NCBI GenBank assembly: GCA_951799445.1
Contig: OX637293.1
Location: 1,054,001 to 1,118,000 of the forward strand
Direction of reading: 5' to 3'
Source of the DNA: Pseudisothecium myosuroides
Taxonomy: Eukaryota > Streptophyta > Bryopsida > Hypnales > Lembophyllaceae
DNA length: 64,000 bases
Part shown: positions 1 to 64,000 of the stretch, one piece after another
Layout: each line of letters opens with the position of its first letter
How positions within the stretch are numbered: the first letter of the stretch is position 1
Notes under the pieces: generated by a model
Told to the model about the DNA's origin: nothing
Seen by the model: the letters and a program-made list of their open reading frames with translations, nothing else
The model's database searches: none
Translations under genes and position numbers: made by a program

Positions 1-1426
1 GCTTTCCTTAATTTTCAAAAATCAATGACTTGAATGACCCTTTAGAATTTGCGCTACATAAATACCAATGCATAAGTTTACTTTGGGCATTCATGAGATT
101 ATAAAGCAACACTTATACCTTGTCAAGACATCAAGTTACAAAAAAATCTCACAATTTGGTTGATATTTTTTTGTATTTTTGTTGAACACTTCCCATTTAA
201 AGGTCCAGGCCATTTGAGTTTGCAACCTCATAGCTAATTCATCAATGCTCCAATTCTCTTGAAATTGGTTTTGTTTAAAGCGCACAAAGACATTCTAATT
301 GCGTTCCTCTTTGAGATTTTTGTGATCAAATGTATTTTGAACAATATTAGACTGAGAGTCCAAAAATCAACCCAAAAGTGGTCGACCGGTCACTAAAGGG
401 TTAAATACCTAGAAGATGTGTTTGCATCTTCTAGATACATAGTGATAAACACTCACTTCCAGAGAAAACTATATGTGAATAACAAAAAAGGGCACAGGTG
501 TAATTTTTCCATTGGTGGTACAAGTTTCACACAAATTCTAAAAGGTGCACAAGTGTCATTTTTCCATTGAATGTGAAACTTTAACTTTCAAAAATTCTCA
601 AAGGAGTACAAGTGTAGTCTTGTTTTAAAAAGAACTTCAAAGCTTTCATTCAAAAAAATTCCACAAGTGTCTGAGGAAAACCCATACTACCATGAATTCA
701 GCTTGTATTTTGTTCAACCGTAAAATATTTGGAACCCTAAACCTAATTTCTAATCTCTACAGTTGGGTCTTTACTCCATCAGCTTGAATCTTCAAAATTC
801 CATGATACCTATAAAACTCCAATCAAGCACTTAATATCAATATCATGCTCATGAAATAAAGGAAAACTATAACTCCTTAGGCTGTAGGGTACAGGCTGCA
901 AACCGTAAAGCATGACAACAAAATTCCAGTGAGTGCAATCCTACAATTCCAAGTTCAGACAAAAAATAACCAGACAACTAATATTGCAAAAGAACACAAA
1001 GATCATGTGAAGCATTGTATCTGAACAAGGGCATATCTGAACAAGGGCATTCTTGTTGCAAATACTCCCTTGAACATTTCTCTCCCAATCCCTAGCTTCT
1101 TTATTACAAAGATGAGATAAAGTCAAAAGAAAGCTTTGATGCTTCTTTTCTTTAAGGTATTCAAGTCAACTGAATCTGTTATGAGGAAATGTGTTAGTAC
1201 CTAGAATAAGTAAGAAGTATCTGTGAAGTGGACATGAGCAAAGGAATGCCGAAGTTGCAGACCATCACAAGCTCAGTCATGCTGCTTAGTAGTTACGTTG
1301 ATAGATAATTTCCGGTTCAGTAGACAACCTATGATTCAGCCTGTCTACACAGAATACTCAATCCGCTTGTTCCAGCAAACGCTTAGTGAACACCAATATG
1401 AGCAAACACTTCCTGATCAAATGCAT
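1..1426. other. AT-rich gene-free stretch
   Basis: No open frame here looks coding. At 391-404 the sequence CTAAAGGGTTAA resembles the right end of the TTAA-bounded element family found throughout the window, but its left partner is not visible, so this may be the tail of an element starting before the window. A short tandem repeat lies at 491-676. Confidence 0.5.
491..676. repeat. Degenerate tandem repeat, about 60-bp unit, 3 copies
   Basis: Three diverged units each start with a motif like GCACAAGTGT, run through a T-rich stretch ending in an ATTCTNAAA-like motif, and follow one another directly. No coding potential. Confidence 0.5.
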
Positions 1427-1733
1427 GGCCAATTTCATTAAAATGGCGGTATTCCGTTAATTTGGCACTTTTAGCAATTCAGACCGCCCAGTCTGAACTG
1501 TTTTTTCTATACCAAAATCTATACCTATATTAGAATTTTGAAATCTACATCAATCTCTAGATATTTAAAATCTATACCAATCCTAGATTTTTTAGACTAC
1601 ATGGTTTGATATCTATATCAATCCTAGAGTTCTGAAATCTAAAAACTACCTAGATGTTAGCAATGTACACTTTTTCTAGATGGCACGTTGTGAAAATGGC
1701 ACATGGAATACCGCCATTTTAATGAAATTCACC
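1427..1733. mobile_element. MITE with about 30-bp terminal inverted repeats
   Basis: The left end carries AATTTCATTAAAATGGCGG at 1431, followed by TATTCC. The right end carries its reverse complement, ending CCATTTTAATGAAATTC at about 1730. The inverted repeats are nearly identical over about 28 bp. The interior has four degenerate copies of a motif like TCTATACCAATCCTAGA. There is no coding capacity. The flanks on both sides resemble each other (CGCTTA, then AACACC, then AAACAC), so the target-site duplication is not clear and the superfamily is unassigned. Confidence 0.7.
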
Positions 1734-1807
1734 ATACGCTTATTAAACACCGATACAGGAAACACAAGCAATTTGATTTTGAAAGGAGATTAACCTGAAG
1801 AATATCC

Positions 1808-2020
1808 ATCAGAGTGTGTAACATGCTCAACATCTTGAGCCCAAAGGCTTCATAGAAATCCACATTTTTTCATCCTTAGTCATATCACAAGTCTCAGGAG
1901 AAAACTAATCTAGGGTATAGAATTAATGTATCGGTAACCACCAAAGTGTGTAACATTGATTGATATGCTGAACCCAAGGGCTTCATAGTTCATAGAAATC
2001 CGCAATTTTGTCATCCCTCG
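1808..2020. repeat. Direct duplication of a roughly 70-bp segment
   Basis: A segment with GTGTGTAACAT, a 'GAGCCCAAAGGCTTCATAG'-like core and ATAGAAATCC at 1810-1878 recurs at 1941-2017 with scattered differences and a small internal GTTCATA duplication. Confidence 0.6.
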
Positions 2021-2182
2021 TTACAGAGACCAGACAGGAGAAAAAAACAAGATTGCATTTAGTACCTCCAAAAGCACTCGCAGTAGTCCTCCCGCCTACG
2101 TTGCGATCCCGTTCAGGTGTGCTGCCTCCCAGGTGCAATCCCGCTCCAGGTGCATTGGAGCAGCGTCAGAGCAACCAACGTT

Positions 2183-2729
2183 TTAACCCTTAAAAGACAT
2201 TTCATGTTCGAGCTTGGTCAAACTTCATTGGATTTCTACATTAAAATATATATTTCAAAATTTTAATATTTTTCACATGTAGTAATACAGGTTTAAGATT
2301 TAATCTCATTTTTTCATAATTAAAAACTTCAAATTCAATTTTATATGATTTTTAAAAGAAATTTCTTTTTAAAAATCATAGTAATTACAAAAATGCTTAA
2401 AATAGTATGAAAGTTTTAAGGAAAATGAAAATAATAGTGACAAACATCATGGTGTAATTGATGTACTCTTTAAGTTCATAGCAAAAGAAATTTGATCGAA
2501 AAAGTTCAAAAAGTGGTGTATTTTGAGCTTTCAAGATGCTCTCTTCAAAGTGTCACAAAAATTACAATTTTAACAATTTTGAAAAAAATTCAAATGGAAT
2601 AAAAAGTAGATTATTGGAGCTACATTTTGTTAGTTAAGCTTAAAAGCATTTAAAATCAAAAACTAGGTGAAAAATGCAAGTTGGACTTTCAAAATGCCCA
2701 TGGGACTTGCAATGTCCTTTAAGGGTTAA
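2183..2729. mobile_element. TTAA-bounded piggyBac-like MITE (547 bp)
   Basis: The left end TTAACCCTTAAAAGACAT at 2183 and right end ATGTCCTTTAAGGGTTAA ending at 2729 are inverted repeats of about 18 bp, each finishing in TTAA. The interior is AT-rich without a reading frame. It lies between a GC-richer segment (2040-2180) and a short gene-like ATG frame (2781), so it may have landed in a gene's 5' region. Confidence 0.75.
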
Positions 2730-2780
2730 GCAATCTCATCTCCAAGCTCCAGCAAGTTCAGTAGCAACCCTATCGCATCG

Positions 2781-2897
2781 ATGGCTCTCAATTTTTTCCC
2801 TGCTGACGTTGTACCGACGGCATCCAAAAGTGCTCAGAATTTTCTCAGTCACATCAACGGACCCTATTCACCACAATTCCCAGAGTCTTTTTCTTAG
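2781..2897 (+). other. Short gene-like ORF (38 codons), possible relic exon
   Basis: An ATG in good plant context (ATCGATGG) opens a 38-codon frame beginning MALNFFPADVV and ending TAG at 2895-2897. The segment and the sequence left of the neighbouring TTAA element (2040-2180) are richer in GC than their surroundings. The TAG sits in a TTTTTCTTAG context that resembles a splice acceptor. I do not recognise the peptide. It may be a broken first exon or chance. Confidence 0.15.
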
Positions 2898-3454
2898 TCA
2901 AATCAGCGGTGGGTTGAGGAGTTTCCATTTTTTTGAAAAAGATCCAACGGCTTAAGGGTTTTGGAAGCGAGAGGGGGAACCAAACCAACAAATTGACATC
3001 ATTTTGGTACATAGTGCAAGGCAAAAAATGCCAATTATATTCTATATCATTATATTCTTTTGAATGGTGGAATGAGATGTCCATATCATTGCTTGCAGTT
3101 ATTGTAGTATAGTTTTGATCCAAGTGTGAAAAGAAGGCTAGGATAAAAATACAAATTAAAGAATGAATGCAGTATTTTTCTTAGTTTGTTTGTAGATTCT
3201 TCAATACCTCAGTGGTTGTATTATTGTATTGTTTGGTACACATTTTGAAAGTTGTCAAGTTCCTGATGCTTTGAATTGGATATGTGATGCAGCCCGTTCT
3301 CGAGAGTCTCGGAGCAAAGTGAGGCTTTGAAAAGGTCCTTTCTCCTCTAGAAAAGAACGGCCCCAAAGCTATAGGCAGGTTGTTTGAAAATTCAACAAAC
3401 GATTGCAATCATTTTGGATGTACACCACCCAATGGTGGATTAGAATATAATTAC
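2898..3454. other. No gene seen
   Basis: The short frames on either strand lack recognisable domains. An ATTTT-rich stretch precedes the fold-back-type element that starts near 3455. Confidence 0.4.
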
Positions 3455-4205
3455 CTAAGGGTCGTTGCAAGAAAGAGTGTCCGTTTTTGTTCCACTTTCA
3501 TTGGTTGTTTTCGGCTAGTATTCCCAATACTATGAACTTTTTGCATATGAATTTTTTAAAATAAAATAAAATAAGGATAATTAGTATAACACTAAAAATA
3601 ACATATTACCAAAATTTCAGACCTAAAAAAAATCTAGGTCAAAAGTTATTCACAAAAAAGTGTGAGCTGAAATTTTGAAGAAAATACATACTTTGACGTT
3701 TTAATTTGTAAAAAATAGGAAAAAACATTTAAAAAACAACTAAAAATAGACAATTTGGGAAGACTTCATGATGAAGAGATTTCAACAAAAAAATGATTTT
3801 GAAACCATCTTCACTCTTCAAAACTGCACTCGCAAGGGAGCCTTCTTTGCATGGATGTAGACAATATAAAATAAAATATTTTTAAATGTTTCTTGGCAGA
3901 AACATGAGTTTCTACTATGAAAATAGACCATAAAAATTTCATCTCTAAATCATTAAATTTGGGGACTCCATAGTACTCAAAATCCTTAAACTCAGAACGT
4001 GACACATTTATTTAATTGATTTTTAAATATAATTTGTTTTTTTTTATTTTTGAAAAATACAAGATATGATGACACTCAAAACAAACATCTTCAAAAAAAA
4101 ATTCAAATTCATATGAGTCATGCTTCAAAAGTTATTGCAAATGAAAGCTAGAACACTTTGGTTGTGATACATATCTAGTACCACTCTTTCTGGCAGTGAC
4201 TCCTA
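3455..4205. mobile_element. Diverged member of the GGGTGATTGC fold-back MITE family
   Basis: The left end GGGTCGTTGCAAGAAAGAGTG and the right end (reverse complement GGAGTCACTGCCAGAAAGAGT) are related to the tips of the palindromic element at 28308-29384. The interior from about 3640 to 3850 matches one arm of that element, including the CATCTTCACTCTTCAAAACTGC region. Much of the other arm is lost, so this copy is no longer a full palindrome. Confidence 0.55.
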
Positions 4206-4684
4206 ACTAGCATTTTTTTTCTTTGGATGCATATTTTCTTCATCTTCTTCGTTAACAAATTGTTCAATAACTTTTTCTTCCATCTTCGGTGTAGGCTTGG
4301 GCGCCATTACTTTACCAAAGGATTTCACTTGTGTAAATATTTGCATTATTACCCCGCATGTACTTCAAAATTTAAAAGGGCCCTAATTACATTGTGATGA
4401 TAAAGAAAGTTTCTCAATTATTTAGATTCAACCTAATTTGATGACAATTATAGTATTAAATTTATTAATATATTGTTTCTCATACTCACTACTAATACAA
4501 TATGGGATGTTTTAAATCAGGTTTTAGTATATTCTTAGTAGCAAGATTTTAAAGCAATGAATTTCTAGGAGATTTCCAATAAAATTTGTTAAAATACATT
4601 TGTTTCTAATAAATTTATACTTAAAAATCTTTTCAAAGGTCATTATTTAAAATCTTATTACTAGGGTTATACTAACAACCTTAC

Positions 4685-5581
4685 TTAACTCCTAAAAGGG
4701 CCAGACTACGTTTTTTTGGCTATATAGCGATTTTAGGTAGGTTGGTGTAAATGATGATTTGCACATTTTAGGCCGAAATTTTAATAGAAGGTGTAGACGA
4801 GGAATATCTTTCATGTGCACTAAATTTCATGACATTTATAAATATGAATAAAAAGTTATAGCCTAATATGTTACTTTTTTTTGTAGAAAGGTGGTTTGGA
4901 CAAATTAGAAAAAATCATGTTTTTTTCAAAAACAAAAATTTGAAAAATGAAATGAAAGTTATGAGGAATTTTAGTTTGCGGTTTAGTTATGGATTCCCTA
5001 CTCTAAAATAAACTTTGAAATTGTTTATTTAACTCAATTTTCAATATTTTTAGAAAAAAATAAAATCATAGGATGTAGATTGTTTATTACAACATTACAA
5101 CCATTGGGATTAGCGTTTTTCAATTCTATAACTAAATTCTTAACAATTTAGTATTTTGAATTATTCTCTACTTCTTGCTACTTACTATTTTTTTCCTACA
5201 TGTTGTACAATTCCAAATGATTTGAAATTTTTCAAGCATGTAGCCAACTTTCCTTGAAGAATGAATCCAAAAGAGCACCACCATTTTTGACATTTTTTCA
5301 TGAATATGTGAGCTTGTGAAGTGCAGCTGCCTTGTTTTTCGAATAGCCGAAAAAATGATTTCTATGAATTCAAAAGCTCATATCTTGCAATCCATGTGGT
5401 GGAAATTTTTGAAATTTTTACCATGTGTTTTCAAGTCAACATACTACAAGATCCTATCGTTACGTTGGAGGTTACATGCGTCAATAAGAAGGTTTTTTTT
5501 CCAAAATTTGGTACTTGTACTAGAAATGGCAGTTTTGGAGCATTTTTGGTGAAAATGTAGTCATGGAACTTTAGGGGTTAA
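4685..5581. mobile_element. TTAA-bounded piggyBac-like MITE (about 897 bp)
   Basis: It starts TTAACTCCTAAAAGGGCC at 4685 and ends GGAACTTTAGGGGTTAA at 5581. The interior is homologous, in inverted orientation, to the element at 18236-19138 and also matches the left-end copy at 12108. It has long A/T runs and no transposase frame. Small open frames near 5316-5560 are chance. Confidence 0.8.
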
Positions 5582-6165
5582 AACACCATATATTGTAATG
5601 GTGCACACACAACATTTTATAGTCTCTTTGACACTCACCTTCAAATGGTGGGCTAATCTTGATCCTTCTATAATTTTCTCCTTTATCAAACTATGCCAAA
5701 TATATCCATCTCTTTAAAAACCTAAGCCCTTGTTCCCACTTGAAGTTTGTCAACTTGGATTTGGTTCTAGGACTTTATGAATTTGATAGAATGCACCACC
5801 AAACTACATATAGGAGGTTAAAACATTTGCAAAATCAAAACATTTATTATAAGTCTACAAAACATTGAACATTTACAAAAATCCTCATAGTGCAAGTTGT
5901 GATATCATTCATATTAAAAGATCAATGGCCGTAATGAGCATTGATATGGGCTCACAATGTTGATTACGTACATCAAAATAACACAACATTTCCATTTTAG
6001 AAACACTCAAAAGGTAGAGGATACTATTTGTACTCATCACTTCAACTAATTTTTTATATATCTAAGAGAACAATAATAAGAACATCAACGGAGAGAATTT
6101 TAGTTGCAAAAGCCAAATCTATTAGGATCAAATTACTATCACTCCATATTAAGATCTTAAGGCAT
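5582..6165. other. No gene seen
   Basis: AT-rich spacer between two TTAA elements, with nothing recognisable. Confidence 0.4.
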
Positions 6166-6421
6166 TTAACCCCTAAAGGACCAAGGCCTTTTTTTGCCAA
6201 AAAACACTAAACATTGCTATTTCTAAAGCAAACACTAAATTTTTCTGAAAATAATGTTTTTTTGCACATCTAACCATAGAATCTTATAAATAATCGGTAT
6301 TAAAATGTGTGGAAAAAATTTCAAATTTTTTGACTGCACAGATTGCAAGATATTTGCATTTAAAGTGAAAAAAATAAATTTCAGCACATTGAGGGAGTAG
6401 ATTATTTAACTTTGAACAACC
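6166..6421. mobile_element. Left-end fragment of a TTAA element
   Basis: It begins TTAACCCCTAAAGGACC at 6166 and matches the AAGGCC-type end of the elements at 15254-16192 and 44666-45602 for about 250 bp, up to the 'GTGCTGAA'-like region. It then stops: the right half is missing. A second, different TTAACCCCTCAACGGG terminus follows at 6429. Confidence 0.65.
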
Positions 6422-9400
6422 TTAACCCTTAACCCCTCAACGGGTCGACGTCCAGTTTTTGGACAACGAACAAAAGAAAAGCGGCGTATCTCCCAGAGCT
6501 TGCCTTTTTTTTATCTGTATTTTTGGGAGGAGTGACTGCCGGCAATTCTCTATTCGAAACAGAGAAGCCCATTCCCAGAAACAGTGACAATATTTTTAGG
6601 TAAATGGTAAAGGCTAGAGGTGCGTAGAAGTGTCAAAATTTTCCTCTGCCCAATCATAACAAAACGAAGCTCTGTAGAAAGCAGGGTTCTTTTTCCCGCG
6701 GCCCTGGGTGCGCCTGATTCTTGGGCAGCTGTACATATGTTTATGTGAGCAGACTTGCAAAGTTTTAGCTGGACCTCTTATTATATTCAACAATTACTAC
6801 AGTATGGCAGTGCTGCTATTTGTGAAGTAGAAATGTAGGTGCCAAGGCACAGTAGGGACACAAAAATTTGCCGGCGGTCTCTTCAATGCAAACATCAGGG
6901 AATTGGATAACTGCATTGGCAGTGCTATATACAAGGGCATTTGAGGAAAATGTGGCGCCTATGTCTACACACTACTTGCTTGTGATCTAAGAATTTTTTG
7001 TGACTTTGCACATTGAATTTTGCATCTTTGTAGAGCACCTTCTGGTACAAAGTAATAAGTGGAAACCCTATGGGAGGCACAACCTTCTTGTGCCAATGCA
7101 CGAAGTCCACCTTATGAGGCCATCATTTATGCCAATAATTTTTCTAATGAGGATTTCCAACTGAGGCTGCCGAATGCATTTATGAACTTGCAATTTTTCT
7201 CCTTGTGGAGCACTCTTCAATTAGGAATAAGAGTAGGTGAAAGGAACAATTGAAATCTACTTGACTAACTTCCTTATCCTCACAGTTTGTAAAGAGAAAT
7301 TTTGAGCGATTAGTCCTTGCACTGTTTGCAGTTTCCACTTCTTAGTGAAGTGAGCATTTGCATTGTGTTTGATACTTGGAATTATTGTTACTAGTGTCAT
7401 TTGGGGGAATGCTTTCAAAGGAATCACTTCGTGTAATGTAGCTTTAGCCTACTCAACAAAACCACAGGAAAAAGAATATAGGAAGTAAATCCTTTAGGAA
7501 AGGTTGATAAGTCTAACATTTTGTGACTAAAGTCACTTGTTTTGTATTTTGGACACTTATCTACTTGTTTTTGAAGTTTATTTGATAAAAATAATAAAGA
7601 AACCACACTCAATGTCAATTGGTCTCAGTCCAGACCCAATGCTATCTATAATAGACTCAAATGTATGCAGTCTCAGTCTTATATAATATGATTGGTTCGT
7701 GTCAAATATTCTTGTCAAATTTTCAGGTTTAATCAATTTATCATGGACAATGCATGCTCTATCAACTTAGTCAAAATGCCAAGTTATATATTTTTAAGTA
7801 CAATAAACTTTTAGGGACAATACTTCTTTAATTACTTCTCTTTATATTTATCCCGTCTAAGACTGTACTATAATTACTAGCCTAATTGCCATTTTAATAT
7901 GTAAATATCAATCCGGTATTTCTATTCATTTATTCCAATATGCAAAGCATGAGAAAGTTGGAATTATTCCTGGTTTATTTGATTTGTTTTCTTGACGTTA
8001 GCCCTTAGCTTTAGCTTTACCAGATCGATTTGTCACTGGTCAGTTGGAACTTGGTTCGAATCAATTAGACCAAGAAACACACAAGAACATGGACCACACC
8101 AAGACTAGGCCTATGACCATGCATTGTCTAATTGTTCAGACCAATCGTTCTACTGGATCGAAGGCTACTACGATGGTAAGATCAAGAGTCTATCTATGGC
8201 TTCTCACACAGATAATTAGACTCAATCTATTGGCAGTTTATATGTCTGCAACTCAGTCTATTTGATAAACTTATTCCATGCGTTCAACTGGACTGGTATT
8301 ATCACTTGTACTGGGACTATTTCACGATTATAACAAGTACAATAAGACTCATTAGAGTTGTACAATTAATCGACTAAATTATTCTCAGTCTTAGTTCAGT
8401 ATCTGTATAGCCAATTTGATCACACAATATTTTTAACATGACTCCACAAATTTAAACATCCAGTTGACATTCTGTACCAAGCTCATAAATTGATACATTT
8501 AATTCACAGTTATCCTGAGCCATAATTCACCAACTAGAGTTTTAGACTCTTCCTGTTAATTAGATCCTTAGTAGTTTATAAGCAATTTAATTCTGGGGAT
8601 TAATCTTTGCAATTAGACTCTAGTTCCAGCTTATACGATTGTCTATTTGAGCAAATAAGACACTCAACAAATCAACTGAGCCCTACACACTGTCAGCATA
8701 CACATGCACAACTTCTACCAATTTGATCCGCAGATAGACAACAATTCGAAATAAGGTATTTCACCCATTAGTACTCCACATACAACAATCGGTAACCAGG
8801 GGTTAATACAAATTCGTCAATTAAATTTCAAAGACAATTGGAACAATTAGATTCATAATTTTGTATTCAGTCTTAAACAAATCAATACTTCACAATTCAT
8901 GTACAAGCCATTCACATGATACTTCACACAATTTAACTCAGATTTAAACTTGTCGTTCAATTTGATTACTAGCTGATTCGTGAGGTTTCTTAATCGTGCA
9001 GCTCCAGTCGGCTCAATCCACGGTTATAATATTCAAATATTCAAATATACACAGACTCACAGAGACTGAAAGGGAGCTGTTCACTCAGCAATTAGATTTA
9101 TCACAGTTCATGATCTGACTTTGCACAAATTGACTCATCAACAATTATTCACAATAATTCCACACTCAGAAATTCCAAATACTTTACAGAACAATCTTCC
9201 GCACAACAAGCCGATAGATTTTACACAAGAGCACAAACAATTCAACAATTTCAATATGTATTAATAGTATACTTGACAAGTTTTACAGCACAGAAGATTT
9301 GACAAAACCACACGTTGGTGCTCTTCTACCTTTGAGAGAGAGAGAGAAAAGCAATTAGACATTTGGACTTTTTGTCCCAAAAGAAAGGTTCGAAGGAGGC

Positions 9401-9457
9401 AATTCTTCACTTGAAGTGTACATCTATGTAATTGACTGGCTTCGTATCTTAGCCTAT
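6422..9457. other. Gene-poor spacer with one orphan TTAACCCC end
   Basis: At 6422-6432 two TTAA motifs precede CCCCTCAACGGGTCGACGTCC, which resembles the tips of the 26801 and 51389 elements, but no matching right end was found. A GC-richer patch at 6460-6750 and open frames at 7059-7253 and 8044-8265 have no recognisable product. 8000-9250 is rich in motifs such as CAGTCTATTTG and may be an old unrecognised repeat. Confidence 0.35.
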
Positions 9458-10191
9458 CAGGGTGATTGCATGGAACACTTGTACTATTTTCTGTCACACG
9501 TATCGTGCTGATTAGTTTTTTGGCCATAATTCTTGGGTTTTGACTCCAAATGATTAAAAATTCATAGACAAGGTAATGATGACTACTATACACCTTGTCT
9601 ATTTTTTTGGAATTTTTTAAAAATATTTTATTATTTAATAATAGCCCCCGATATTATGTCACAAATGCCAATTTGGAGGTTTTTAGTACTATTTAGTACC
9701 CATAAAAACGAATTTGGAGCTGAAATTTGGTATGAATGGTCTTCTAGTAGACTTTTAGCTATTGTGCAAAGGAATTCTAAAAATACCTAATTTTGTGTGG
9801 TGTAGAAGTCCACAAATTGAGTCCCTTTCTACTAGCATTTTGAAGCATGTAAAAAATTATTTTGGTGGTTTTTTTGGTGAATGACCATCTCCATAGAGTT
9901 TCCACAAATGGAAAATTTTTATTTTTTTTATTTAAGATTTTTCCTATTTTCTACTAATTAAAACATCAAAGTATGTATTTTCTTAAGATTTGGCACTTTT
10001 CTAGTTCTCCTACTTAGAAAATTATTTAATGAATTTCCTTTGGTGGTTACCTTCATCTTAAAGGTGCATACATTGGCCATATTTTTTATTTTTTTAAAAA
10101 TTGATTTTCTAATTTTAAAGTATTCCAGAAAAAATCATGAGTATTATTGCAAAACGCAACAAATAGTACAGGTTTTTTGTGCAATCACCCA
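9458..10191. mobile_element. GGGTGATTGC fold-back family MITE
   Basis: The left tip CAGGGTGATTGCATGGAACAC and right tip GTGCAATCACCCA are inverted. The immediate flanks TTAGCCTAT (left) and TTAGCCCAT (right) form a 9-bp near-identical duplication, which is compatible with hAT (8 bp) or Mutator-like (9 bp) insertion. There is no coding capacity. The short minus-strand frame across its left end is chance. Confidence 0.7.
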
Positions 10192-10520
10192 TTAGCCCAT
10201 TCATATCTATTTGATGTCGTTTAGCTTTCTATCCAAGATTTTTAGCTATTTGTTATTTTACAATGGGAAATGGACTAATTGTCTACTCTATTTACACCTA
10301 CAAAGCCAAATAGACAGCAAAGTTCGAAAAAATAAAAGCTATACTTTGTCTTGAGAAGGTGAGTGGTTGCAATAGAGTTTCAAACGGGAGATGAGTATAC
10401 ATCAACAAGGTTCCAATGTCTTATCCAACAGCTATAAATATTGAGGGCACGGCGTGTAGCAGTTACGGAACCACTATAACCAATGTCAATAGCGACAATG
10501 CGGTTAGTAAGTGTACACAT

Positions 10521-10719
10521 AGGGAGACAAAGGGGTGACCCTCGAAATCATCTTTTTGTATTACCATGTGAATTATTGGCTTAAAAAATTACAAAAGCGC
10601 TCGTTGGAAGTCAAGCTACTATAGAGGATCTTCCCTTTTCACAACAAATTCAGAGGATAAATAGTTGCATTTCTGTCTTAAAATGTTGCAGAATGGCTGC
10701 GTCGACATTCAAGGGTTAA
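10521..10719. mobile_element. Right part of a D-type TTAA element
   Basis: The interior (AAAGGGGTGACCCTCGAAATC, then an ATTGGCTT core and the ACTATAGAGGATCT region) matches the 229-bp elements at 34555 and 48927. The right tip ATTCAAGGGTTAA ends at a TTAA that interrupts the A-type element sequence beginning at 10716. The left tip is not recognisable. Confidence 0.55.
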
Positions 10720-12035
10720 CTTAAATTTTTTGCACTACAAAGTTTTGAGCTTTTAACCCCTAAATGCCCAAGGCCTTTTTTGAACTTCTAGGAATTTGCT
10801 CTAAATTGATCAAAAAGCCAACATTTTGATAAGTTGTATCAATTTTTTTATAAATTATAACCATACAAATTCAAATTAGATATGTTAGAGGTCACATAGG
10901 AAAAGAAAACACAACAATATCACTTCTGAATTGAAAGATTATAATGTTTGAACATGAGGGTGTTAAAATTGCGAGAGTGACTTGAAGTCTTTCAATCCTC
11001 TTTTCACATCTAAAAAGTTGGTCAACAAAAAAATATGAGGTTAAAGTACCTAATATGCATAATCCCAATCAATTTACGGCTTTTCAAAATCTATTCTATA
11101 ACTTTTTTAAATGAATTTCTAAGGTGATTTTTCCTCTAAGATCTAGTGTATTTCAGGCTCATTTCCAAGAGCCCCCAATACTACGGAAAGTCAAGATTAC
11201 AATGGGTACCCTTGCACAAAATCTTAAATAGAAAAATCATAATCCATCATTTTTAGAATCAGATTTTTGACACTAAAACAAGACTTCAAAAATAAATTTT
11301 CAAAAATATGAATTATTAAAAATAGCAACTTGGTTAGTTTGTTTTTTTTAATTTCAAAGTTTTGTCAGCACCAAATTTTGGTGCCTCAGGCATTTAGGGG
11401 TTAATCTTTATGGTGAGGAATTGAGTTGAGAGTCTAGGGAAAAAAAACTAACTAACTAAAATGAACTTATTTTTTATTTTTTATTTTTTACTTTTTTAAA
11501 TAGAAGTAGGTACAAGCTAGAGGAAAAATCTAAATATTAATATCTCTAATATGGAATTAAAATGCACTAATCCCAATGGTGAGATTATTCTAGAAAACAA
11601 ACTAAACCATGTGAAACTTTTTTTTTTGAAAAATTATAAAAATTGCATTTAGAAATGAATCCTATAAGTTATTTTTTCAAAAAAATGCTCTAATTGCCAA
11701 AAAACAAGATTGTCCATAACTTTCTCATAACAAATCCAAATGAAATGAATCAAAGCTTTCCATGTAGACAAAAATATAATCTACAAGAGAAAAAAATTTA
11801 AAAATTTAAAAATTTTGAATTTTTATTTTGCTGCCCATTCTCCCCTGTTTTGAGCTTATTTGGGCATGACTTTTATTCCTTGGCACCGATTAGAAAAAAG
11901 TATATTCCCACAAAGCTAATCAATTTTTCTATCCACAAAGAAAATTTCAAAAAATCAAGACAAAAATTTAGCCCATAGGTACCTACCCAAAATTCCATTT
12001 GTCACCTAAAGGAACAATGGTCCTTTAGGGGTTAA
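10716..12035. mobile_element. A-type TTAA element, interrupted by a nested copy
   Basis: The two parts, 10716-10756 and 11401-12035, together align in inverted orientation with 15254-16192. The right tip is GGTCCTTTAGGGGTTAA at 12019-12035. The interior is split by another TTAA element (10753-11404). Its own left tip was replaced where a D-type element entered at 10716-10719. No coding capacity. Confidence 0.7.
10753..11404. mobile_element. TTAA element nested in another TTAA element (652 bp)
   Basis: The tips are TTAACCCCTAAATGCC at 10753 and GGCATTTAGGGGTTAA at 11404. Removing it and one TTAA restores a continuous host-element sequence (GAGCTTTTAA, then TCTTTATGG), which matches the uninterrupted host copies at 15254 and 44666. 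A diverged inverted copy lies at 32258-32772. Confidence 0.85.
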
Positions 12036-12107
12036 AAAAAGTTGCAAATAACCATATGTTACAGTTGACAACTGCATTTTCATTCAAAGATAAATAAATA
12101 TAGGCAT

Positions 12108-12960
12108 TTAACCCCCAAAGGACCAACATGCCTTTTTTGGCAACATAGAAATTTTGGGCAGGTACATGTGACTGGAGATTTGCATATTTTGGACTGAAAT
12201 TTTTATAGAAGGTGGGGACGAGGAATATCTTTTGTATGCACCAAATTTTATGACATTTGGAAATACGAGTTGAAAGTTGGCCTAATATGTTGTTTGTTTC
12301 TCAACTCGGGTAGTCCGGGTAGATCAGAAAAAATCACTTTTTTCAAAAATAAAAATTTGAAATTGGTTTATTAGATTTATATATACGTGAAAAGCTTTGA
12401 ATCATTCCATTCTGATCAATGAGTCAAACCTTATGAGGATTTTTAGTTTGCGGGCAATTATGGATTGTCTACTCTAAAATAAACTTCGAAGTCGTTTATT
12501 TCACTCAATTTTCAATATTTAAAAAATAAAAAAAATTGTAGGATGTAGATTGTTTATTACAACATTGCAACCATTGGGATTGGCATTTTTCAATTCCATA
12601 GTTAACTTCTTAACAATTTTGTGTTTTGAACCATTCTCTACTTCTTTCTACTTACTATTTTTTTCCTATATGTTGTACAATTCCAAATAATCTGAAAATT
12701 TTCAAGCATGTAGCCAACTTGCCCTGAAGAATTAATCCAAAGAAGCACAACCATTTTCATAATAATCTGATCTTGTGAAGTGCAGCTGCCCGGTTTTTCG
12801 CAAGATCCAATAAAGGACTTTTGCCACTTCAAACGCTAATATCTTCCAATCTACACAATGGAAATTTCTGAAATTTTTTCCACATATTCTCAAACCAGAG
12901 TACTACAAGATCCTATGGTTACATGTGTCCAAAAATGATATTTTTCAAAAAGTCTAACTA
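12108..12960. mobile_element. TTAA element with left end only
   Basis: It starts TTAACCCCCAAAGGACC at 12108 and aligns with the 4685-5581 element for about 850 bp, including the ATTACAACATTGCAACC and GTTGTACAATTCCAAAT stretches. It then diverges before the expected right tip. Confidence 0.65.
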
Positions 12961-14042
12961 TGTGTATGAAATAGATGACTTGCTATTAAAAAAAGTAGTC
13001 TATATAGGAGATGGGCAGGGCTTTTTTTTTTTGGCTTTCTGGTGCCAGATTGCACCACAAAAAATAATCTTAGTAAAAAATGCCAAAAAAAATGCCAAAA
13101 AAACTTGGATGAAATCGCCAAATTTTTGATGAAAACCATATTATAGACATGTGATATGTGCTAATGTGATATTTTCTATCCAATATGTGGATGAATGTTG
13201 AAATTTGGAATACCACTATAACATTTTAAATCGCTACTTTGGCACTTCTTAAAAATTGAAAAAAAAAGCCGTGGAGATGGGATGGGATAATTCCTTCTAC
13301 TTTCTATTTTTTTTTTACTTTTTTTACTCGGGAGTCTTGGTTAAGTGATGTTGGGGGTCCTGGCTATTTGGACTTTGAATTGGAGAGGACTAATTTTGGT
13401 ATTTATAAACCAAAAATCCAAAAATAAGACACTCATACATGTAGTGACAAAACACATCACATCCTAAGGTTGTTGACAAACTTATGAATTAGCTAGAATA
13501 AACATATGATCAGCATGTTGTACGTAGGAGTAGGGAAAAATGAAGGTCCATATTGCAACAACTAAACTCAAACATAAATTAAAATTGCAAAAAACGCCTA
13601 GATTTAGACATAGAGAGGGGGGTGATGAAATGGTTGGTGATGCTTGAAGTAGGATTTAGAAGAAGGAAGTAGCATTTGGGAGTTGAAGGGAAAATTGTGG
13701 ATCGATAAGATATTGTGAAAATCGTAGAGAAGCAATGCTGTATTGTTGTATAAGCCATTAGAGTTAGGATTAAACAATAATTGACTTGGATAGGGATAGA
13801 AGATTTCCAAAGGTCAATTATTATTTTTAAATTTGAAGCATTAGAATTCTATTCCACCAAAGGTCAAGCATTGGAATCAAATAATTGAAGTAGAATAGTG
13901 TGAAGGGAAAAGAAAGACTGTGAAAAGAAAAGGAGTGAAGAGGAGGAATGAGAACTTAGGAAGGATAGAACTAGGGTTGTTCAACATTTTGTATTAAGAC
14001 TTATAAATTAGCGGTGAGCACAAGAATTCCAACCAAAGCAAG
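12961..14042. other. Gene-poor, purine-rich spacer leading into an R unit
   Basis: No convincing gene. The stretch 13600-13980 is strongly purine-rich on the plus strand (AAGAAAAGGAGTGAAGAGG and similar) and contains a local duplication of a motif like AAGGTCAAGCATTGGAATC. Similar purine-rich DNA precedes the R units at 22981 and 27692. Confidence 0.35.
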
Positions 14043-14815
14043 ATGGCACGAGATGGAGAGTTCGAGGGAGTATTTGAGCACCTAATCGACGAGGCAAATG
14101 CTGAGGTTTGTCATTAACCATCCATTTTCCTTTAATTTGTCCAAATTAGCAACTGTTAAATAGAGCAGAGGCCTAGAAGTAGCTCGGACCTTCAAAACCT
14201 AGAGCAAGGTCAAATTTGATCCTATAATCTTAGAGAAGAAGGTTTGAGGTTTCCAAAATATAAAATACATAGAATCGGAGCTAGAATAAAGGAGATATAG
14301 ACGGATGAAGTTTGGGGGTTAGGATGGATGAAAGTTAGCAAAATTCATCTAAAAGGAACAAAAGTAGAAACTTAGAAAGTAGATAATTACTAGATGTCAG
14401 AAGTGAAAATTTCAAGTTAATTTTGAATTGAAAAGTCATAGAAAATAGCGGATGAAGTTTGAAGCACTGAATAGTGGTCAAACTTCATCCATGCATAACT
14501 TTCACTATGAAATTCCAAATCACAAGTACTTTAACATTTTGGGAAGCTAGAGTTAGCACCTATTAGGAAAAAATATCAATGATCTAAAAATAGTAAACTA
14601 AAAAAAGGGCCGAGACATAGAATCAAGAGAAGTAGCTTAAAAACTTGGTAAGTGTATACAAGTTAAAAGTTACTTTAGTTAACAAACATCACACAAAAGA
14701 TCCATTGCTTGAAAGGCACAATGGACCGACGATAGGCACCCTTAGGAGAAAAATTAGACTAAGCATCAAGGGACCTAGTTGTACTCGCTTGTATGTCAAG
14801 GGTGGACATAAAAAC
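14043..14815 (+). repeat. R unit 1 (dispersed repeat with conserved hairpins)
   Basis: It starts with ATG and a 21-codon frame ending in GAG directly before GTTTGT (14106), a possible donor site. It then has two GGATGAAGTTTG/CATCC hairpin-like motifs (about 14305 and 14450), a hairpin at 14701-14725 (TCCATTG, loop, CAATGGA), and a second hairpin at 14792-14810 (TATGTC, loop AAGGGTG, GACATA) followed by AAAACACTCACA. The same ordered motifs recur at 22981-24255 and, partly, at 27692-30563. Function unknown. Confidence 0.5.
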
Positions 14816-15253
14816 ACTCACAGTATCCAAACACTTCTGAGCTACTTAGTTATAAAAATGCACAAATTGAGCAGATAGATAAAAAAATTCAGTAATCTTA
14901 ATGCTCTACAGATTGCTGCAAGCTAAAATGAAAATAGAAATGCCAAAGGCCAAAAACAGCATCTTGTAACTCTTTGTATAATTCGAAAGTAATACCTAGC
15001 TAGTTCTTAAAAAACAACCACCCAACTTATGTAACAGGAGCTTGCCCAATCCAACCAACATTTAGCAGGTACAATAGAACTTTTAAAACCCGTCCAACTA
15101 GCACTTTCATCCTTGTATTAATTAATCGTCAAATCCATTTCATAAGAGATTGGATGCTTGAGTCATAATCAAGCTGAATTGTTCTCACAAATCATAAGAT
15201 CTGTAAAATCCAACTAAAATCCTTGTAATTCATTGAGGGTGGGTGGATGGTAT
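14816..15253. other. No gene seen
   Basis: AT-rich spacer between R unit 1 and the TTAA element at 15254, with nothing recognisable. Confidence 0.4.
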
Positions 15254-16192
15254 TTAACCCCTAAAGGACCATTGTCCCTACGGGGGACAAATGCGTTTTC
15301 GGGCAGGTACCTACGGGCTGAAATTTTCTTCTGATTTTTTGAAACTTTTTTTGGAGGTAGAAAAGCTGATTAGCTTCAAGGGAATATAATTTTTTTCACA
15401 ATTGGTGCCCGGGAAAAAAAGTTATGACCATATAAGCTCAAACCAGGGGAGGAGGGGCAGCTCGGGCAGCAAAAAAAAAATGGACAAAAATTTGAATTTT
15501 TTTTTAATATTTTTTTTCTCATAGATTATATTTTTGGCTATCTGGAAAGCTTTGATTCATTTCATTTGGGTATGTTATGAGAAAGTTATGGACATTCTTG
15601 TTTTTCGGGCAGTTAAAGCATCTTCTTGAAAAAATTAACTTTAGGATTCATTTTTTAATGCAATTTTTCAAATTTTTCAAATTTTTTTTTGCATGGTCTA
15701 GTTTACTTGCTAGAACAATCTCACCATTAGGATTAGTGCATTTTAATTCCATATAAAATATATGAATATTTTTTATTTTCCTTCTATCTTGTACCTACAT
15801 CTACTTAACAATTTTTTTAAGAATGATAATTAATTTTTTTTTTAACTTTTTTTTCTTTTAGACTCTCAAACCAATTCTCCACTATAACAATTAAAACCTC
15901 AAAACTCTGGAGTGCAAAAATTTTAAGTTAAAAATGTTCAAAGTCAAAAAATCTAGTCTCGCAATGTGCTGAAAAACTTGTTTTTTTTCACTTTAAATGC
16001 AAATATCTTGCAATCTGTGCGGTCAAAAATTCTAAAAAGAATTTCACACATTCTTATACTAGTTAGGTGTAAGATCATACGGTTGGATGTGAAAAAAAAA
16101 CATTTTTCAATTTTTTTTTTACTCTTTGCTATAGAAATGGCAGTTTTCAGTGTTTTTTGGCAGAAAAAAGGCCTCGGTCCTTTAGGGGTTAA
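15254..16192. mobile_element. Full-length A-type TTAA element (939 bp)
   Basis: The tips are TTAACCCCTAAAGGACC at 15254 and GGTCCTTTAGGGGTTAA at 16192, perfect inverted repeats of 17 bp including TTAA. Just inside the left tip is a small hairpin (TTGTCCC...GGGGACAA). It aligns end to end with 44666-45602. Long T and A runs, no transposase frame. This is a good reference copy for the family. Confidence 0.9.
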
Positions 16193-18235
16193 TAAATAAC
16201 AAAAAAACTATTGGTACTTTCCCACTTGGCGTTTTGGAACATCGATCATAAGGAGGTAAGGTGGTCAACAAACGGCAACTAGACGTGACACTGTTGTTGT
16301 CAAAGCATGGTTTGTGTGCTAGGCGCTGTTACTATAGATGTTCCATATGACCTGGGCATTCGCACAAAGCGGATGCTGTGTAATATCCAAATGCATGCAG
16401 CAAGAAAAGTGTACTACGGTGTTGCACCTGATAGCAGTAAGTTTGGAGTGGATCCCGTAGCCGCTCTTAAGGTGTGGCGATAGTGAGTGCGACACAAATT
16501 GTCCCGGACCTCGCAGAAGTGATGCAATTGTGTTCACTTCCTACAGGTTTGATTGGGATTTCATTGTCAACACTTCCTCACATCCGGACCCTAGTCCGGA
16601 CATTTTGCTCTTTGGTACCGTACATAGTCTTGATTGAGAAATATTGGTAGTTGTTTATATGAAAAATTTGCATTTAAGAAGAATCATAGAGGACGGTGCT
16701 GGTCCAAACAGACTTGCTCAGGAGTTTATTGCGAATTTCGCTGTTAGCCATACTTCCTAATTGTTTCTAGAAGGTAAGTTGGTTGCTCCTACTCTACATT
16801 GCAAGGTTTCTACCTACGAAGAACCACAAATTCAAAAAGAAAATGTGCGTGATGATACATCTCCTTCACTGTTGGCTTCAGTTTCATCCGTACGCATTTT
16901 GGATAACTGTTGTTGATCTTGGAGAGTCCAGAGCTTACTCTAAGATCTCTGCTTTTGCATGATGATCCAATGATGTTGGGAAGTTGGATAAATTTATAAA
17001 AAATCAAATAAGCGATGGTGCAAAAGGAAAGTTGGTCGCCACTACGCTACTTTGCAAACTAATGTGCAAGTGGCACTCCTCCCGTCTACTCTATCTGTAT
17101 GTCTTCCTAGAAGGACAAAATGCAAAATGAAGAGTGGACATGGTAGAACGCACCTGAACTAGCGACGAGGTTACCAGAGGGTGGCGCGCTAACCGACCTG
17201 CGAGCACGACGGTTCTCCATCGCAATTGGTCAACACCCACAACCAACAACACATCATCAATTATTGTACAACATGGGGTCAATGTCATGATAATTTCAAT
17301 TAACGCTATGCACAACAAGATTTCAACATGCACGGAAGGGACCTGCAGCAGAAGATAGTGATTGCAATTGACGAAACTGTAAGCATTTGCAGATCATCTC
17401 TCTATGCACGCAATGCGAAGAGCGCAAAAATTTGTAGTAGCACCTCGGCTTGTTGCAACCAGCCACATTGAATTCTTGCGTAACAAGTAGCTGCTGCTGT
17501 CTAAGGCATGACCGTTTTATCTTAATTGCACTTCTAGGCACCCTTTAACTAATACATGTCTTCTCCTCCTCAAATCTATGTTTCAGCCTCATGTGTTGCT
17601 AATTAATATCCCTCAACTACCGTTGCCTTTAAAAATTATTGTCGCTGTCAAAGCATCGCAACACCACTCTTTGCGGCAACCACTTGCATAGACACGTAGG
17701 TTCGGCAATAACAATTGGCCTCTAGTGTGAACCCACTCTCCTTGTCTTATGCTAAAGCCGACTCTAACACCACCCCTAGTGCCAAGTGTGAAAGTACCCT
17801 ATTTGCTAAATAACTTACTAAATCATATCCTAATTGTCAACCTTGCTCATGATGTACGTGTTAAATTCAACAATTAGATATATCTGTTTTTGTTCAAAAA
17901 CTATAGAAAATACAAAGATTAGATTCAAGTGTTATTTCAAGAGCAAAAGCTAGAAGAAGAAAGTTGGTAAAAATAAAAATAAAAGGTAAAAATAAAGACA
18001 AAAGTAAAAATAAAAGATAAAGATTATAGATAAAGGACAAAAAAATAGATAAAGATAAAGAATAATTAAAATAATTTAAAGTTAAAATAAATAAATAATT
18101 GGGATTTAGAGAGCATCGAAGAAGGAGATGGAAGGGCAACTTACTGGAGGAGCAGGAGGCCAAGGGGTGGAAAACATGAAGAAAAAAATGCATGGAGGAA
18201 GAAATGAAAGTGCAAGCAGGCAAGGAAAAGCCTTA
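16193..18235. other. Gene-poor region with a GC-richer patch
   Basis: 16240-17560 is richer in GC than its surroundings and holds several 65-80-codon minus-strand frames. None shows a family motif that I recognise. A TCCGGACCCTAGTCCGGA palindrome lies near 16584. 17900-18220 is low-complexity purine-rich DNA, so the 109-codon minus-strand frame there is compositional. This could be an eroded retroelement, but no reverse transcriptase motif is visible. Confidence 0.3.
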
Positions 18236-19138
18236 ATAACCCCTAAAGTTCCATGACTATGTTTTCACCAAAAACACTCCAAAACTGCCATTTCTAATAC
18301 AAGTACCAAATTTTGGAAAATAAACATTTTTGGATATATGTAATTGCAAAATCTTGTAGTACACTAGTGTCAGAAGATATAGAAAAAATTTCAGAATTTT
18401 TCACAGTGAGGAGTGCAAGATATTAGCATTTGAATTGACAAAACCCCTTTTTTTGGCCCTGCAAAAAACCGGGCAGCTGCACTTCACAAGGTCACATTTG
18501 TATGAAAAAATGTCCAAAATGGTGGTTACTCTTTGGATTCATTTTTGAAGGCAAGTTGGCTACATGCTTGAAAATTTTTACTTCATTTGGAATTGTACAA
18601 TATATAGGAAAAAAATAGTAAGTAGAAAGAAGTTAGTAGCAAATGATTCAAAACACTAAATTGTTAAGAATTTAATTATGGAATTAAAAATGTCAATCCC
18701 AATGGTTTCTATGTTGTAATAAATAATCTACATCCTATGATTTTATTTCTTTCAAAAAATATTTAAAATTGAGTAAAATAAACGACTTAGAAGTTTATTC
18801 TAGAGTAGAAAATTCATAATTTGCCCACAAACTAAAACTCCTCATAACTTTTGACTCATTGGTCGAAATGGAATGATTCCAAGCTTTCCATGTATATATA
18901 ACTCTAGAAAAAATTTCAAATTTGCCTGGACTATCCAATTACAAAAAAAAATAACATATTAGGCCATAACTTTTGACTCCTATTTCCAAATGTCATGAAA
19001 TTTAGCGCATATGAAAGATATTCCTCATTCCCACCTTTTGTTAAAATTTCAGCCTAAAATATGCAAATCTCCAATCACAAGTACCTGCCTAAAATGGATG
19101 TGTTGCCAAAAAACACATGCTGGTCCATTAGGGGTTAA
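18236..19138. mobile_element. TTAA element, left TTAA decayed to ATAA (903 bp)
   Basis: The left tip is ATAACCCCTAAAGTTCC at 18236, and the right tip GGTCCATTAGGGGTTAA ends at 19138. It aligns in reverse with 4685-5581. The single left-end change suggests an older copy. Confidence 0.75.
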
Positions 19139-20437
19139 AGGGATGCAGTGAAGGGAGCAGAAGGACAAGGGTTGCAGTTAAAGGAACAGAAGGGCAAGGG
19201 CCGCAGTGAAGCAGGTGGCCAGAGTGCTAGTTTAGGGACAAGGCTGGGCAACACATTATGGCGTAGCCGGCCCAGGGGGGAGTTAAGTTACACAAACTAT
19301 AAAAAGCTTTACAAAGTAAAGAAGGTAGAGAGAGCTCCAAGGAGCAATAGAAGATAATAAATGGGGGAGGGGGCTATAAAGCCTCCTCAAAAATAAAATA
19401 AAATTTGGACGATTGTACAAAAACTCAAGAAATTCAAAGACTAGAGTTTACAAGCGTGCCAATAAAGTGTTGCAAACTAAATACTAAACAAACCACACAA
19501 AGGTAGCAACAACCAAAGTATGCAAGAATGATCAAGTATCCACTAGAAGAAGAGTTCAAGCATAAACAAGGAGAGAAGATGAATAGTTCCTCTCTGCTAC
19601 TTGTTCAAAGAATTCAAATCTAATTCCTAGTTGACTATTCAACCAAGATGAATTGGAGATGATAATATATTTCTTAATAATTATGATGGGTAAAAAAGAA
19701 TTGTTGAATAGATTGAATAGAATATAGGTGCATATATTGTTTTAATTTGGAGATGCACAATATACAACACAGTCATAGATTCTTAGTTGGAGATACCTAG
19801 CTCAAGTCTAATTAATATATTTGAAAATTTCATTTCAAGCACTTGTTTCAAACCCTAATCCAAAACTTAGCAACATTAAGTTAGTACAATACATGCTTTA
19901 GTGTTTAAGGTCATCTTGCAAGCAATCCATTGCAGTCTACAATACTGACAACAATACAACGGACTCAGTTTTGGCAAGGAAAGATTTGTGAATTCTTGCA
20001 ACTTGTTCCGTCGAAAGTCAAAACTCATAAAAGTAAAAGCAGGGAAGATAACTAATTGGAGTTCATATGAAAGTAAAAGTTGGGGCTATGATTACATGGA
20101 ATTAAAGCAAAAGCAATGGGGATAAAAAACCACAATACTTCTCTTTCCATGTCTCATTTCTTCTTTGTTGTGTTCACTTTTCTCTTCACTCTTGTTTTGT
20201 CAAGTCACCTTGGTTTCTATAAAATATTTTTTTATCTCATTCCTTCTATTCTTTACTCTTTTTCTTCATCGTAGCTAAGTTCTATGATAGATTTCATATC
20301 GCACGGTCAAAACCTAAAAGTGCCAAGTTTGTGGAAAGCTATTTTAACGAAATATCCATTCAGTCCTTTTCTTCATAGTAGCTTAGTTCTACATCATATT
20401 TCTTTCTCTTTGCTTTGTGTCCTTGAGCTTTTCAAAT
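19139..20437. other. Spacer upstream of the DWNN-RING copy
   Basis: 19141-19360 is purine-rich with AGCAGAAGGACAAGGG-like repeats; the frame there has no known product. At 20257 and 20369 a roughly 40-bp segment (TTTTCTTCATNGTAGCT, then AGTTCTA) is directly duplicated just before the DWNN-RING frame. It may be the duplicated 5' leader of that copy. Confidence 0.35.
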
Positions 20438-21461
20438 ATGACCGTACACTTTACCTTTACCGCTTTCTACAAGTACCATTATTCAATTCCGTGTGTAAAT
20501 GATTCCATGTCTCTAATGGAATTGAAGGAGGGAATTTGGCATGCAATTGGTTGCCCATCTAATGAAGTTTTGGAGAAGAAAAAATTGGAGGAAGTTGACT
20601 TTAGGATTTATCATGACTATGATCCAAAAAAAGAAATTATGGATGAAACAAAGAGGATTAAAAAAAATGAATCTGTATGGGTGAAGAGAATTCCTGCATG
20701 GGTGAAGAGAGAACCTGCATCTCTTGAAGATGCACAACATGATCAACAATGTAGCGATTTGGAAGAAAACAACATCATTGATGATGGTTTTGGAGAAGAC
20801 ATCTATTCTAAATCATTTGCACATACTATGAATAAGAAGGAAGTAAAAAAAGTTGAAAATGAAATTAGAAAAAGAAGCATGAATGAAAAAGAAGGTGTCA
20901 TTGTGGATGATTTGGGAAGAGGTGTATATATTAGGCCTAATGCAACCATTGTTAGTTGTAAGCAAAAAGAAAAATTTGAAAAAAAAATTAAGAAAAGGAG
21001 CCATGAAGAAAATGTAGCTTGCAAAAAGATTTTAGTTGAAATTCCAAAAGAATTGATGTGCATTCTATGCAAAAATATTATGAAAGATCCAATGTTGATT
21101 CCTTGTTGTTTCAAGAGTTTTTGTCACAATTGCATTCATGATGCATTGGTTGAAGGTAAAAAATGCCCCGAGTGTAAGTCTTTCAAATATAGTGATGCAC
21201 ATTTGATTCCCAATTGACAAATCAAATCTTTAATTGATGCTAATTGCAAATCCAATCCAAGTGAGGCGTCAAGTTCAATGTCTTCTTCAAAAAGAACTTC
21301 TTCACAAGCTTTTGTTGCTAGTTTGCAAGACAAAATTCCACATAAATACTTTAAATCAAAAGATGAATGATTCAAATAGTGTGGTAAGTGGTTTACTTGG
21401 AAAAAGAAAACCACTTATCATTTCACTAACTAGCAGTACAAAACGTACTAAGAAGATTTAG
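20438..21461 (+). pseudogene. DWNN-RING (PQT3/RBBP6-like) ubiquitin-ligase gene copy, disrupted
   Basis: The frame opens at ATG 20438 (MTVHFTFTAFYKYHY) and stops at TGA 21215-21217, about 259 codons. Its first 90 residues match the ubiquitin-like DWNN domain, with the closing pattern ESVWVKRIPAW. Near the C-terminus is a RING/U-box of the plant PQT3/RBBP6 type: IPKELMCILCKNIMKDP, then CCFKSFCHNCIHD and KKCPEC. Family members act as E3 ligases and RNA 3'-end-processing partners (MPE1/RBBP6). The CCHC zinc knuckle expected between the domains is absent; two diverged copies of an acidic-basic segment of about 40 residues fill the gap. The TGA falls where relatives continue after LIPN. The same frame reads on (QIKSLIDANCK) to TGA 21370, after which a +1 frame continues to TAG 21461. 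There are no introns. I judge it a retrocopy turned pseudogene, though a short truncated protein is possible. Confidence 0.75.
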
Positions 21462-21814
21462 TAGGAAATTAAAAAAATTAGAGAGCAAGGTGTACACAAT
21501 GCATCAAGCACATAAAAAAAGATGTGTTACTTGTTCAGCAACGACGATAGTTTGTGAGCCTAAAAATGCAAGCTTATAAGCTTTGAGCATATGCTTTGTA
21601 AACCTAAAGCATTGACAAAAAAAAACTTGAAATATTTGAGGTCCACAAAGTAAATAGTGGAGAAATTCCAAAATTTTATTATTAAGCCCCATAACCGTGG
21701 ACCTATGACTGTGGGAACTTGTCAGCCCGCATGAGCCCGTTGGGGGGTGACAATTTTAACCCACCTCGAGCCTCGGAAGGGGTCTCTTAGTACTTTCTCT
21801 TGTTGTGTGGATCC

Positions 21815-22020
21815 TCTTCTGGGGACGGCAAAGCTTTGAACCCGTCATTTGATCAAAGTCCTACAATGTGTGTTAATCGGTTCCGAACGGCAGAGCTACG
21901 GACCCCCAGAGTGCCACAAAGTCCTAAAGTTGGTGTTAAACCTGACTTAGCGACGAAGCTTTGAACCTCCATGGTACCTAGTTCCAAAGTGTAGTTTCCA
22001 AGATCTGCTTGGAAAAGTCC
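21815..22020. repeat. Degenerate tandem repeat, about 70-bp unit, 3 copies
   Basis: Three successive units contain GACGGCAAAGCTTTGAACCC-like motifs followed by CAAAGTCCTA and GTGTTAA. The third is the most eroded. Confidence 0.5.
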
Positions 22021-22072
22021 AAAGTTTAGTTTCTAAGATTATTAGTGGGTTAGCCTAGGGAAGTATGACGTA

Positions 22073-22262
22073 CCAAAGTGATTTTAGCAAGTCCAACACC
22101 TACCCAAGTGATGTTTAGCAAGTCCAGCACCTACCCAAGTGATTTTTAGTAAGTTTAGCATCCTACCCAATTGAACTTTGCAAAGTCCAGCATTGCCAAA
22201 GTGATTTTTTTTATAAGTCAAATACCCCTCCAAAGTGATTTTTTTCCAAAATCCAGCCCATC
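22073..22262. repeat. Minisatellite, about 32-bp unit, 5 copies
   Basis: Units read approximately CCAAGTGATTTTTAGCAAGT followed by CCAGCACCTAC, with increasing divergence to the right. The minus-strand frame across it is a by-product of the repeat. Confidence 0.7.
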
Positions 22263-22980
22263 TAGCCATCACCCCAGCCATCCAAACAAATTAGAAAAAA
22301 AAAAATAACGACCCTCCAGCCAGCCAACTGGGCCGACTAGCCAGCTTGGAGGGTCAGTAGGCTATCTCGGTTGAGTCCAGGCTCAGCTCGAGTTGAATCC
22401 AACAAAATTGGGGTGGGGATTTGGGTTCTTTGATTTTTGGTCTTTTCCTAAAATATTGGAATTAGAGGCCCACTTAGACTAGGGATCAAGGGTTAGAGTA
22501 GGGGGATAGAGGTTTAGAAGAAAAAAAAGGAAGGGGGAGGAAAGAAATAACACCTTCTTGCACCACACCTGCACACAAACTCTCAGATCCTAACTCTCTC
22601 ACCAACAAAACATAAATGGAGGGGAATTAGACAAAAAGGAGATGAAGTAGGAGACAAAGAGGAGAGAGACGATAAATAGTGCCCTAACCATAAGATTAGG
22701 TAGACTTAGGAAGGAGATCTAGAGAATTTTTTGTAATTGTTAGGAGGAGAATTAGGATGACACAAAGGAGAAATGTGTAAGAAGGGAAGGAACACCATTA
22801 AGTCTCTTGGAGTTTGAGTCTATAATTGTAAGAGCGCCATCAGTACATTTGGTGGATTAGTGCTAGTGTAGATGAGGTGAGGAGAAAGAAAAGGAAGGAA
22901 GGAGGAAAGGAAGGAAGTTAGATCACAAGAGTGTAAAATAAGCAATGAGCTTTGAAAAAACAAACAAACAAAGGACTACA
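22263..22980. other. Purine-rich spacer before R unit 2
   Basis: It has GGCC-containing AGCCAGCC motifs at 22310-22400, then long purine-rich runs (GGAAGGAAGGAGG and similar). No coding frame. It resembles the purine-rich leader of R unit 1 in composition. Confidence 0.3.
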
Positions 22981-24255
22981 ATGGGACACAAGGATGCGTA
23001 CGCGTATGTAGATGAGGTCATCTCTAACATTGGCAGTGATGAAGTAAATCATTGAACTAATCCTTGGTATTTTTTTCCCTAATTAGCTTTTGATTTCCTT
23101 AGTTAGTTTTTAATCCACATTAGCAAGTAGGGATTAGTGAGAGGTAGAATTTAAGATCCAAAATTTCATAGATTAGGAAGAGGGGTTTCCAGAAACATAT
23201 TACACTTAAGATTTGACTTTGATTTGACTACGTTAGGCTAGGTTGAGCGGTATGGGTAGGACGGATGAAGGTTAGCCGACTTCATCCAAAAGGAACAACG
23301 GGTAGAATTTAGGCGTTAAAATTTAGAGTTAATTTTAGAAGTTAGAATTTAGAGTTAAATTTAGAAGTTAGAATTTAGAATTAAATTTAGAAAGTAGAAA
23401 CTTAGAGTAAATTTTAGAAGTTAAATTATTTAAGTTAAAACTAGAATTTAAAATTAGAAGTTAAAAATTAGAGTTTAGAGTTTAGAGTTAATCTTAGAAG
23501 TTAAATCTTAGAGTTAATTTTAGAAGTTAAAATTTAGAGTCAAAGTTAAAAGTTAGAAGTTAGATTTTAGAGTCAATTAGAAGTTAAAACGTAGAGTTAC
23601 TTGGGGAGTTAAAACTTAGAGTTAATTGTAGAAGTAGAACCGTAGAATTAAGATAGAAATTAAAGCTTAGAGCTAAGTTGGAAGTAAAAATATAGACTTA
23701 ATTTAGAAGTAAAAACGTAGAGTTAATTTTAGAAGTTGAAACTTAGAATTAATTTTAGAAGTTGAAACTTAGAATTAATTTAGAAGGTAAAACTTAAAGT
23801 TTAATTTAGAAGTAGAACCTAGAGTCAATTTAGGAGTAAAACCTTAGAATTAATTAGAAATAACAATCCCAAATTAAGTCCAGAAGTTAAAAGGGTAGAA
23901 GGTAATCTTAAGGGTTCATGGAAGGAATGTAGGGGATTCAACTTCAATCAATTTGGGTTGTTAGAAATGGCATGAACTATCCTTGACCTATAATAGATAG
24001 TTAAGACGGTAGAATTTTACCCTTTAGATTACCGTGACCCTTGATAATTGACAGTTAGCTTGGAAGTTGCATCACTTGCATCTCTAAGCATTTCTTTTAC
24101 CCATCCACAAAACTTAGGAAACACTAGCAAGATCCATTGCTTGGAAGGCGCAGTGGACCACGTTCACAACACCCCTTAAATCAAAAGTGGATAAAAGCTA
24201 AGAACTAGGTCATGTTCGCTTCATTACCAAGGGTGGGTAATAAAGCGCCCACAAT
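22981..24255 (+). repeat. R unit 2
   Basis: ATG at 22981 opens a 21-codon frame ending GAA directly before GTAAAT, matching the 63-bp size of the R unit 1 frame. GGATGAAGGTTAGC/GACTTCATCC lies near 23262. The middle (23300-23880) is a degenerate tandem array. The 3' part has hairpin 1 at 24133-24157 (TCCATTG, 11-nt loop, CAGTGGA) and hairpin 2 at 24223-24241 (ATTACC, loop AAGGGTG, GGTAAT), 65 bases apart as in R unit 1. Then come AAAGCGCCCACAA and unrelated sequence. Confidence 0.5.
23300..23880. repeat. Degenerate tandem array of TTAGAAGTTAAAACTTAGAG motifs
   Basis: More than 20 irregular units of 18-28 bp made of GTTAGAATTTAGAGTTAATT-like sequence lie inside R unit 2. Single units of similar sequence occur in R units 1 and 3, so the array seems to be a local expansion. 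Confidence 0.75.
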
Positions 24256-25595
24256 TGTCTACAATGAAAACCTGTGTGTTTGGTGTCCCAATATTTTGTG
24301 ACAAGTATGTAATCCTACAAGTCAATCTATTGTTCACCATACTTTGCATTAAAGTTGTATATGTAAGTTCTATCTTGTAAGACTTTGCTTAGAATCACTA
24401 AAATTTGTAACCATGAATTTGAATTGCAAGAAGGTGAAATTATGAAAATGGAAACATTTAAAAATGAAAGAGAATGTTCAATGTCTTTGGTAGATGCTTG
24501 AGGCCAATTATTATCCTACTCTCCCTAGTGTTGCTATTCACTTTGCGTTTGCACTTCTTCAAGAGCACAGCTCCTTGTGGTCCTCATCATGTTGATATCT
24601 TGTACTACTTGTTGGTTTGACATGAAGAATAGTTCAAATGTAAGATCTCCACAATGAAATACAAAGTACCAGACAGCTTATGAGACTAAAGATGCAAAAA
24701 CTGGAAACCAACTTTGGTCACAAGTGAGATAACTAAAGACAGAGCTTGGCGTGGAGCTGTGAAGAATACACAAAGTCCACCAAGCTTACCCAAACGGTGG
24801 TGAGTGCTCCAAATCTGAAACTTGTGGTGGCGGTTGTATAAATTTTGGAAATGTTGTAGCTTATAGATTTAGGTGAATAAAAAGCTGGAACTTTCTATTT
24901 TGCTAGGGTGGTAGAAAAGGTTTTCAAAGATTTTTCCAACTTTTTATTACTAATTTCCTTCAAGAATGTTTGGTTGACTTTCCCGTGGCAACCGCGTTCT
25001 ATCAAAATCAACAACATTTGTTAAATACAAATTGTCTACATTTTAAATAATTCATTGGCGACGTAGGATACTTGTAGATCTATTTAACTTGTCCATACCC
25101 TGCAATAACGTCATTAGATTCTTTAGCTAAAATAAATGTGGATAATGATCCTTGAAATTCCTTATTTCTCAATGCTATTATGAATTTTGTTTTCTAAATC
25201 CAAAATAGCATGACCACCAATATAGATGCTTTTGACTTTTATTTCAATCTTCAAAAGTGCATAATCCTATCTTGAAAAAATTGCCTATTAGAAGCACCAT
25301 ATCTAATATACTTGTTTCCTGATCTCCTTTGAAAGAATTGTGTGGTATGAAGACAAAATGTTCAAAATGCTATCTCAATCTAGATTACGGTGAATTTTTT
25401 TATTAAAGTATCAATCACTTTGACCAGTGAGTGGCTTAGTTTCAAATGTCCACTATAATAGCAGAAAACATCACGCTCTGCATTTTGATTTTGCTACAAA
25501 AATTTGAACATTAAGAGCTTCTGAATTCTTTACCAATTCAATGACATTGTTAGCAAAATGGGCATTTTGAAAGTCTACATTTGCATTTCCATATA
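24256..25595. other. No gene seen
   Basis: AT-rich, without recognisable frames or strong repeats. Confidence 0.4.
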
Positions 25596-25785
25596 CAGTA
25601 GAACCTCTCTAAGTCGATCCCCTTTGATTTGATAAACCTCCCTAAACCAATAATGTCAGACCGGTCCCGGACTGGGCCACATAACAAAGGCTGTGACTAA
25701 AAATGACCCTCTAAAAGTCAATAAACCTCTGTAAACCAATCTGTCAGACCGGTCCGGGACCGATCAGCTTAGAGAGGTTCTATTG
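25596..25785. mobile_element. Pogo/Emigrant-type MITE (190 bp)
   Basis: The terminal inverted repeats are CAGTAGAACCTCTCTAAG and CTTAGAGAGGTTCTATTG, flanked by TA on both sides (25594-25595 and 25786-25787). The CAGTANAACCTCT tip matches the known plant Emigrant/Lemi1 class of pogo-like Tc1/mariner MITEs. The inside contains a direct duplication of about 40 bp (ATAAACCTC, then AAACCAAT, TGTCAGACCGGTCC). Confidence 0.85.
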
Positions 25786-25787
25786 TA

Positions 25788-26454
25788 GTTGTTCATTTCA
25801 AATGTTTTTCAAATGAACCTAAAAAGTATGGCTCCAATAAGTTAATTGTCACTCCATTCACATAGTTCTCAAAGTTTATGAAATTGTAATTTCTGTGAGG
25901 TTACGAAGATAGAATTTTGAAAGCCTAAAAGACAAGCGTACATACTAAACTTTTTCCATTGAATTTGTCGTTGTATGAGCCCAAATAGTATTTCAATTAG
26001 ACCATGATGTTTGTCTCTATTGTATGAAATTCTGAACAAGAAAGCATACAACTTAAAGCAATTTGTTTCTATGATTTTCACAAAGAGTTTTTATTAAAAA
26101 ACTAATAAAATTCCATGTGATTTATTATTATACAATTTTTTTTGAACTTAACAAAGATAATATAGGTTAGATAATTTATTTTAAATTCCATTTGAATTTC
26201 TTTCAAATGGAGTTTAAATTTTTATTGTATCGAGAATTTATAGAAAGGATCTTTGAAGCTCATAAGACATCAAAATTTAAATTTTTCAATTGATTGTATC
26301 TACGTGTGAGCCCTAAGAAATCATCAATTATTTGTTATTACAATTTTTTGGGTTAAAATAAATTAGTACAACTTAAAGCATTGTTTTAATTCATTACTTG
26401 TTCAAAAGTCAGATTGCATCACAGATTGAGTTTCACATGCTGGATGAACCGTCC
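25788..26454. other. No gene seen
   Basis: AT-rich spacer with no recognisable frames. Confidence 0.4.
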
Positions 26455-26665
26455 AAGCATGGACTGATTTTCTAACAACTAGTTGCCTTCTTGAGGTTTG
26501 GACTTGAATTTCTAAACATTGGTTGTCTAATCCAAAGGTCTGGACTTGATTTCTAAACAACTAGTTGCCTATCTAGAGGTTTGACTTGATATATAAACAA
26601 TTGGTTGCCTAATCGAGGGCCTAAACTTGATTTCTAAACAGCTAATTGTTCCACCTAGAGCTTTA
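26455..26665. repeat. Minisatellite, about 57-bp unit, about 4 copies
   Basis: Units contain GACTTGATTTCTAAACAA, CTAGTTGCCTA and CGAGGTTT-like segments with point differences and small indels. Confidence 0.65.
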
Positions 26666-26800
26666 GAATTTGCAATTAGATTTGAAGTTGGAAGAGTATA
26701 AGTCCCAATTTCAAGAAAGATTGAAAGAAAGGAGGATTGAGTGAACATGAACCATCCATTAGAGAATGTTTGAATTCCTTAACTAGGGCTTGACTTTGGT

Positions 26801-27378
26801 TTAACCCTGGAGCTTGCCGACGTCCATTTTCTGGACGATGAACAAATTCAGATCCTTGTTTCTGTCTCATTCCTGCTTGGATGAAAGTCATCCTAATTTT
26901 TGGTGATACTTTATCAAGTTGTTGTCCTATCCATCGGTTGGATTGGGTGTTACTAGAACATATTACATTTCTAAAATTACAAATGTGGAAGTATGTCAAG
27001 TGGTCAATTTGCATTGACTTCAGTTCAAAACTAGATGTGCAAAAATGAGGTCAAAGATGTAAAGGTCACAAAAATTTCAAAAAATCACCATATGAAGAGA
27101 ACCTTATTTCAAATCCATTCCAACAAGTTTTACTCAAAAAATGATAATATTTTACTTGTAATTGAATTTAGAAGGAATTCTGAAATTTTCTTTTCAAAAT
27201 TTATAGAAAAAGATTGATAATAGCATTAGTAGATCTAACCGTACAGATAGAATTTAAAAATCAAAATCTACAGCTTTCGTTTGTATACCAATTCCAAAAT
27301 ATTCTTCCAAATTGTAGTTTATAATGGTTTTTCTCAAATCGTCAATTTTGGAGATGAATTCAGACGCTCCAGGGTTAA
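26801..27378. mobile_element. C-type TTAA element (578 bp)
   Basis: The left tip TTAACCCTGGAGCTTGCCGA and right tip GACGCTCCAGGGTTAA are inverted and end in TTAA. The interior (ACTTTATCAAGTTGTTGTC, then GTGGAAGTATGTCAAGTGG) is homologous to 51389-51983. No transposase frame; the minus-strand 112-codon frame spans the element edge and is not conserved. Confidence 0.8.
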
Positions 27379-27691
27379 GACAAAGGGAAAAGTCCAAGAA
27401 GGTGAATAGTTGACTTAAAATTATATTGAAATTTAGTTATTAATTAGATGAAGTTAAACAAACTTGTCTTTGAGTTTTGTTTGATTCTTAGACAAATTAA
27501 CAAGCATTTAGGAAATTAGATTTGATAGGATTTGCATTTCAAAAAATATCTTAAAAGAAAATAGAAAATTAGAAAGAAGCAAAAGGAAAAAAAACTTTGA
27601 ACAAAAAAGAATTCAAAACCCCTTTAAATTATTTGAACATTCTATAACATACCAAATTCAACTACAAAAATATAAGGTAGAAATAGACAGG

Positions 27692-30563
27692 TTCTACGAC
27701 AAGATTACGATCGTGGTGCATGAAGATGGAACTATCAAATTTGTTGAGTTTGAGGTGAGTCTTTTTTTTTACCATTTGCTTTATTTAACAAAAATATTAA
27801 ATTAAAATTAGAAAGGTAGAATTTAGAGCCATACCATAAGAAAATTTAAAAGAACAAAAGTTGAAAGTTGAAACTTATTAGATAATTTTAATAGCTTTCT
27901 AAAAAGATATTAAATAGAAAAAATAGATAAAAACTCTAGAAGTTACGCTTGGATGAAAATAGTAATAGAAGTGGATGAAATATTAGAAATTTCATCTTAA
28001 AAAAATCCCAAAAAATAATATTAAAATTTAAAATTAAAATTAAAATAAATAGGAAATAAAAAATTAAAATAAAAGCATTTAGTGGATGAAGTTTGAAACA
28101 GCCGTTAGCAGACAAACTTCATCCATCCCCGCGTACGCAACTCCCATATTAATTATATGACTATAATCACTTATAATGCATTCTAGTCCAATCTCAAAGG
28201 ACATTTAATTTGTTTTAATGCAAAAAACTCTTATAGCCCTTTTAACAAGGAATCCAAAAATGTAATTAAATACATGAAATGAATATTCTTTGACGATAAT
28301 AGGGTGATTGCAAGAAACACCTGTACTATCTGGTTGTGGGTTTTTTTGGACCACTATAACTTTTGCTATAACTTTTGATTTATAGGTTCAATGCCAAAAC
28401 CAAAAAAATTCTTCCTAGATGTCCTGATTGTAATTGTATCCCTTATTTTTCAAAAATTAAAAAAATCAATTTATATTTAAAATTCAATTTTGTTAATTTG
28501 TCACACTTTGACGTTTAAGGGTTTTCAGGACTATTGAGTGGTTTAAATTACAGATTTTCAATTGAAATTTCTATGGTACATTCTCCTAGTAGGTAGACAT
28601 ATTCCTACCAAAGATCATTTAAAAATACATTATTTTATATCCTCCATAGTTGTACAAATAGGCCTCCCTTGCGCACGCACTTCTAAGCATTAGAGATGGC
28701 TTTAACTTCATTTTTTTGGTCAAATCTCATCACCAAGAAGTCTTCTCAAATGGCCAATTTTTAGTTTTGTTCAAAAAAAAATTTCATATTTTTTACAAAT
28801 TAAAATGTCGAAGGATGTATTTTCCTCTTCGCTAGAATAGTTTGTGGAATTGTCCCAAAAAATACATCCTTCAACTTTTTAATTTGTGGAAAATAGGAAA
28901 AACAATTTTGAACAAAACTAAAAATTGGCCATTTGAGAAGACTTCTTGGTGATGAGATTTGACCAAAAAAATGAAGTTAAAGCCATCTCTAATTCTTAGA
29001 AGTGCGTGCGCATGGGAGGCCTATTTGCACAACTGTGGAGGATATAAAATAATGTATTTTTAAATGATCTTAGATAGGAATATGTCTACCTACTAGGGGA
29101 ATATACCATAAAAATTTCAACTAAAAATCATTAATTTAAACCGCTCAATAGTAGTAAAAACCCCTAAACGCCAAAGTGTGACAAATTAACAAAATTGAAT
29201 TTTAAATATAAATTGTTTTTTTTAATTTTTGAAAAATAAGGGATACAATTACAATCAGGACATCTAGGAAGAATTTTTTTTGGTTTTGGCATTGAACCTA
29301 TAAATCAAAAGTTATAGCAAAAGTTATAGCGGTCCAAAAATAAATGCAACTAGACAGTATAGGTGTTTTCTGCAATCACCCAATAATAGCATTAAAAAAA
29401 TAATTATATGAATTTTTTTAATATATGTATCCTAGGACAAGCTACCCAAATTGGGGGGCTTTTTAATAAAAAATAATAATTTTAATTGGAGGGAACTTTT
29501 TGTATGGATTTTTTAAAACTAAATATAGATGTTTCAATTTTTATATAAATTGTAAGTTTTTTTCTATTATGTAATATTAATATAACTTAATATTTTGTAA
29601 CTTAATATTTTATACATTTAATTTTTTTTAATTTGGTCTTCACCTAACTTTAGGTCTTTTTAATTTAATATAATTTTTACAAAACCCATCCTCTAATTTT
29701 TTTTAATACCAATGACCCCTAAGTATAATACAAAAGTTGCATATCCAAGCATCAGTTGATAACTTTTGCTAGGAAGATCAAAAGTATAAGTGTTTTATCT
29801 TTTTAGAAAGTTTAATTTAGGAACTTTAATTTAAAATTATTTTGATTCTAAAAATAGAAAATAGAAGTAAAAGTTAAAAAAAAATAGTTAATCAATAAAA
29901 GATTTAAAAAAATCTTTTGAAGACAATGAAGGAATAAGTTGGAATTAGAGTCATTTAGAAATTATTCTAAATTTTTTTAAACTAGTTTCAACTTAGAAAA
30001 TAGTTTAGTAGTAAAGAAGTTAGAATAGGCTGAAGTTTTGACTCAATTTGGGACAAGTTTGGATGAAAGTCAACAAGATTTGACCAAACCAAGTCAAACT
30101 CAAAATTTACGAAGTTCAGTTAAATTAAATGTAAGAAGAAACTAAAAATCCAAAGTCCATTTCAATAGTTAGAATAGGAGAAACCAACGGATGAAGTTTT
30201 CTTGTTATTAAACTTCATCTGTGGATAACTTTTAGGGAAATAGTCAAAATCAAGTGAACTTTACCATTTAAAAAAGGGAATAAAAAGCCCTACAACTTCA
30301 AATATTTAACTTGAGCTTGAATAACTCCCATCAATCTTTAGCTTTGGTTGTTTTAGCCAAAATAATGTCATTACTAGTTTATAGTTGATTTGGTTAGCAA
30401 TTGAACTTTGCTAAACTAGAAGTAAGAACAAATAACAATTGTTCATTTCTTGGACATTGTAATTGGACACATGCTAGACACCACTAGAAATTCATCTACA
30501 ACAAAACATTAGAACCCGGTTGTGTTCACTATATCCTAAAGCTAAGGATAAAGAGCCCACAAA
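27692..30563 (+). repeat. R unit 3 (interrupted by a palindromic MITE)
   Basis: A frame runs to GAG 27752-27754 directly before GTGAGT, a strong donor-like site, but lacks an ATG at the position used in units 1 and 2. GGATGAAGTTTGAA...CAAACTTCATCC at about 28082 and a weaker pair near 30190 match the R-unit hairpins. Hairpin 2 is at 30532-30550 (TATCCT, 7-nt loop AAAGCTA, AGGATA) followed by AAGAGCCCACAA. Hairpin 1 is eroded. The element at 28308-29384 lies inside. Two R units may be fused here. Confidence 0.4.
28308..29384. mobile_element. Near-perfect 1.07-kb palindromic MITE
   Basis: The tips are AGGGTGATTGCAAGAAACAC and GTTTTCTGCAATCACCC. The two arms, about 530 bp each, pair almost throughout; for example GCGCACGCACTTCTAAG at about 28671 pairs with CTTAGAAGTGCGTGCGC at about 29005. 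The centre is near 28845. Family members are at 9458, 49896 and 3455. No protein is encoded. If transcribed, it would form a long hairpin suitable for small-RNA production (inference). Confidence 0.85.
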
Positions 30564-31059
30564 TCAACTCACTCATTTTTGGCATTGTTTAGATTTATGT
30601 ACCATGCTTAGAGTGACGGCATTTCTTGAGTACCACAAGTTGGCTGAACTTGCAATAGTGTAGGTTCTAGGATTTGTTAAGGATGAGAGGTGCATTAGCT
30701 CTCTTGTATTTCTCAAAAATAAGTTGAAGAATTCCTTACACTCATTTAGAATGTGTGGCTGGAATTAATTTATTTGCAAAAGATCTTTACATTAGAGACA
30801 TTTCAATATAATGATGCATGTAATCTATAGGCAGGAGAAACAAATCATCTATATGGGCTTTGTGTTTAGTCTTCAGATTACTGGTATTATTAAAGTTCAA
30901 AATCTATGCTTGTTTTGGGGCTTTCTCTTGAATGGATGACCCCTTGCTTGTCCTCATGTATCCATGAGGAGTATCTTAGAAGTGAATGTTTATTTTCTTA
31001 CCTCATATTCTAGCATGTACATATTGTGGAAGTACATCAATATCGCCAGTTTTTCAATA
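30564..31059. other. No gene seen
   Basis: Spacer between R unit 3 and the first SABATH-derived block. Confidence 0.4.
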
Positions 31060-31382
31060 CACATAGTTATAGTTATTTGTTCACCGAACTCATCCCATTT
31101 GCATGATTTTGATAATATTATGATTTTAAGATTCTATGGGAAGTTTGTTCTTTGGAGTGATGGTAACTAGCATGATGACATTGCTTTCAATACATGCCCA
31201 ATTTTGTTGGGACACCAAAACTTTCTGCATGTTCTAAAGATTATTTATTCTCTCCCCTTGGAGAAGACTCAATGAAGAGATATCAAGCTTGCAGACTTCC
31301 ATCACATGCACAACAAGGTGATCTAGTCTATCTTATTTCAATAACTTTCTTACCAATTTATGCAATGGTTTTAATGTTGCAG

Positions 31383-31746
31383 GGTATTATAAAAGAAGAA
31401 AAAAGGAATACCTTCAACATTCCGATGTATTGTCTCAGTGTGAACGACTTGAAAGTAGTTGCAAAGTCTACAAATGCTTTCCACATCAAACGGTGTGAGA
31501 TGAAGCAGCAAAGCTACTTCTTGCCAAATGAAGTGGAGCAAATTCTTGCTGATCCTGAGGCATACGGCTGATTCACAAAAAATTCACAGGAGCCTTGTTA
31601 ACTCAATCATGGTGGAGCATTTTGGTGAAGAAAAGTGCGACAAGTTTTTTGAATGTTTGGAGAGAAATGCTGCAACAGCTGTGTGAGAGAAGAGGGTGTT
31701 TAGCTTGTATATAGACTGCATCTTGGTCGTTTTGATCCAAAAATAG
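31383..31746 (+). pseudogene. SABATH methyltransferase exon-3 relic
   Basis: The acceptor TTGCAG precedes GGTATTATAAAAGAAGAAAA at 31383. The frame reads GIIKEEKRNTFNIPMY and continues to PEAYG, then hits TGA 31569-31571 where the intact copies have an arginine codon. Two single-base losses follow within AAAAATTTCACAAGG. No exon 1 or 2 lies upstream. It cannot encode a methyltransferase: exon 3 supplies only the C-terminal third. It is the oldest-looking copy in the array. Confidence 0.85.
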
Positions 31747-32257
31747 ATTTATGTTTGATCTGAAAATAGATCTAAAGAAAATTACAGACAAATAAGTGGA
31801 TTGATATTTGTATTTTTCTACTTATAGTTGGCATTTCATTGATATATTTGAGTGATTTTGTATAGGGCAATGCCCAGTGAATAGTGAAGAGAAAATAATG
31901 AAAAATAAGGGTTTTATGTGTGGACAAATCTAGACAAGTCGTGACTTTATTTTCAATTACCTTTTCTTTAAGTATTGTTCAATTTTATCTTTTTTTTTTT
32001 GGGATCAATATTATTTGGAGTATGAATTGGCTCATTTTTAGGGCAGTCATTACTTTTCCTATTTTTTTGTATATAATCTAGTTATTTTGTGTATTTTTAC
32101 TTAAAATATGTTGGTCTTCTCTATAAGTGCTAATAATTTGTCTTGTAAAATAGCATTGCTAATTCTTAAGTCAACATGAACATATGTAAATGTCCTTAAT
32201 AAATGTCATAGAGAATTCAAATAGAGTATAGAAATATTTCTTAAATGTGCATAATTG

Positions 32258-32772
32258 TTACCCACCAAATGCCACCCGACACCAAATTCTAGTATTGACA
32301 AAACTTTGAAGTTAAATAAAACCTTACCAAGTTTCTATTTGTCGTAGTTTATATTATTTTAAATATTTTTTGAAGTCTAATTTTAGAATCAAAAATCCAA
32401 TTTTGGAAATGAATGATTAATATTTTTCTATTCAAGATTTTGTGCAAGAGTGTCCATTGCTAATCTTGATTTCTAGTGTTGAGGGCTTTTCGAGGCTCAT
32501 TTCGAAAAGAAGGTATTTGAGGCTAGAAGGTTAAAAGACTTCAAGTCACTTTCACAATTTTAACACCGTCATTATCAAACATTATAATCTTTCAACCCAT
32601 AAGTGATATTGTTGTGTTTTCTTTTCTCATGTGATCTCGAACATGTGTAGTTTGAATTTGTACGGCTACAATTCAATTTTTTTTGATAAAACTTATCATA
32701 ATGTTGGCTTTATGTTCAATTTAGAGCAAATTCCAAGAAGCTCAAAAAAGGCCTTCGGCATTTAGAGTTTAA
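32258..32772. mobile_element. Diverged TTAA element (515 bp)
   Basis: It aligns in inverted orientation with 10753-11404. The left tip has decayed to TTACCCACCAAATGCC; the right end GGCATTTAGAGTTTAA closes at 32772. The paralogous block at 56221 has GAATGTTAAAGCTAAAGTC with a single TTAA and no insert, so the insertion followed block duplication. Confidence 0.75.
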
Positions 32773-33295
32773 AGCTAAAGTCTAAAAAAATATTTTTAGC
32801 TAAATTCTAATATAAAGTAGTGCAAGCCTTGGAGCCTATTTTCTCAAATTAATTCTTAGCCTACGGAATTAGAAGCCCCATGTCGACATATTTCATGCAA
32901 TCTTTAATTTTTCATAGTAAGCTATAGCAACATAGTATAGTTTTGGGGGAAGGTTCTTTTGTATTTAAAGGATTTACAAATTGTTTAACTTGAGGGTATT
33001 AAAATTGGCCTACCAAAGAAGGCAACTTCAAAATCCATTCCAAAAAGTCATTCCAAAATTTTATAAATGTCCGGTAGCGGTACTTTGGGAAAGAAGAACT
33101 AGACTCTATCCACTTTAATAACAACCTTGTAATTTACAAAGTAGATTTTCATAAAGTCTAGCACACCATTAATCGAATTTCTAAAATATAGTAGAAAGTG
33201 AATTGTTAAGAATATTGATGTCTCTAATAACATAACACCCTGCTTCACCATCTTTATTTTGAAGAGGTTAAAGTTTGCAATCATGAGCTACTTAA

Positions 33296-33897
33296 ACACA
33301 ACATATTTCCTACCTATGATATGTTTAATCCGAAATATATGTAAATATATGTTTTCAGAAACATATGTAAAACGTGTACCACCAACAAATCGAAGCTTTA
33401 CAGAAGGGCCAAGCTGCGATGTTCCTTTCGGTGATATCATCATATCCTACGTAACGGTCAGATTCAGACAAAAATTAAGTATTTCTTGGGATGTCTAAAT
33501 TTTTGAAAATATTACAAGTGAAATTTTTGGAAAATTACAAGTGAATTTCTGGAATATCCTAGAATATACCACCTGCCGAACCCTTCTGCGCGCCAAAAGT
33601 AAAGTTTTCTGGCACTCAGGTGCCGGATCAGACCTTCACGTACGGTATTCTCGTGCCATGTGTGAACGTGGTAACTGCACATCAATGGCAGGCGCTGTTC
33701 TTTCCGCTTTAAATGAGATGTTCGGACAAATCACGTAACTATCTGCTCTTCTACCACTCGGACTCATTGATTCCGCATATTCTGGTTCTTGTCAACATGT
33801 TGCATGAGTGGGAGGACAATTTCCTGATGAAGTGCAGTAGGATGGATGCACAAGAATGACAACGGGGCTTCGCTATAACTCACAGTAGAACTTCTAA
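33296..33897 (+). promoter_or_regulatory. SABATH upstream block, first (distal) copy
   Basis: It is homologous to the DNA upstream of the three SABATH genes. From 33646 it is about 99% identical to 34930-35177, which lies next to gene 1. A 200-bp MITE interrupts it at 33446-33645. It contains the conserved GTGTGAACGTGGTAACTGCA and CATTGATTCCGCATATTCTG segments. No coding frame; indels between copies are not in threes. Confidence 0.55.
33446..33645. mobile_element. 200-bp MITE in the upstream block
   Basis: The copy at 34930 reads CATCATATTCTCG without an insert. Here the sequence is CATCATAT, then CCTACGTAACGGTCAGATTC...GATCAGACCTTCACGTACGG, then TATTCTCG. The ends are imperfect inverted repeats and TAT is duplicated. 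Superfamily not assigned. Confidence 0.65.
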
Positions 33898-35090
33898 TTT
33901 TTGCTCTAATGATTTTGAATTTCTAATTTTATATGATGAAGAATTGAGTTGAAAATCTAGGAAGAAAAATTCAAAAAAGAAACACTTAGTTTTCACTCAT
34001 CAAAAAATTGTTAAGTAGAAGTAGGTTCAAGATTGAAGGAAAAATTAAATCATTAATAGCTCTAAGATAGAATTGAAATATACTAATCTCAACGGTGAGA
34101 TTGTTCTAGCAAGAAATCTTAACCTTGTGGAACTTTTTATTTTTCTAAATTGTCAAAATTGAGTTCGGAAATGAATCCTACAAGTTATTTTTTCTAGAAG
34201 ATGCTCTAATTGCCCGAAAAATATGATTGTCCATAACTTTTGCATAACAAATCCAAACGGAATGAATCAAAGCTTCCCATGTAGATAAAAATCAAATCTA
34301 TATGAAACAAATTTTTAAAATTTTTAATTTGAAGTTTTGTGAGTTTTTTTTCTACCCGCTCAACTAAAATTTGGGGGTTTTGTGCCATAACTTTTGCTCC
34401 GAGGCACCGATTGAAATAAAAATTACATTTTTGGAAAGCTAATGTAATTCTCTATCTTCCCAAAAAAAATCAGAAAATCACGACAAATATTAAGGCCGTA
34501 GGAGCTTGCCCGAAATCCATTTTGTCCCCCGAGGGGACAAAGGGATTTTAGAGGTTAACCCTAAAATGCCAAAGGGGTGAGCCTCAAAATCATCATGTTT
34601 CATTACCGTGTGCATCATTGGCTTCCAAAATTGCAACAGTACACATTGGAGTCAAACTACTATAGAAGATCTCCCATCTTTACAACAAATTTGGAAGATG
34701 AGTAGTTGCACTTCTGTTCTATACAGTTTGATTCCTTGTCATCCATTGGATACCAAACGTCCACATCAACGTTTAAGGGTTAAACACAACATATTTCCAA
34801 CTATGATCACATTGCTTATTCGGAAATATATGTATATTTTCAGAAATATATGTAAAACGTGTAGCACCGTCAAATCGAAGCTTTGCAGAAGGGCCAAGCT
34901 GCGATGTTCCTTTTGGTGATATCATCATATTCTCGTGCCGTGTGTGAACGTGGTAACTGCACATCAATGGCAGGTGCTGTTCTTTCCGCTTTAAATGAGA
35001 TGTTCGGACAAATCACGTAACTATCTGCTCTTCTACCACTCGGACTCATTGATTCCGCATATTCTGGTTCTTGTCATCATGTTGCATGAG
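33891..35090. repeat. Near-identical 1.2-kb duplicate of 48263-49462
   Basis: The two segments differ at only a few bases plus an A-run length change. The segment carries the right part of an A-type TTAA element (to 34558), a D-type element (34555-34783) and the proximal SABATH upstream block. At the left edge (about 33898) the sequence switches from upstream block to element interior, marking a recombination junction. Confidence 0.85.
34555..34783. mobile_element. D-type TTAA element (229 bp)
   Basis: The tips are TTAACCCTAAAATGCC and CAACGTTTAAGGGTTAA. It shares its left TTAA with the A-type remnant before it. Its right TTAA joins ACACAACATATTTCC, the sequence that follows a single TTAA in empty blocks (38938, 58436). 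Confidence 0.8.
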
Positions 35091-35662
35091 TGGGAGGACA
35101 ATTTCCTGATGAAGTGCAGTAGGATGGATGCACAAGAATGACAACGGGGCTTCGCTATAACTCACAGTAGAACTTCTACTGAGAGTGTGAACTTGCCAAA
35201 CTTCTACAGAGTTTGAACTTGCCAAACTTCCACAGACTGTGAACTGGCCAAACTTCTACAGGGTGTGAACTTACCAACTCACTCGTAATCATGCCCTCAA
35301 AGGGTAAAGTTCGACAGCAAAAATGATTGCAAGTACGTGAATAAATTAATTGCGGAACAATGAAAGGCTACCCCATTCACACAGGCAAGTTGGATAGGAC
35401 GGCACTTGTTCTAGTTGGGACAGAGGCCAATTTCTTTTCAGCCCTATGTAGGACATGCAGGTAGCTCTCAAGAATGCATGGGGAAAAAGTTAGCTCCCTA
35501 CACGTATGACTTAAAGTTACCTTTCTAAAAATGTGCTTGAAACTGAACCCACCTACTCTCCACATTCTTGACAGGTATGCAGTAAGGGAGCATGCATTAT
35601 AAGATAAGTTCTACTGTAGTTTGCAGTACTATCAAATTGCATTTGCCTGAGCTGTTTCAGCT
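34784..35662 (+). promoter_or_regulatory. Upstream region of SABATH gene 1
   Basis: It contains the conserved upstream block (34840-35177), a 32-bp minisatellite (35172-35275), about 340 bp shared only with the orphan promoter at 49500-49895, and a TATA-like TATAAGAT at 35598-35605, 58-65 bp before the ATG. Genes 2 and 3 lack the last roughly 450 bp, including this TATA-like motif, so gene 1 may be regulated differently. This is inference from architecture alone. Confidence 0.5.
35172..35275. repeat. Minisatellite in the SABATH 1 promoter, about 28-32-bp unit, 4 copies
   Basis: Units read approximately ACTTCTACAGAGTGTGAACT followed by TGCCAA. It is absent from the upstream regions of the other copies. 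Confidence 0.7.
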
Positions 35663-37700
35663 ATGGATGATGCAGCAGCAGCTGGAGGTGAGGTTTATCG
35701 TGATACGATGGCCAGGCCTGGAGGCGAAGAGAAAACGACGAAGGTTGCACGAGCCATAGCTGGGATGGCGGGTGGCGCAGGAGAGTTCAGCTACACGAGA
35801 AACTCAGTGATGCAATCTCAGTCCATAAGTATCTTGAAGCCGATCTTGGAGCAGGAGATTATGGAGCTGGAATTGTTGAAGGACTGGAGCGGGAGAGCGA
35901 TTCGTGTGGCTGATTTCGGATGCGCCGTGGGAGCGAATACTCTTGCATATGCGGAGATTTGTTACCGAAGTGTGTGCCGAGCAAGGATGAGCAGTGAGAG
36001 GAAATTTCCGGATGAAGTGCAGTATTTCTTCTGTGACTTGCCTTCCAATGATTTCAACACTTTGTTCCTTCAATTGGAGGATTGGAGAAAAACACAAACG
36101 AGTATGGAGGATTTCTACATCACAGCAGTCCCGGGATCATTCCATAGACGCCTCTTTCCCAGGGGAAGTCTTCATGTCGCAATCTCTGTCTTCTCAGTTC
36201 AGTGGATGTCACAGGTAAGTTCTTTACTTGCAGTTTATCAGTGTAACTGAGAAATGTAGTTCCATTGTCAAAACTATTGTCGGTCACTGCATACAGTATA
36301 ACAAGCTGAACGTAAACCATCGCAGTAGACTTGAGTGAAGCTTCCTCATGCATTGTACAGGTGCCTGATGCGGTGTTCAACAAATCTTCGCCTGCTTATA
36401 ACAAGGGGAGAGTGTGGATTGACGATAACAAGAATGTTGCAACAGTCCAAGCCTTCACACAGATTGCGAGGCAAGATCTTCACAATTTTTTGCTATCTCG
36501 AGCAAATGAAGTTGTCACGGGTGGTCTTGTTCTCCTTTACTTTCCTGGTCGTGAGGATGGGCACCATCCAGAGATTCAATGGCCTAGGGAGGCGGAGTAT
36601 GCAGGGCCTTTTACTAAAGTCTTTGAGGCAACGTGGGAAGAACTTGTCATTGAGGTATTCTCTGGTTCACTCAAGTCAATCTCAAAAAAACATTTAATTG
36701 CAATTGTCTCTATTCCAAATAGAAGTAAATCAATAATTGTCATATGTATCTTTCCATAAACAATACATGAAGGATGCTAAGGACCAAGCATCTACCTATG
36801 GACCTTTAAGTCATATATAATTGCTGAGTGAAGGGTGAGTGTTACTTAGGCTAAAAGGATGTCAATGCCTTTGGCCTCAGGTTGAAACATATAATTTCCT
36901 TGTATTTCTTTCTATATAATCATAGTAGTTGACTGGGGGTAGAACATTTTACAATTATCAAACTCTTAACCTTAAATCAACTAGAGACAAACAAGTTATA
37001 GTTATCTAAGTAATATTGTTCACCAATGTCATCCCATTTGCATGCTTTTGATATAATATTATGATTTTAAGATTCTACAAGAAGTTCGTTGACTTCTTTA
37101 AAATGATGGTAACCAATATGTTGACATTGCTTTCAACATATGCCTAATTTTCTTTAGATACCAAAGCTTTATGCATGTTTTAACAATTTCTTAGCCTCAT
37201 CCCTTGAGGAGAGGAGAGACTCAATGAAGAGACTTTGAGTGTACAGAATTCCATCCAATGTATAGCGAGATGATCTAGTCCATCACATGTCAATGACTTT
37301 CTTACCAATCTTTGGAGAGGTTTCAATGTTGTAGGGTATTATAGAAGAAGAGAGTAGAGATACCTTCAATGTTCCAATATACTATCTCAGCATAGACGAC
37401 GTGAAAGTAGTCACAAAGTCCGCAAACGCTTTCTACCTCAAACAGTGTGAGATTAAGCGGCAAAGCTACTTCCCGACAAATGAAGTGGAGCAAATTCTTG
37501 TTGATCCTGAGGCATATGGCCGATTCACAAAAAATTTCACAAGGAGCCTTGTTAACTCAATCATGGTGGAGCATATTGGTGAAGAGAAGTGTGACAAGTT
37601 TTTTGAACACTTGGAGAGAAATGCTGCTATTGCTATGCGAGAGAAGAAGGTGTCTAGCTTGCCCATGGATTGTATATTGGCTGTCTTGATCCGAAAATAG
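35663..37700 (+). CDS. SABATH-family carboxyl methyltransferase, copy 1 (intact, 3 exons)
   Basis: Predicted exons are 35663-36214, 36361-36654 and 37335-37700, giving 403 residues. All junctions are phase 0 with GT...AG introns (GTAAGT and GTATTC donors), and the positions are conserved in copies 2 and 3. SABATH enzymes transfer a methyl group from SAM to carboxyl groups of small acids such as salicylate, jasmonate or cinnamate, usually in the cytosol. Visible family features: FSYTRNSVMQ with the substrate/SAM glutamine (Q51), the SAM loop VADFGCAVGANT (D84), FCDLPSNDFN, PGSFHRRLFP (S159, F160), QWMSQVP with the pocket tryptophan W181, and the C-terminal IEEESRDTFNVP cap region. Q180 sits where SAMT has Met and JMT-like enzymes have His. 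The N-terminus is about 25 residues longer than in typical SAMT. The substrate cannot be read from the sequence. Confidence 0.88.
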
Positions 37701-40700
37701 GATTTTATTTGATCCACAAATAGGTTTCTATTTGATCTAAAAATTGATCCAAGGAGGATTTGAAACAAACCGGTGGATCGATATTTGTATTTCTTTACTT
37801 GTAGTTGGTGTTTCACTGATACTAGTGTGCCTTGTCTTGTTGCCATAGTATAATCAAATAAAAGTTAAAGCAATTTTCTAACTTTTTAAATCATAAAAAA
37901 CTTCGAAATACAATACCTTTCATTCCGTACATTGGTACACTATAAAACAAGTTTGTGCACCTCTTCATAAAGAACATTTTGATGGTATCAAGAATGAGAT
38001 TGAAGGACATAGAGTCTAAAAGATCGCACTGTAACAAACAAATTTACAAACAACCTCATTTAAGGTATAGATGTTTGAGTGATTTTGTATTGGGCAATGC
38101 CCAATGAAGAGGAAATTATGAAAAAACAAAGACTCTAAGTAAGGGTGAATCCAGACGAGCCGTAACTTTATTTTAAATTACACATTTTAAAAATATTGTT
38201 CAATTTTTATCTCTAATTTTTTTGGAATCAACATTTTTTGGAAAATAAATTGGCTCATTTTTATCGTAGTTATCTCTTCTCCTACTTTATTGTGTATGCT
38301 TTAGTTTTAGTTTAGTTTTTTTTACTTAAAATATTTAGGTCTTCTCTACAAGTGAGCATTAGTAATTTGTCTAATAAAATAGAAATGCTATTTTTTAAAT
38401 CAACATAAATTATGTATGTTAATGCCCCTAATGAATGTAATAGAGAATTCAAAAAGAGTATAGAAGAATTTCTTGAATGTTCATGATTGTCAAAGTTGAA
38501 TTATAAAAAAAGATTTCTAACTAAATTTTAATATTGAACAGTGCAAACTTAGAAACCCATTTTTCCAAACTATTTCTAAGTCTATGGATTTAGGAGTCTC
38601 ATTCATATATATCTCAGGCAATCTTGAGTTTTTATTAGCAAGTTGTTGCAACATTATAGTTTTGGAGGAAGATTTCAACATCCATTCCAAAAAATCATTC
38701 CAAAATTTTATAAACATCCTATAGCGGTACTTTGGAAAAGAGGAATTAGGTTCTTTCCAAATTTATAACAAACTTGTAATCATTTACAAACTAGTTTTTT
38801 GCAAGGTTTGGCATACTAATAATCAAATTTCTAAAATGTAGTAGAAAGTGGATTGTTAAGAATATTGATGAATCTAATAATATAGCTGCTTCACCATCTT
38901 TATTTTGAAGAGGCTAAAGTTTGCAATCACGAGTTAATTAAACACAACATATTTTCCAACTATGATCACTTAATCCGGGCCAAAGAGACCATGATCAAAG
39001 AGCAAGCCTTGCCACTTGCAATAAAGTCCCTCCAACCAAAAATTAAGCAATCCCTTTAAAATAAAGGCCAAAATGTGTACCCAATTATATGCAATGACAC
39101 CCGTTAAAATGTATTGTACCCATTAAAAATGTGTCCCTACTATTTTGACCACCTTTGCTGGCTATTTAAGGTTGATTTGGAAAGTTCTCTATTTGTTTCC
39201 TATAATCATTTATTCTGCCCTTTTTCCTCTCTTTAGAAATGAAGGGGAGTGTTCAACTTGTAGCCACTATAAAAGTATCCATATTCTAACTATTTACCGT
39301 AAGGCAAGTGGTTGTATGATCACCAAACAACCTTCAAAGTTGACATTGTAGCGCAATGTTTTTTGAAAGGTTGCAGGGGCTTTTCGTATTATAGACAATT
39401 TCTATTATTAGTTTCATAAAGTTTTTATATTTTCTCGTTGGCAATTGACAGGAGATTCCAATGCACCAAAGAACACATCATTTGGGTACTGTATATAAAA
39501 CTTATGAGGTGTCAAACAAAATTTAGATATCCTAAAACCATTTTTGCAAGAATTGGTGCATATTGGAAATGTTCACAACACGAGCATCTCATAAAGTGGC
39601 ATTTAACCCGTAAGGATGGGCCTATGCCTACAAATTCAAGCTTCACAATCTTTCTTTCTTTTTGTTGCCATTTTGTATCTGAATATGAATGAAAGTTTTT
39701 ATAAGAAGAAATCCTATGGCTTCTACAAGTGCTAAAAGTCTTGCAAATTTTGTAAGGAATAAGTGACGAAAATTGAAATTTGATACAAAATATGCTAAAA
39801 TTTGAATTTTTTTACCATAAGTGTATTTCGTAGTGTATAATAGCATGGTATAAAACAAAATTATTGTATCATTTTAAAATTAAAAAAAACAAAACTATGG
39901 CAGTGCTTTTTTTTTACTATAGACCCTATGTTCCTAGCAGCATGCCATTGCATTAAATTTGGAGGGAAAATAGTGCATTCATTGCATTCTGTCAAAATTG
40001 GCAAAATTTCGCCCAAAATAAAAGCGTTGGTTATATGCCCAAAGTTCAAATTGCAATAAAATATTGAATTTTGAGATTTTTTTCAAATTTTCTAATGGGA
40101 TTAGAAATTTAACTTGACAAGCTTCATTTCATTAGTTGGACTCAAATTCAAAAGATATCATTTTTATGGCTAAAATTCACATCAAGAGTAAATAGCAAGA
40201 AATGGCCAAAATATTCTACGAGGGTGATCCATGGATTAAGCATCTTCTTCTTTAGAATAGCCAAAAGTACCATAATAACAAAATTTACAAAACTACTCAT
40301 TGAAAGTGTATTCAAGCAACTTCAAAGAAAATTTAGATAATTTTTTTTTTCCAATTTCATATCTTAAGTGAAGTAATCTAAACTAACACTTATTGTTCTC
40401 ATCAAAATTAATCCTACAAAGACATTATGGACCTAAATGGTCTAATCGATGACTTCACTGTTAAATGTAGAAATAAAAAAATGCATGTATTGGTCCAATA
40501 ATCAAAGGATTTGGGTGACTACTTTAGTCACGGAGGTTGCTTACTTTTAGGGTTAAAATCATCACCACCCCGCCTTACCATCTTTACTCCAAAGAGGCTA
40601 ATCATGACCTAATCACAACATAATTCCCACCCACGATGAAGTCAAAAAGACCATGATCGATCTAAATCTCCTTTTCACTAGAAGAAACCCTTGTTTTTTA

Positions 40701-40880
40701 TAATGGATTTTAGGTGACATCTATTTGTTTTTATGTTATGCTACATATTACAACTAACGTCTTGATACTCCTTTTGATGTCATTGTTAATGTAAAAATAA
40801 GTAGACATTACCTATAATCCATCACCTAAAGCATGGGTTTCTTATAGTATCTTGGGGAAATTTTTCATTTAGTTTAATTT
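37701..40880 (+). repeat. 3' flank of SABATH block 1
   Basis: It aligns with flanks after the other copies: shared TAATTTGTCT, TTCTAAGTC and TTTGCAATCACGAG motifs up to 38940, then a further stretch (GACCATGATCAAAGAGCAAGC, ATGCACCAAAGAACACATCA) shared only with block 3 (58440-61740). A copy-specific insertion of about 240 bp lies at roughly 37820-38060. The empty TTAA sites at 38938 and 40553 sit here. No genes. Confidence 0.65.
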
Positions 40881-40882
40881 TT

Positions 40883-41660
40883 CAGCCCTTGGGATAGTTT
40901 AATTTTTTGGATTAATCCTTACACATGGATGTAGAAAGTCTTTCTCACAACTACACATGTTGATAAAATTAGAATATCTTTTTTTTGGTAAATCTTTTGA
41001 CCTTGAAATTTGGCATACATTTTATCAATATAAAGATGATCTCATGCCAAACATTTCATAGTAAAATGTGTTTTTTTCAGACCTTGGGATAGTGTCAAAG
41101 TTGGTAATAGTGAAATTTTTCTCACAACTACACATGTTGGTAGAATTGGCATATTTTTTTTTTTGTAAGTCTTTTGAACTTGAAATTTGGCATACATGTT
41201 ATTAACATAGAGATGATTTCATCATAAAAATTTCATGGTAAATAAACAATTTTTCAACCCTTGGGATAGTGTCAAAGTTGGTAGTAGTGAAATTGTTTCA
41301 CAAATACACATGTTGGGAGATTTTGAATATCTATTTTTGTGGGGGGATTTTGGACTTGAAATTTTTTATAAATGTAATCAACATATATATGGTCCTATGT
41401 AAAAAATTTCATAGAAAAAGAAAAAAAATTCAGCCCTTGGGAGGGTGTCAAAGTTGGTAGTAGTGAAATTTTTTTCACGGCTACATATGTTGGGAGATTT
41501 TGAATATCTTTTTCTTTGTAAATCATTTGGCCTTGAAATTTGTCACACATGTAATTAACTTGAAGATGAAGTTGCGGTAAAAATTTCAGGGGCAAAGACC
41601 CATTTTTGAGGCCTCGGGAGGCTGTCAAAGTTGGCAGATCTGAAATTCCCTTCCCTGCGA
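40883..41660. repeat. Tandem satellite, about 177-bp unit, 4 copies
   Basis: Starts of the CAGCCCTTGGGATAGTGTC-like segment occur at 40883, 41078, 41255, 41431 and 41608, with spacings of 195, 177, 176 and 177 bp. Each unit also has CACAACTACACATGTTGG and a CTTGAAATTTGGCATAC-like segment. Divergence is moderate. The last start ends in the upstream region of SABATH copy 2. Confidence 0.85.
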
Positions 41661-42232
41661 TTTCAAAAATTCGTAAATGAAGTAGACCTTACTGTACATC
41701 CAAATTGGGAAGCGTCGGGTGTCATTCTGTATGGGTGTCGAAGTGAGACATTATGGATAGTGCGTCAATTGCATAGGATAGTCTAAAAAGCCTATAAAGG
41801 AAGGGTCAGATTAAAGCGGTCTTATTGTACTTGCTTGCGCAACAACCATTTGCACAGCGTTTGGAGATTCGAAGTCATGCAGAGATGCTCTCTTTTTCAG
41901 AAATATATATTTATATCGTGTAGCTCACGAACCGAAGCTTTATAGAAGGGCCAATAGGCGATGTTCCTTTTAATAATAGTCATAATTTCCTCATGTGCCG
42001 TGTGCAAACGTGGTAACTGCACACCAAGACAGACGTTCTTCCGTCTGCTTCATATGAGCTGTTCGTAATAATCGGGTATCTGCTCTTCTACCACTCTGAC
42101 TCATTGATTTCGCATATTCTGGTTCTTGTCATCATGTTGCACGAGAGATAATAGGATGGATGGACAAGAACACCGTGGCTTCGACATAGTTTGCAGCAAA
42201 TCAGAATTGCATTTGCGTGAGCTGTTTTAGCC
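41661..42232 (+). promoter_or_regulatory. Upstream region of SABATH copy 2
   Basis: It contains the conserved block (GATGTTCC, GTGCAAACGTGGTAACTGCA, CATTGATTTCGCATATTCTG) but lacks the 450-bp TATA-containing part seen upstream of gene 1. A segment at about 41700-41790 (CCAAATTGGGAAGCGTCGGG) is shared with 51200-51290 near copy 3. Confidence 0.5.
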
Positions 42233-44287
42233 ATGGATGACGCAGCAGCAGCTCTAGGTGAGGTTTGTGGTAATACGATGGCCTGTCCTGGAGGCGAAGA
42301 GAAAACGATGAAGGTTGCACGAGCCGGCATAGCTGGGATGGAGGGTGGCGCAGGAGAGTTCAGCTACACGAAAAACTCAGTGATGCAATCTCAGTCCATA
42401 AGTATCTTGAAGCCGATTTTGGAGCAGGAGATTATGGAGCTGGAATTGTTCAAGGACTAGAGCGGGAGCGCCATTCGTATGGCTGATTTCGGATGCTCCG
42501 TGGGAGCGAATCCTCTTCGATATGCGGAGATCTGTTACCGAAGTGTGTGCCGAGCAAGGTCGAGCAGTGGGACGAAATTTCCTGATGAGGTGCAGTATTT
42601 CTTCTGTGACTTGCCTTCCAATGATTTCAACACTTTGTTCCTGCAATTGGAGGATTGGCGAAAAACGCAAACGAGCATGGAGGATTTCTATGTCACGGCA
42701 GTCGCGGGATCATTCTATGGACGCCTCTTTCCCCGGGGAAGTCTTCATGTCGCAATCTCTGTCTTCTCGGTTCATTGGATGTCACAGGTAACTTCACTTA
42801 CAGTTTATCAGTGTAACTGAGAAATGTAGTTCCATTGTCAAAATTACTGTCGTTCACTGCATAAACTGTAAGAAGCTGAACGAAATCATTGCAGTAGACT
42901 TCAGTCAAGCTTTCTCATGCATTGCGGATTGAATCTAAGTTCTGGCTATTTCTCCGTTGTGCAGGTGCCTGATGCGGTGTTGGACAAATCTTCGCCCGCT
43001 TACAACAAGGGGAGAGTGTGGATAGATGATAACAAGAATGTTGCAACAGTGCAAGCCTTTACACAGATTGCGAGGCAAGATCTTCACAATTTTTTGTTAT
43101 CTCGAGCAAATGAAGTTGTCACGGGTGGTCTTGTTCTCCTTTACTTTCCTGGTCGTGTGGACGGACACCATCCACAGATTCAATGGCCTAAGGAGGCAAA
43201 GTATGCGGGGCTTTTTAGTAAAGTTTTTGAGGCGACATGGGAAGAACTCGTCATTGAGGTATTCTCTAGTTCAGTCAAGTCAATCTCAAAAAAGCAACCA
43301 ATTGCAATTGTCTCTACCCCAAATGGAAATAAATGAATATTTTTCATACGCATCTTTCTATAAATGGTGTATAAGGATGCCAATGACCAAGCATTTACTT
43401 ATCCTTTAAGTCATATATTTATTGTCTTGTGAGGGGTGAATGTTACTTAGGCTAAAGGTATGTCAATGCTAATCTTTTACCTCTTAGTGAAACATATAAT
43501 TTCCTTGTATTTCTTTCTACATAATCATAGTGGATGGGTAAGGGTAGAACATTCTACAATTATCAAACTCTTAACCTTAAACAAACCAACAAATTATAGT
43601 TATTTGAGCACCAAACTCATCCCATTTGCATGATTTTGATAATATTATGATTTCAAGATTCTATGGAAAGTTTGTTCTTTGGAATGATGGTAAATAGCAC
43701 GCTATCATTTTTTTTCAGTACATACAATTTAGATTTTCTTTGGACACCAATACTTTTTGCATGTTTTAACAAATACTTAGGCTCTTTCTTCGGAAATTGG
43801 AGAAGACTCAATGAAGAGATTCCGAACCTACAGAGTTTCGTCACATGCACAACGGGGTGGTCTAGTCCATCACATTTCAATGACTTTCTCACCAATCTTT
43901 GGAGAGGTTTCAATGCTACAGGGTATTATAGAAGAAGACAAAAGAGATACCTTTAATGTTCCGACGTACTGTCACAACGTGGAAGATGTGAAAGGAGTTG
44001 TAGAATCCACAAACGCTTTCCACATCAAACGGTGTGAAATCAAGCAACAAAGCTACTTCGCACCAAATGAAGTGCAACAGATTCTTGTTGATCCTGAGGC
44101 GTACGGCCGGTTCACAAAAAATTTCACAAGGAGCCTTGTGAATTCGATCATGGTGGAGTATATTGGTAAAGAGAAGTGCGACGAGTTTTATAAACGCTTG
44201 GAAAGAAATGCTGCTACAGTTGTACGGGAGAAGAGGGTGTCCAGCCTTCCCATGGATTGCATATTGGCCGTTTTGATTCGAAAATAG
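42233..44287 (+). pseudogene. SABATH methyltransferase copy 2, single nonsense codon
   Basis: Exons are 42233-42787, 42965-43258 and 43922-44287, the same phase-0 structure as copy 1, with one extra codon in exon 1 (ARAGIAGM). The frame is intact except TAG at 42458-42460 (codon 76), replacing the tryptophan codon TGG of copies 1 and 3. That truncates the product before the SAM-binding loop. Downstream motifs survive: ADFGCSVGANP, AGSFYGRLFP, HWMSQVP, and IEEDKRDTFNVP. The residue before the pocket tryptophan is His (codon 181), unlike Gln in the other copies. Either a recent pseudogene, a null allele, or a frame depending on readthrough; a downstream ATG at 42479 could start a product lacking the N-terminal substrate residues. 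Confidence 0.85.
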
Positions 44288-44665
44288 GTTTTTGTTTGAT
44301 CTGAAAATAGGTCCGAAGAGAACTTGAGACAAACCAATATATCGATATTTGTATTTTTCTAATTTAGTTGGTATTTTATTCAAATGTTTGAATGATTTTG
44401 TAGAGGGCAATGCCTAGTAATGAAAAAATTATAAAAAATAAGCACTATAAGTGTGGGCAAATCCAGATGAGCCCTGACATTATTTTAAATTATCTTTTTT
44501 TTATAATATTTTTAATTTTTATCTCTAATTTATTTTGGTATCAACATTTTTGGGAAAACAAACTGGCTCATTTTTACAGTAGCTATCACTTCTCCTTTTT
44601 CATTGTACATATTTTAGTTATTTTGTAAATTTTTATTAAAAATATGGAGGTCTTTCCTGTTAGTG

Positions 44666-45602
44666 TTAACCCCTAAAGGACCGTTGTCCCTTCGGGGTAC
44701 AAATGCATTTTCGGGCAGCTACCTACGGGCTGAAATTTTCTCCTGATTTTTTGAGACTTTTTTTGAAGTTTGAAAAGTTGATTAGCTTCATGGGAATATA
44801 ATTTTTTTCACAGTCGGTGCCCGGAAACAACAGTTACGACCAAATAAGCTTAAAACAGGGGATGGGGGGCAGCCTGGGCAGCAAAAGAAAAATGGACAAA
44901 AATTTGAATTCTTTTTTTTAATATTTTTTTTCACGTAGACTATATTTTTGTCTATCTAGAAAGATTTGATTCATTTCATTTGGATATGTTATGAGAAAGT
45001 TATGGACATTCTTGTTTTTCGTGCAGTTAGAGCATCTTCTTGAAAAAAATAATTTGTAGGATGCATTTCTGAATGCAATTTTTCAAATTTTTCAAATTTT
45101 TTTTTTGTAATGGTTAAGTTTATTTGCTAGAACAATCTCACCATTGGGATTAGTGCATTTTAATTTCATCTAAAATATATTAATATTTTAGATTTTCCTT
45201 CTATCTCGTACCTACTTCTGCTTAACAATTTTTTTAAGAATGATAATTAAGTTTTTTTGAATTTTTTTTCCCTTAGACTCTCAACTCAATTTTACACTAT
45301 AAATATTTAAAGCTCAAAACTCTGTAGTAAAAACATTTTAAGTTAAAAATGTTCAAAGTCAAAAAATCTAGTTCCGCAATGTGCTGAAAAACTTGCTTTT
45401 TTCACTTTAAACGCAAATATCTTGCAATTTGTGCGGTCAAAAATTCTGAAATTTTTTCCACACACTCTCATACTAGTTAGGTGTAAGATCATATGGTTAG
45501 ATGTGGAAAAAACCGTTTTCAATTTTTTTAAATCTTTGCTATAAATATGGTAGTTTTGAGTGTTTTTTGGCAAAGAAAAGGCCTTGGTCCTTTAGGGGTT
45601 AA
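44666..45602. mobile_element. Full-length A-type TTAA element (937 bp)
   Basis: The tips are TTAACCCCTAAAGGACC and GGTCCTTTAGGGGTTAA. It is collinear with 15254-16192. The paralogous blocks have the target uninterrupted (AAGTGCTAATAATTTG at 32130 and 56110), so the insertion duplicated a 4-bp TTAA site. Confidence 0.92.
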
Positions 45603-45660
45603 TAATTTGTCTTGTAAAATAGCAAGGCTAATTCTTAAATCAACACGTATGTGAATGCCC

Positions 45661-47425
45661 TTAACCCCTAAAGAAGCAAACTTCATTTTTTTTGGTAGTA
45701 TTGCAATTTAGGGTAGCTTACTATGAATGGAATTTTTATTTTTTTTTGAAATTTTCAAACAACATGTGCTTGAGGAGTAGATTTAATGCCCAACAATTTT
45801 TATAATTTTTGACTACATCATTAAAAAGTAATTGTATGATATGTAGATTTTTCCTCAACTGCGGTTGATTGAGCAGATTAAAAAAAATCACCTTTTTCAA
45901 GAATAAAAATTTGAAATTGATTTTGAGGTTTATATATATGTGGAAAGCTTTGAATCATTCCATTTTGATTAATGAGATGAAAGTTATGAGAAGCTTTAGT
46001 TTGTGGGCAATTATAAAATCTTCACTCTTAAAATGAACTTTGAAATCCTTTATTTAATTGAATTTTCAATATTTTTAGAAAAAATTAAATCTTAGAATGT
46101 AGATTGTTTATTACAACATTACAACCATTGAAATTGGCATTTTTCAATTCCATAACTAAATTCTTAACAATTTAGTATTTTTGAGTCATTTTCTACTCCT
46201 TTCTACTTACTATTTTTTTAAGTATGAATACAAAATTTATTTTTCTTGAAACTTTTCATTTGTATTTCCAACTTATTTCTTTAATGTATTGTGGAGAGTT
46301 GCAAGTTTTAGGGTCTGTACATTTTGGGGCAAATTTTTTGAAAGATGAAATCTAACCATTTGGGAAGAGTTGAAATACTTCTTTTTGAAATTCAAGCATC
46401 ATGATCTTTTAATTGGTAAGGTTTTTAATTCTTAAATTTTAGGACAATATAATTTAATAAATTAACCCCTAAAGGCCCAAGGCATTTTCTGGCTTCGAAA
46501 CGACTGAAAACTGCCATTTCTGCTGCGATCAGTCCCTAAATCAAAAAAACTTTTTTTTTAGAATCTAACGTAGGATCTTGTACTTCACTTGTCTCAGATC
46601 ATGTGGTAAAAATTTCATGAAGTTTGACCATACGATTGGAAGATATTAGCATTTGAAGTTGGAAAAAAAAGTCTTTTGAACTGTGGCCTGTAATTTCAGA
46701 TGACTTTGACGGCTATTTGTGGATTTTTTTTGCACTACACACCATAAAGTTAAATTTTTTTATATTGAAAATTTGAGTTAAAAGTTGGAGAAAAATATTT
46801 CAAAATGTCAAAACTTGATTTTCGCGTTTAAAAAAATTATTAAGTAGAAGCAGGTCCAAAATTGAACAAAACACTAAATTGTTAATAGCTATTAGGTGGA
46901 ATTAAAACACCATAATTCCAATAGTGGGATTGTTCTTGCAAACAAACTTAACCTTGTCATAAAAAAAAAATTGAAAAAATTTGAAAATTGCATTCAAAAA
47001 TGAATTTTGTAAGTTGTTTTCTGAAGAAGATGCTTAGACTGCCCGAAAAACAAGATTGTCTATAACTTTCTCATTCTGAGTCCAAATAGAATGAATCAAA
47101 GCTTTAAATGTAGACAAAAACATGATCTTTAAGTAGAATTTTTTTTTTAAAATTCAATTTTTTAAAGTTTTTTTTTTGCCCGGTGAACTGCTTTTTTGAC
47201 TTTGGGTGGCATAACTTTTGCTCCTGGGCACCAATTGAAAAACTTGCCCGAAATCCCAAGTGTCTGCCAAGGGGACTTTGGGCCTTTAGGGGTTAACTAA
47301 AGGATCTTACAATTTAATTGTTTTTCCAAAAAAATAAATATAGATGAAGATTTTAGCCTTGCTTTGGAGATTAGTATTTTAAAGCAATTTTGAGCATCTA
47401 AACATGAAAGATCTTTAGGGGTTAA
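45661..47425. mobile_element. TTAA element containing a nested TTAA element
   Basis: The outer tips are TTAACCCCTAAAGAAGC at 45661 and TCTTTAGGGGTTAA at 47425. Without the inner copy it would be about 930 bp, the family's usual full length. The block at 32190 keeps the empty target ATGTCCTTAATAAATG. Confidence 0.85.
46462..47296. mobile_element. Inner nested TTAA element (835 bp)
   Basis: The tips are TTAACCCCTAAAGGCCC and GGGCCTTTAGGGGTTAA, with the interior related to 48002-48930 in inverse orientation. It lies inside 45661-47425 and is flanked by TTAA on both sides. Confidence 0.85.
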
Positions 47426-48001
47426 TAAATGTGATAGAGAGTTCAGATAGAGTATGGAAGTATTTCTTGATTGTGCATGACTGTCAAAGCTGAATTCTTA
47501 AAAAAGATTTCTAGCTAAATTTTAATACAGAATAGTATAAGCCTTTGAACCTATTTTCTCAAATTAATTCTTAGCCCACAAAATTAGAAGCTCCATTTTC
47601 ACATATCTCATGCAATCTTCAATTTTTTATGGCAAGTTGTTGCAACATTATAATTTGACGGAAAGGTTGTAATTAAGGATTATACAAATTATTTAACATG
47701 AGGGTATTTAAATTGGCCAATCAAAGAAGTCAATTCCAACATCCGTTCCAAAAAGTCGTTCCAAATTTTATAAACATCCCGCACTGGTACTTTCGGAAAG
47801 AAAAATTAGATTTTATTCAATTTGATAACAATCTTGTAATTTACAAAGCAAATTTTTAAAAGGTCTAGCACACCATTAATCAAATATCTAAAATGTAGTA
47901 TTGGAAAGTGAATTGTTAAGAATATTGATGTCTCTAATAACATAACGCTTCACTTTGCCATCTTTATTTTGAAGAGGCTAAAGTTTGCAATCATGAGCTA
48001 A

Positions 48002-48930
48002 TTAACCCCTAAAGTCCCAAAGACATTTTTCCATCAAAAACCACTCAAAACTGTCATTTCTATAGCAAAGAGTAAAAAAAATTAATGTGTTTTTTGCATA
48101 TTTAACCATAGGATCTTGTACTAGACTAGTGTAAGAATGTGTGTAAGAAATTTCAGAAACTTTGACCTTGTAGATTGCAAGACATTTGCATTTAAAGTGA
48201 AGGAATCAAGTTTTTTTGCACCTTGCTCAACTACATTTTTTGGCTTTGAACCTTCATAACTTAAAATTTTTGCTCTAATGATTTTGAATTTCTAATTTTA
48301 TATGATGAAGAATTGAGTTGAAAATCTAGGAAGAAAAATTCAAAAAAGAAACACTTAGTTTTCACTCATCAAAAAATTGTTAAGTAGAAGTAGGTTCAAG
48401 ATTGAAGGAAAAATTAAATCATTAATAGCTCTAAGATAGAATTGAAATATACTAATCTCAACGGTGAGATTGTTCTAGCAAGAAATCTTAACCTTGTGGA
48501 ACTTTTTATTTTTCTAAATTGTCAAAATTGAGTTCGGAAATGAATCCTACAAGTTATTTTTTCTAGAAGATGCTCTAATTGCCCGAAAAATATGATTGTC
48601 CATAACTTTTGCATAACAAATCCAAACGGAATGAATCAAAGCTTCCCATGTAGATAAAAATCAAATCTATATGAAACAAATTTTTAAAATTTTTAATTTG
48701 AAGTTTTGTGAGTTTTTTTTCTACCCGCTCAACTAAAATTTGGGGGTTTTGTGCCATAACTTTTGCTCCAAGGCACCGATTGAAATAAAAATTACATTTT
48801 CGGAAAGCTAATGTAATTCTCTATCTTCCCAAAAAAAAAAATCAGAAAATCACGACAAATATTAAGGCCGTAGGAGCTTGCCCGAAATCCATTTTGTCCC
48901 CCGAGGGGACAAAGGGATTTTAGAGGTTAA
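48002..48930. mobile_element. A-type TTAA element (929 bp), left member of a pair
   Basis: It starts TTAACCCCTAAAGTCCC and ends GGGATTTTAGAGGTTAA. A hairpin TTTGTCCCCCGAGGGGACAAA sits just inside the right tip. It shares TTAA 48927-48930 with the next element. Confidence 0.88.
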
Positions 48931-49155
48931 CCCTAAAATGCCAAAGGGGTGAGCCTCAAAATCATCATGTTTCATTACCGTGTGCATCATTGGCTTCCAA
49001 AATTGCAACAGTACACATTGGAGTCAAACTACTATAGAAGATCTCCCATCTTTACAACAAATTTGGAAGATGAGTAGTTGCACTTCTGTTCTATACAGTT
49101 TGATTCCTTGTCATCCATTGGATACCAAACGTCCACATCAACGTTTAAGGGTTAA
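48927..49155. mobile_element. D-type TTAA element (229 bp), right member of a pair
   Basis: It is practically identical to 34555-34783, with tips TTAACCCTAAAATGCC and CAACGTTTAAGGGTTAA. Its right TTAA is followed by ACACAACATATTTCC, which directly follows GAGCTAATTAA or GAGTTAATTAA in uninterrupted blocks. Confidence 0.88.
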
Positions 49156-49895
49156 ACACAACATATTTCCAACTATGATCACATTGCTTATTCGGAAATA
49201 TATGTATATTTTCAGAAATATATGTAAAACGTGTAGCACCGTCAAATCGAAGCTTTGCAGAAGGGCCAAGCTGCGATGTTCCTTTTGGTGATATCATCAT
49301 ATTCTCGTGCCGTGTGTGAACGTGGTAACTGCACATCAATGGCAGGCGCTGTTCTTTCCGCTTTAAATGAGATGTTCGGACAAATCACGTAACTATCTGC
49401 TCTTCTACCACTCGGACTCATTGATTCCGCATATTCTGGTTCTTGTCAACATGTTGCATGAGAGATAATAGGATGAATGCACAAGAATGACACCGTGGCT
49501 TCCATATACAGTAGCACTTGTCTTAGTGCATGGTGCCAGGACCAACTCACTCTTGTTTCAAATTTGGAGTATTATTATAGGACCAACTCATTTGTGATCA
49601 TCTCCTCAAAGGGTAAAGTTTGATATCAAAAAAGATTGTGGAATAATGAAAGGCTACCCCATTCCCATTCATGTACCCGCAAGCTGGATAGGACAACATC
49701 TATTTTAGTTGGTACAAAAGCCCATTTCTTTTCCACCCTTTGTAGGATATACAGGTAGCTCCCTAGTATGCAGGGGGGCCAAAGTTAGCTTCTTGTATGT
49801 AGGGCTTAAAGTTACCTTTATGAAAATGTGCTCGAAATTGAGCCCACCTAATACTTGACAATTATGCAATAAGAAAGTTCTACTATATTTTGCAG
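49156..49895 (+). promoter_or_regulatory. Orphan SABATH promoter block without a gene
   Basis: It aligns with the gene 1 upstream region, including the CGTGGTAACTGCACATCA block and the GAAAGGCTACCCCATTC and AAGTTACCTTT segments unique to gene 1. It stops at TTTTGCAG, about 40 bp before the expected ATG, where a GGGTGAATGC fold-back MITE begins. No SABATH exon follows. The gene was lost or never included in this duplicate. Confidence 0.75.
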
Positions 49896-50555
49896 GGTGA
49901 ATGCAAGAAACACTTGTACTATTTGTTGCGTTTTGTCACACCCTAGTTTTTGATTTTTTTTTGGGCCATAACTTTTGTGTTTTAGCTCCAAATGACTCAA
50001 AATCTATAGGGAATCTACTCATAACCATTATACACTTTGACTAATTTTTATTATAATTTAAAAAAATAATTTACTATTTTTAAACAGCCCCGATAATTTC
50101 TCACAATGGGTGATTTAGGGGGGTTTTGCACTTTTTTTAACCCAAAAAAATGAATTTTGAGCTGAAATTTGGAGAGAATGGTCTTCTAGTAGACTTATAG
50201 CTACTGTCCAAAGGATTTTTAAAAATACTTATTTTTATGTGGTGTACAAGTCCACAAAGAGAGCTCCTTTCTGCATTTTTTTCAAAGGTATGAAACATAT
50301 TTTGGTGCGTTTTTTGGTCAAAATCCATCACCAAAACGTTTTTTCAAATAGACAATTTTTAGATTTTTCTTTAAAAAAAAATCCTATTTTTACAATTTAA
50401 AATGTCAAAAGTGGTATTTTCTTGACCGAAATTTTGGACATAGAATTCACCCTGAAACCGGTGAAGAAAATACCACTTCTGACATTTTAAATTGTAAAAA
50501 GTAGGATTTTTTTTTAAATGTAAAAATTGTCCATTTGAGAAAACAATCAAAGCTA
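49896..50555. mobile_element. Right-truncated fold-back MITE (GGGTGATTGC family)
   Basis: The left tip AGGGTGAATGCAAGAAACAC and following sequence match 9458-10191, including ATGGTCTTCTAGTAGACTT. From about 50330 to 50550 it folds back on itself (AAAAATCCTATTTTTACAAT versus ATTGTAAAAAGTAGGATTTT). It ends abruptly without the CAATCACCC right tip. Confidence 0.65.
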
Positions 50556-51388
50556 GTTCAAACACCCTGAAGCAAAAGAATCTGTAGATGTCACACTCCA
50601 AAGACTATATAGCAATTTGATCCTTGCAAAGGGAACCAAAACACAACTTCTAACCAACCAAAGGTGAAGAATTTATCCCAAAACTATATAGAAACTACTA
50701 CTAATAAAAAAATGCTTGAGAATTTCCTTGATTTGAATCACAGGACATTGTTGAATTGGAATACAAAGAACATCAATGGACGTCATTACATCAATGCTGC
50801 TCGGAGAATGATCAAAATTAATGTCACTGGAGCAGTTCCCCAAAGGGCAAAAATTTGTCACTTTCGCCGCTTGTTTTCAACATGCGCCGCTTCGCTACTG
50901 ACTTCCATTCTTTTACACCAAGTAGGCTTCAATGGAAGCTACAACAACTATGCAATCCTTAGAAAATAGGAGCAACTCATGCATTAATGTAGCCATTTCT
51001 AGGAAACTCCGGATTTATTTTGGGACAAAGGGAATAACATTTAGCTAGTTGTTTGTCGTGTTACATTTCCTTTGTAGGGAGCCGTTCTTATTCCTTGTCC
51101 CCCGTACCCGTATGACTTGGAGCTTCCTCCAAAGAATAGAGTCACGAGTAAAACTAATACGGGAATCCAGATTAGGGTTGATTGGAAACCAGAAGCCTGG
51201 TATCCGAATTGGAAAGCGTTGGGTATCATTCTATATAGGTGTCAAAGTGAGACACTGTAGATAGTGTGACGAGAGGATAGGATGTTCTAGAAAGTTTTTT
51301 AACCATGGGGTTCAACACATCCAAAAAATGGATGCACTTTGGTTAACCTTGACTGTAACTTTCAATATAACCTTTTTGAATATTTGAT
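50556..51388. other. Spacer with unassigned open frames
   Basis: A 101-codon plus-strand frame at 50664-50969 has no motif I recognise. At about 51090-51250 a gene-like frame (contains ELPPKNRVTSK and WKPEAWYPNWKALG) precedes a segment also present near 41700; it may be an exon relic carried with the SABATH blocks. A splice-acceptor-like TTTGTAGGG lies at about 51072. Function unknown. Confidence 0.2.
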
Positions 51389-51983
51389 TTAACCCCCAAG
51401 CGCTCCAACGTCCACTTTCTCGATGACGAACACATTGAAACTCAAGTTTCATCCTCACAATTACTATTTGGATGAAAGCCATCCTAATTTGTGGAGATAC
51501 TTTATCAAGTTGTTGTCGTATTGAATGGTTGGATTTGGTGTTACTAGAGTACATATATTTTTCTAAAATTACAAATGTGGAAGTATGTCAAGTGGTTGAC
51601 CAAGCCAAAATTGCATTGACTCTAGTTCAAAACTGGATTTGCAAGAAAGAGGTCATAGATTTAAAGAACACAAAAATTTCAAAAATTTAGTATGTGAAGA
51701 GAATCACATTTCAAATCCATTCCAACTAATAGTACTCAAAAAATGATAATATTTTGCTTGTAATTGAATTTAGAAGGAATTTTGAAATTTTCCTTTCAAA
51801 ATTTATAAAAAAAAATATTACTAATAGCATTGGTGAAGGTAACCATATGGATGGAATTTACAACTCAAAATCTACAACTTTTATTTGTATGTCAATTCCA
51901 AAATATTTTTGCAAATAGCACTTTAAAATCTTTTTTCTAGAAATTGTGAATTTTTGAGAAGACTCTGGACATTTAGGGGTTAA
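51389..51983. mobile_element. C-type TTAA element (595 bp)
   Basis: The left tip is TTAACCCCCAAGCGCTCC, and the right tip ACATTTAGGGGTTAA ends at 51983. It is homologous to 26801-27378 through most of its length. No transposase frame. Confidence 0.78.
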
Positions 51984-52120
51984 ACTAAGATAATGAAGCT
52001 TGACAAGATCTCTTTCTACTTCATCTTGAAGTATTGAAAAAATTGAAAAAATTGAAAAAAATATTGCAATTGCAAGCTCCATGTGTTAGAATCCAAATTA
52101 TACACTACATTGTGTTTTTC

Positions 52121-52123
<3 letters not shown>

Positions 52124-52172
<49 letters not shown>
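52124..52172. repeat. (TA)n microsatellite
   Basis: About 24 uninterrupted AT dinucleotides. Confidence 0.95.
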
Positions 52173-52175
<3 letters not shown>

Positions 52176-52617
52176 AGTGATTTACTATTTAAATTATAAA
52201 ATTAAATTTTTCATTCTAACCTTCATTATAAAAAAATTAGATTATTCTAATATATATTATAATTTATATAATTTTATTTCTACCTTTAACATTAAAAAAT
52301 CACAACAATTTGATTTTTCCATCAAATTTTTTGAAAAAAAATCATAAATAGAAAATACATTTTTCCACTATCAAAAAATATCAAAATTTTATACATCAAT
52401 TAAACAAAAGGATGAATTTGGTTTGATGGTTGAATTTGACTTCAAAGTCTTTGCTTTTGTTGTTTTGGATGTAAAAAACAAATTAACCAATTGAATATAT
52501 TTCACACTAACATCCATTGCTATTTGTACTTCTTGAAAAAATTTCAAATAATTTGGATTGTTTTTGCTATTTTCACTTATTTATTTTCAAAATTTTCAAC
52601 AAGAATGATAACAATTA
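52173..52617. other. No gene seen
   Basis: Very AT-rich spacer following the microsatellite. Confidence 0.4.
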
Positions 52618-52710
52618 CTCCCTCTATTTCTGAAAAAGATTCGTGCAAGGATTCGTGTTTCCTTTGTGTTTTACAAAGGAAACATGGGTCTTTTTCAAAA
52701 ACAGAGGAAG
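52618..52710. mobile_element. Stowaway-like MITE (93 bp)
   Basis: The ends CTCCCTCTATTTCTGAAAAA and TTTTTCAAAAACAGAGGAAG are inverted and flanked by TA on both sides, with the CTCCCTC tip typical of plant Stowaway (Tc1/mariner) elements. The centre is an 11-bp perfect hairpin (GTTTCCTTTGT, loop, ACAAAGGAAAC). Confidence 0.75.
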
Positions 52711-52859
52711 TAAGATTTTTCACAAAACAAATTGAAATTTCTCAAAGTGATATACAATTCATAATTTCAAGTAATAAAAATATGGGATTGATGTTTGAAC
52801 ACATTTGAATAGACTAATCTAGCTTAGACTTGATGTTTGACCAAGTGGCAATGGATCTC

Positions 52860-53274
52860 GTCCTTTGAGGGAAGGATCAGATTCAAGAGGTCTGAGTGTA
52901 CTTGCTTGCGCAACACCCATTTGCACAGCTTTTGGAGATTCGAAGTCACGCAGAGTTTTCAGAAATATACATAAACGTGTGGCACACAAATCGAAGCTAT
53001 AGGGCCAAGATGCGATGTTCTTTGGTGATAGTCGTAATATTCTCATGTGCCGTGTGCAAACGTGGTATCTGCACACCACTGGCAGACTTTCTATCTATCC
53101 GCTTCAAATGAGCTGTTCTTACAAATCGGGTATCTGCTCTTTACCACTCTGATTCATTGATTTCGCATATTCTGACATGCTGCACGAGAGACAATAGGAT
53201 GGAGGACAAGAACACCGAGACTTCGATATAGTTTGCAGCACTATCGAATTGCATTTGCGTGAGCTGTTTTAGCT
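52860..53274 (+). promoter_or_regulatory. Upstream region of SABATH copy 3
   Basis: It contains the conserved block (GTGCAAACGTGGTATCTGCA, CATTGATTTCGCATATTCTG) and CTTGCTTGCGCAACACCCAT shared with copy 2. It is short, lacking the TATA-containing part found upstream of gene 1. Further upstream it is separated from its paralogous DNA (about 51290) by a C-type element and AT-rich sequence. Confidence 0.5.
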
Positions 53275-55771
53275 ATGGATGATGCAACAGTCGGTGGAAG
53301 TGAGGTTTATGGTGATACGATGGCCAGGCCTGGAGGCGAAGAGAAAACGAACAAGGTTGCTCGAGCCATAGCTGGGATGGCGGGTGGCGCAGGAGAGTTC
53401 AGCTACACGAGAAACTCAGTGGTGCAATCTCAGTGCATAAATATCTTGAAGCCGCTCTTGGAGCAGGAGATTATGGAACTGGAATTGTTCAAGGACTGGA
53501 GCGGGAGAGCGATTCGTGTGGCTGATTTCGGATGCTCCGTGGGAGCGAATACTCTTGCATATGCGGAGATTTGTTACCGAAGTGTGTGCCGAGCAAGGAT
53601 GAGCAGTGGGAGGAAATTTCCGGATGAAGTCCAGTATTTCTTCTGTGACTTGCCTTCCAATGATTTCAACACTTTGTTCCTGCAATTGGAAGATTGGCGA
53701 AAAACGCAAACGGGCTTGGAGGATTTCTTTGTCACGGCAGTTCCGGGATCATTCCATAGACGCCTCTTTCCCCGGGGAAGTCTTCAAGTCGCAATCTCTG
53801 TCTTAGCGGTTCAATGGATGTCACAGGTAACTTTACTTGCAGATAATTTGTCGATGCCATTTTTTTTACACTATTGCAGAAGAGTATGCTTATTTGTTCT
53901 AATAGTATGTGACACTAATTTATTAAAGTCACAGTATTTTGAGAAATGTAGGTTGAAATATTACTCTATTGTATCAATTTCTACAAAAATGACACTAAGC
54001 TTCTACACAAAATAGTGAAATTAGGTTGTCCCTCACTAATTTCTCAACATTTGACACTATGTAAGTATTCATTATTATTCTACAAGAATGCACTACTTTT
54101 AAATTAGGTCTTGTTGTATTTGGGACTCATGAACTTCTATGTGTACAAATAGAAATATATGTAGAAATATTTGTTGACTTTGATGGCTTGTAATGTACCT
54201 TTCTTTAGATAAAGCAACCTAATTGTTAAGGCAACCTAATTTCACTATTTTGTATAGATGATATTAATTTTCCCCCCTTACCAATAGGACAAATCAATGT
54301 AACAGAGAAATGTCATTCCATTGTCAATATTGTTGTCGGTCACGGCTTAAACTAGAACAAGCTGTACAAAATCATCGTAGTCAATTTGAGTCAAGCTTTT
54401 TCATGCTTTACATGGCTATTGCTTTGTTGTTCAGGTGCCTAATGCGGTGTTGGACAAATTCTCGCCCGCTTATAACAAGGGGAGAGCATGGATAGACGAT
54501 AACAAAAATGCTGCAACAGTGCAGACCTTCACATAGAGTGCAAGGCAAGATCTTCGTAAGTTTTTGCTATCTCGAGCAAATGAAGTCGCCTCTGGTGGTC
54601 TTGTTCTCTTTTAAGCTCTTGGTCGTGTGGACGGGCACCATCCAAAGATTCAATGGCCTAGGGAAGGGGAGTATGTGGGGCCTTATAGTAAAGTCTTCGA
54701 GGCTACATGGGAAGAACTCGTCATTGAGGTATTCTCTAGTTCACTCAAGTCAATTTTGAAAAGGGAGCTAATTGCACTTGTTTCTATCCAAAATAGAAAT
54801 AAATCAATAATTTTCATATATATCTTTCCGTATACGATATATGGAGGATGCCAATGACCAAGCACATACTTATCCTTTAAGTCATATATTATTGCTTGGT
54901 GAAGGATGAGTGTTATTTAGTCTAAAGAGATGACAATGCCAATCTTTTACCTCAAATTAAAACATAATTTTTTTGTGTATTTCTTTCTACATAATCATAG
55001 TAGATAGCTAAGAATAGAACATTTTACAATTGTCAAACTCTTGACCTTAAATCAAATAGAGACTAACAAGTTATAGTTATTTGAGCAATATTGGTCACCA
55101 ATCTCATTTCATTTGCACAAGTTGGATAATATTATGATTTCAAGATTCTACAAGAAATTCGTTCTTTGAAATGATAGTAACCAACATGCTATCATTGCTT
55201 TCAACACATGCCTGATATTTTTAAACACCAAAACCTTTTTGCATATTCTAACAATTACTTAGGCTCTCTCCTCAAAAAAGACTCAATAAAGAGATTCCAA
55301 GTCATCGAAGTTATGTCACACGCGTAGCAGGGTGATCTAGTCCATTACATTTCAATGATTTTCTTTGGAGAGGTACCAATCTTTGGAGAGGTTTCAATGT
55401 TTTAGGGTATTATAGAAGAAGAGAGAAGAGACACATTCAATGTTCCAGTATACTTGTACAACGTGGACGACGTGAAAGTAGTCGCAAAGGTCACAAACGC
55501 TTTCCACATCAAACGATGTGAGATCATGCGACAAAGCTATTTTCCGTCAAATGAAGTGGAACAAATGCTTACTGATCCTGAGGCATATGGCCGGTTCACA
55601 AAAAATTTCACAAGGAGCCTCGTGAATTCGATCATGGTGGAGCATATTGGTGAAGAGAAGTGCCACAAGTTTTTTGAACGCTTGGAGAAAAATGCTGCTA
55701 GAGCTGCAGAAGAGAAGAGGATGTCCAGCTTGCCTATGGATTGCATATTTGTTGTTTTGATCCGAAAATAG
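53275..55771 (+). pseudogene. SABATH methyltransferase copy 3, two nonsense codons in exon 2
   Basis: Exons are 53275-53826, 54435-54728 and 55406-55771, exactly the exon lengths of copy 1. Exon 1 is intact (184 codons, with VADFGCSVGANT, PGSFHRRLFP and QWMSQ). Exon 2 carries TAG at 54534-54536 (Gln position in the TQIARQ segment) and TAA at 54612-54614 (Tyr position in LLYFPGR). Exon 3 is open to TAG 55769-55771. A product would end before the C-terminal substrate cap, so catalysis is unlikely. Intron 1 is 608 bp rather than 146-177 bp because of an insertion. The open exons 1 and 3 suggest that decay is recent or limited to exon 2. Confidence 0.88.
53843..54293. mobile_element. Insertion in intron 1 of SABATH copy 3
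   Basis: This roughly 450-bp stretch is absent from intron 1 of copies 1 and 2, whose TTGCAGTTTATCAGTGTAAC becomes split here. It contains a perfect 22-bp inverted repeat at 54007-54028 and 54232-54253 (core AGTGAAATTAGGTTG) and possible short tips (ATTTGTC near both ends). Type unassigned. Confidence 0.6.
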
Positions 55772-56611
55772 GTCCAAAGAGAATTTGAGACAAACTAGTG
55801 GATCGATATTTGTATTTTTCTACTTGTAGTTAGTATTTGATTAATTTGTTTCACTGATTTTGCACAAGGCAATGCTATTAAAGAGGAGATTATGAAAAAT
55901 AAGAGCTCTATATGTAGGTGAATCCGTACGAGCCCTAACTAATTTTAAGTTACCTCTTTTAAAATATTGTTCAGTTATATCTCTAATTTTTTTTGGAATC
56001 AACATTTTTGGAAAAATGAATTGGTAGTTATCACTTCTACTTTTTCATTGTACATATTCTAGTTATTTTGTGTATTTTTACTTAAAATATGTAGGTCTTC
56101 CCTTTAAGTGCTAATAATTTGTTTTGTGAAATAGCAACACTAATTTAAGTCAACACAAATGTATGTGAATGTCCCTAATAAATGTGATAGATAGTTCAAA
56201 TAGAGTATAGAAGTATTTGTTGAATGTTAAAGCTAAAGTCTAGAAAAAGATTTCTATCTAAATTCTAATTTAGTTTAGTGCAAGCTTTAAAGCCTATTAT
56301 CTCAAATTAATTCTTAGCCCATAGAATTAGGAGCCTCATTCATACATATCTTGTGCAATCTACAATTTTTTATAGCAAGATGTTGCAACATTATAGTTTG
56401 GAAGGAAGGTTGTATATAAACAATATACAAATGATTTAACTTGAGGGTATTAAAATTGGCCTAATAAATAAAATAATTTCAAACTCCATTCCAAAAAGTC
56501 ATTCCAAAATTTTATAAACATCCCGTAGCAATACTTTAGGAAATGAGAATTAGGTTCTATCCAATTTGATAACAAAATTGTAATTTACAAAGCAAATTTT
56601 TGTAAGGTCTA
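55772..56611 (+). repeat. 3' flank of SABATH block 3, part 1
   Basis: It matches the flanks of other blocks and holds uninterrupted targets corresponding to TTAA insertions elsewhere (56110, 56171, 56227). It is broken at 56612 by a 1.69-kb insertion. Confidence 0.75.
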
Positions 56612-58301
56612 ATATTGTACCCATAGGGCAGGGTCAGCACATTGATGTCAAAGAATTAATTAAAGTTTCCAAAGTAGATTCAACATTTTAAAATTTAATT
56701 TTTAAAAATTCAACATCATATTCAAATCATTTTATAATATCCGGCACCTTCCTTCAAAAGTTGCTTAAACTTTGGCGTGCTCGATGTGGAGAAGACAAAT
56801 TCTTTATAAAAATGGGGTGCTAGGAGGTAAAACAAACCATGTGGGATATGTAAATTAGGACAACAACTTGTAGCTAGTTAAGTCAAAAGCAGGAACTGTG
56901 TTCAAAGTAGAATTTTAGACCTCATTTTTGCATAGTAGAATAACTTTTTTCAAAAAACTTTGAACTAAGTTAATGTAGGAAATCAATCCAAATTTCATCT
57001 CCAAAAATTTGTTTTAAATTTTAAGCCTCTAATCAAAAGTTATCGTCAAATTTTAGAGGGGATGTTTGAAAATGTCAAAGAAAATGTCCCTTCCAAACCC
57101 TCTTTGAAATTTGACCATAACTTTTGATTAGAGCTTGAAATCTAAAACAGATTTTTGAGATGAAAGTTAGATTGATTTCCTACACTAATTTAATTCAAAG
57201 TTTTTTGAATAAAGTTATTCTACTACACCAAAATGAGGTCTAAAATTTTACTTTGAACACAATTTCTATGTTTTGACAATGAGTGGTGAAGTTTTCATCT
57301 TCAATTTATCCCATATCCTTTGAGGGTTCATGATGGACAATGTATTTTATTATAAAAACAATCTCTTCACCCTACATCTTTACTATATATTATTGAGAAA
57401 AAACCTCCATTATACCATCAATTTTTTTTATGGTAAATGGTGTTTGGATTTTTGGACTAACATTGGACATTTTCATTTTTTAAAACAACCTTGATATATA
57501 ATTTTTGTTGAATTCACTTGGGGGGGAGACATTGGTGCAATAGAAAATGGTGTGAGATAAAAAAAATAGGGTCATTTTAATTTGTTGAAGGAAAATTTAT
57601 ACTTTGGATAGATTACCATAGCATTGGTAATATGTGCTTAGTGCATTTATAAAAAGAAATAGGATGTGGAAAAAAGCCTTCATTTTTTAGTATAATAGAT
57701 TCAAAATAGGGTGTCAAACATTGGATACCCCTGAAATTCCTTAGTAGGTTTAGTTTTCTAATTAATTGTTTGGGGGTTTGGATGGGTGAGCAGTCTTGAA
57801 CTTGAATTAACTTTCAATGAAGTCCTTTAATTTAACTTAATTTGGTGGTTTAGGTGGGAAACAACTCCGGTTCAAGCTAGGAGTTTCAATGGTACATTGG
57901 TGGTATTGTGTATTGCATTGGTGCTACTTCCAATGTTATGGCAAACTTTTTGCTTGCGTTATTGCTTTTGCAATGTTTTCACATTCCTTTCAGTATTCCA
58001 TAGTTCTAAAATGTAGAAAAAAAATAGACTCTCCACCCATTTATAAAAAAAAAATAGGGTGCTCATAAATACATGCCGGTAGCTTTTTATCTACCAATAG
58101 GGAGGAAAAAAAAGATGGGAAGGAAACAAATACCCCCCCCCCCTTAAATACCCCATTATCGCACGTGGTTATTGAAATTTTAGGGGTTTAGGATCCCGCC
58201 CCCCAAGTGAATTCAACAATTTTTCTTTTTCATTTTCTTTTTTGTTCGGCATTCATAAAAATAATTAATTTTTGCCAATCCTGACCTATAGGTACGGTAC
58301 C
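56612..58301. mobile_element. 1.69-kb insertion with inverted tips and internal fold-back
   Basis: The other blocks read GGTCTAGCACACCATTAATC (47860) without a break. Here GGTCTA is followed by the insert and then CTAGCATACC, so CTA is duplicated. The tips GTACCCATAGGGCAGGGT and, reversed, GTACCTATAGGTCAGGAT are imperfect inverted repeats. Inside, arms of about 190 bp at 56895-57075 and 57095-57285 pair with each other. A C-run lies near 58132. No transposase frame is visible. Confidence 0.75.
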
Positions 58302-61300
58302 CTAGCATACCATTAATCAAATTTCTAAAATGTAGTAGAAAGTGGATTGTTAAGAATATTGATGTCTCTAATAACAAATCATTTTGCTTCAACATCTTTA
58401 TTTTGAAGAGGCTAAAGTTTGCAATCATGAGCTAATTAAATACAACATGTTTCCCACCTATAATCACCTAATCCGAGCCAAAAAGACCATGATTGAAGAG
58501 CAAGCCCTGTCGCTTGCAATAAAGTCCCTCCATCCAAAAATTAAACAATTAATTCCTTTAAAGTAAGGGCCAAAATGTGTGCCCAATTACATGCAATGAC
58601 ACTTGTTAAAAAGGTCCCCCCGCCATTTTGAGCACCTCTGCTGGTTATCCAAGGTTGGTTTGGCAAGTTTCCTATTTGCTTCCTACAATTATTTGTTCCA
58701 CCCTTTTGTCCTCTCTTTAGAAATGAAGTAGAGTATACAACTTGTGGCCTTTATAAAATGTTTATGTTCAAGCTATTCATTGTAAAGCAATTGGTTGTAT
58801 GATCACCAAGCAACCATCCAAATTGACATTGTAGGGCATTTTTTTTTAAAGGTTGCTGGGGCTTTTCCTATTGTGGACAATTTCTATAATTAGATTCATG
58901 AGGATCAAATCACACTCAAAGGTACCAGAAAAGGAGTCAGATGCATTGAAATCTGCAATGTATATTCTTTGAAGCTATTATTTTTTAAGGCTACTCTATT
59001 AAATTTAGTCATTTTAGTCTTTTTCTACTACAGTAGTAGTTCAAGTCATATTAAGACTAATATTTTTTTATTCATAGATAAATCTAAATTTATCTACTAA
59101 AGTTTCAATTGAAGTTTAGATGTCAGCCTGTCAGGTTTTTCAATGGTAGAAAAGGGGTCTAATTTCTAATGAATAATATTGTGATTGAATTCAAAAAAAT
59201 CATGTGTATAAATATTCATAAGAGAGAGTAGAAAAGGACTCTTTTGCTATAATTTTAATATTTTTTTATTTTCTATAATATTCAGAAGTAAAAACATGTG
59301 AACGTCTTTTTTAATATAAAAATTAATCCAAATGATGATTGTGATAGAACAAAAAGTGTTTATATTATTCACATTGAGGGTCCTATGAAATCTATTTTTG
59401 GAATTGAATGTTTAATTTTTTTAAAGATTAAATCAAGAATTTGTCATAAATAAATAAATTGATTAAAAAATTATACTACTTTTAGTTCAAAATTTAATCA
59501 CTATAAATTCTTTTTGATAGTTGTATGTTTTGAACGTTAAAAAAATTTGGATTAAAAAATCTATTTAAAATGCTATATTGTAATAAAGACACTAAATTTA
59601 GCCTTAAAATTGATAATTTATGTCTTTTGAAAGATTTTTTTATGAAATTTTTTCTTCATCCCTTTAAAGGGATGCATTGCTATATTATTCATCCATAAAA
59701 TTTTTTAAATAATGACAACATCAAAGTAATTGAGAGCTTCAAAAGTTTAGAAAAGGACTCAAGTCCTGTCCTACAAAAGTAATCCCAATGGTAGCTTTGA
59801 GTGTGGTTTGACCCATGAAGTTTTTATATTTTCTCATTAGCAATTGATAGGAGATTCCAATGCACCAAAGAACACATCATTTAGATACCATATATTAAAG
59901 GTATGAAGTGTCAAAACAAATTTGAATATTTTAGAACCATTTCTGTAAGAATAGGTGCATATTGATTTTGGAGATGTTTACAATATAAGCATCTCATAAG
60001 TGGCATTGAACCCCCAAAGGATGAGCCTATGCCCATAGATTCAAGCTTCACAATCTTTCTTTTCCTTTAATTTATTGCCATATTGAATCTAAAGATGAAT
60101 GAAATTCTTTAAATTTTTTTATCAAAGAAGAAATCCTATGCCTTTTGCAAGTGCTAAAATTTTCAATTTTGGGGGAAATTTTTTAACTTACCTTGAATTT
60201 TGTAAGGAAAAAGTGAAGAAAATTTATATCTAATATCAAATATGCTAAAAAAGCTGAAATTTTCAGCATAGGTTTGTTTTGTAGAGCATAAAATCATGGT
60301 ATAAAACAAAGTCACTATGTCATTCTAAAATTAAAAAATCAACAAACCATGGTTATAGGTCTAAGATTCAAATTGCAATAAAATATTGAATTTTTAAGTT
60401 TTTCACATTTTTTCCAATTGGAATAGAAACTTAACTTGATAAAATTCATTTCATTAGTTGAACTCAAATTCAAAAGTATCATTCTTATGGCTAAAATTTA
60501 CATCAAGAATAAATAGCAAAAATTGGTCAAAATACACTATAAGGGTGATTAAGGATCTTCTTCTTTAGAAGAGTCAATAATATCATAATGAAGGAATATG
60601 CAATACTATTCACTAAAAATGCATTCAAGCAACTCCTCTCAAAACAATTAGATGAAAAAATGTTTTTTTCCTCCTATAGTTCCATTTGAAGTTATGTCAA
60701 GGATAAACAATGTCCGTAGCATTTTTAAGAATTTAAGGCACGACACAATTTGGGAAGAGTACCTTAACTCCTTGGAAGGATAGGCCCATGACCATTGATT
60801 TCAAGCCTCACTGTCCACAACTTTGTTTACTATTCTTTTAAAACTAAATATGAATGAAAAATTTATATTTGGTTTTTCGAAATGAAGTCATGTGTCTACT
60901 AGAAGTCATAAACTTTTCAAATTTCTTAGGAAAATATTGAAATTATTATAGATTTTTTAAGAAAAAATAAAAACAAATATTATATACATAATTCCCTCAA
61001 AAAATCTAAAATTTTAGAATATATGTACATTATAGTGTATAACACCATGGTATAAAACAAATTTACCATTAAATCTAAAATTCAAAACTCAACAAACCAT
61101 GTTTATAGTCCCAAAGTTCATATTGCTATTAAATATTGAAATTTAAGAATTTTTCAAAATTTTCAATTGGAATAGAGACTATACTTGATAAGCTTTATTT
61201 CATTAGCTGGAGTCAAACTTAATAGATGTTATTTTTATTACTAAAACTCGCATCAAGTATAAATAGCAAGAAATGGCCAAAATACTCTACAATGGTGATT

Positions 61301-61632
61301 CATGGATCAAGCATCTCCTTCTTTAGAAAAGTTAATAATAACATAATGAGGGAATTTACAACAATATTCACTAAAAATATACTCAAGCAACTTCAAAAAC
61401 AAAATTAGATGTAAAAAATGTTATGTTCCATCTTGCAATCTTAGGTGTAATCATCCAAACAGACAGTTAGTATATGCATTAGTATTAAATAAACCCTACA
61501 AAGACGCTATGGGCCTAAATGGTGCAATAGATGACTTCATTGTTAAATGTAGAAATAAAGAATGCATCTATTGATCCATTAATTGGAGGATTTGGGTGAC
61601 TACCTTGATCATGGGGCTACTTCCTTCTAGAG
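58302..61632 (+). repeat. 3' flank of SABATH block 3, part 2
   Basis: It resumes after the insertion with ACCATTAATCAAATTTC and the empty TTAA site at 58436. It aligns on and off with 38940-40560 (GAGCAAGCC, AAGTCCCTCCA, GATTCCAATGCACCAAAGAA). About 59840-60600 and 60760-61560 are themselves diverged tandem duplicates (AAATAGCAAGAAATGG and CCATGGTATAAAACAAA recur). No genes. Confidence 0.6.
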
Positions 61633-61711
61633 TTAACCCCTAAACGACCAGGGGTGCAAAAAACAGTGTTGCAGAAGCTACATGATGGCCTTATGGTCCT
61701 TTAGGGGTTAA
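61633..61711. mobile_element. Minimal TTAA element (79 bp)
   Basis: The tips are TTAACCCCTAAACGACC and GGTCCTTTAGGGGTTAA with about 45 bp between them. The paralogous site at 40553 has a single TTAA in matching context (AGGGTTAAAATCATCACC), so this is a real insertion, or an internally deleted one, not a chance palindrome. Confidence 0.88.
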
Positions 61712-61929
61712 GATCATTACCACTCTGCCTCACCATCTTTACTCCGAAGTCGATAATCACGAGCTAAGTATAACATATTTTCCACCCACGATCGAGCCAA
61801 AGAGACCATGATCTAATTCCTTTCTTGGGAAAATTTCATCTTCCTCTCCAAGTTTGGCAAGGAGACTCAATCCAAAACTAAGCAAGATACAATAGAACTT
61901 CCATAAGGTAATAGCCCGAGGACAGAAGG

Positions 61930-62830
61930 AGAATTTAATTTGATTTGATTTTTTTGAACAAATGGAAAGTACCATTGCATTAAAAAAACCCATAGAACAA
62001 CAGCCAAGCCAAAGCTGGCGAATCAAGAGATAAAGAGCAAAGAACAAGACAAAACCAAACAAGAAAGAAACCAAAACATAGAGAACTACGTGAATGAACA
62101 GATGTCAAGATCCTTTCTATTCCAAACGATAATAGGCCCACTCCAGAAAGCTAACATTGGAGATTGGAGCCAAATACTATCAAACTTGGACCAAACGACG
62201 TCTTGTCATTGAGGATGTTGTCTGGCACTGATCTGGGCTTTAAGTTGTGTTGCCTTGCCTGAGTCTAGGAGAGCATTTTATAGGTTGTCTTGTAAAAGAG
62301 TTGGAGGCCAGGTATTCTTGGAGAAGACGGTGTTGTTGCGAGTGATCCATATAAGCCACAAATAAGATCTCCTAAGTAATGACCAAATCGTACGGAGGTT
62401 GGTAAAGTGCCGTAGAAAAGTGGAACCAAAAACACACTGAATGACATCGAACCTAATGTGAGGCCCCATGATAGGTTGAGCCCCTAGCATATGGTAAAGA
62501 ATCGACTGAGCATAGTCCCACACGTCTTAGGCTTACGGGCAGATGTAGAAGCGGTGAATAGGGGTTTCTTCAAGATCTAGTGTGCAGCAATTCCACTTGG
62601 TGTCGATGTCGGGGGCAATACGAGCTCTCCACAAGTGAACGGCTACTAGCTTTGTGCCAAACAGACCACATGAAGGTTGCATCCTTAAGAGATTGCGCCT
62701 TATGCCACACGTCTTTCCAGTTGAGGATGAACGTAGGGGAAGATATCCAAACCATTTTGACATGATCGTGGTCTTTGGCTGAGCATTCTGAATGATGAGA
62801 GAGCAGCCTACAAATGTTGAGTATTCCATT
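61930..62830 (-). mobile_element. LINE retrotransposon 3' remnant (zf-RVT region)
   Basis: On the minus strand, successive frames read a reverse-transcriptase zinc-binding region: MVWISSPTFILNWKDVWHKA and MWSVWHKA, then (frameshifted) VHLWRARIAPDIDTKWNCC, LEETPIHRFYICP and WDYAQSILYHML. This matches the WK.VW / C..C....ET..H....CP pattern at the C-terminus of plant L1-type ORF2 proteins. Stops and frameshifts interrupt it. Further on, GGGTTTTTTTAATGCAATGG and an A/AATCAA-rich tail (near 61940) resemble a LINE 3' end. No reverse-transcriptase core remains in the window. Nonfunctional. Confidence 0.7.
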
Positions 62831-63650
62831 AGTGGCAGGCCATTACTCTATTGCCAGCGCCTTGGGTCAAAGAAGGAGAATATTACATTAGAGAGATTAT
62901 TGCTTTAGAGAAGGACTGTAGCATGAAATTTGAAGATTTTTTTAGTGGGCTGCTCCTAGAACAAAGTCACATTCACTAAGGTAGGAGGCTCGAACTCTGT
63001 TAGGGCATTTAGAACTGTCCCTATAAATAGGTGTGAAATAGACATGGGTGGTTCTAAAATTGACCTCTATAGTCCTTGAAAGAATCAAGGAAAAAAATAT
63101 TATTAGTTGCAAGAGCCAATCATTCTCTTTGCTTTCCCAATCTTTCTTTAGAATTGCAAGTGACCAATTCATGGAAGACCTAGGGTCATAAATAGGGATC
63201 TACAACCCAACTCATTTGAAAATTCACAAGTAATTCAAAAATGCTTGGAAAAATATGAAACCACTTGTGTTAGATTCCTCATCTATTTCTCTTTGTCTGA
63301 AAAATGAAATAAAAATATTTCCATCCAAGGAAATACGTGAAAAAGGAAGACCGGCCCTTCGATGGTCGATTTATGAGCCTCCTACCTTAGAACAAGAGCG
63401 ATATCTAGATTCCAAATTTAATTAAAGTTGCTTTTCTTCTTCTTTTTTTGCTTATTTCGTACATCTTCAATGTGTGTAGGTTGGAACGGAAGGAAAAATA
63501 TTACTTTTGAGAGGTTATTGGCTTACAAAAGTTCACTTTATAAAAGTTGTACTGTACAGTGTAGAACTAGGGAGTCAAGTGAGTATGTGTATTCTTGCAT
63601 CCTACCAACCCAGGAATCACATTTGAAAAGGATGGTGACACAGCTCAAGT
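62831..63650. other. No gene seen
   Basis: AT-rich spacer; short frames without recognisable domains. Confidence 0.35.
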
Positions 63651-64000
63651 TGCAGTGGCATTCATGTCCGTGGCATTAGTGTCACGCACATGAGGCTGGG
63701 GGCGGAAGCCGGCTTCTGCGGATGAAACAACTGCCCAGCGAGGTCTCAGCACGGTGGCAAGCAGGTACTGAAGGAGAAAATTGCCCGTGAACAGCGTCGT
63801 GAACAGTCTCGGCTTCCGGTGCGGCTAGGAGCGGCTCCTTGTTTTTGGAGGGTTTGAGAGAAGCCGCCAGGAGCGGCTCCTGTCGACGAGTTTCATCCAG
63901 GGCAGCGCCTTCAGACGGCTTCGAAGCCGCATGTGCGCGAGACTATTCTAGAGGCGGAAGCATGCTCGAAGCTGGTAAAAGCTTATGGTGAGTAAGTTGC
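63651..64000. other. GC-rich stretch at window edge, possible gene start
   Basis: A sharp switch occurs to GC-rich sequence with repeated AGGAGCGGCTCCT (63827 and 63869) and related GGAAGCCGGCTTC and CGGCTTCGAAGCCG palindromes. A donor-like ATGGTGAGTAAG occurs near 63988. No long frame is complete in the window. It may be a 5' UTR or first exon of a gene beyond the edge, or a GC-rich repeat. Confidence 0.3.

Follow-up and report, generated by a model that had tools for sequence, protein, structure and literature searches.

Elements with TTAACCC tips among SABATH genes

The window (the whole stretch of 64,000 nucleotides analyzed here, from Pseudisothecium myosuroides) carries plant SABATH (Methyltransf_7) genes, and TTAACCC-type tips sit between them. 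Searching both strands for TTAACCCCTAAAGGACC, we found 7 exact sites and 28 sites with at most four mismatches, against means of 0 and 1.4 (maximum 4), respectively, in 30 first-order Markov sequences. When the inner 13 bases of the tip alone were used (at most two mismatches), TTAA lay immediately outside 18 of the 21 sites, the remaining three being flanked by ATAA, TTGT and AACC. Over 32 window tips, positions 1 to 4 were T in 31, T in 32, A in 32 and A in 31, a tally that is partly circular because the tips were picked as element ends; the first three element positions were C in 31, 31 and 29 of them.

An earlier note on this DNA had claimed some fifteen elements of the form TTAACCC...GGGTTAA, and the family was confirmed: 14 elements have both ends (15 with the block-duplicated copy at 34555-34783), and there are several one-ended pieces besides (Table 1). 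They were sorted by sequence into six groups (F1-F6) and one 79-bp singlet. Coding capacity was not detected: the longest consensus reading frames fell under the 95% shuffle level in F1-F3 and equalled it in F4, so that none of the four exceeded its shuffles, and no transposase domain was present in the 150 window ORFs scanned (the longest among the 194 left after 60-aa length and complexity filters). Scanning the window for Rfam families and tRNAs gave no match.

Table 1. Elements and pieces of elements in the window
Element	Position	Strand	Remarks
F5 element	2183..2729	.	tips TTAACCCTTAAAAGACA / TTAACCCTTAAAGGACA
F2 MITE	4685..5581	+	ends align with autonomous L053 572-6137: left 77%, right 71%
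F1 one-ended piece	6166..6426	+	matches right end of L053 element at 68%
F6 piece	10503..10719	.	right end TTAACCCTTGAATGTCG
F3 element, 652 bp	10753..11404	-	palindrome near right end, centre 29 from TTAA
F1 one-ended piece	11402..12035	-	adjoins F3 element 10753..11404
F2 element	12108..12950	+	right end missing
F1 MITE, 939 bp	15254..16192	+	17-bp tips perfect, counting TTAA
F2 MITE	18236..19138	-	ATAA as left flank
F4 element	26801..27378	+	tips TTAACCCTGGAG; palindrome centre 29
F3 element in SABATH flank	32258..32772	+	tips degraded, left tip TTACCCACC
F1 truncated copy	33889..34558	+	block duplicate of 48258-48930
F6 element, 229 bp	34555..34783	+	block duplicate, identical to 48927-49155
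F1 MITE, 937 bp	44666..45602	+	17-bp tips perfect; empty sisters CTAA at 32130, 56110
F2-like element, apparently interrupted by F1 element	45661..47425	+	left part 76% to 12108
F1 MITE, apparently nested inside 45661-47425	46462..47296	-	paired tips
F1 MITE	48002..48930	-	empty sisters TTAA at 38938, 58436, 33292
F6 element	48927..49155	+	shares TTAA 48927-48930 with F1 MITE 48002-48930
F4 element, 595 bp	51389..51983	+	–
79-bp element, shortest	61633..61711	.	empty sister TTAA at 40553

Empty sites in the SABATH flanks

Five of the insertions had been said to face an empty site in a paralogous SABATH flank. Four of these sites do keep a single TTAA or CTAA; the fifth, 32258-32772, is degraded: one of its sisters reads TTAA and two read TCAA, and nearby bases are missing at the TTAA sister (56227). 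The 937-bp F1 element has, besides the sisters listed in Table 1, a third, less similar one near 38360 that reads TTAG. The sisters of 45661-47425 read TTAA at 32196 and CTAA at 56175 and 38429; the empty sites stand, and the interval contains a further element (46462-47296) whose nesting is suggested by its paired tips, relatives being too diverged there for an empty site. Likewise, the stretch 48002-49155 has its empty TTAA sisters and proved to be two abutting elements with one TTAA in common. Eight of the empty sites at these four loci align to the joined flanks at 72-85% over 144-200 bp. Not every sister site reads TTAA: CTAA, TCAA and TTAG also occur.

Transposase genes and autonomous elements in the genome

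Exact tips occur 12,717 times in the 388 Mb genome, and a reversed-pattern control gave 0. A first look at the genome yielded 898 candidate places for a piggyBac transposase (PF13843); all 116 of the 898 that were scored exceeded the Pfam cut-off, and the domain was found in none of 14 control genomes. In the viral_contigs set, the tip scan returned 0 sites, and none of 5 pattern matches to transposase relatives was confirmed.

The earlier note had called for a search for a PGBD-family transposase flanked by these tips, and one was found. Three autonomous elements of 5.4-5.6 kb were delimited (L053 572-6137, L051 418-6049 and L054 678-6091), all three with a DDE_Tnp_1_7 transposase between the tips; the limits of L053 were set by its tips, in one copy only. 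In the material examined, neither outcome named as refuting was seen: the partner belongs to PF13843, and TTAA borders either side of every autonomous copy whose two ends were read (11 of 11, drawn from two young groups of 5 and 6 copies, with differing flanks). TTAA target-site duplication is thus found at four clean empty-site loci and in 11/11 autonomous copies. L051 and L052 are 99.982% identical over 5,632 bp, and the identity stops at TTAA on both sides.

In a Protein Data Bank search with two of the proteins, piggyBat (9c0f) was hit with E-values of 8.8e-32 and 3.3e-37 and piggyBac (6x67) with 4.5e-21 and 1.2e-29. The catalytic aspartates of piggyBac we take to be D268/D346/D447. The motifs of all three aligned between the L051 and L054 proteins and 9c0f, and between L051 and 6x67; rough patterns for them matched at 23 (first), 21 (second) and 18 (third) of 30 loci, some with broken frames. 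By eye, the C-termini are rich in cysteine and histidine in 3/3 proteins, and 17/30 loci fit a rough pattern for the cysteine-rich domain; L040, which is the L053 element, does not. In the plant frames of 1056 and 1091 aa, the core is preceded by about 580-615 aa that give no Pfam match, and these N-terminal stretches are partly alike (27.6% over 413 columns).

Kinship and rival explanations

Three F2 elements align with L053 at both ends (73-77% on the left, 69-72% on the right), and the right tip of L053 is identical to that of 4685-5581 over 24 bases. F1 elements match the right end of L053 at 68-71%, and also sequence beside the transposase loci L029-L033, L041 and L044-L046 (65-80%). The F2 elements, then, join an autonomous element's ends to a lack of coding capacity, as MITEs do, and the F1 elements do so in part. 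F2 MITEs seem to derive by internal deletion from a 5.6-kb L053-like element, and a like origin may be presumed for the other groups. Alternatively, the MITEs may have been moved by some other transposase that has since been lost, the autonomous piggyBac being an unrelated later invasion: L051 and L054 share nothing alignable with the window beyond the tips, and the search yielded no parent for F3-F6 or for the 79-bp element, which have no alignable sequence in L053. We consider this quite unlikely, as it leaves the F2 match to both L053 ends, and that of F1 to its right end and to transposase surroundings, unaccounted for.

Other readings fare worse still. The hallmark of Tc1/mariner is a TA duplication together with a mariner transposase. 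Stowaway-type elements of this kind, starting ACCCC and preferring TTAA by chance, would mimic the family, since at any one site a TA duplication within TTAA (the TA duplication is given for Tc1/mariner in passages of PMC5199201) is indistinguishable from a TTAA duplication, and some sister sites read CTAA. This is extremely improbable: the outer T and A are each kept in 31/32 tips and in 11/11 autonomous copies, and the transposase between such tips is DDE_Tnp_1_7 in all three elements delimited. Kolobok elements duplicate TTAA likewise; excerpts of PMC9587614 give their termini as 5'-RR...YY-3', whereas those of the window are CC...GG, and with a piggyBac-type transposase we regard Kolobok as effectively ruled out. 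That the transposase matches are animal or fungal contamination of the assembly, a natural suspicion for a superfamily best known from animals, can hardly be credited when they spread over 11 contigs (C1-C11), ten of them with lengths from 17 to 55 Mb, when the same tips lie between plant SABATH genes, and when one autonomous copy adjoins an F2-type tip.

The window elements are therefore almost certainly non-autonomous MITEs of the piggyBac superfamily, in a plant genome that is also rich in piggyBac transposase genes. The tips, the duplicated TTAA, the empty sites and the PF13843 partner together support the earlier proposal of piggyBac-type mobilisation in a land plant. Its wording "active or recently active" finds support in the near-identical autonomous copies and none in the window MITEs (pairwise K2P 0.11-0.42, the closest pair at 0.11). 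Because many elements are full-length and some nearly identical, the autonomous copies point to a recent spread in a plant of this transposon type, and piggyBac may be active in the genome today. In such a system, the CCC-tipped ends would be recognised by a transposase that combines a DDE_Tnp_1_7 core and a triad of catalytic aspartates with a cysteine-rich C-terminus; the element would be cut out and inserted at a TTAA, which would be duplicated, in cut-and-paste fashion, and MITEs would be cross-mobilised by the autonomous transposases.

A palindrome at the left ends

Left ends near transposases have a palindrome centred at 28-30 (given also as bp 25) in 14 of 18 cases, against 5.0% under the null, and lack it in 4; the 18 ends are related and not independent. 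Among 20 sequences retrieved from upstream of transposases, 13 had TTAACCC and gave 15 ends, and the 7 without ends were left out; one end each of L057 and L061 may be a neighbour's, because these sequences have two. Window ends have a mean palindrome score of 7.5 versus 6.1 in random stretches, with a P value that depends on the scoring: 0.0014 in one test, 0.005 to 0.73 over six scorings, and 0.06 to 0.65 over the same six without F1 and the one-ended tip at 404. We kept the palindrome as a feature because the later left ends agreed, and not on the window alone. In insect piggyBac, according to passages of PMC7351741, a cysteine-rich-domain dimer is bound at a left-end palindrome centred at bp 25; the plant palindrome, about 25 bp from the tip at one end, may function in the same way.

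Comparison with known piggyBac systems

piggyBac ranks among the chief tools in animal genetics, and detailed descriptions of it from plants are, to our knowledge, rare. Occurrence in plants is stated in passages of PMC8086355, PMC10813416 and PMC10794571, the last a plant review that counts PiggyBac among plant superfamilies. Among the matches listed, no title pointed to a study devoted to native piggyBac elements of a land plant, and the main text of a Sphagnum paper (PMC9946827) gave no match to piggyBac. PMC10619864 matched solely through the word "piggybacking".

On balance, we lean towards a large, native and recently amplified land-plant piggyBac population, with thousands of MITEs, transposases with a long N-terminal extension, and a left-end bp-25 palindrome that, as in insects and bats, would reflect an ancient, superfamily-wide rule of end recognition. 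That the palindrome has the same position in elements of insects, bats and plants bears on the question of how the transposases distinguish one end from the other. With near-identical autonomous copies in the genome, activity native to plants, control by the host and horizontal origin become directly testable, and a plant piggyBac could yield a plant-derived tool for precise excision. Annotation without a piggyBac class would overlook thousands of copies in this genome.

Among land plants, the fern Ceratopteris richardii has 1,230 elements listed under PiggyBac (PMC6890710), a repeat-library label that comes, in the passages available, without tips, target duplication or transposase. The PiggyBac-class MITEs of insects (iMITEdb; excerpts of PMC5199201) are non-autonomous and classed by TTAA duplications, as in the window, and have animal hosts, in contrast to the plant here. 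With piggyBac of Trichoplusia ni (PDB 6x67; passages of PMC7351741), the plant elements have in common the TTAA duplication, CCC tips, aspartate motifs, cysteine-rich C-terminus and left-end palindrome at bp 25; its solved chain has 594 aa, versus 1056 and 1091 aa in the plant frames. At the right end, the Trichoplusia ni palindrome is more distant, and the three autonomous plant right ends examined have none at the bp-25 place within the first 80 bases scored. The best Protein Data Bank sequence match to the plant proteins is piggyBat of Myotis lucifugus (PDB 9c0f), which, in the parts of PMC11707139 that describe it, has palindromes on the left end only, in three motif-palindrome pairs; the first of these palindromes is centred at about bp 25.5 as read from the stated spacing, and the plant comparison covers the position of that one alone.

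Elements in the window and their target sites

The consensus tip TTAACCCCTAAAGGACC has 7 exact sites in the window and 28 with ≤4 mismatches, against means of 0 and 1.4 in 30 first-order Markov sequences. With the inner 13 tip bases only and ≤2 mismatches, 21 sites were found, 18 with TTAA directly outside and the others with ATAA, TTGT or AACC. By self-comparison and tip pairing, 14 elements have both ends, and a block duplicate makes a 15th; several further pieces keep a single end. They sort into six groups of MITEs (F1, F2, F3, F4, F5, F6) plus a single 79-bp element; F1 elements measure about 830-940 bp and F2 elements about 900 bp, and some interior sequence is common to both.

The earlier note had claimed empty sister sites for five elements in the duplicated SABATH blocks, where Methyltransf_7 matched four of seven scanned proteins; we take these genes to indicate a plant host. 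Four sites were clean, with an element in one block and TTAA or CTAA at the matching place in sister blocks (a less closely related sister of the first reads TTAG), and the fifth, 32258-32772, is compatible yet degraded. Two of these elements are read differently here: 48002-49155, taken as single in the note, is actually two elements with a common TTAA at 48927-48930, and 45661-47425 keeps its empty sister sites and has a second element nested inside, for which no empty site could be demonstrated. Since K2P between MITE pairs is 0.11 to 0.42 and SABATH flanks differ by 12-16% between blocks, the insertions in the window are not necessarily young.

Coordinates of features (window positions, unless a locus is named)
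Feature	Position	Details
F2 element	4685-5581	right tip identical to that of the L053 element across 24 bases
F2 element	12108-12950	alignment with L053 right side ends before element end
F2 element	18236-19138	ATAA outside left end
DWNN and RING-type match	20387-21214	one open frame
Degenerate tandem array	23306-23863	unit about 13/26 bp (AATTTAGAAGTTA)
Long fold-back repeat	28263-29420	428-nt arms (93%) around a 35-nt spacer; a further 146-nt pair (82%) extends it; similar sequence also at 3677-4078; no TTAACCC tip observed at either end
Tandemly duplicated SABATH blocks	31063-61813	methyltransferases
Duplication within SABATH blocks	33646-33896, 34928-35178	98.8%
Tandem array	40941-41647	four units of 177 bp
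Second fold-back repeat	56891-57267	arms 116 nt at 89%
Long N-terminal part of transposase frame	L051 1498-3348	partly similar to L054; glycine/arginine-rich in places
Long N-terminal part of transposase frame	L054 1672-3411	partly similar to L051; glycine/arginine-rich in places

Transposases and autonomous elements in the genome

Across the genome (387,930,709 bases, 222 contigs; window at C7:1054001-1118000), 6,438 + 6,279 copies of the exact tip were counted, against 0 of the reversed pattern used as a control. Among 100 tip matches listed, all on contig C1, there are 23 plus/minus pairs within 2.5 kb, 17 of them spanning 905-951 bp; the 900-bp MITE is therefore the common form there. A genome search with PF13843, the piggyBac transposase core, gave 898 first-look candidates; all 116 that were scored lie above the cut-off, the best at 287.5 bits, and no match was found in 14 control genomes (unspecified set). 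The matched stretch is free of stops in 23 of the first 30 places, and transposases occur on contigs C1-C11.

Five places share the top score (three with open frames of 1056 aa, the other two with 901 and 895 aa) and are 99.90-100% identical across 4,116 bases. Six others share a score of 261.1 bits and a 1091-aa frame; two of these copies were read full length and four at the ends only. Within this second group, L051 and its sister copy L052 are 99.982% identical across 5,632 bases, with TTAACCCCTAAATGTCC and TTAACCCCTAAACGACC marking the two points where the identity breaks off. Both ends were read in all five and all six copies, which are flanked by TTAA on each side, with unlike flanks; judging from 0-0.1% divergence, the autonomous copies compared are young. 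The first-group element at L054 has 5,414 bases, a 1056-aa frame and TTAACCCCTCAGGGCCGG at each end, and the element at L053 has 5,566 bases and a 780-aa frame, its limits set by the tips TTAACCCCTAAAGGACC and TTAACCCCTAAAGTTCC. An F2-type tip adjoins one autonomous copy, with a single TTAA common to both.

The L051, L053 and L054 frames match PF13843 well above its cut-off, and no other profile exceeds its own. With phmmer against the Protein Data Bank, L051 and L054 each matched two distinct chains, piggyBat 9c0f and piggyBac 6x67 (E-values 3.3e-37 to 4.5e-21), and the three aspartates are kept in the aligned motifs. By eye, the C-termini of all three proteins are cysteine- and histidine-rich; a rough C-terminal cysteine pattern matched 17 of 30 loci, not including L040, the locus of the L053 element. 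The 580-615 residues ahead of the core in the 1056- and 1091-aa frames gave no Pfam match; L051 residues 262-614 are 27.6% identical to L054 over 413 alignment columns.

Relation of the MITEs to the autonomous elements

The three F2 elements in the table align with both sides of the L053 element, at 73-77% over its left 171-217 bases and at 69-72% over 304-379 bases on its right; the left tips are not identical, with mismatches at one to a few positions. F2 is therefore best explained as derived by internal deletion from an L053-like element. F1 shows a partial connection: the L053 right end aligns with the elements at 6166, 46462 and 48002 at 68-71%, and F1 interiors align at 65-80% with DNA next to transposase loci L029-L033, L041 and L044-L046. 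Neither the L051 nor the L054 element aligned with the window, and for F3-F6 and the 79-bp element no link was found to the autonomous elements compared.

Comparison with known piggyBac elements

Excerpts of PMC8086355, PMC10813416 and the plant review PMC10794571 state that piggyBac elements occur in plants, and a table in PMC6890710 counts 1,230 PiggyBac repeats in a fern; in none of those excerpts are tips, target duplication and transposase all documented for one plant element. Given these statements, we do not claim the first such plant case.

According to an excerpt of PMC7351741, the piggyBac left end has a palindrome at bp 17-33 bound by a dimer of cysteine-rich domains; in piggyBat an imperfect palindrome lies at a similar place in the left end, with none at the right end (excerpt of PMC11707139). 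Within the window, a palindrome occupies the piggyBac-like place at one end of F1, F3 and F4 (P 0.0014), a result that varies with scoring scheme (P 0.005 to 0.73). The corresponding place lacks one in all three right ends examined, which belong to autonomous elements. Counting from the first T of TTAA, 14 of 18 left ends near transposases reach the threshold with a centre at 28-30 (vs 5.0% of random stretches), and the centre is exactly 29 in 12 of the 18 (vs 0.7%); because the families are related, nominal P values of 1e-15 and 1e-22 make the case look stronger than it is. In many families the palindrome position is fixed and the arm sequences are unlike.
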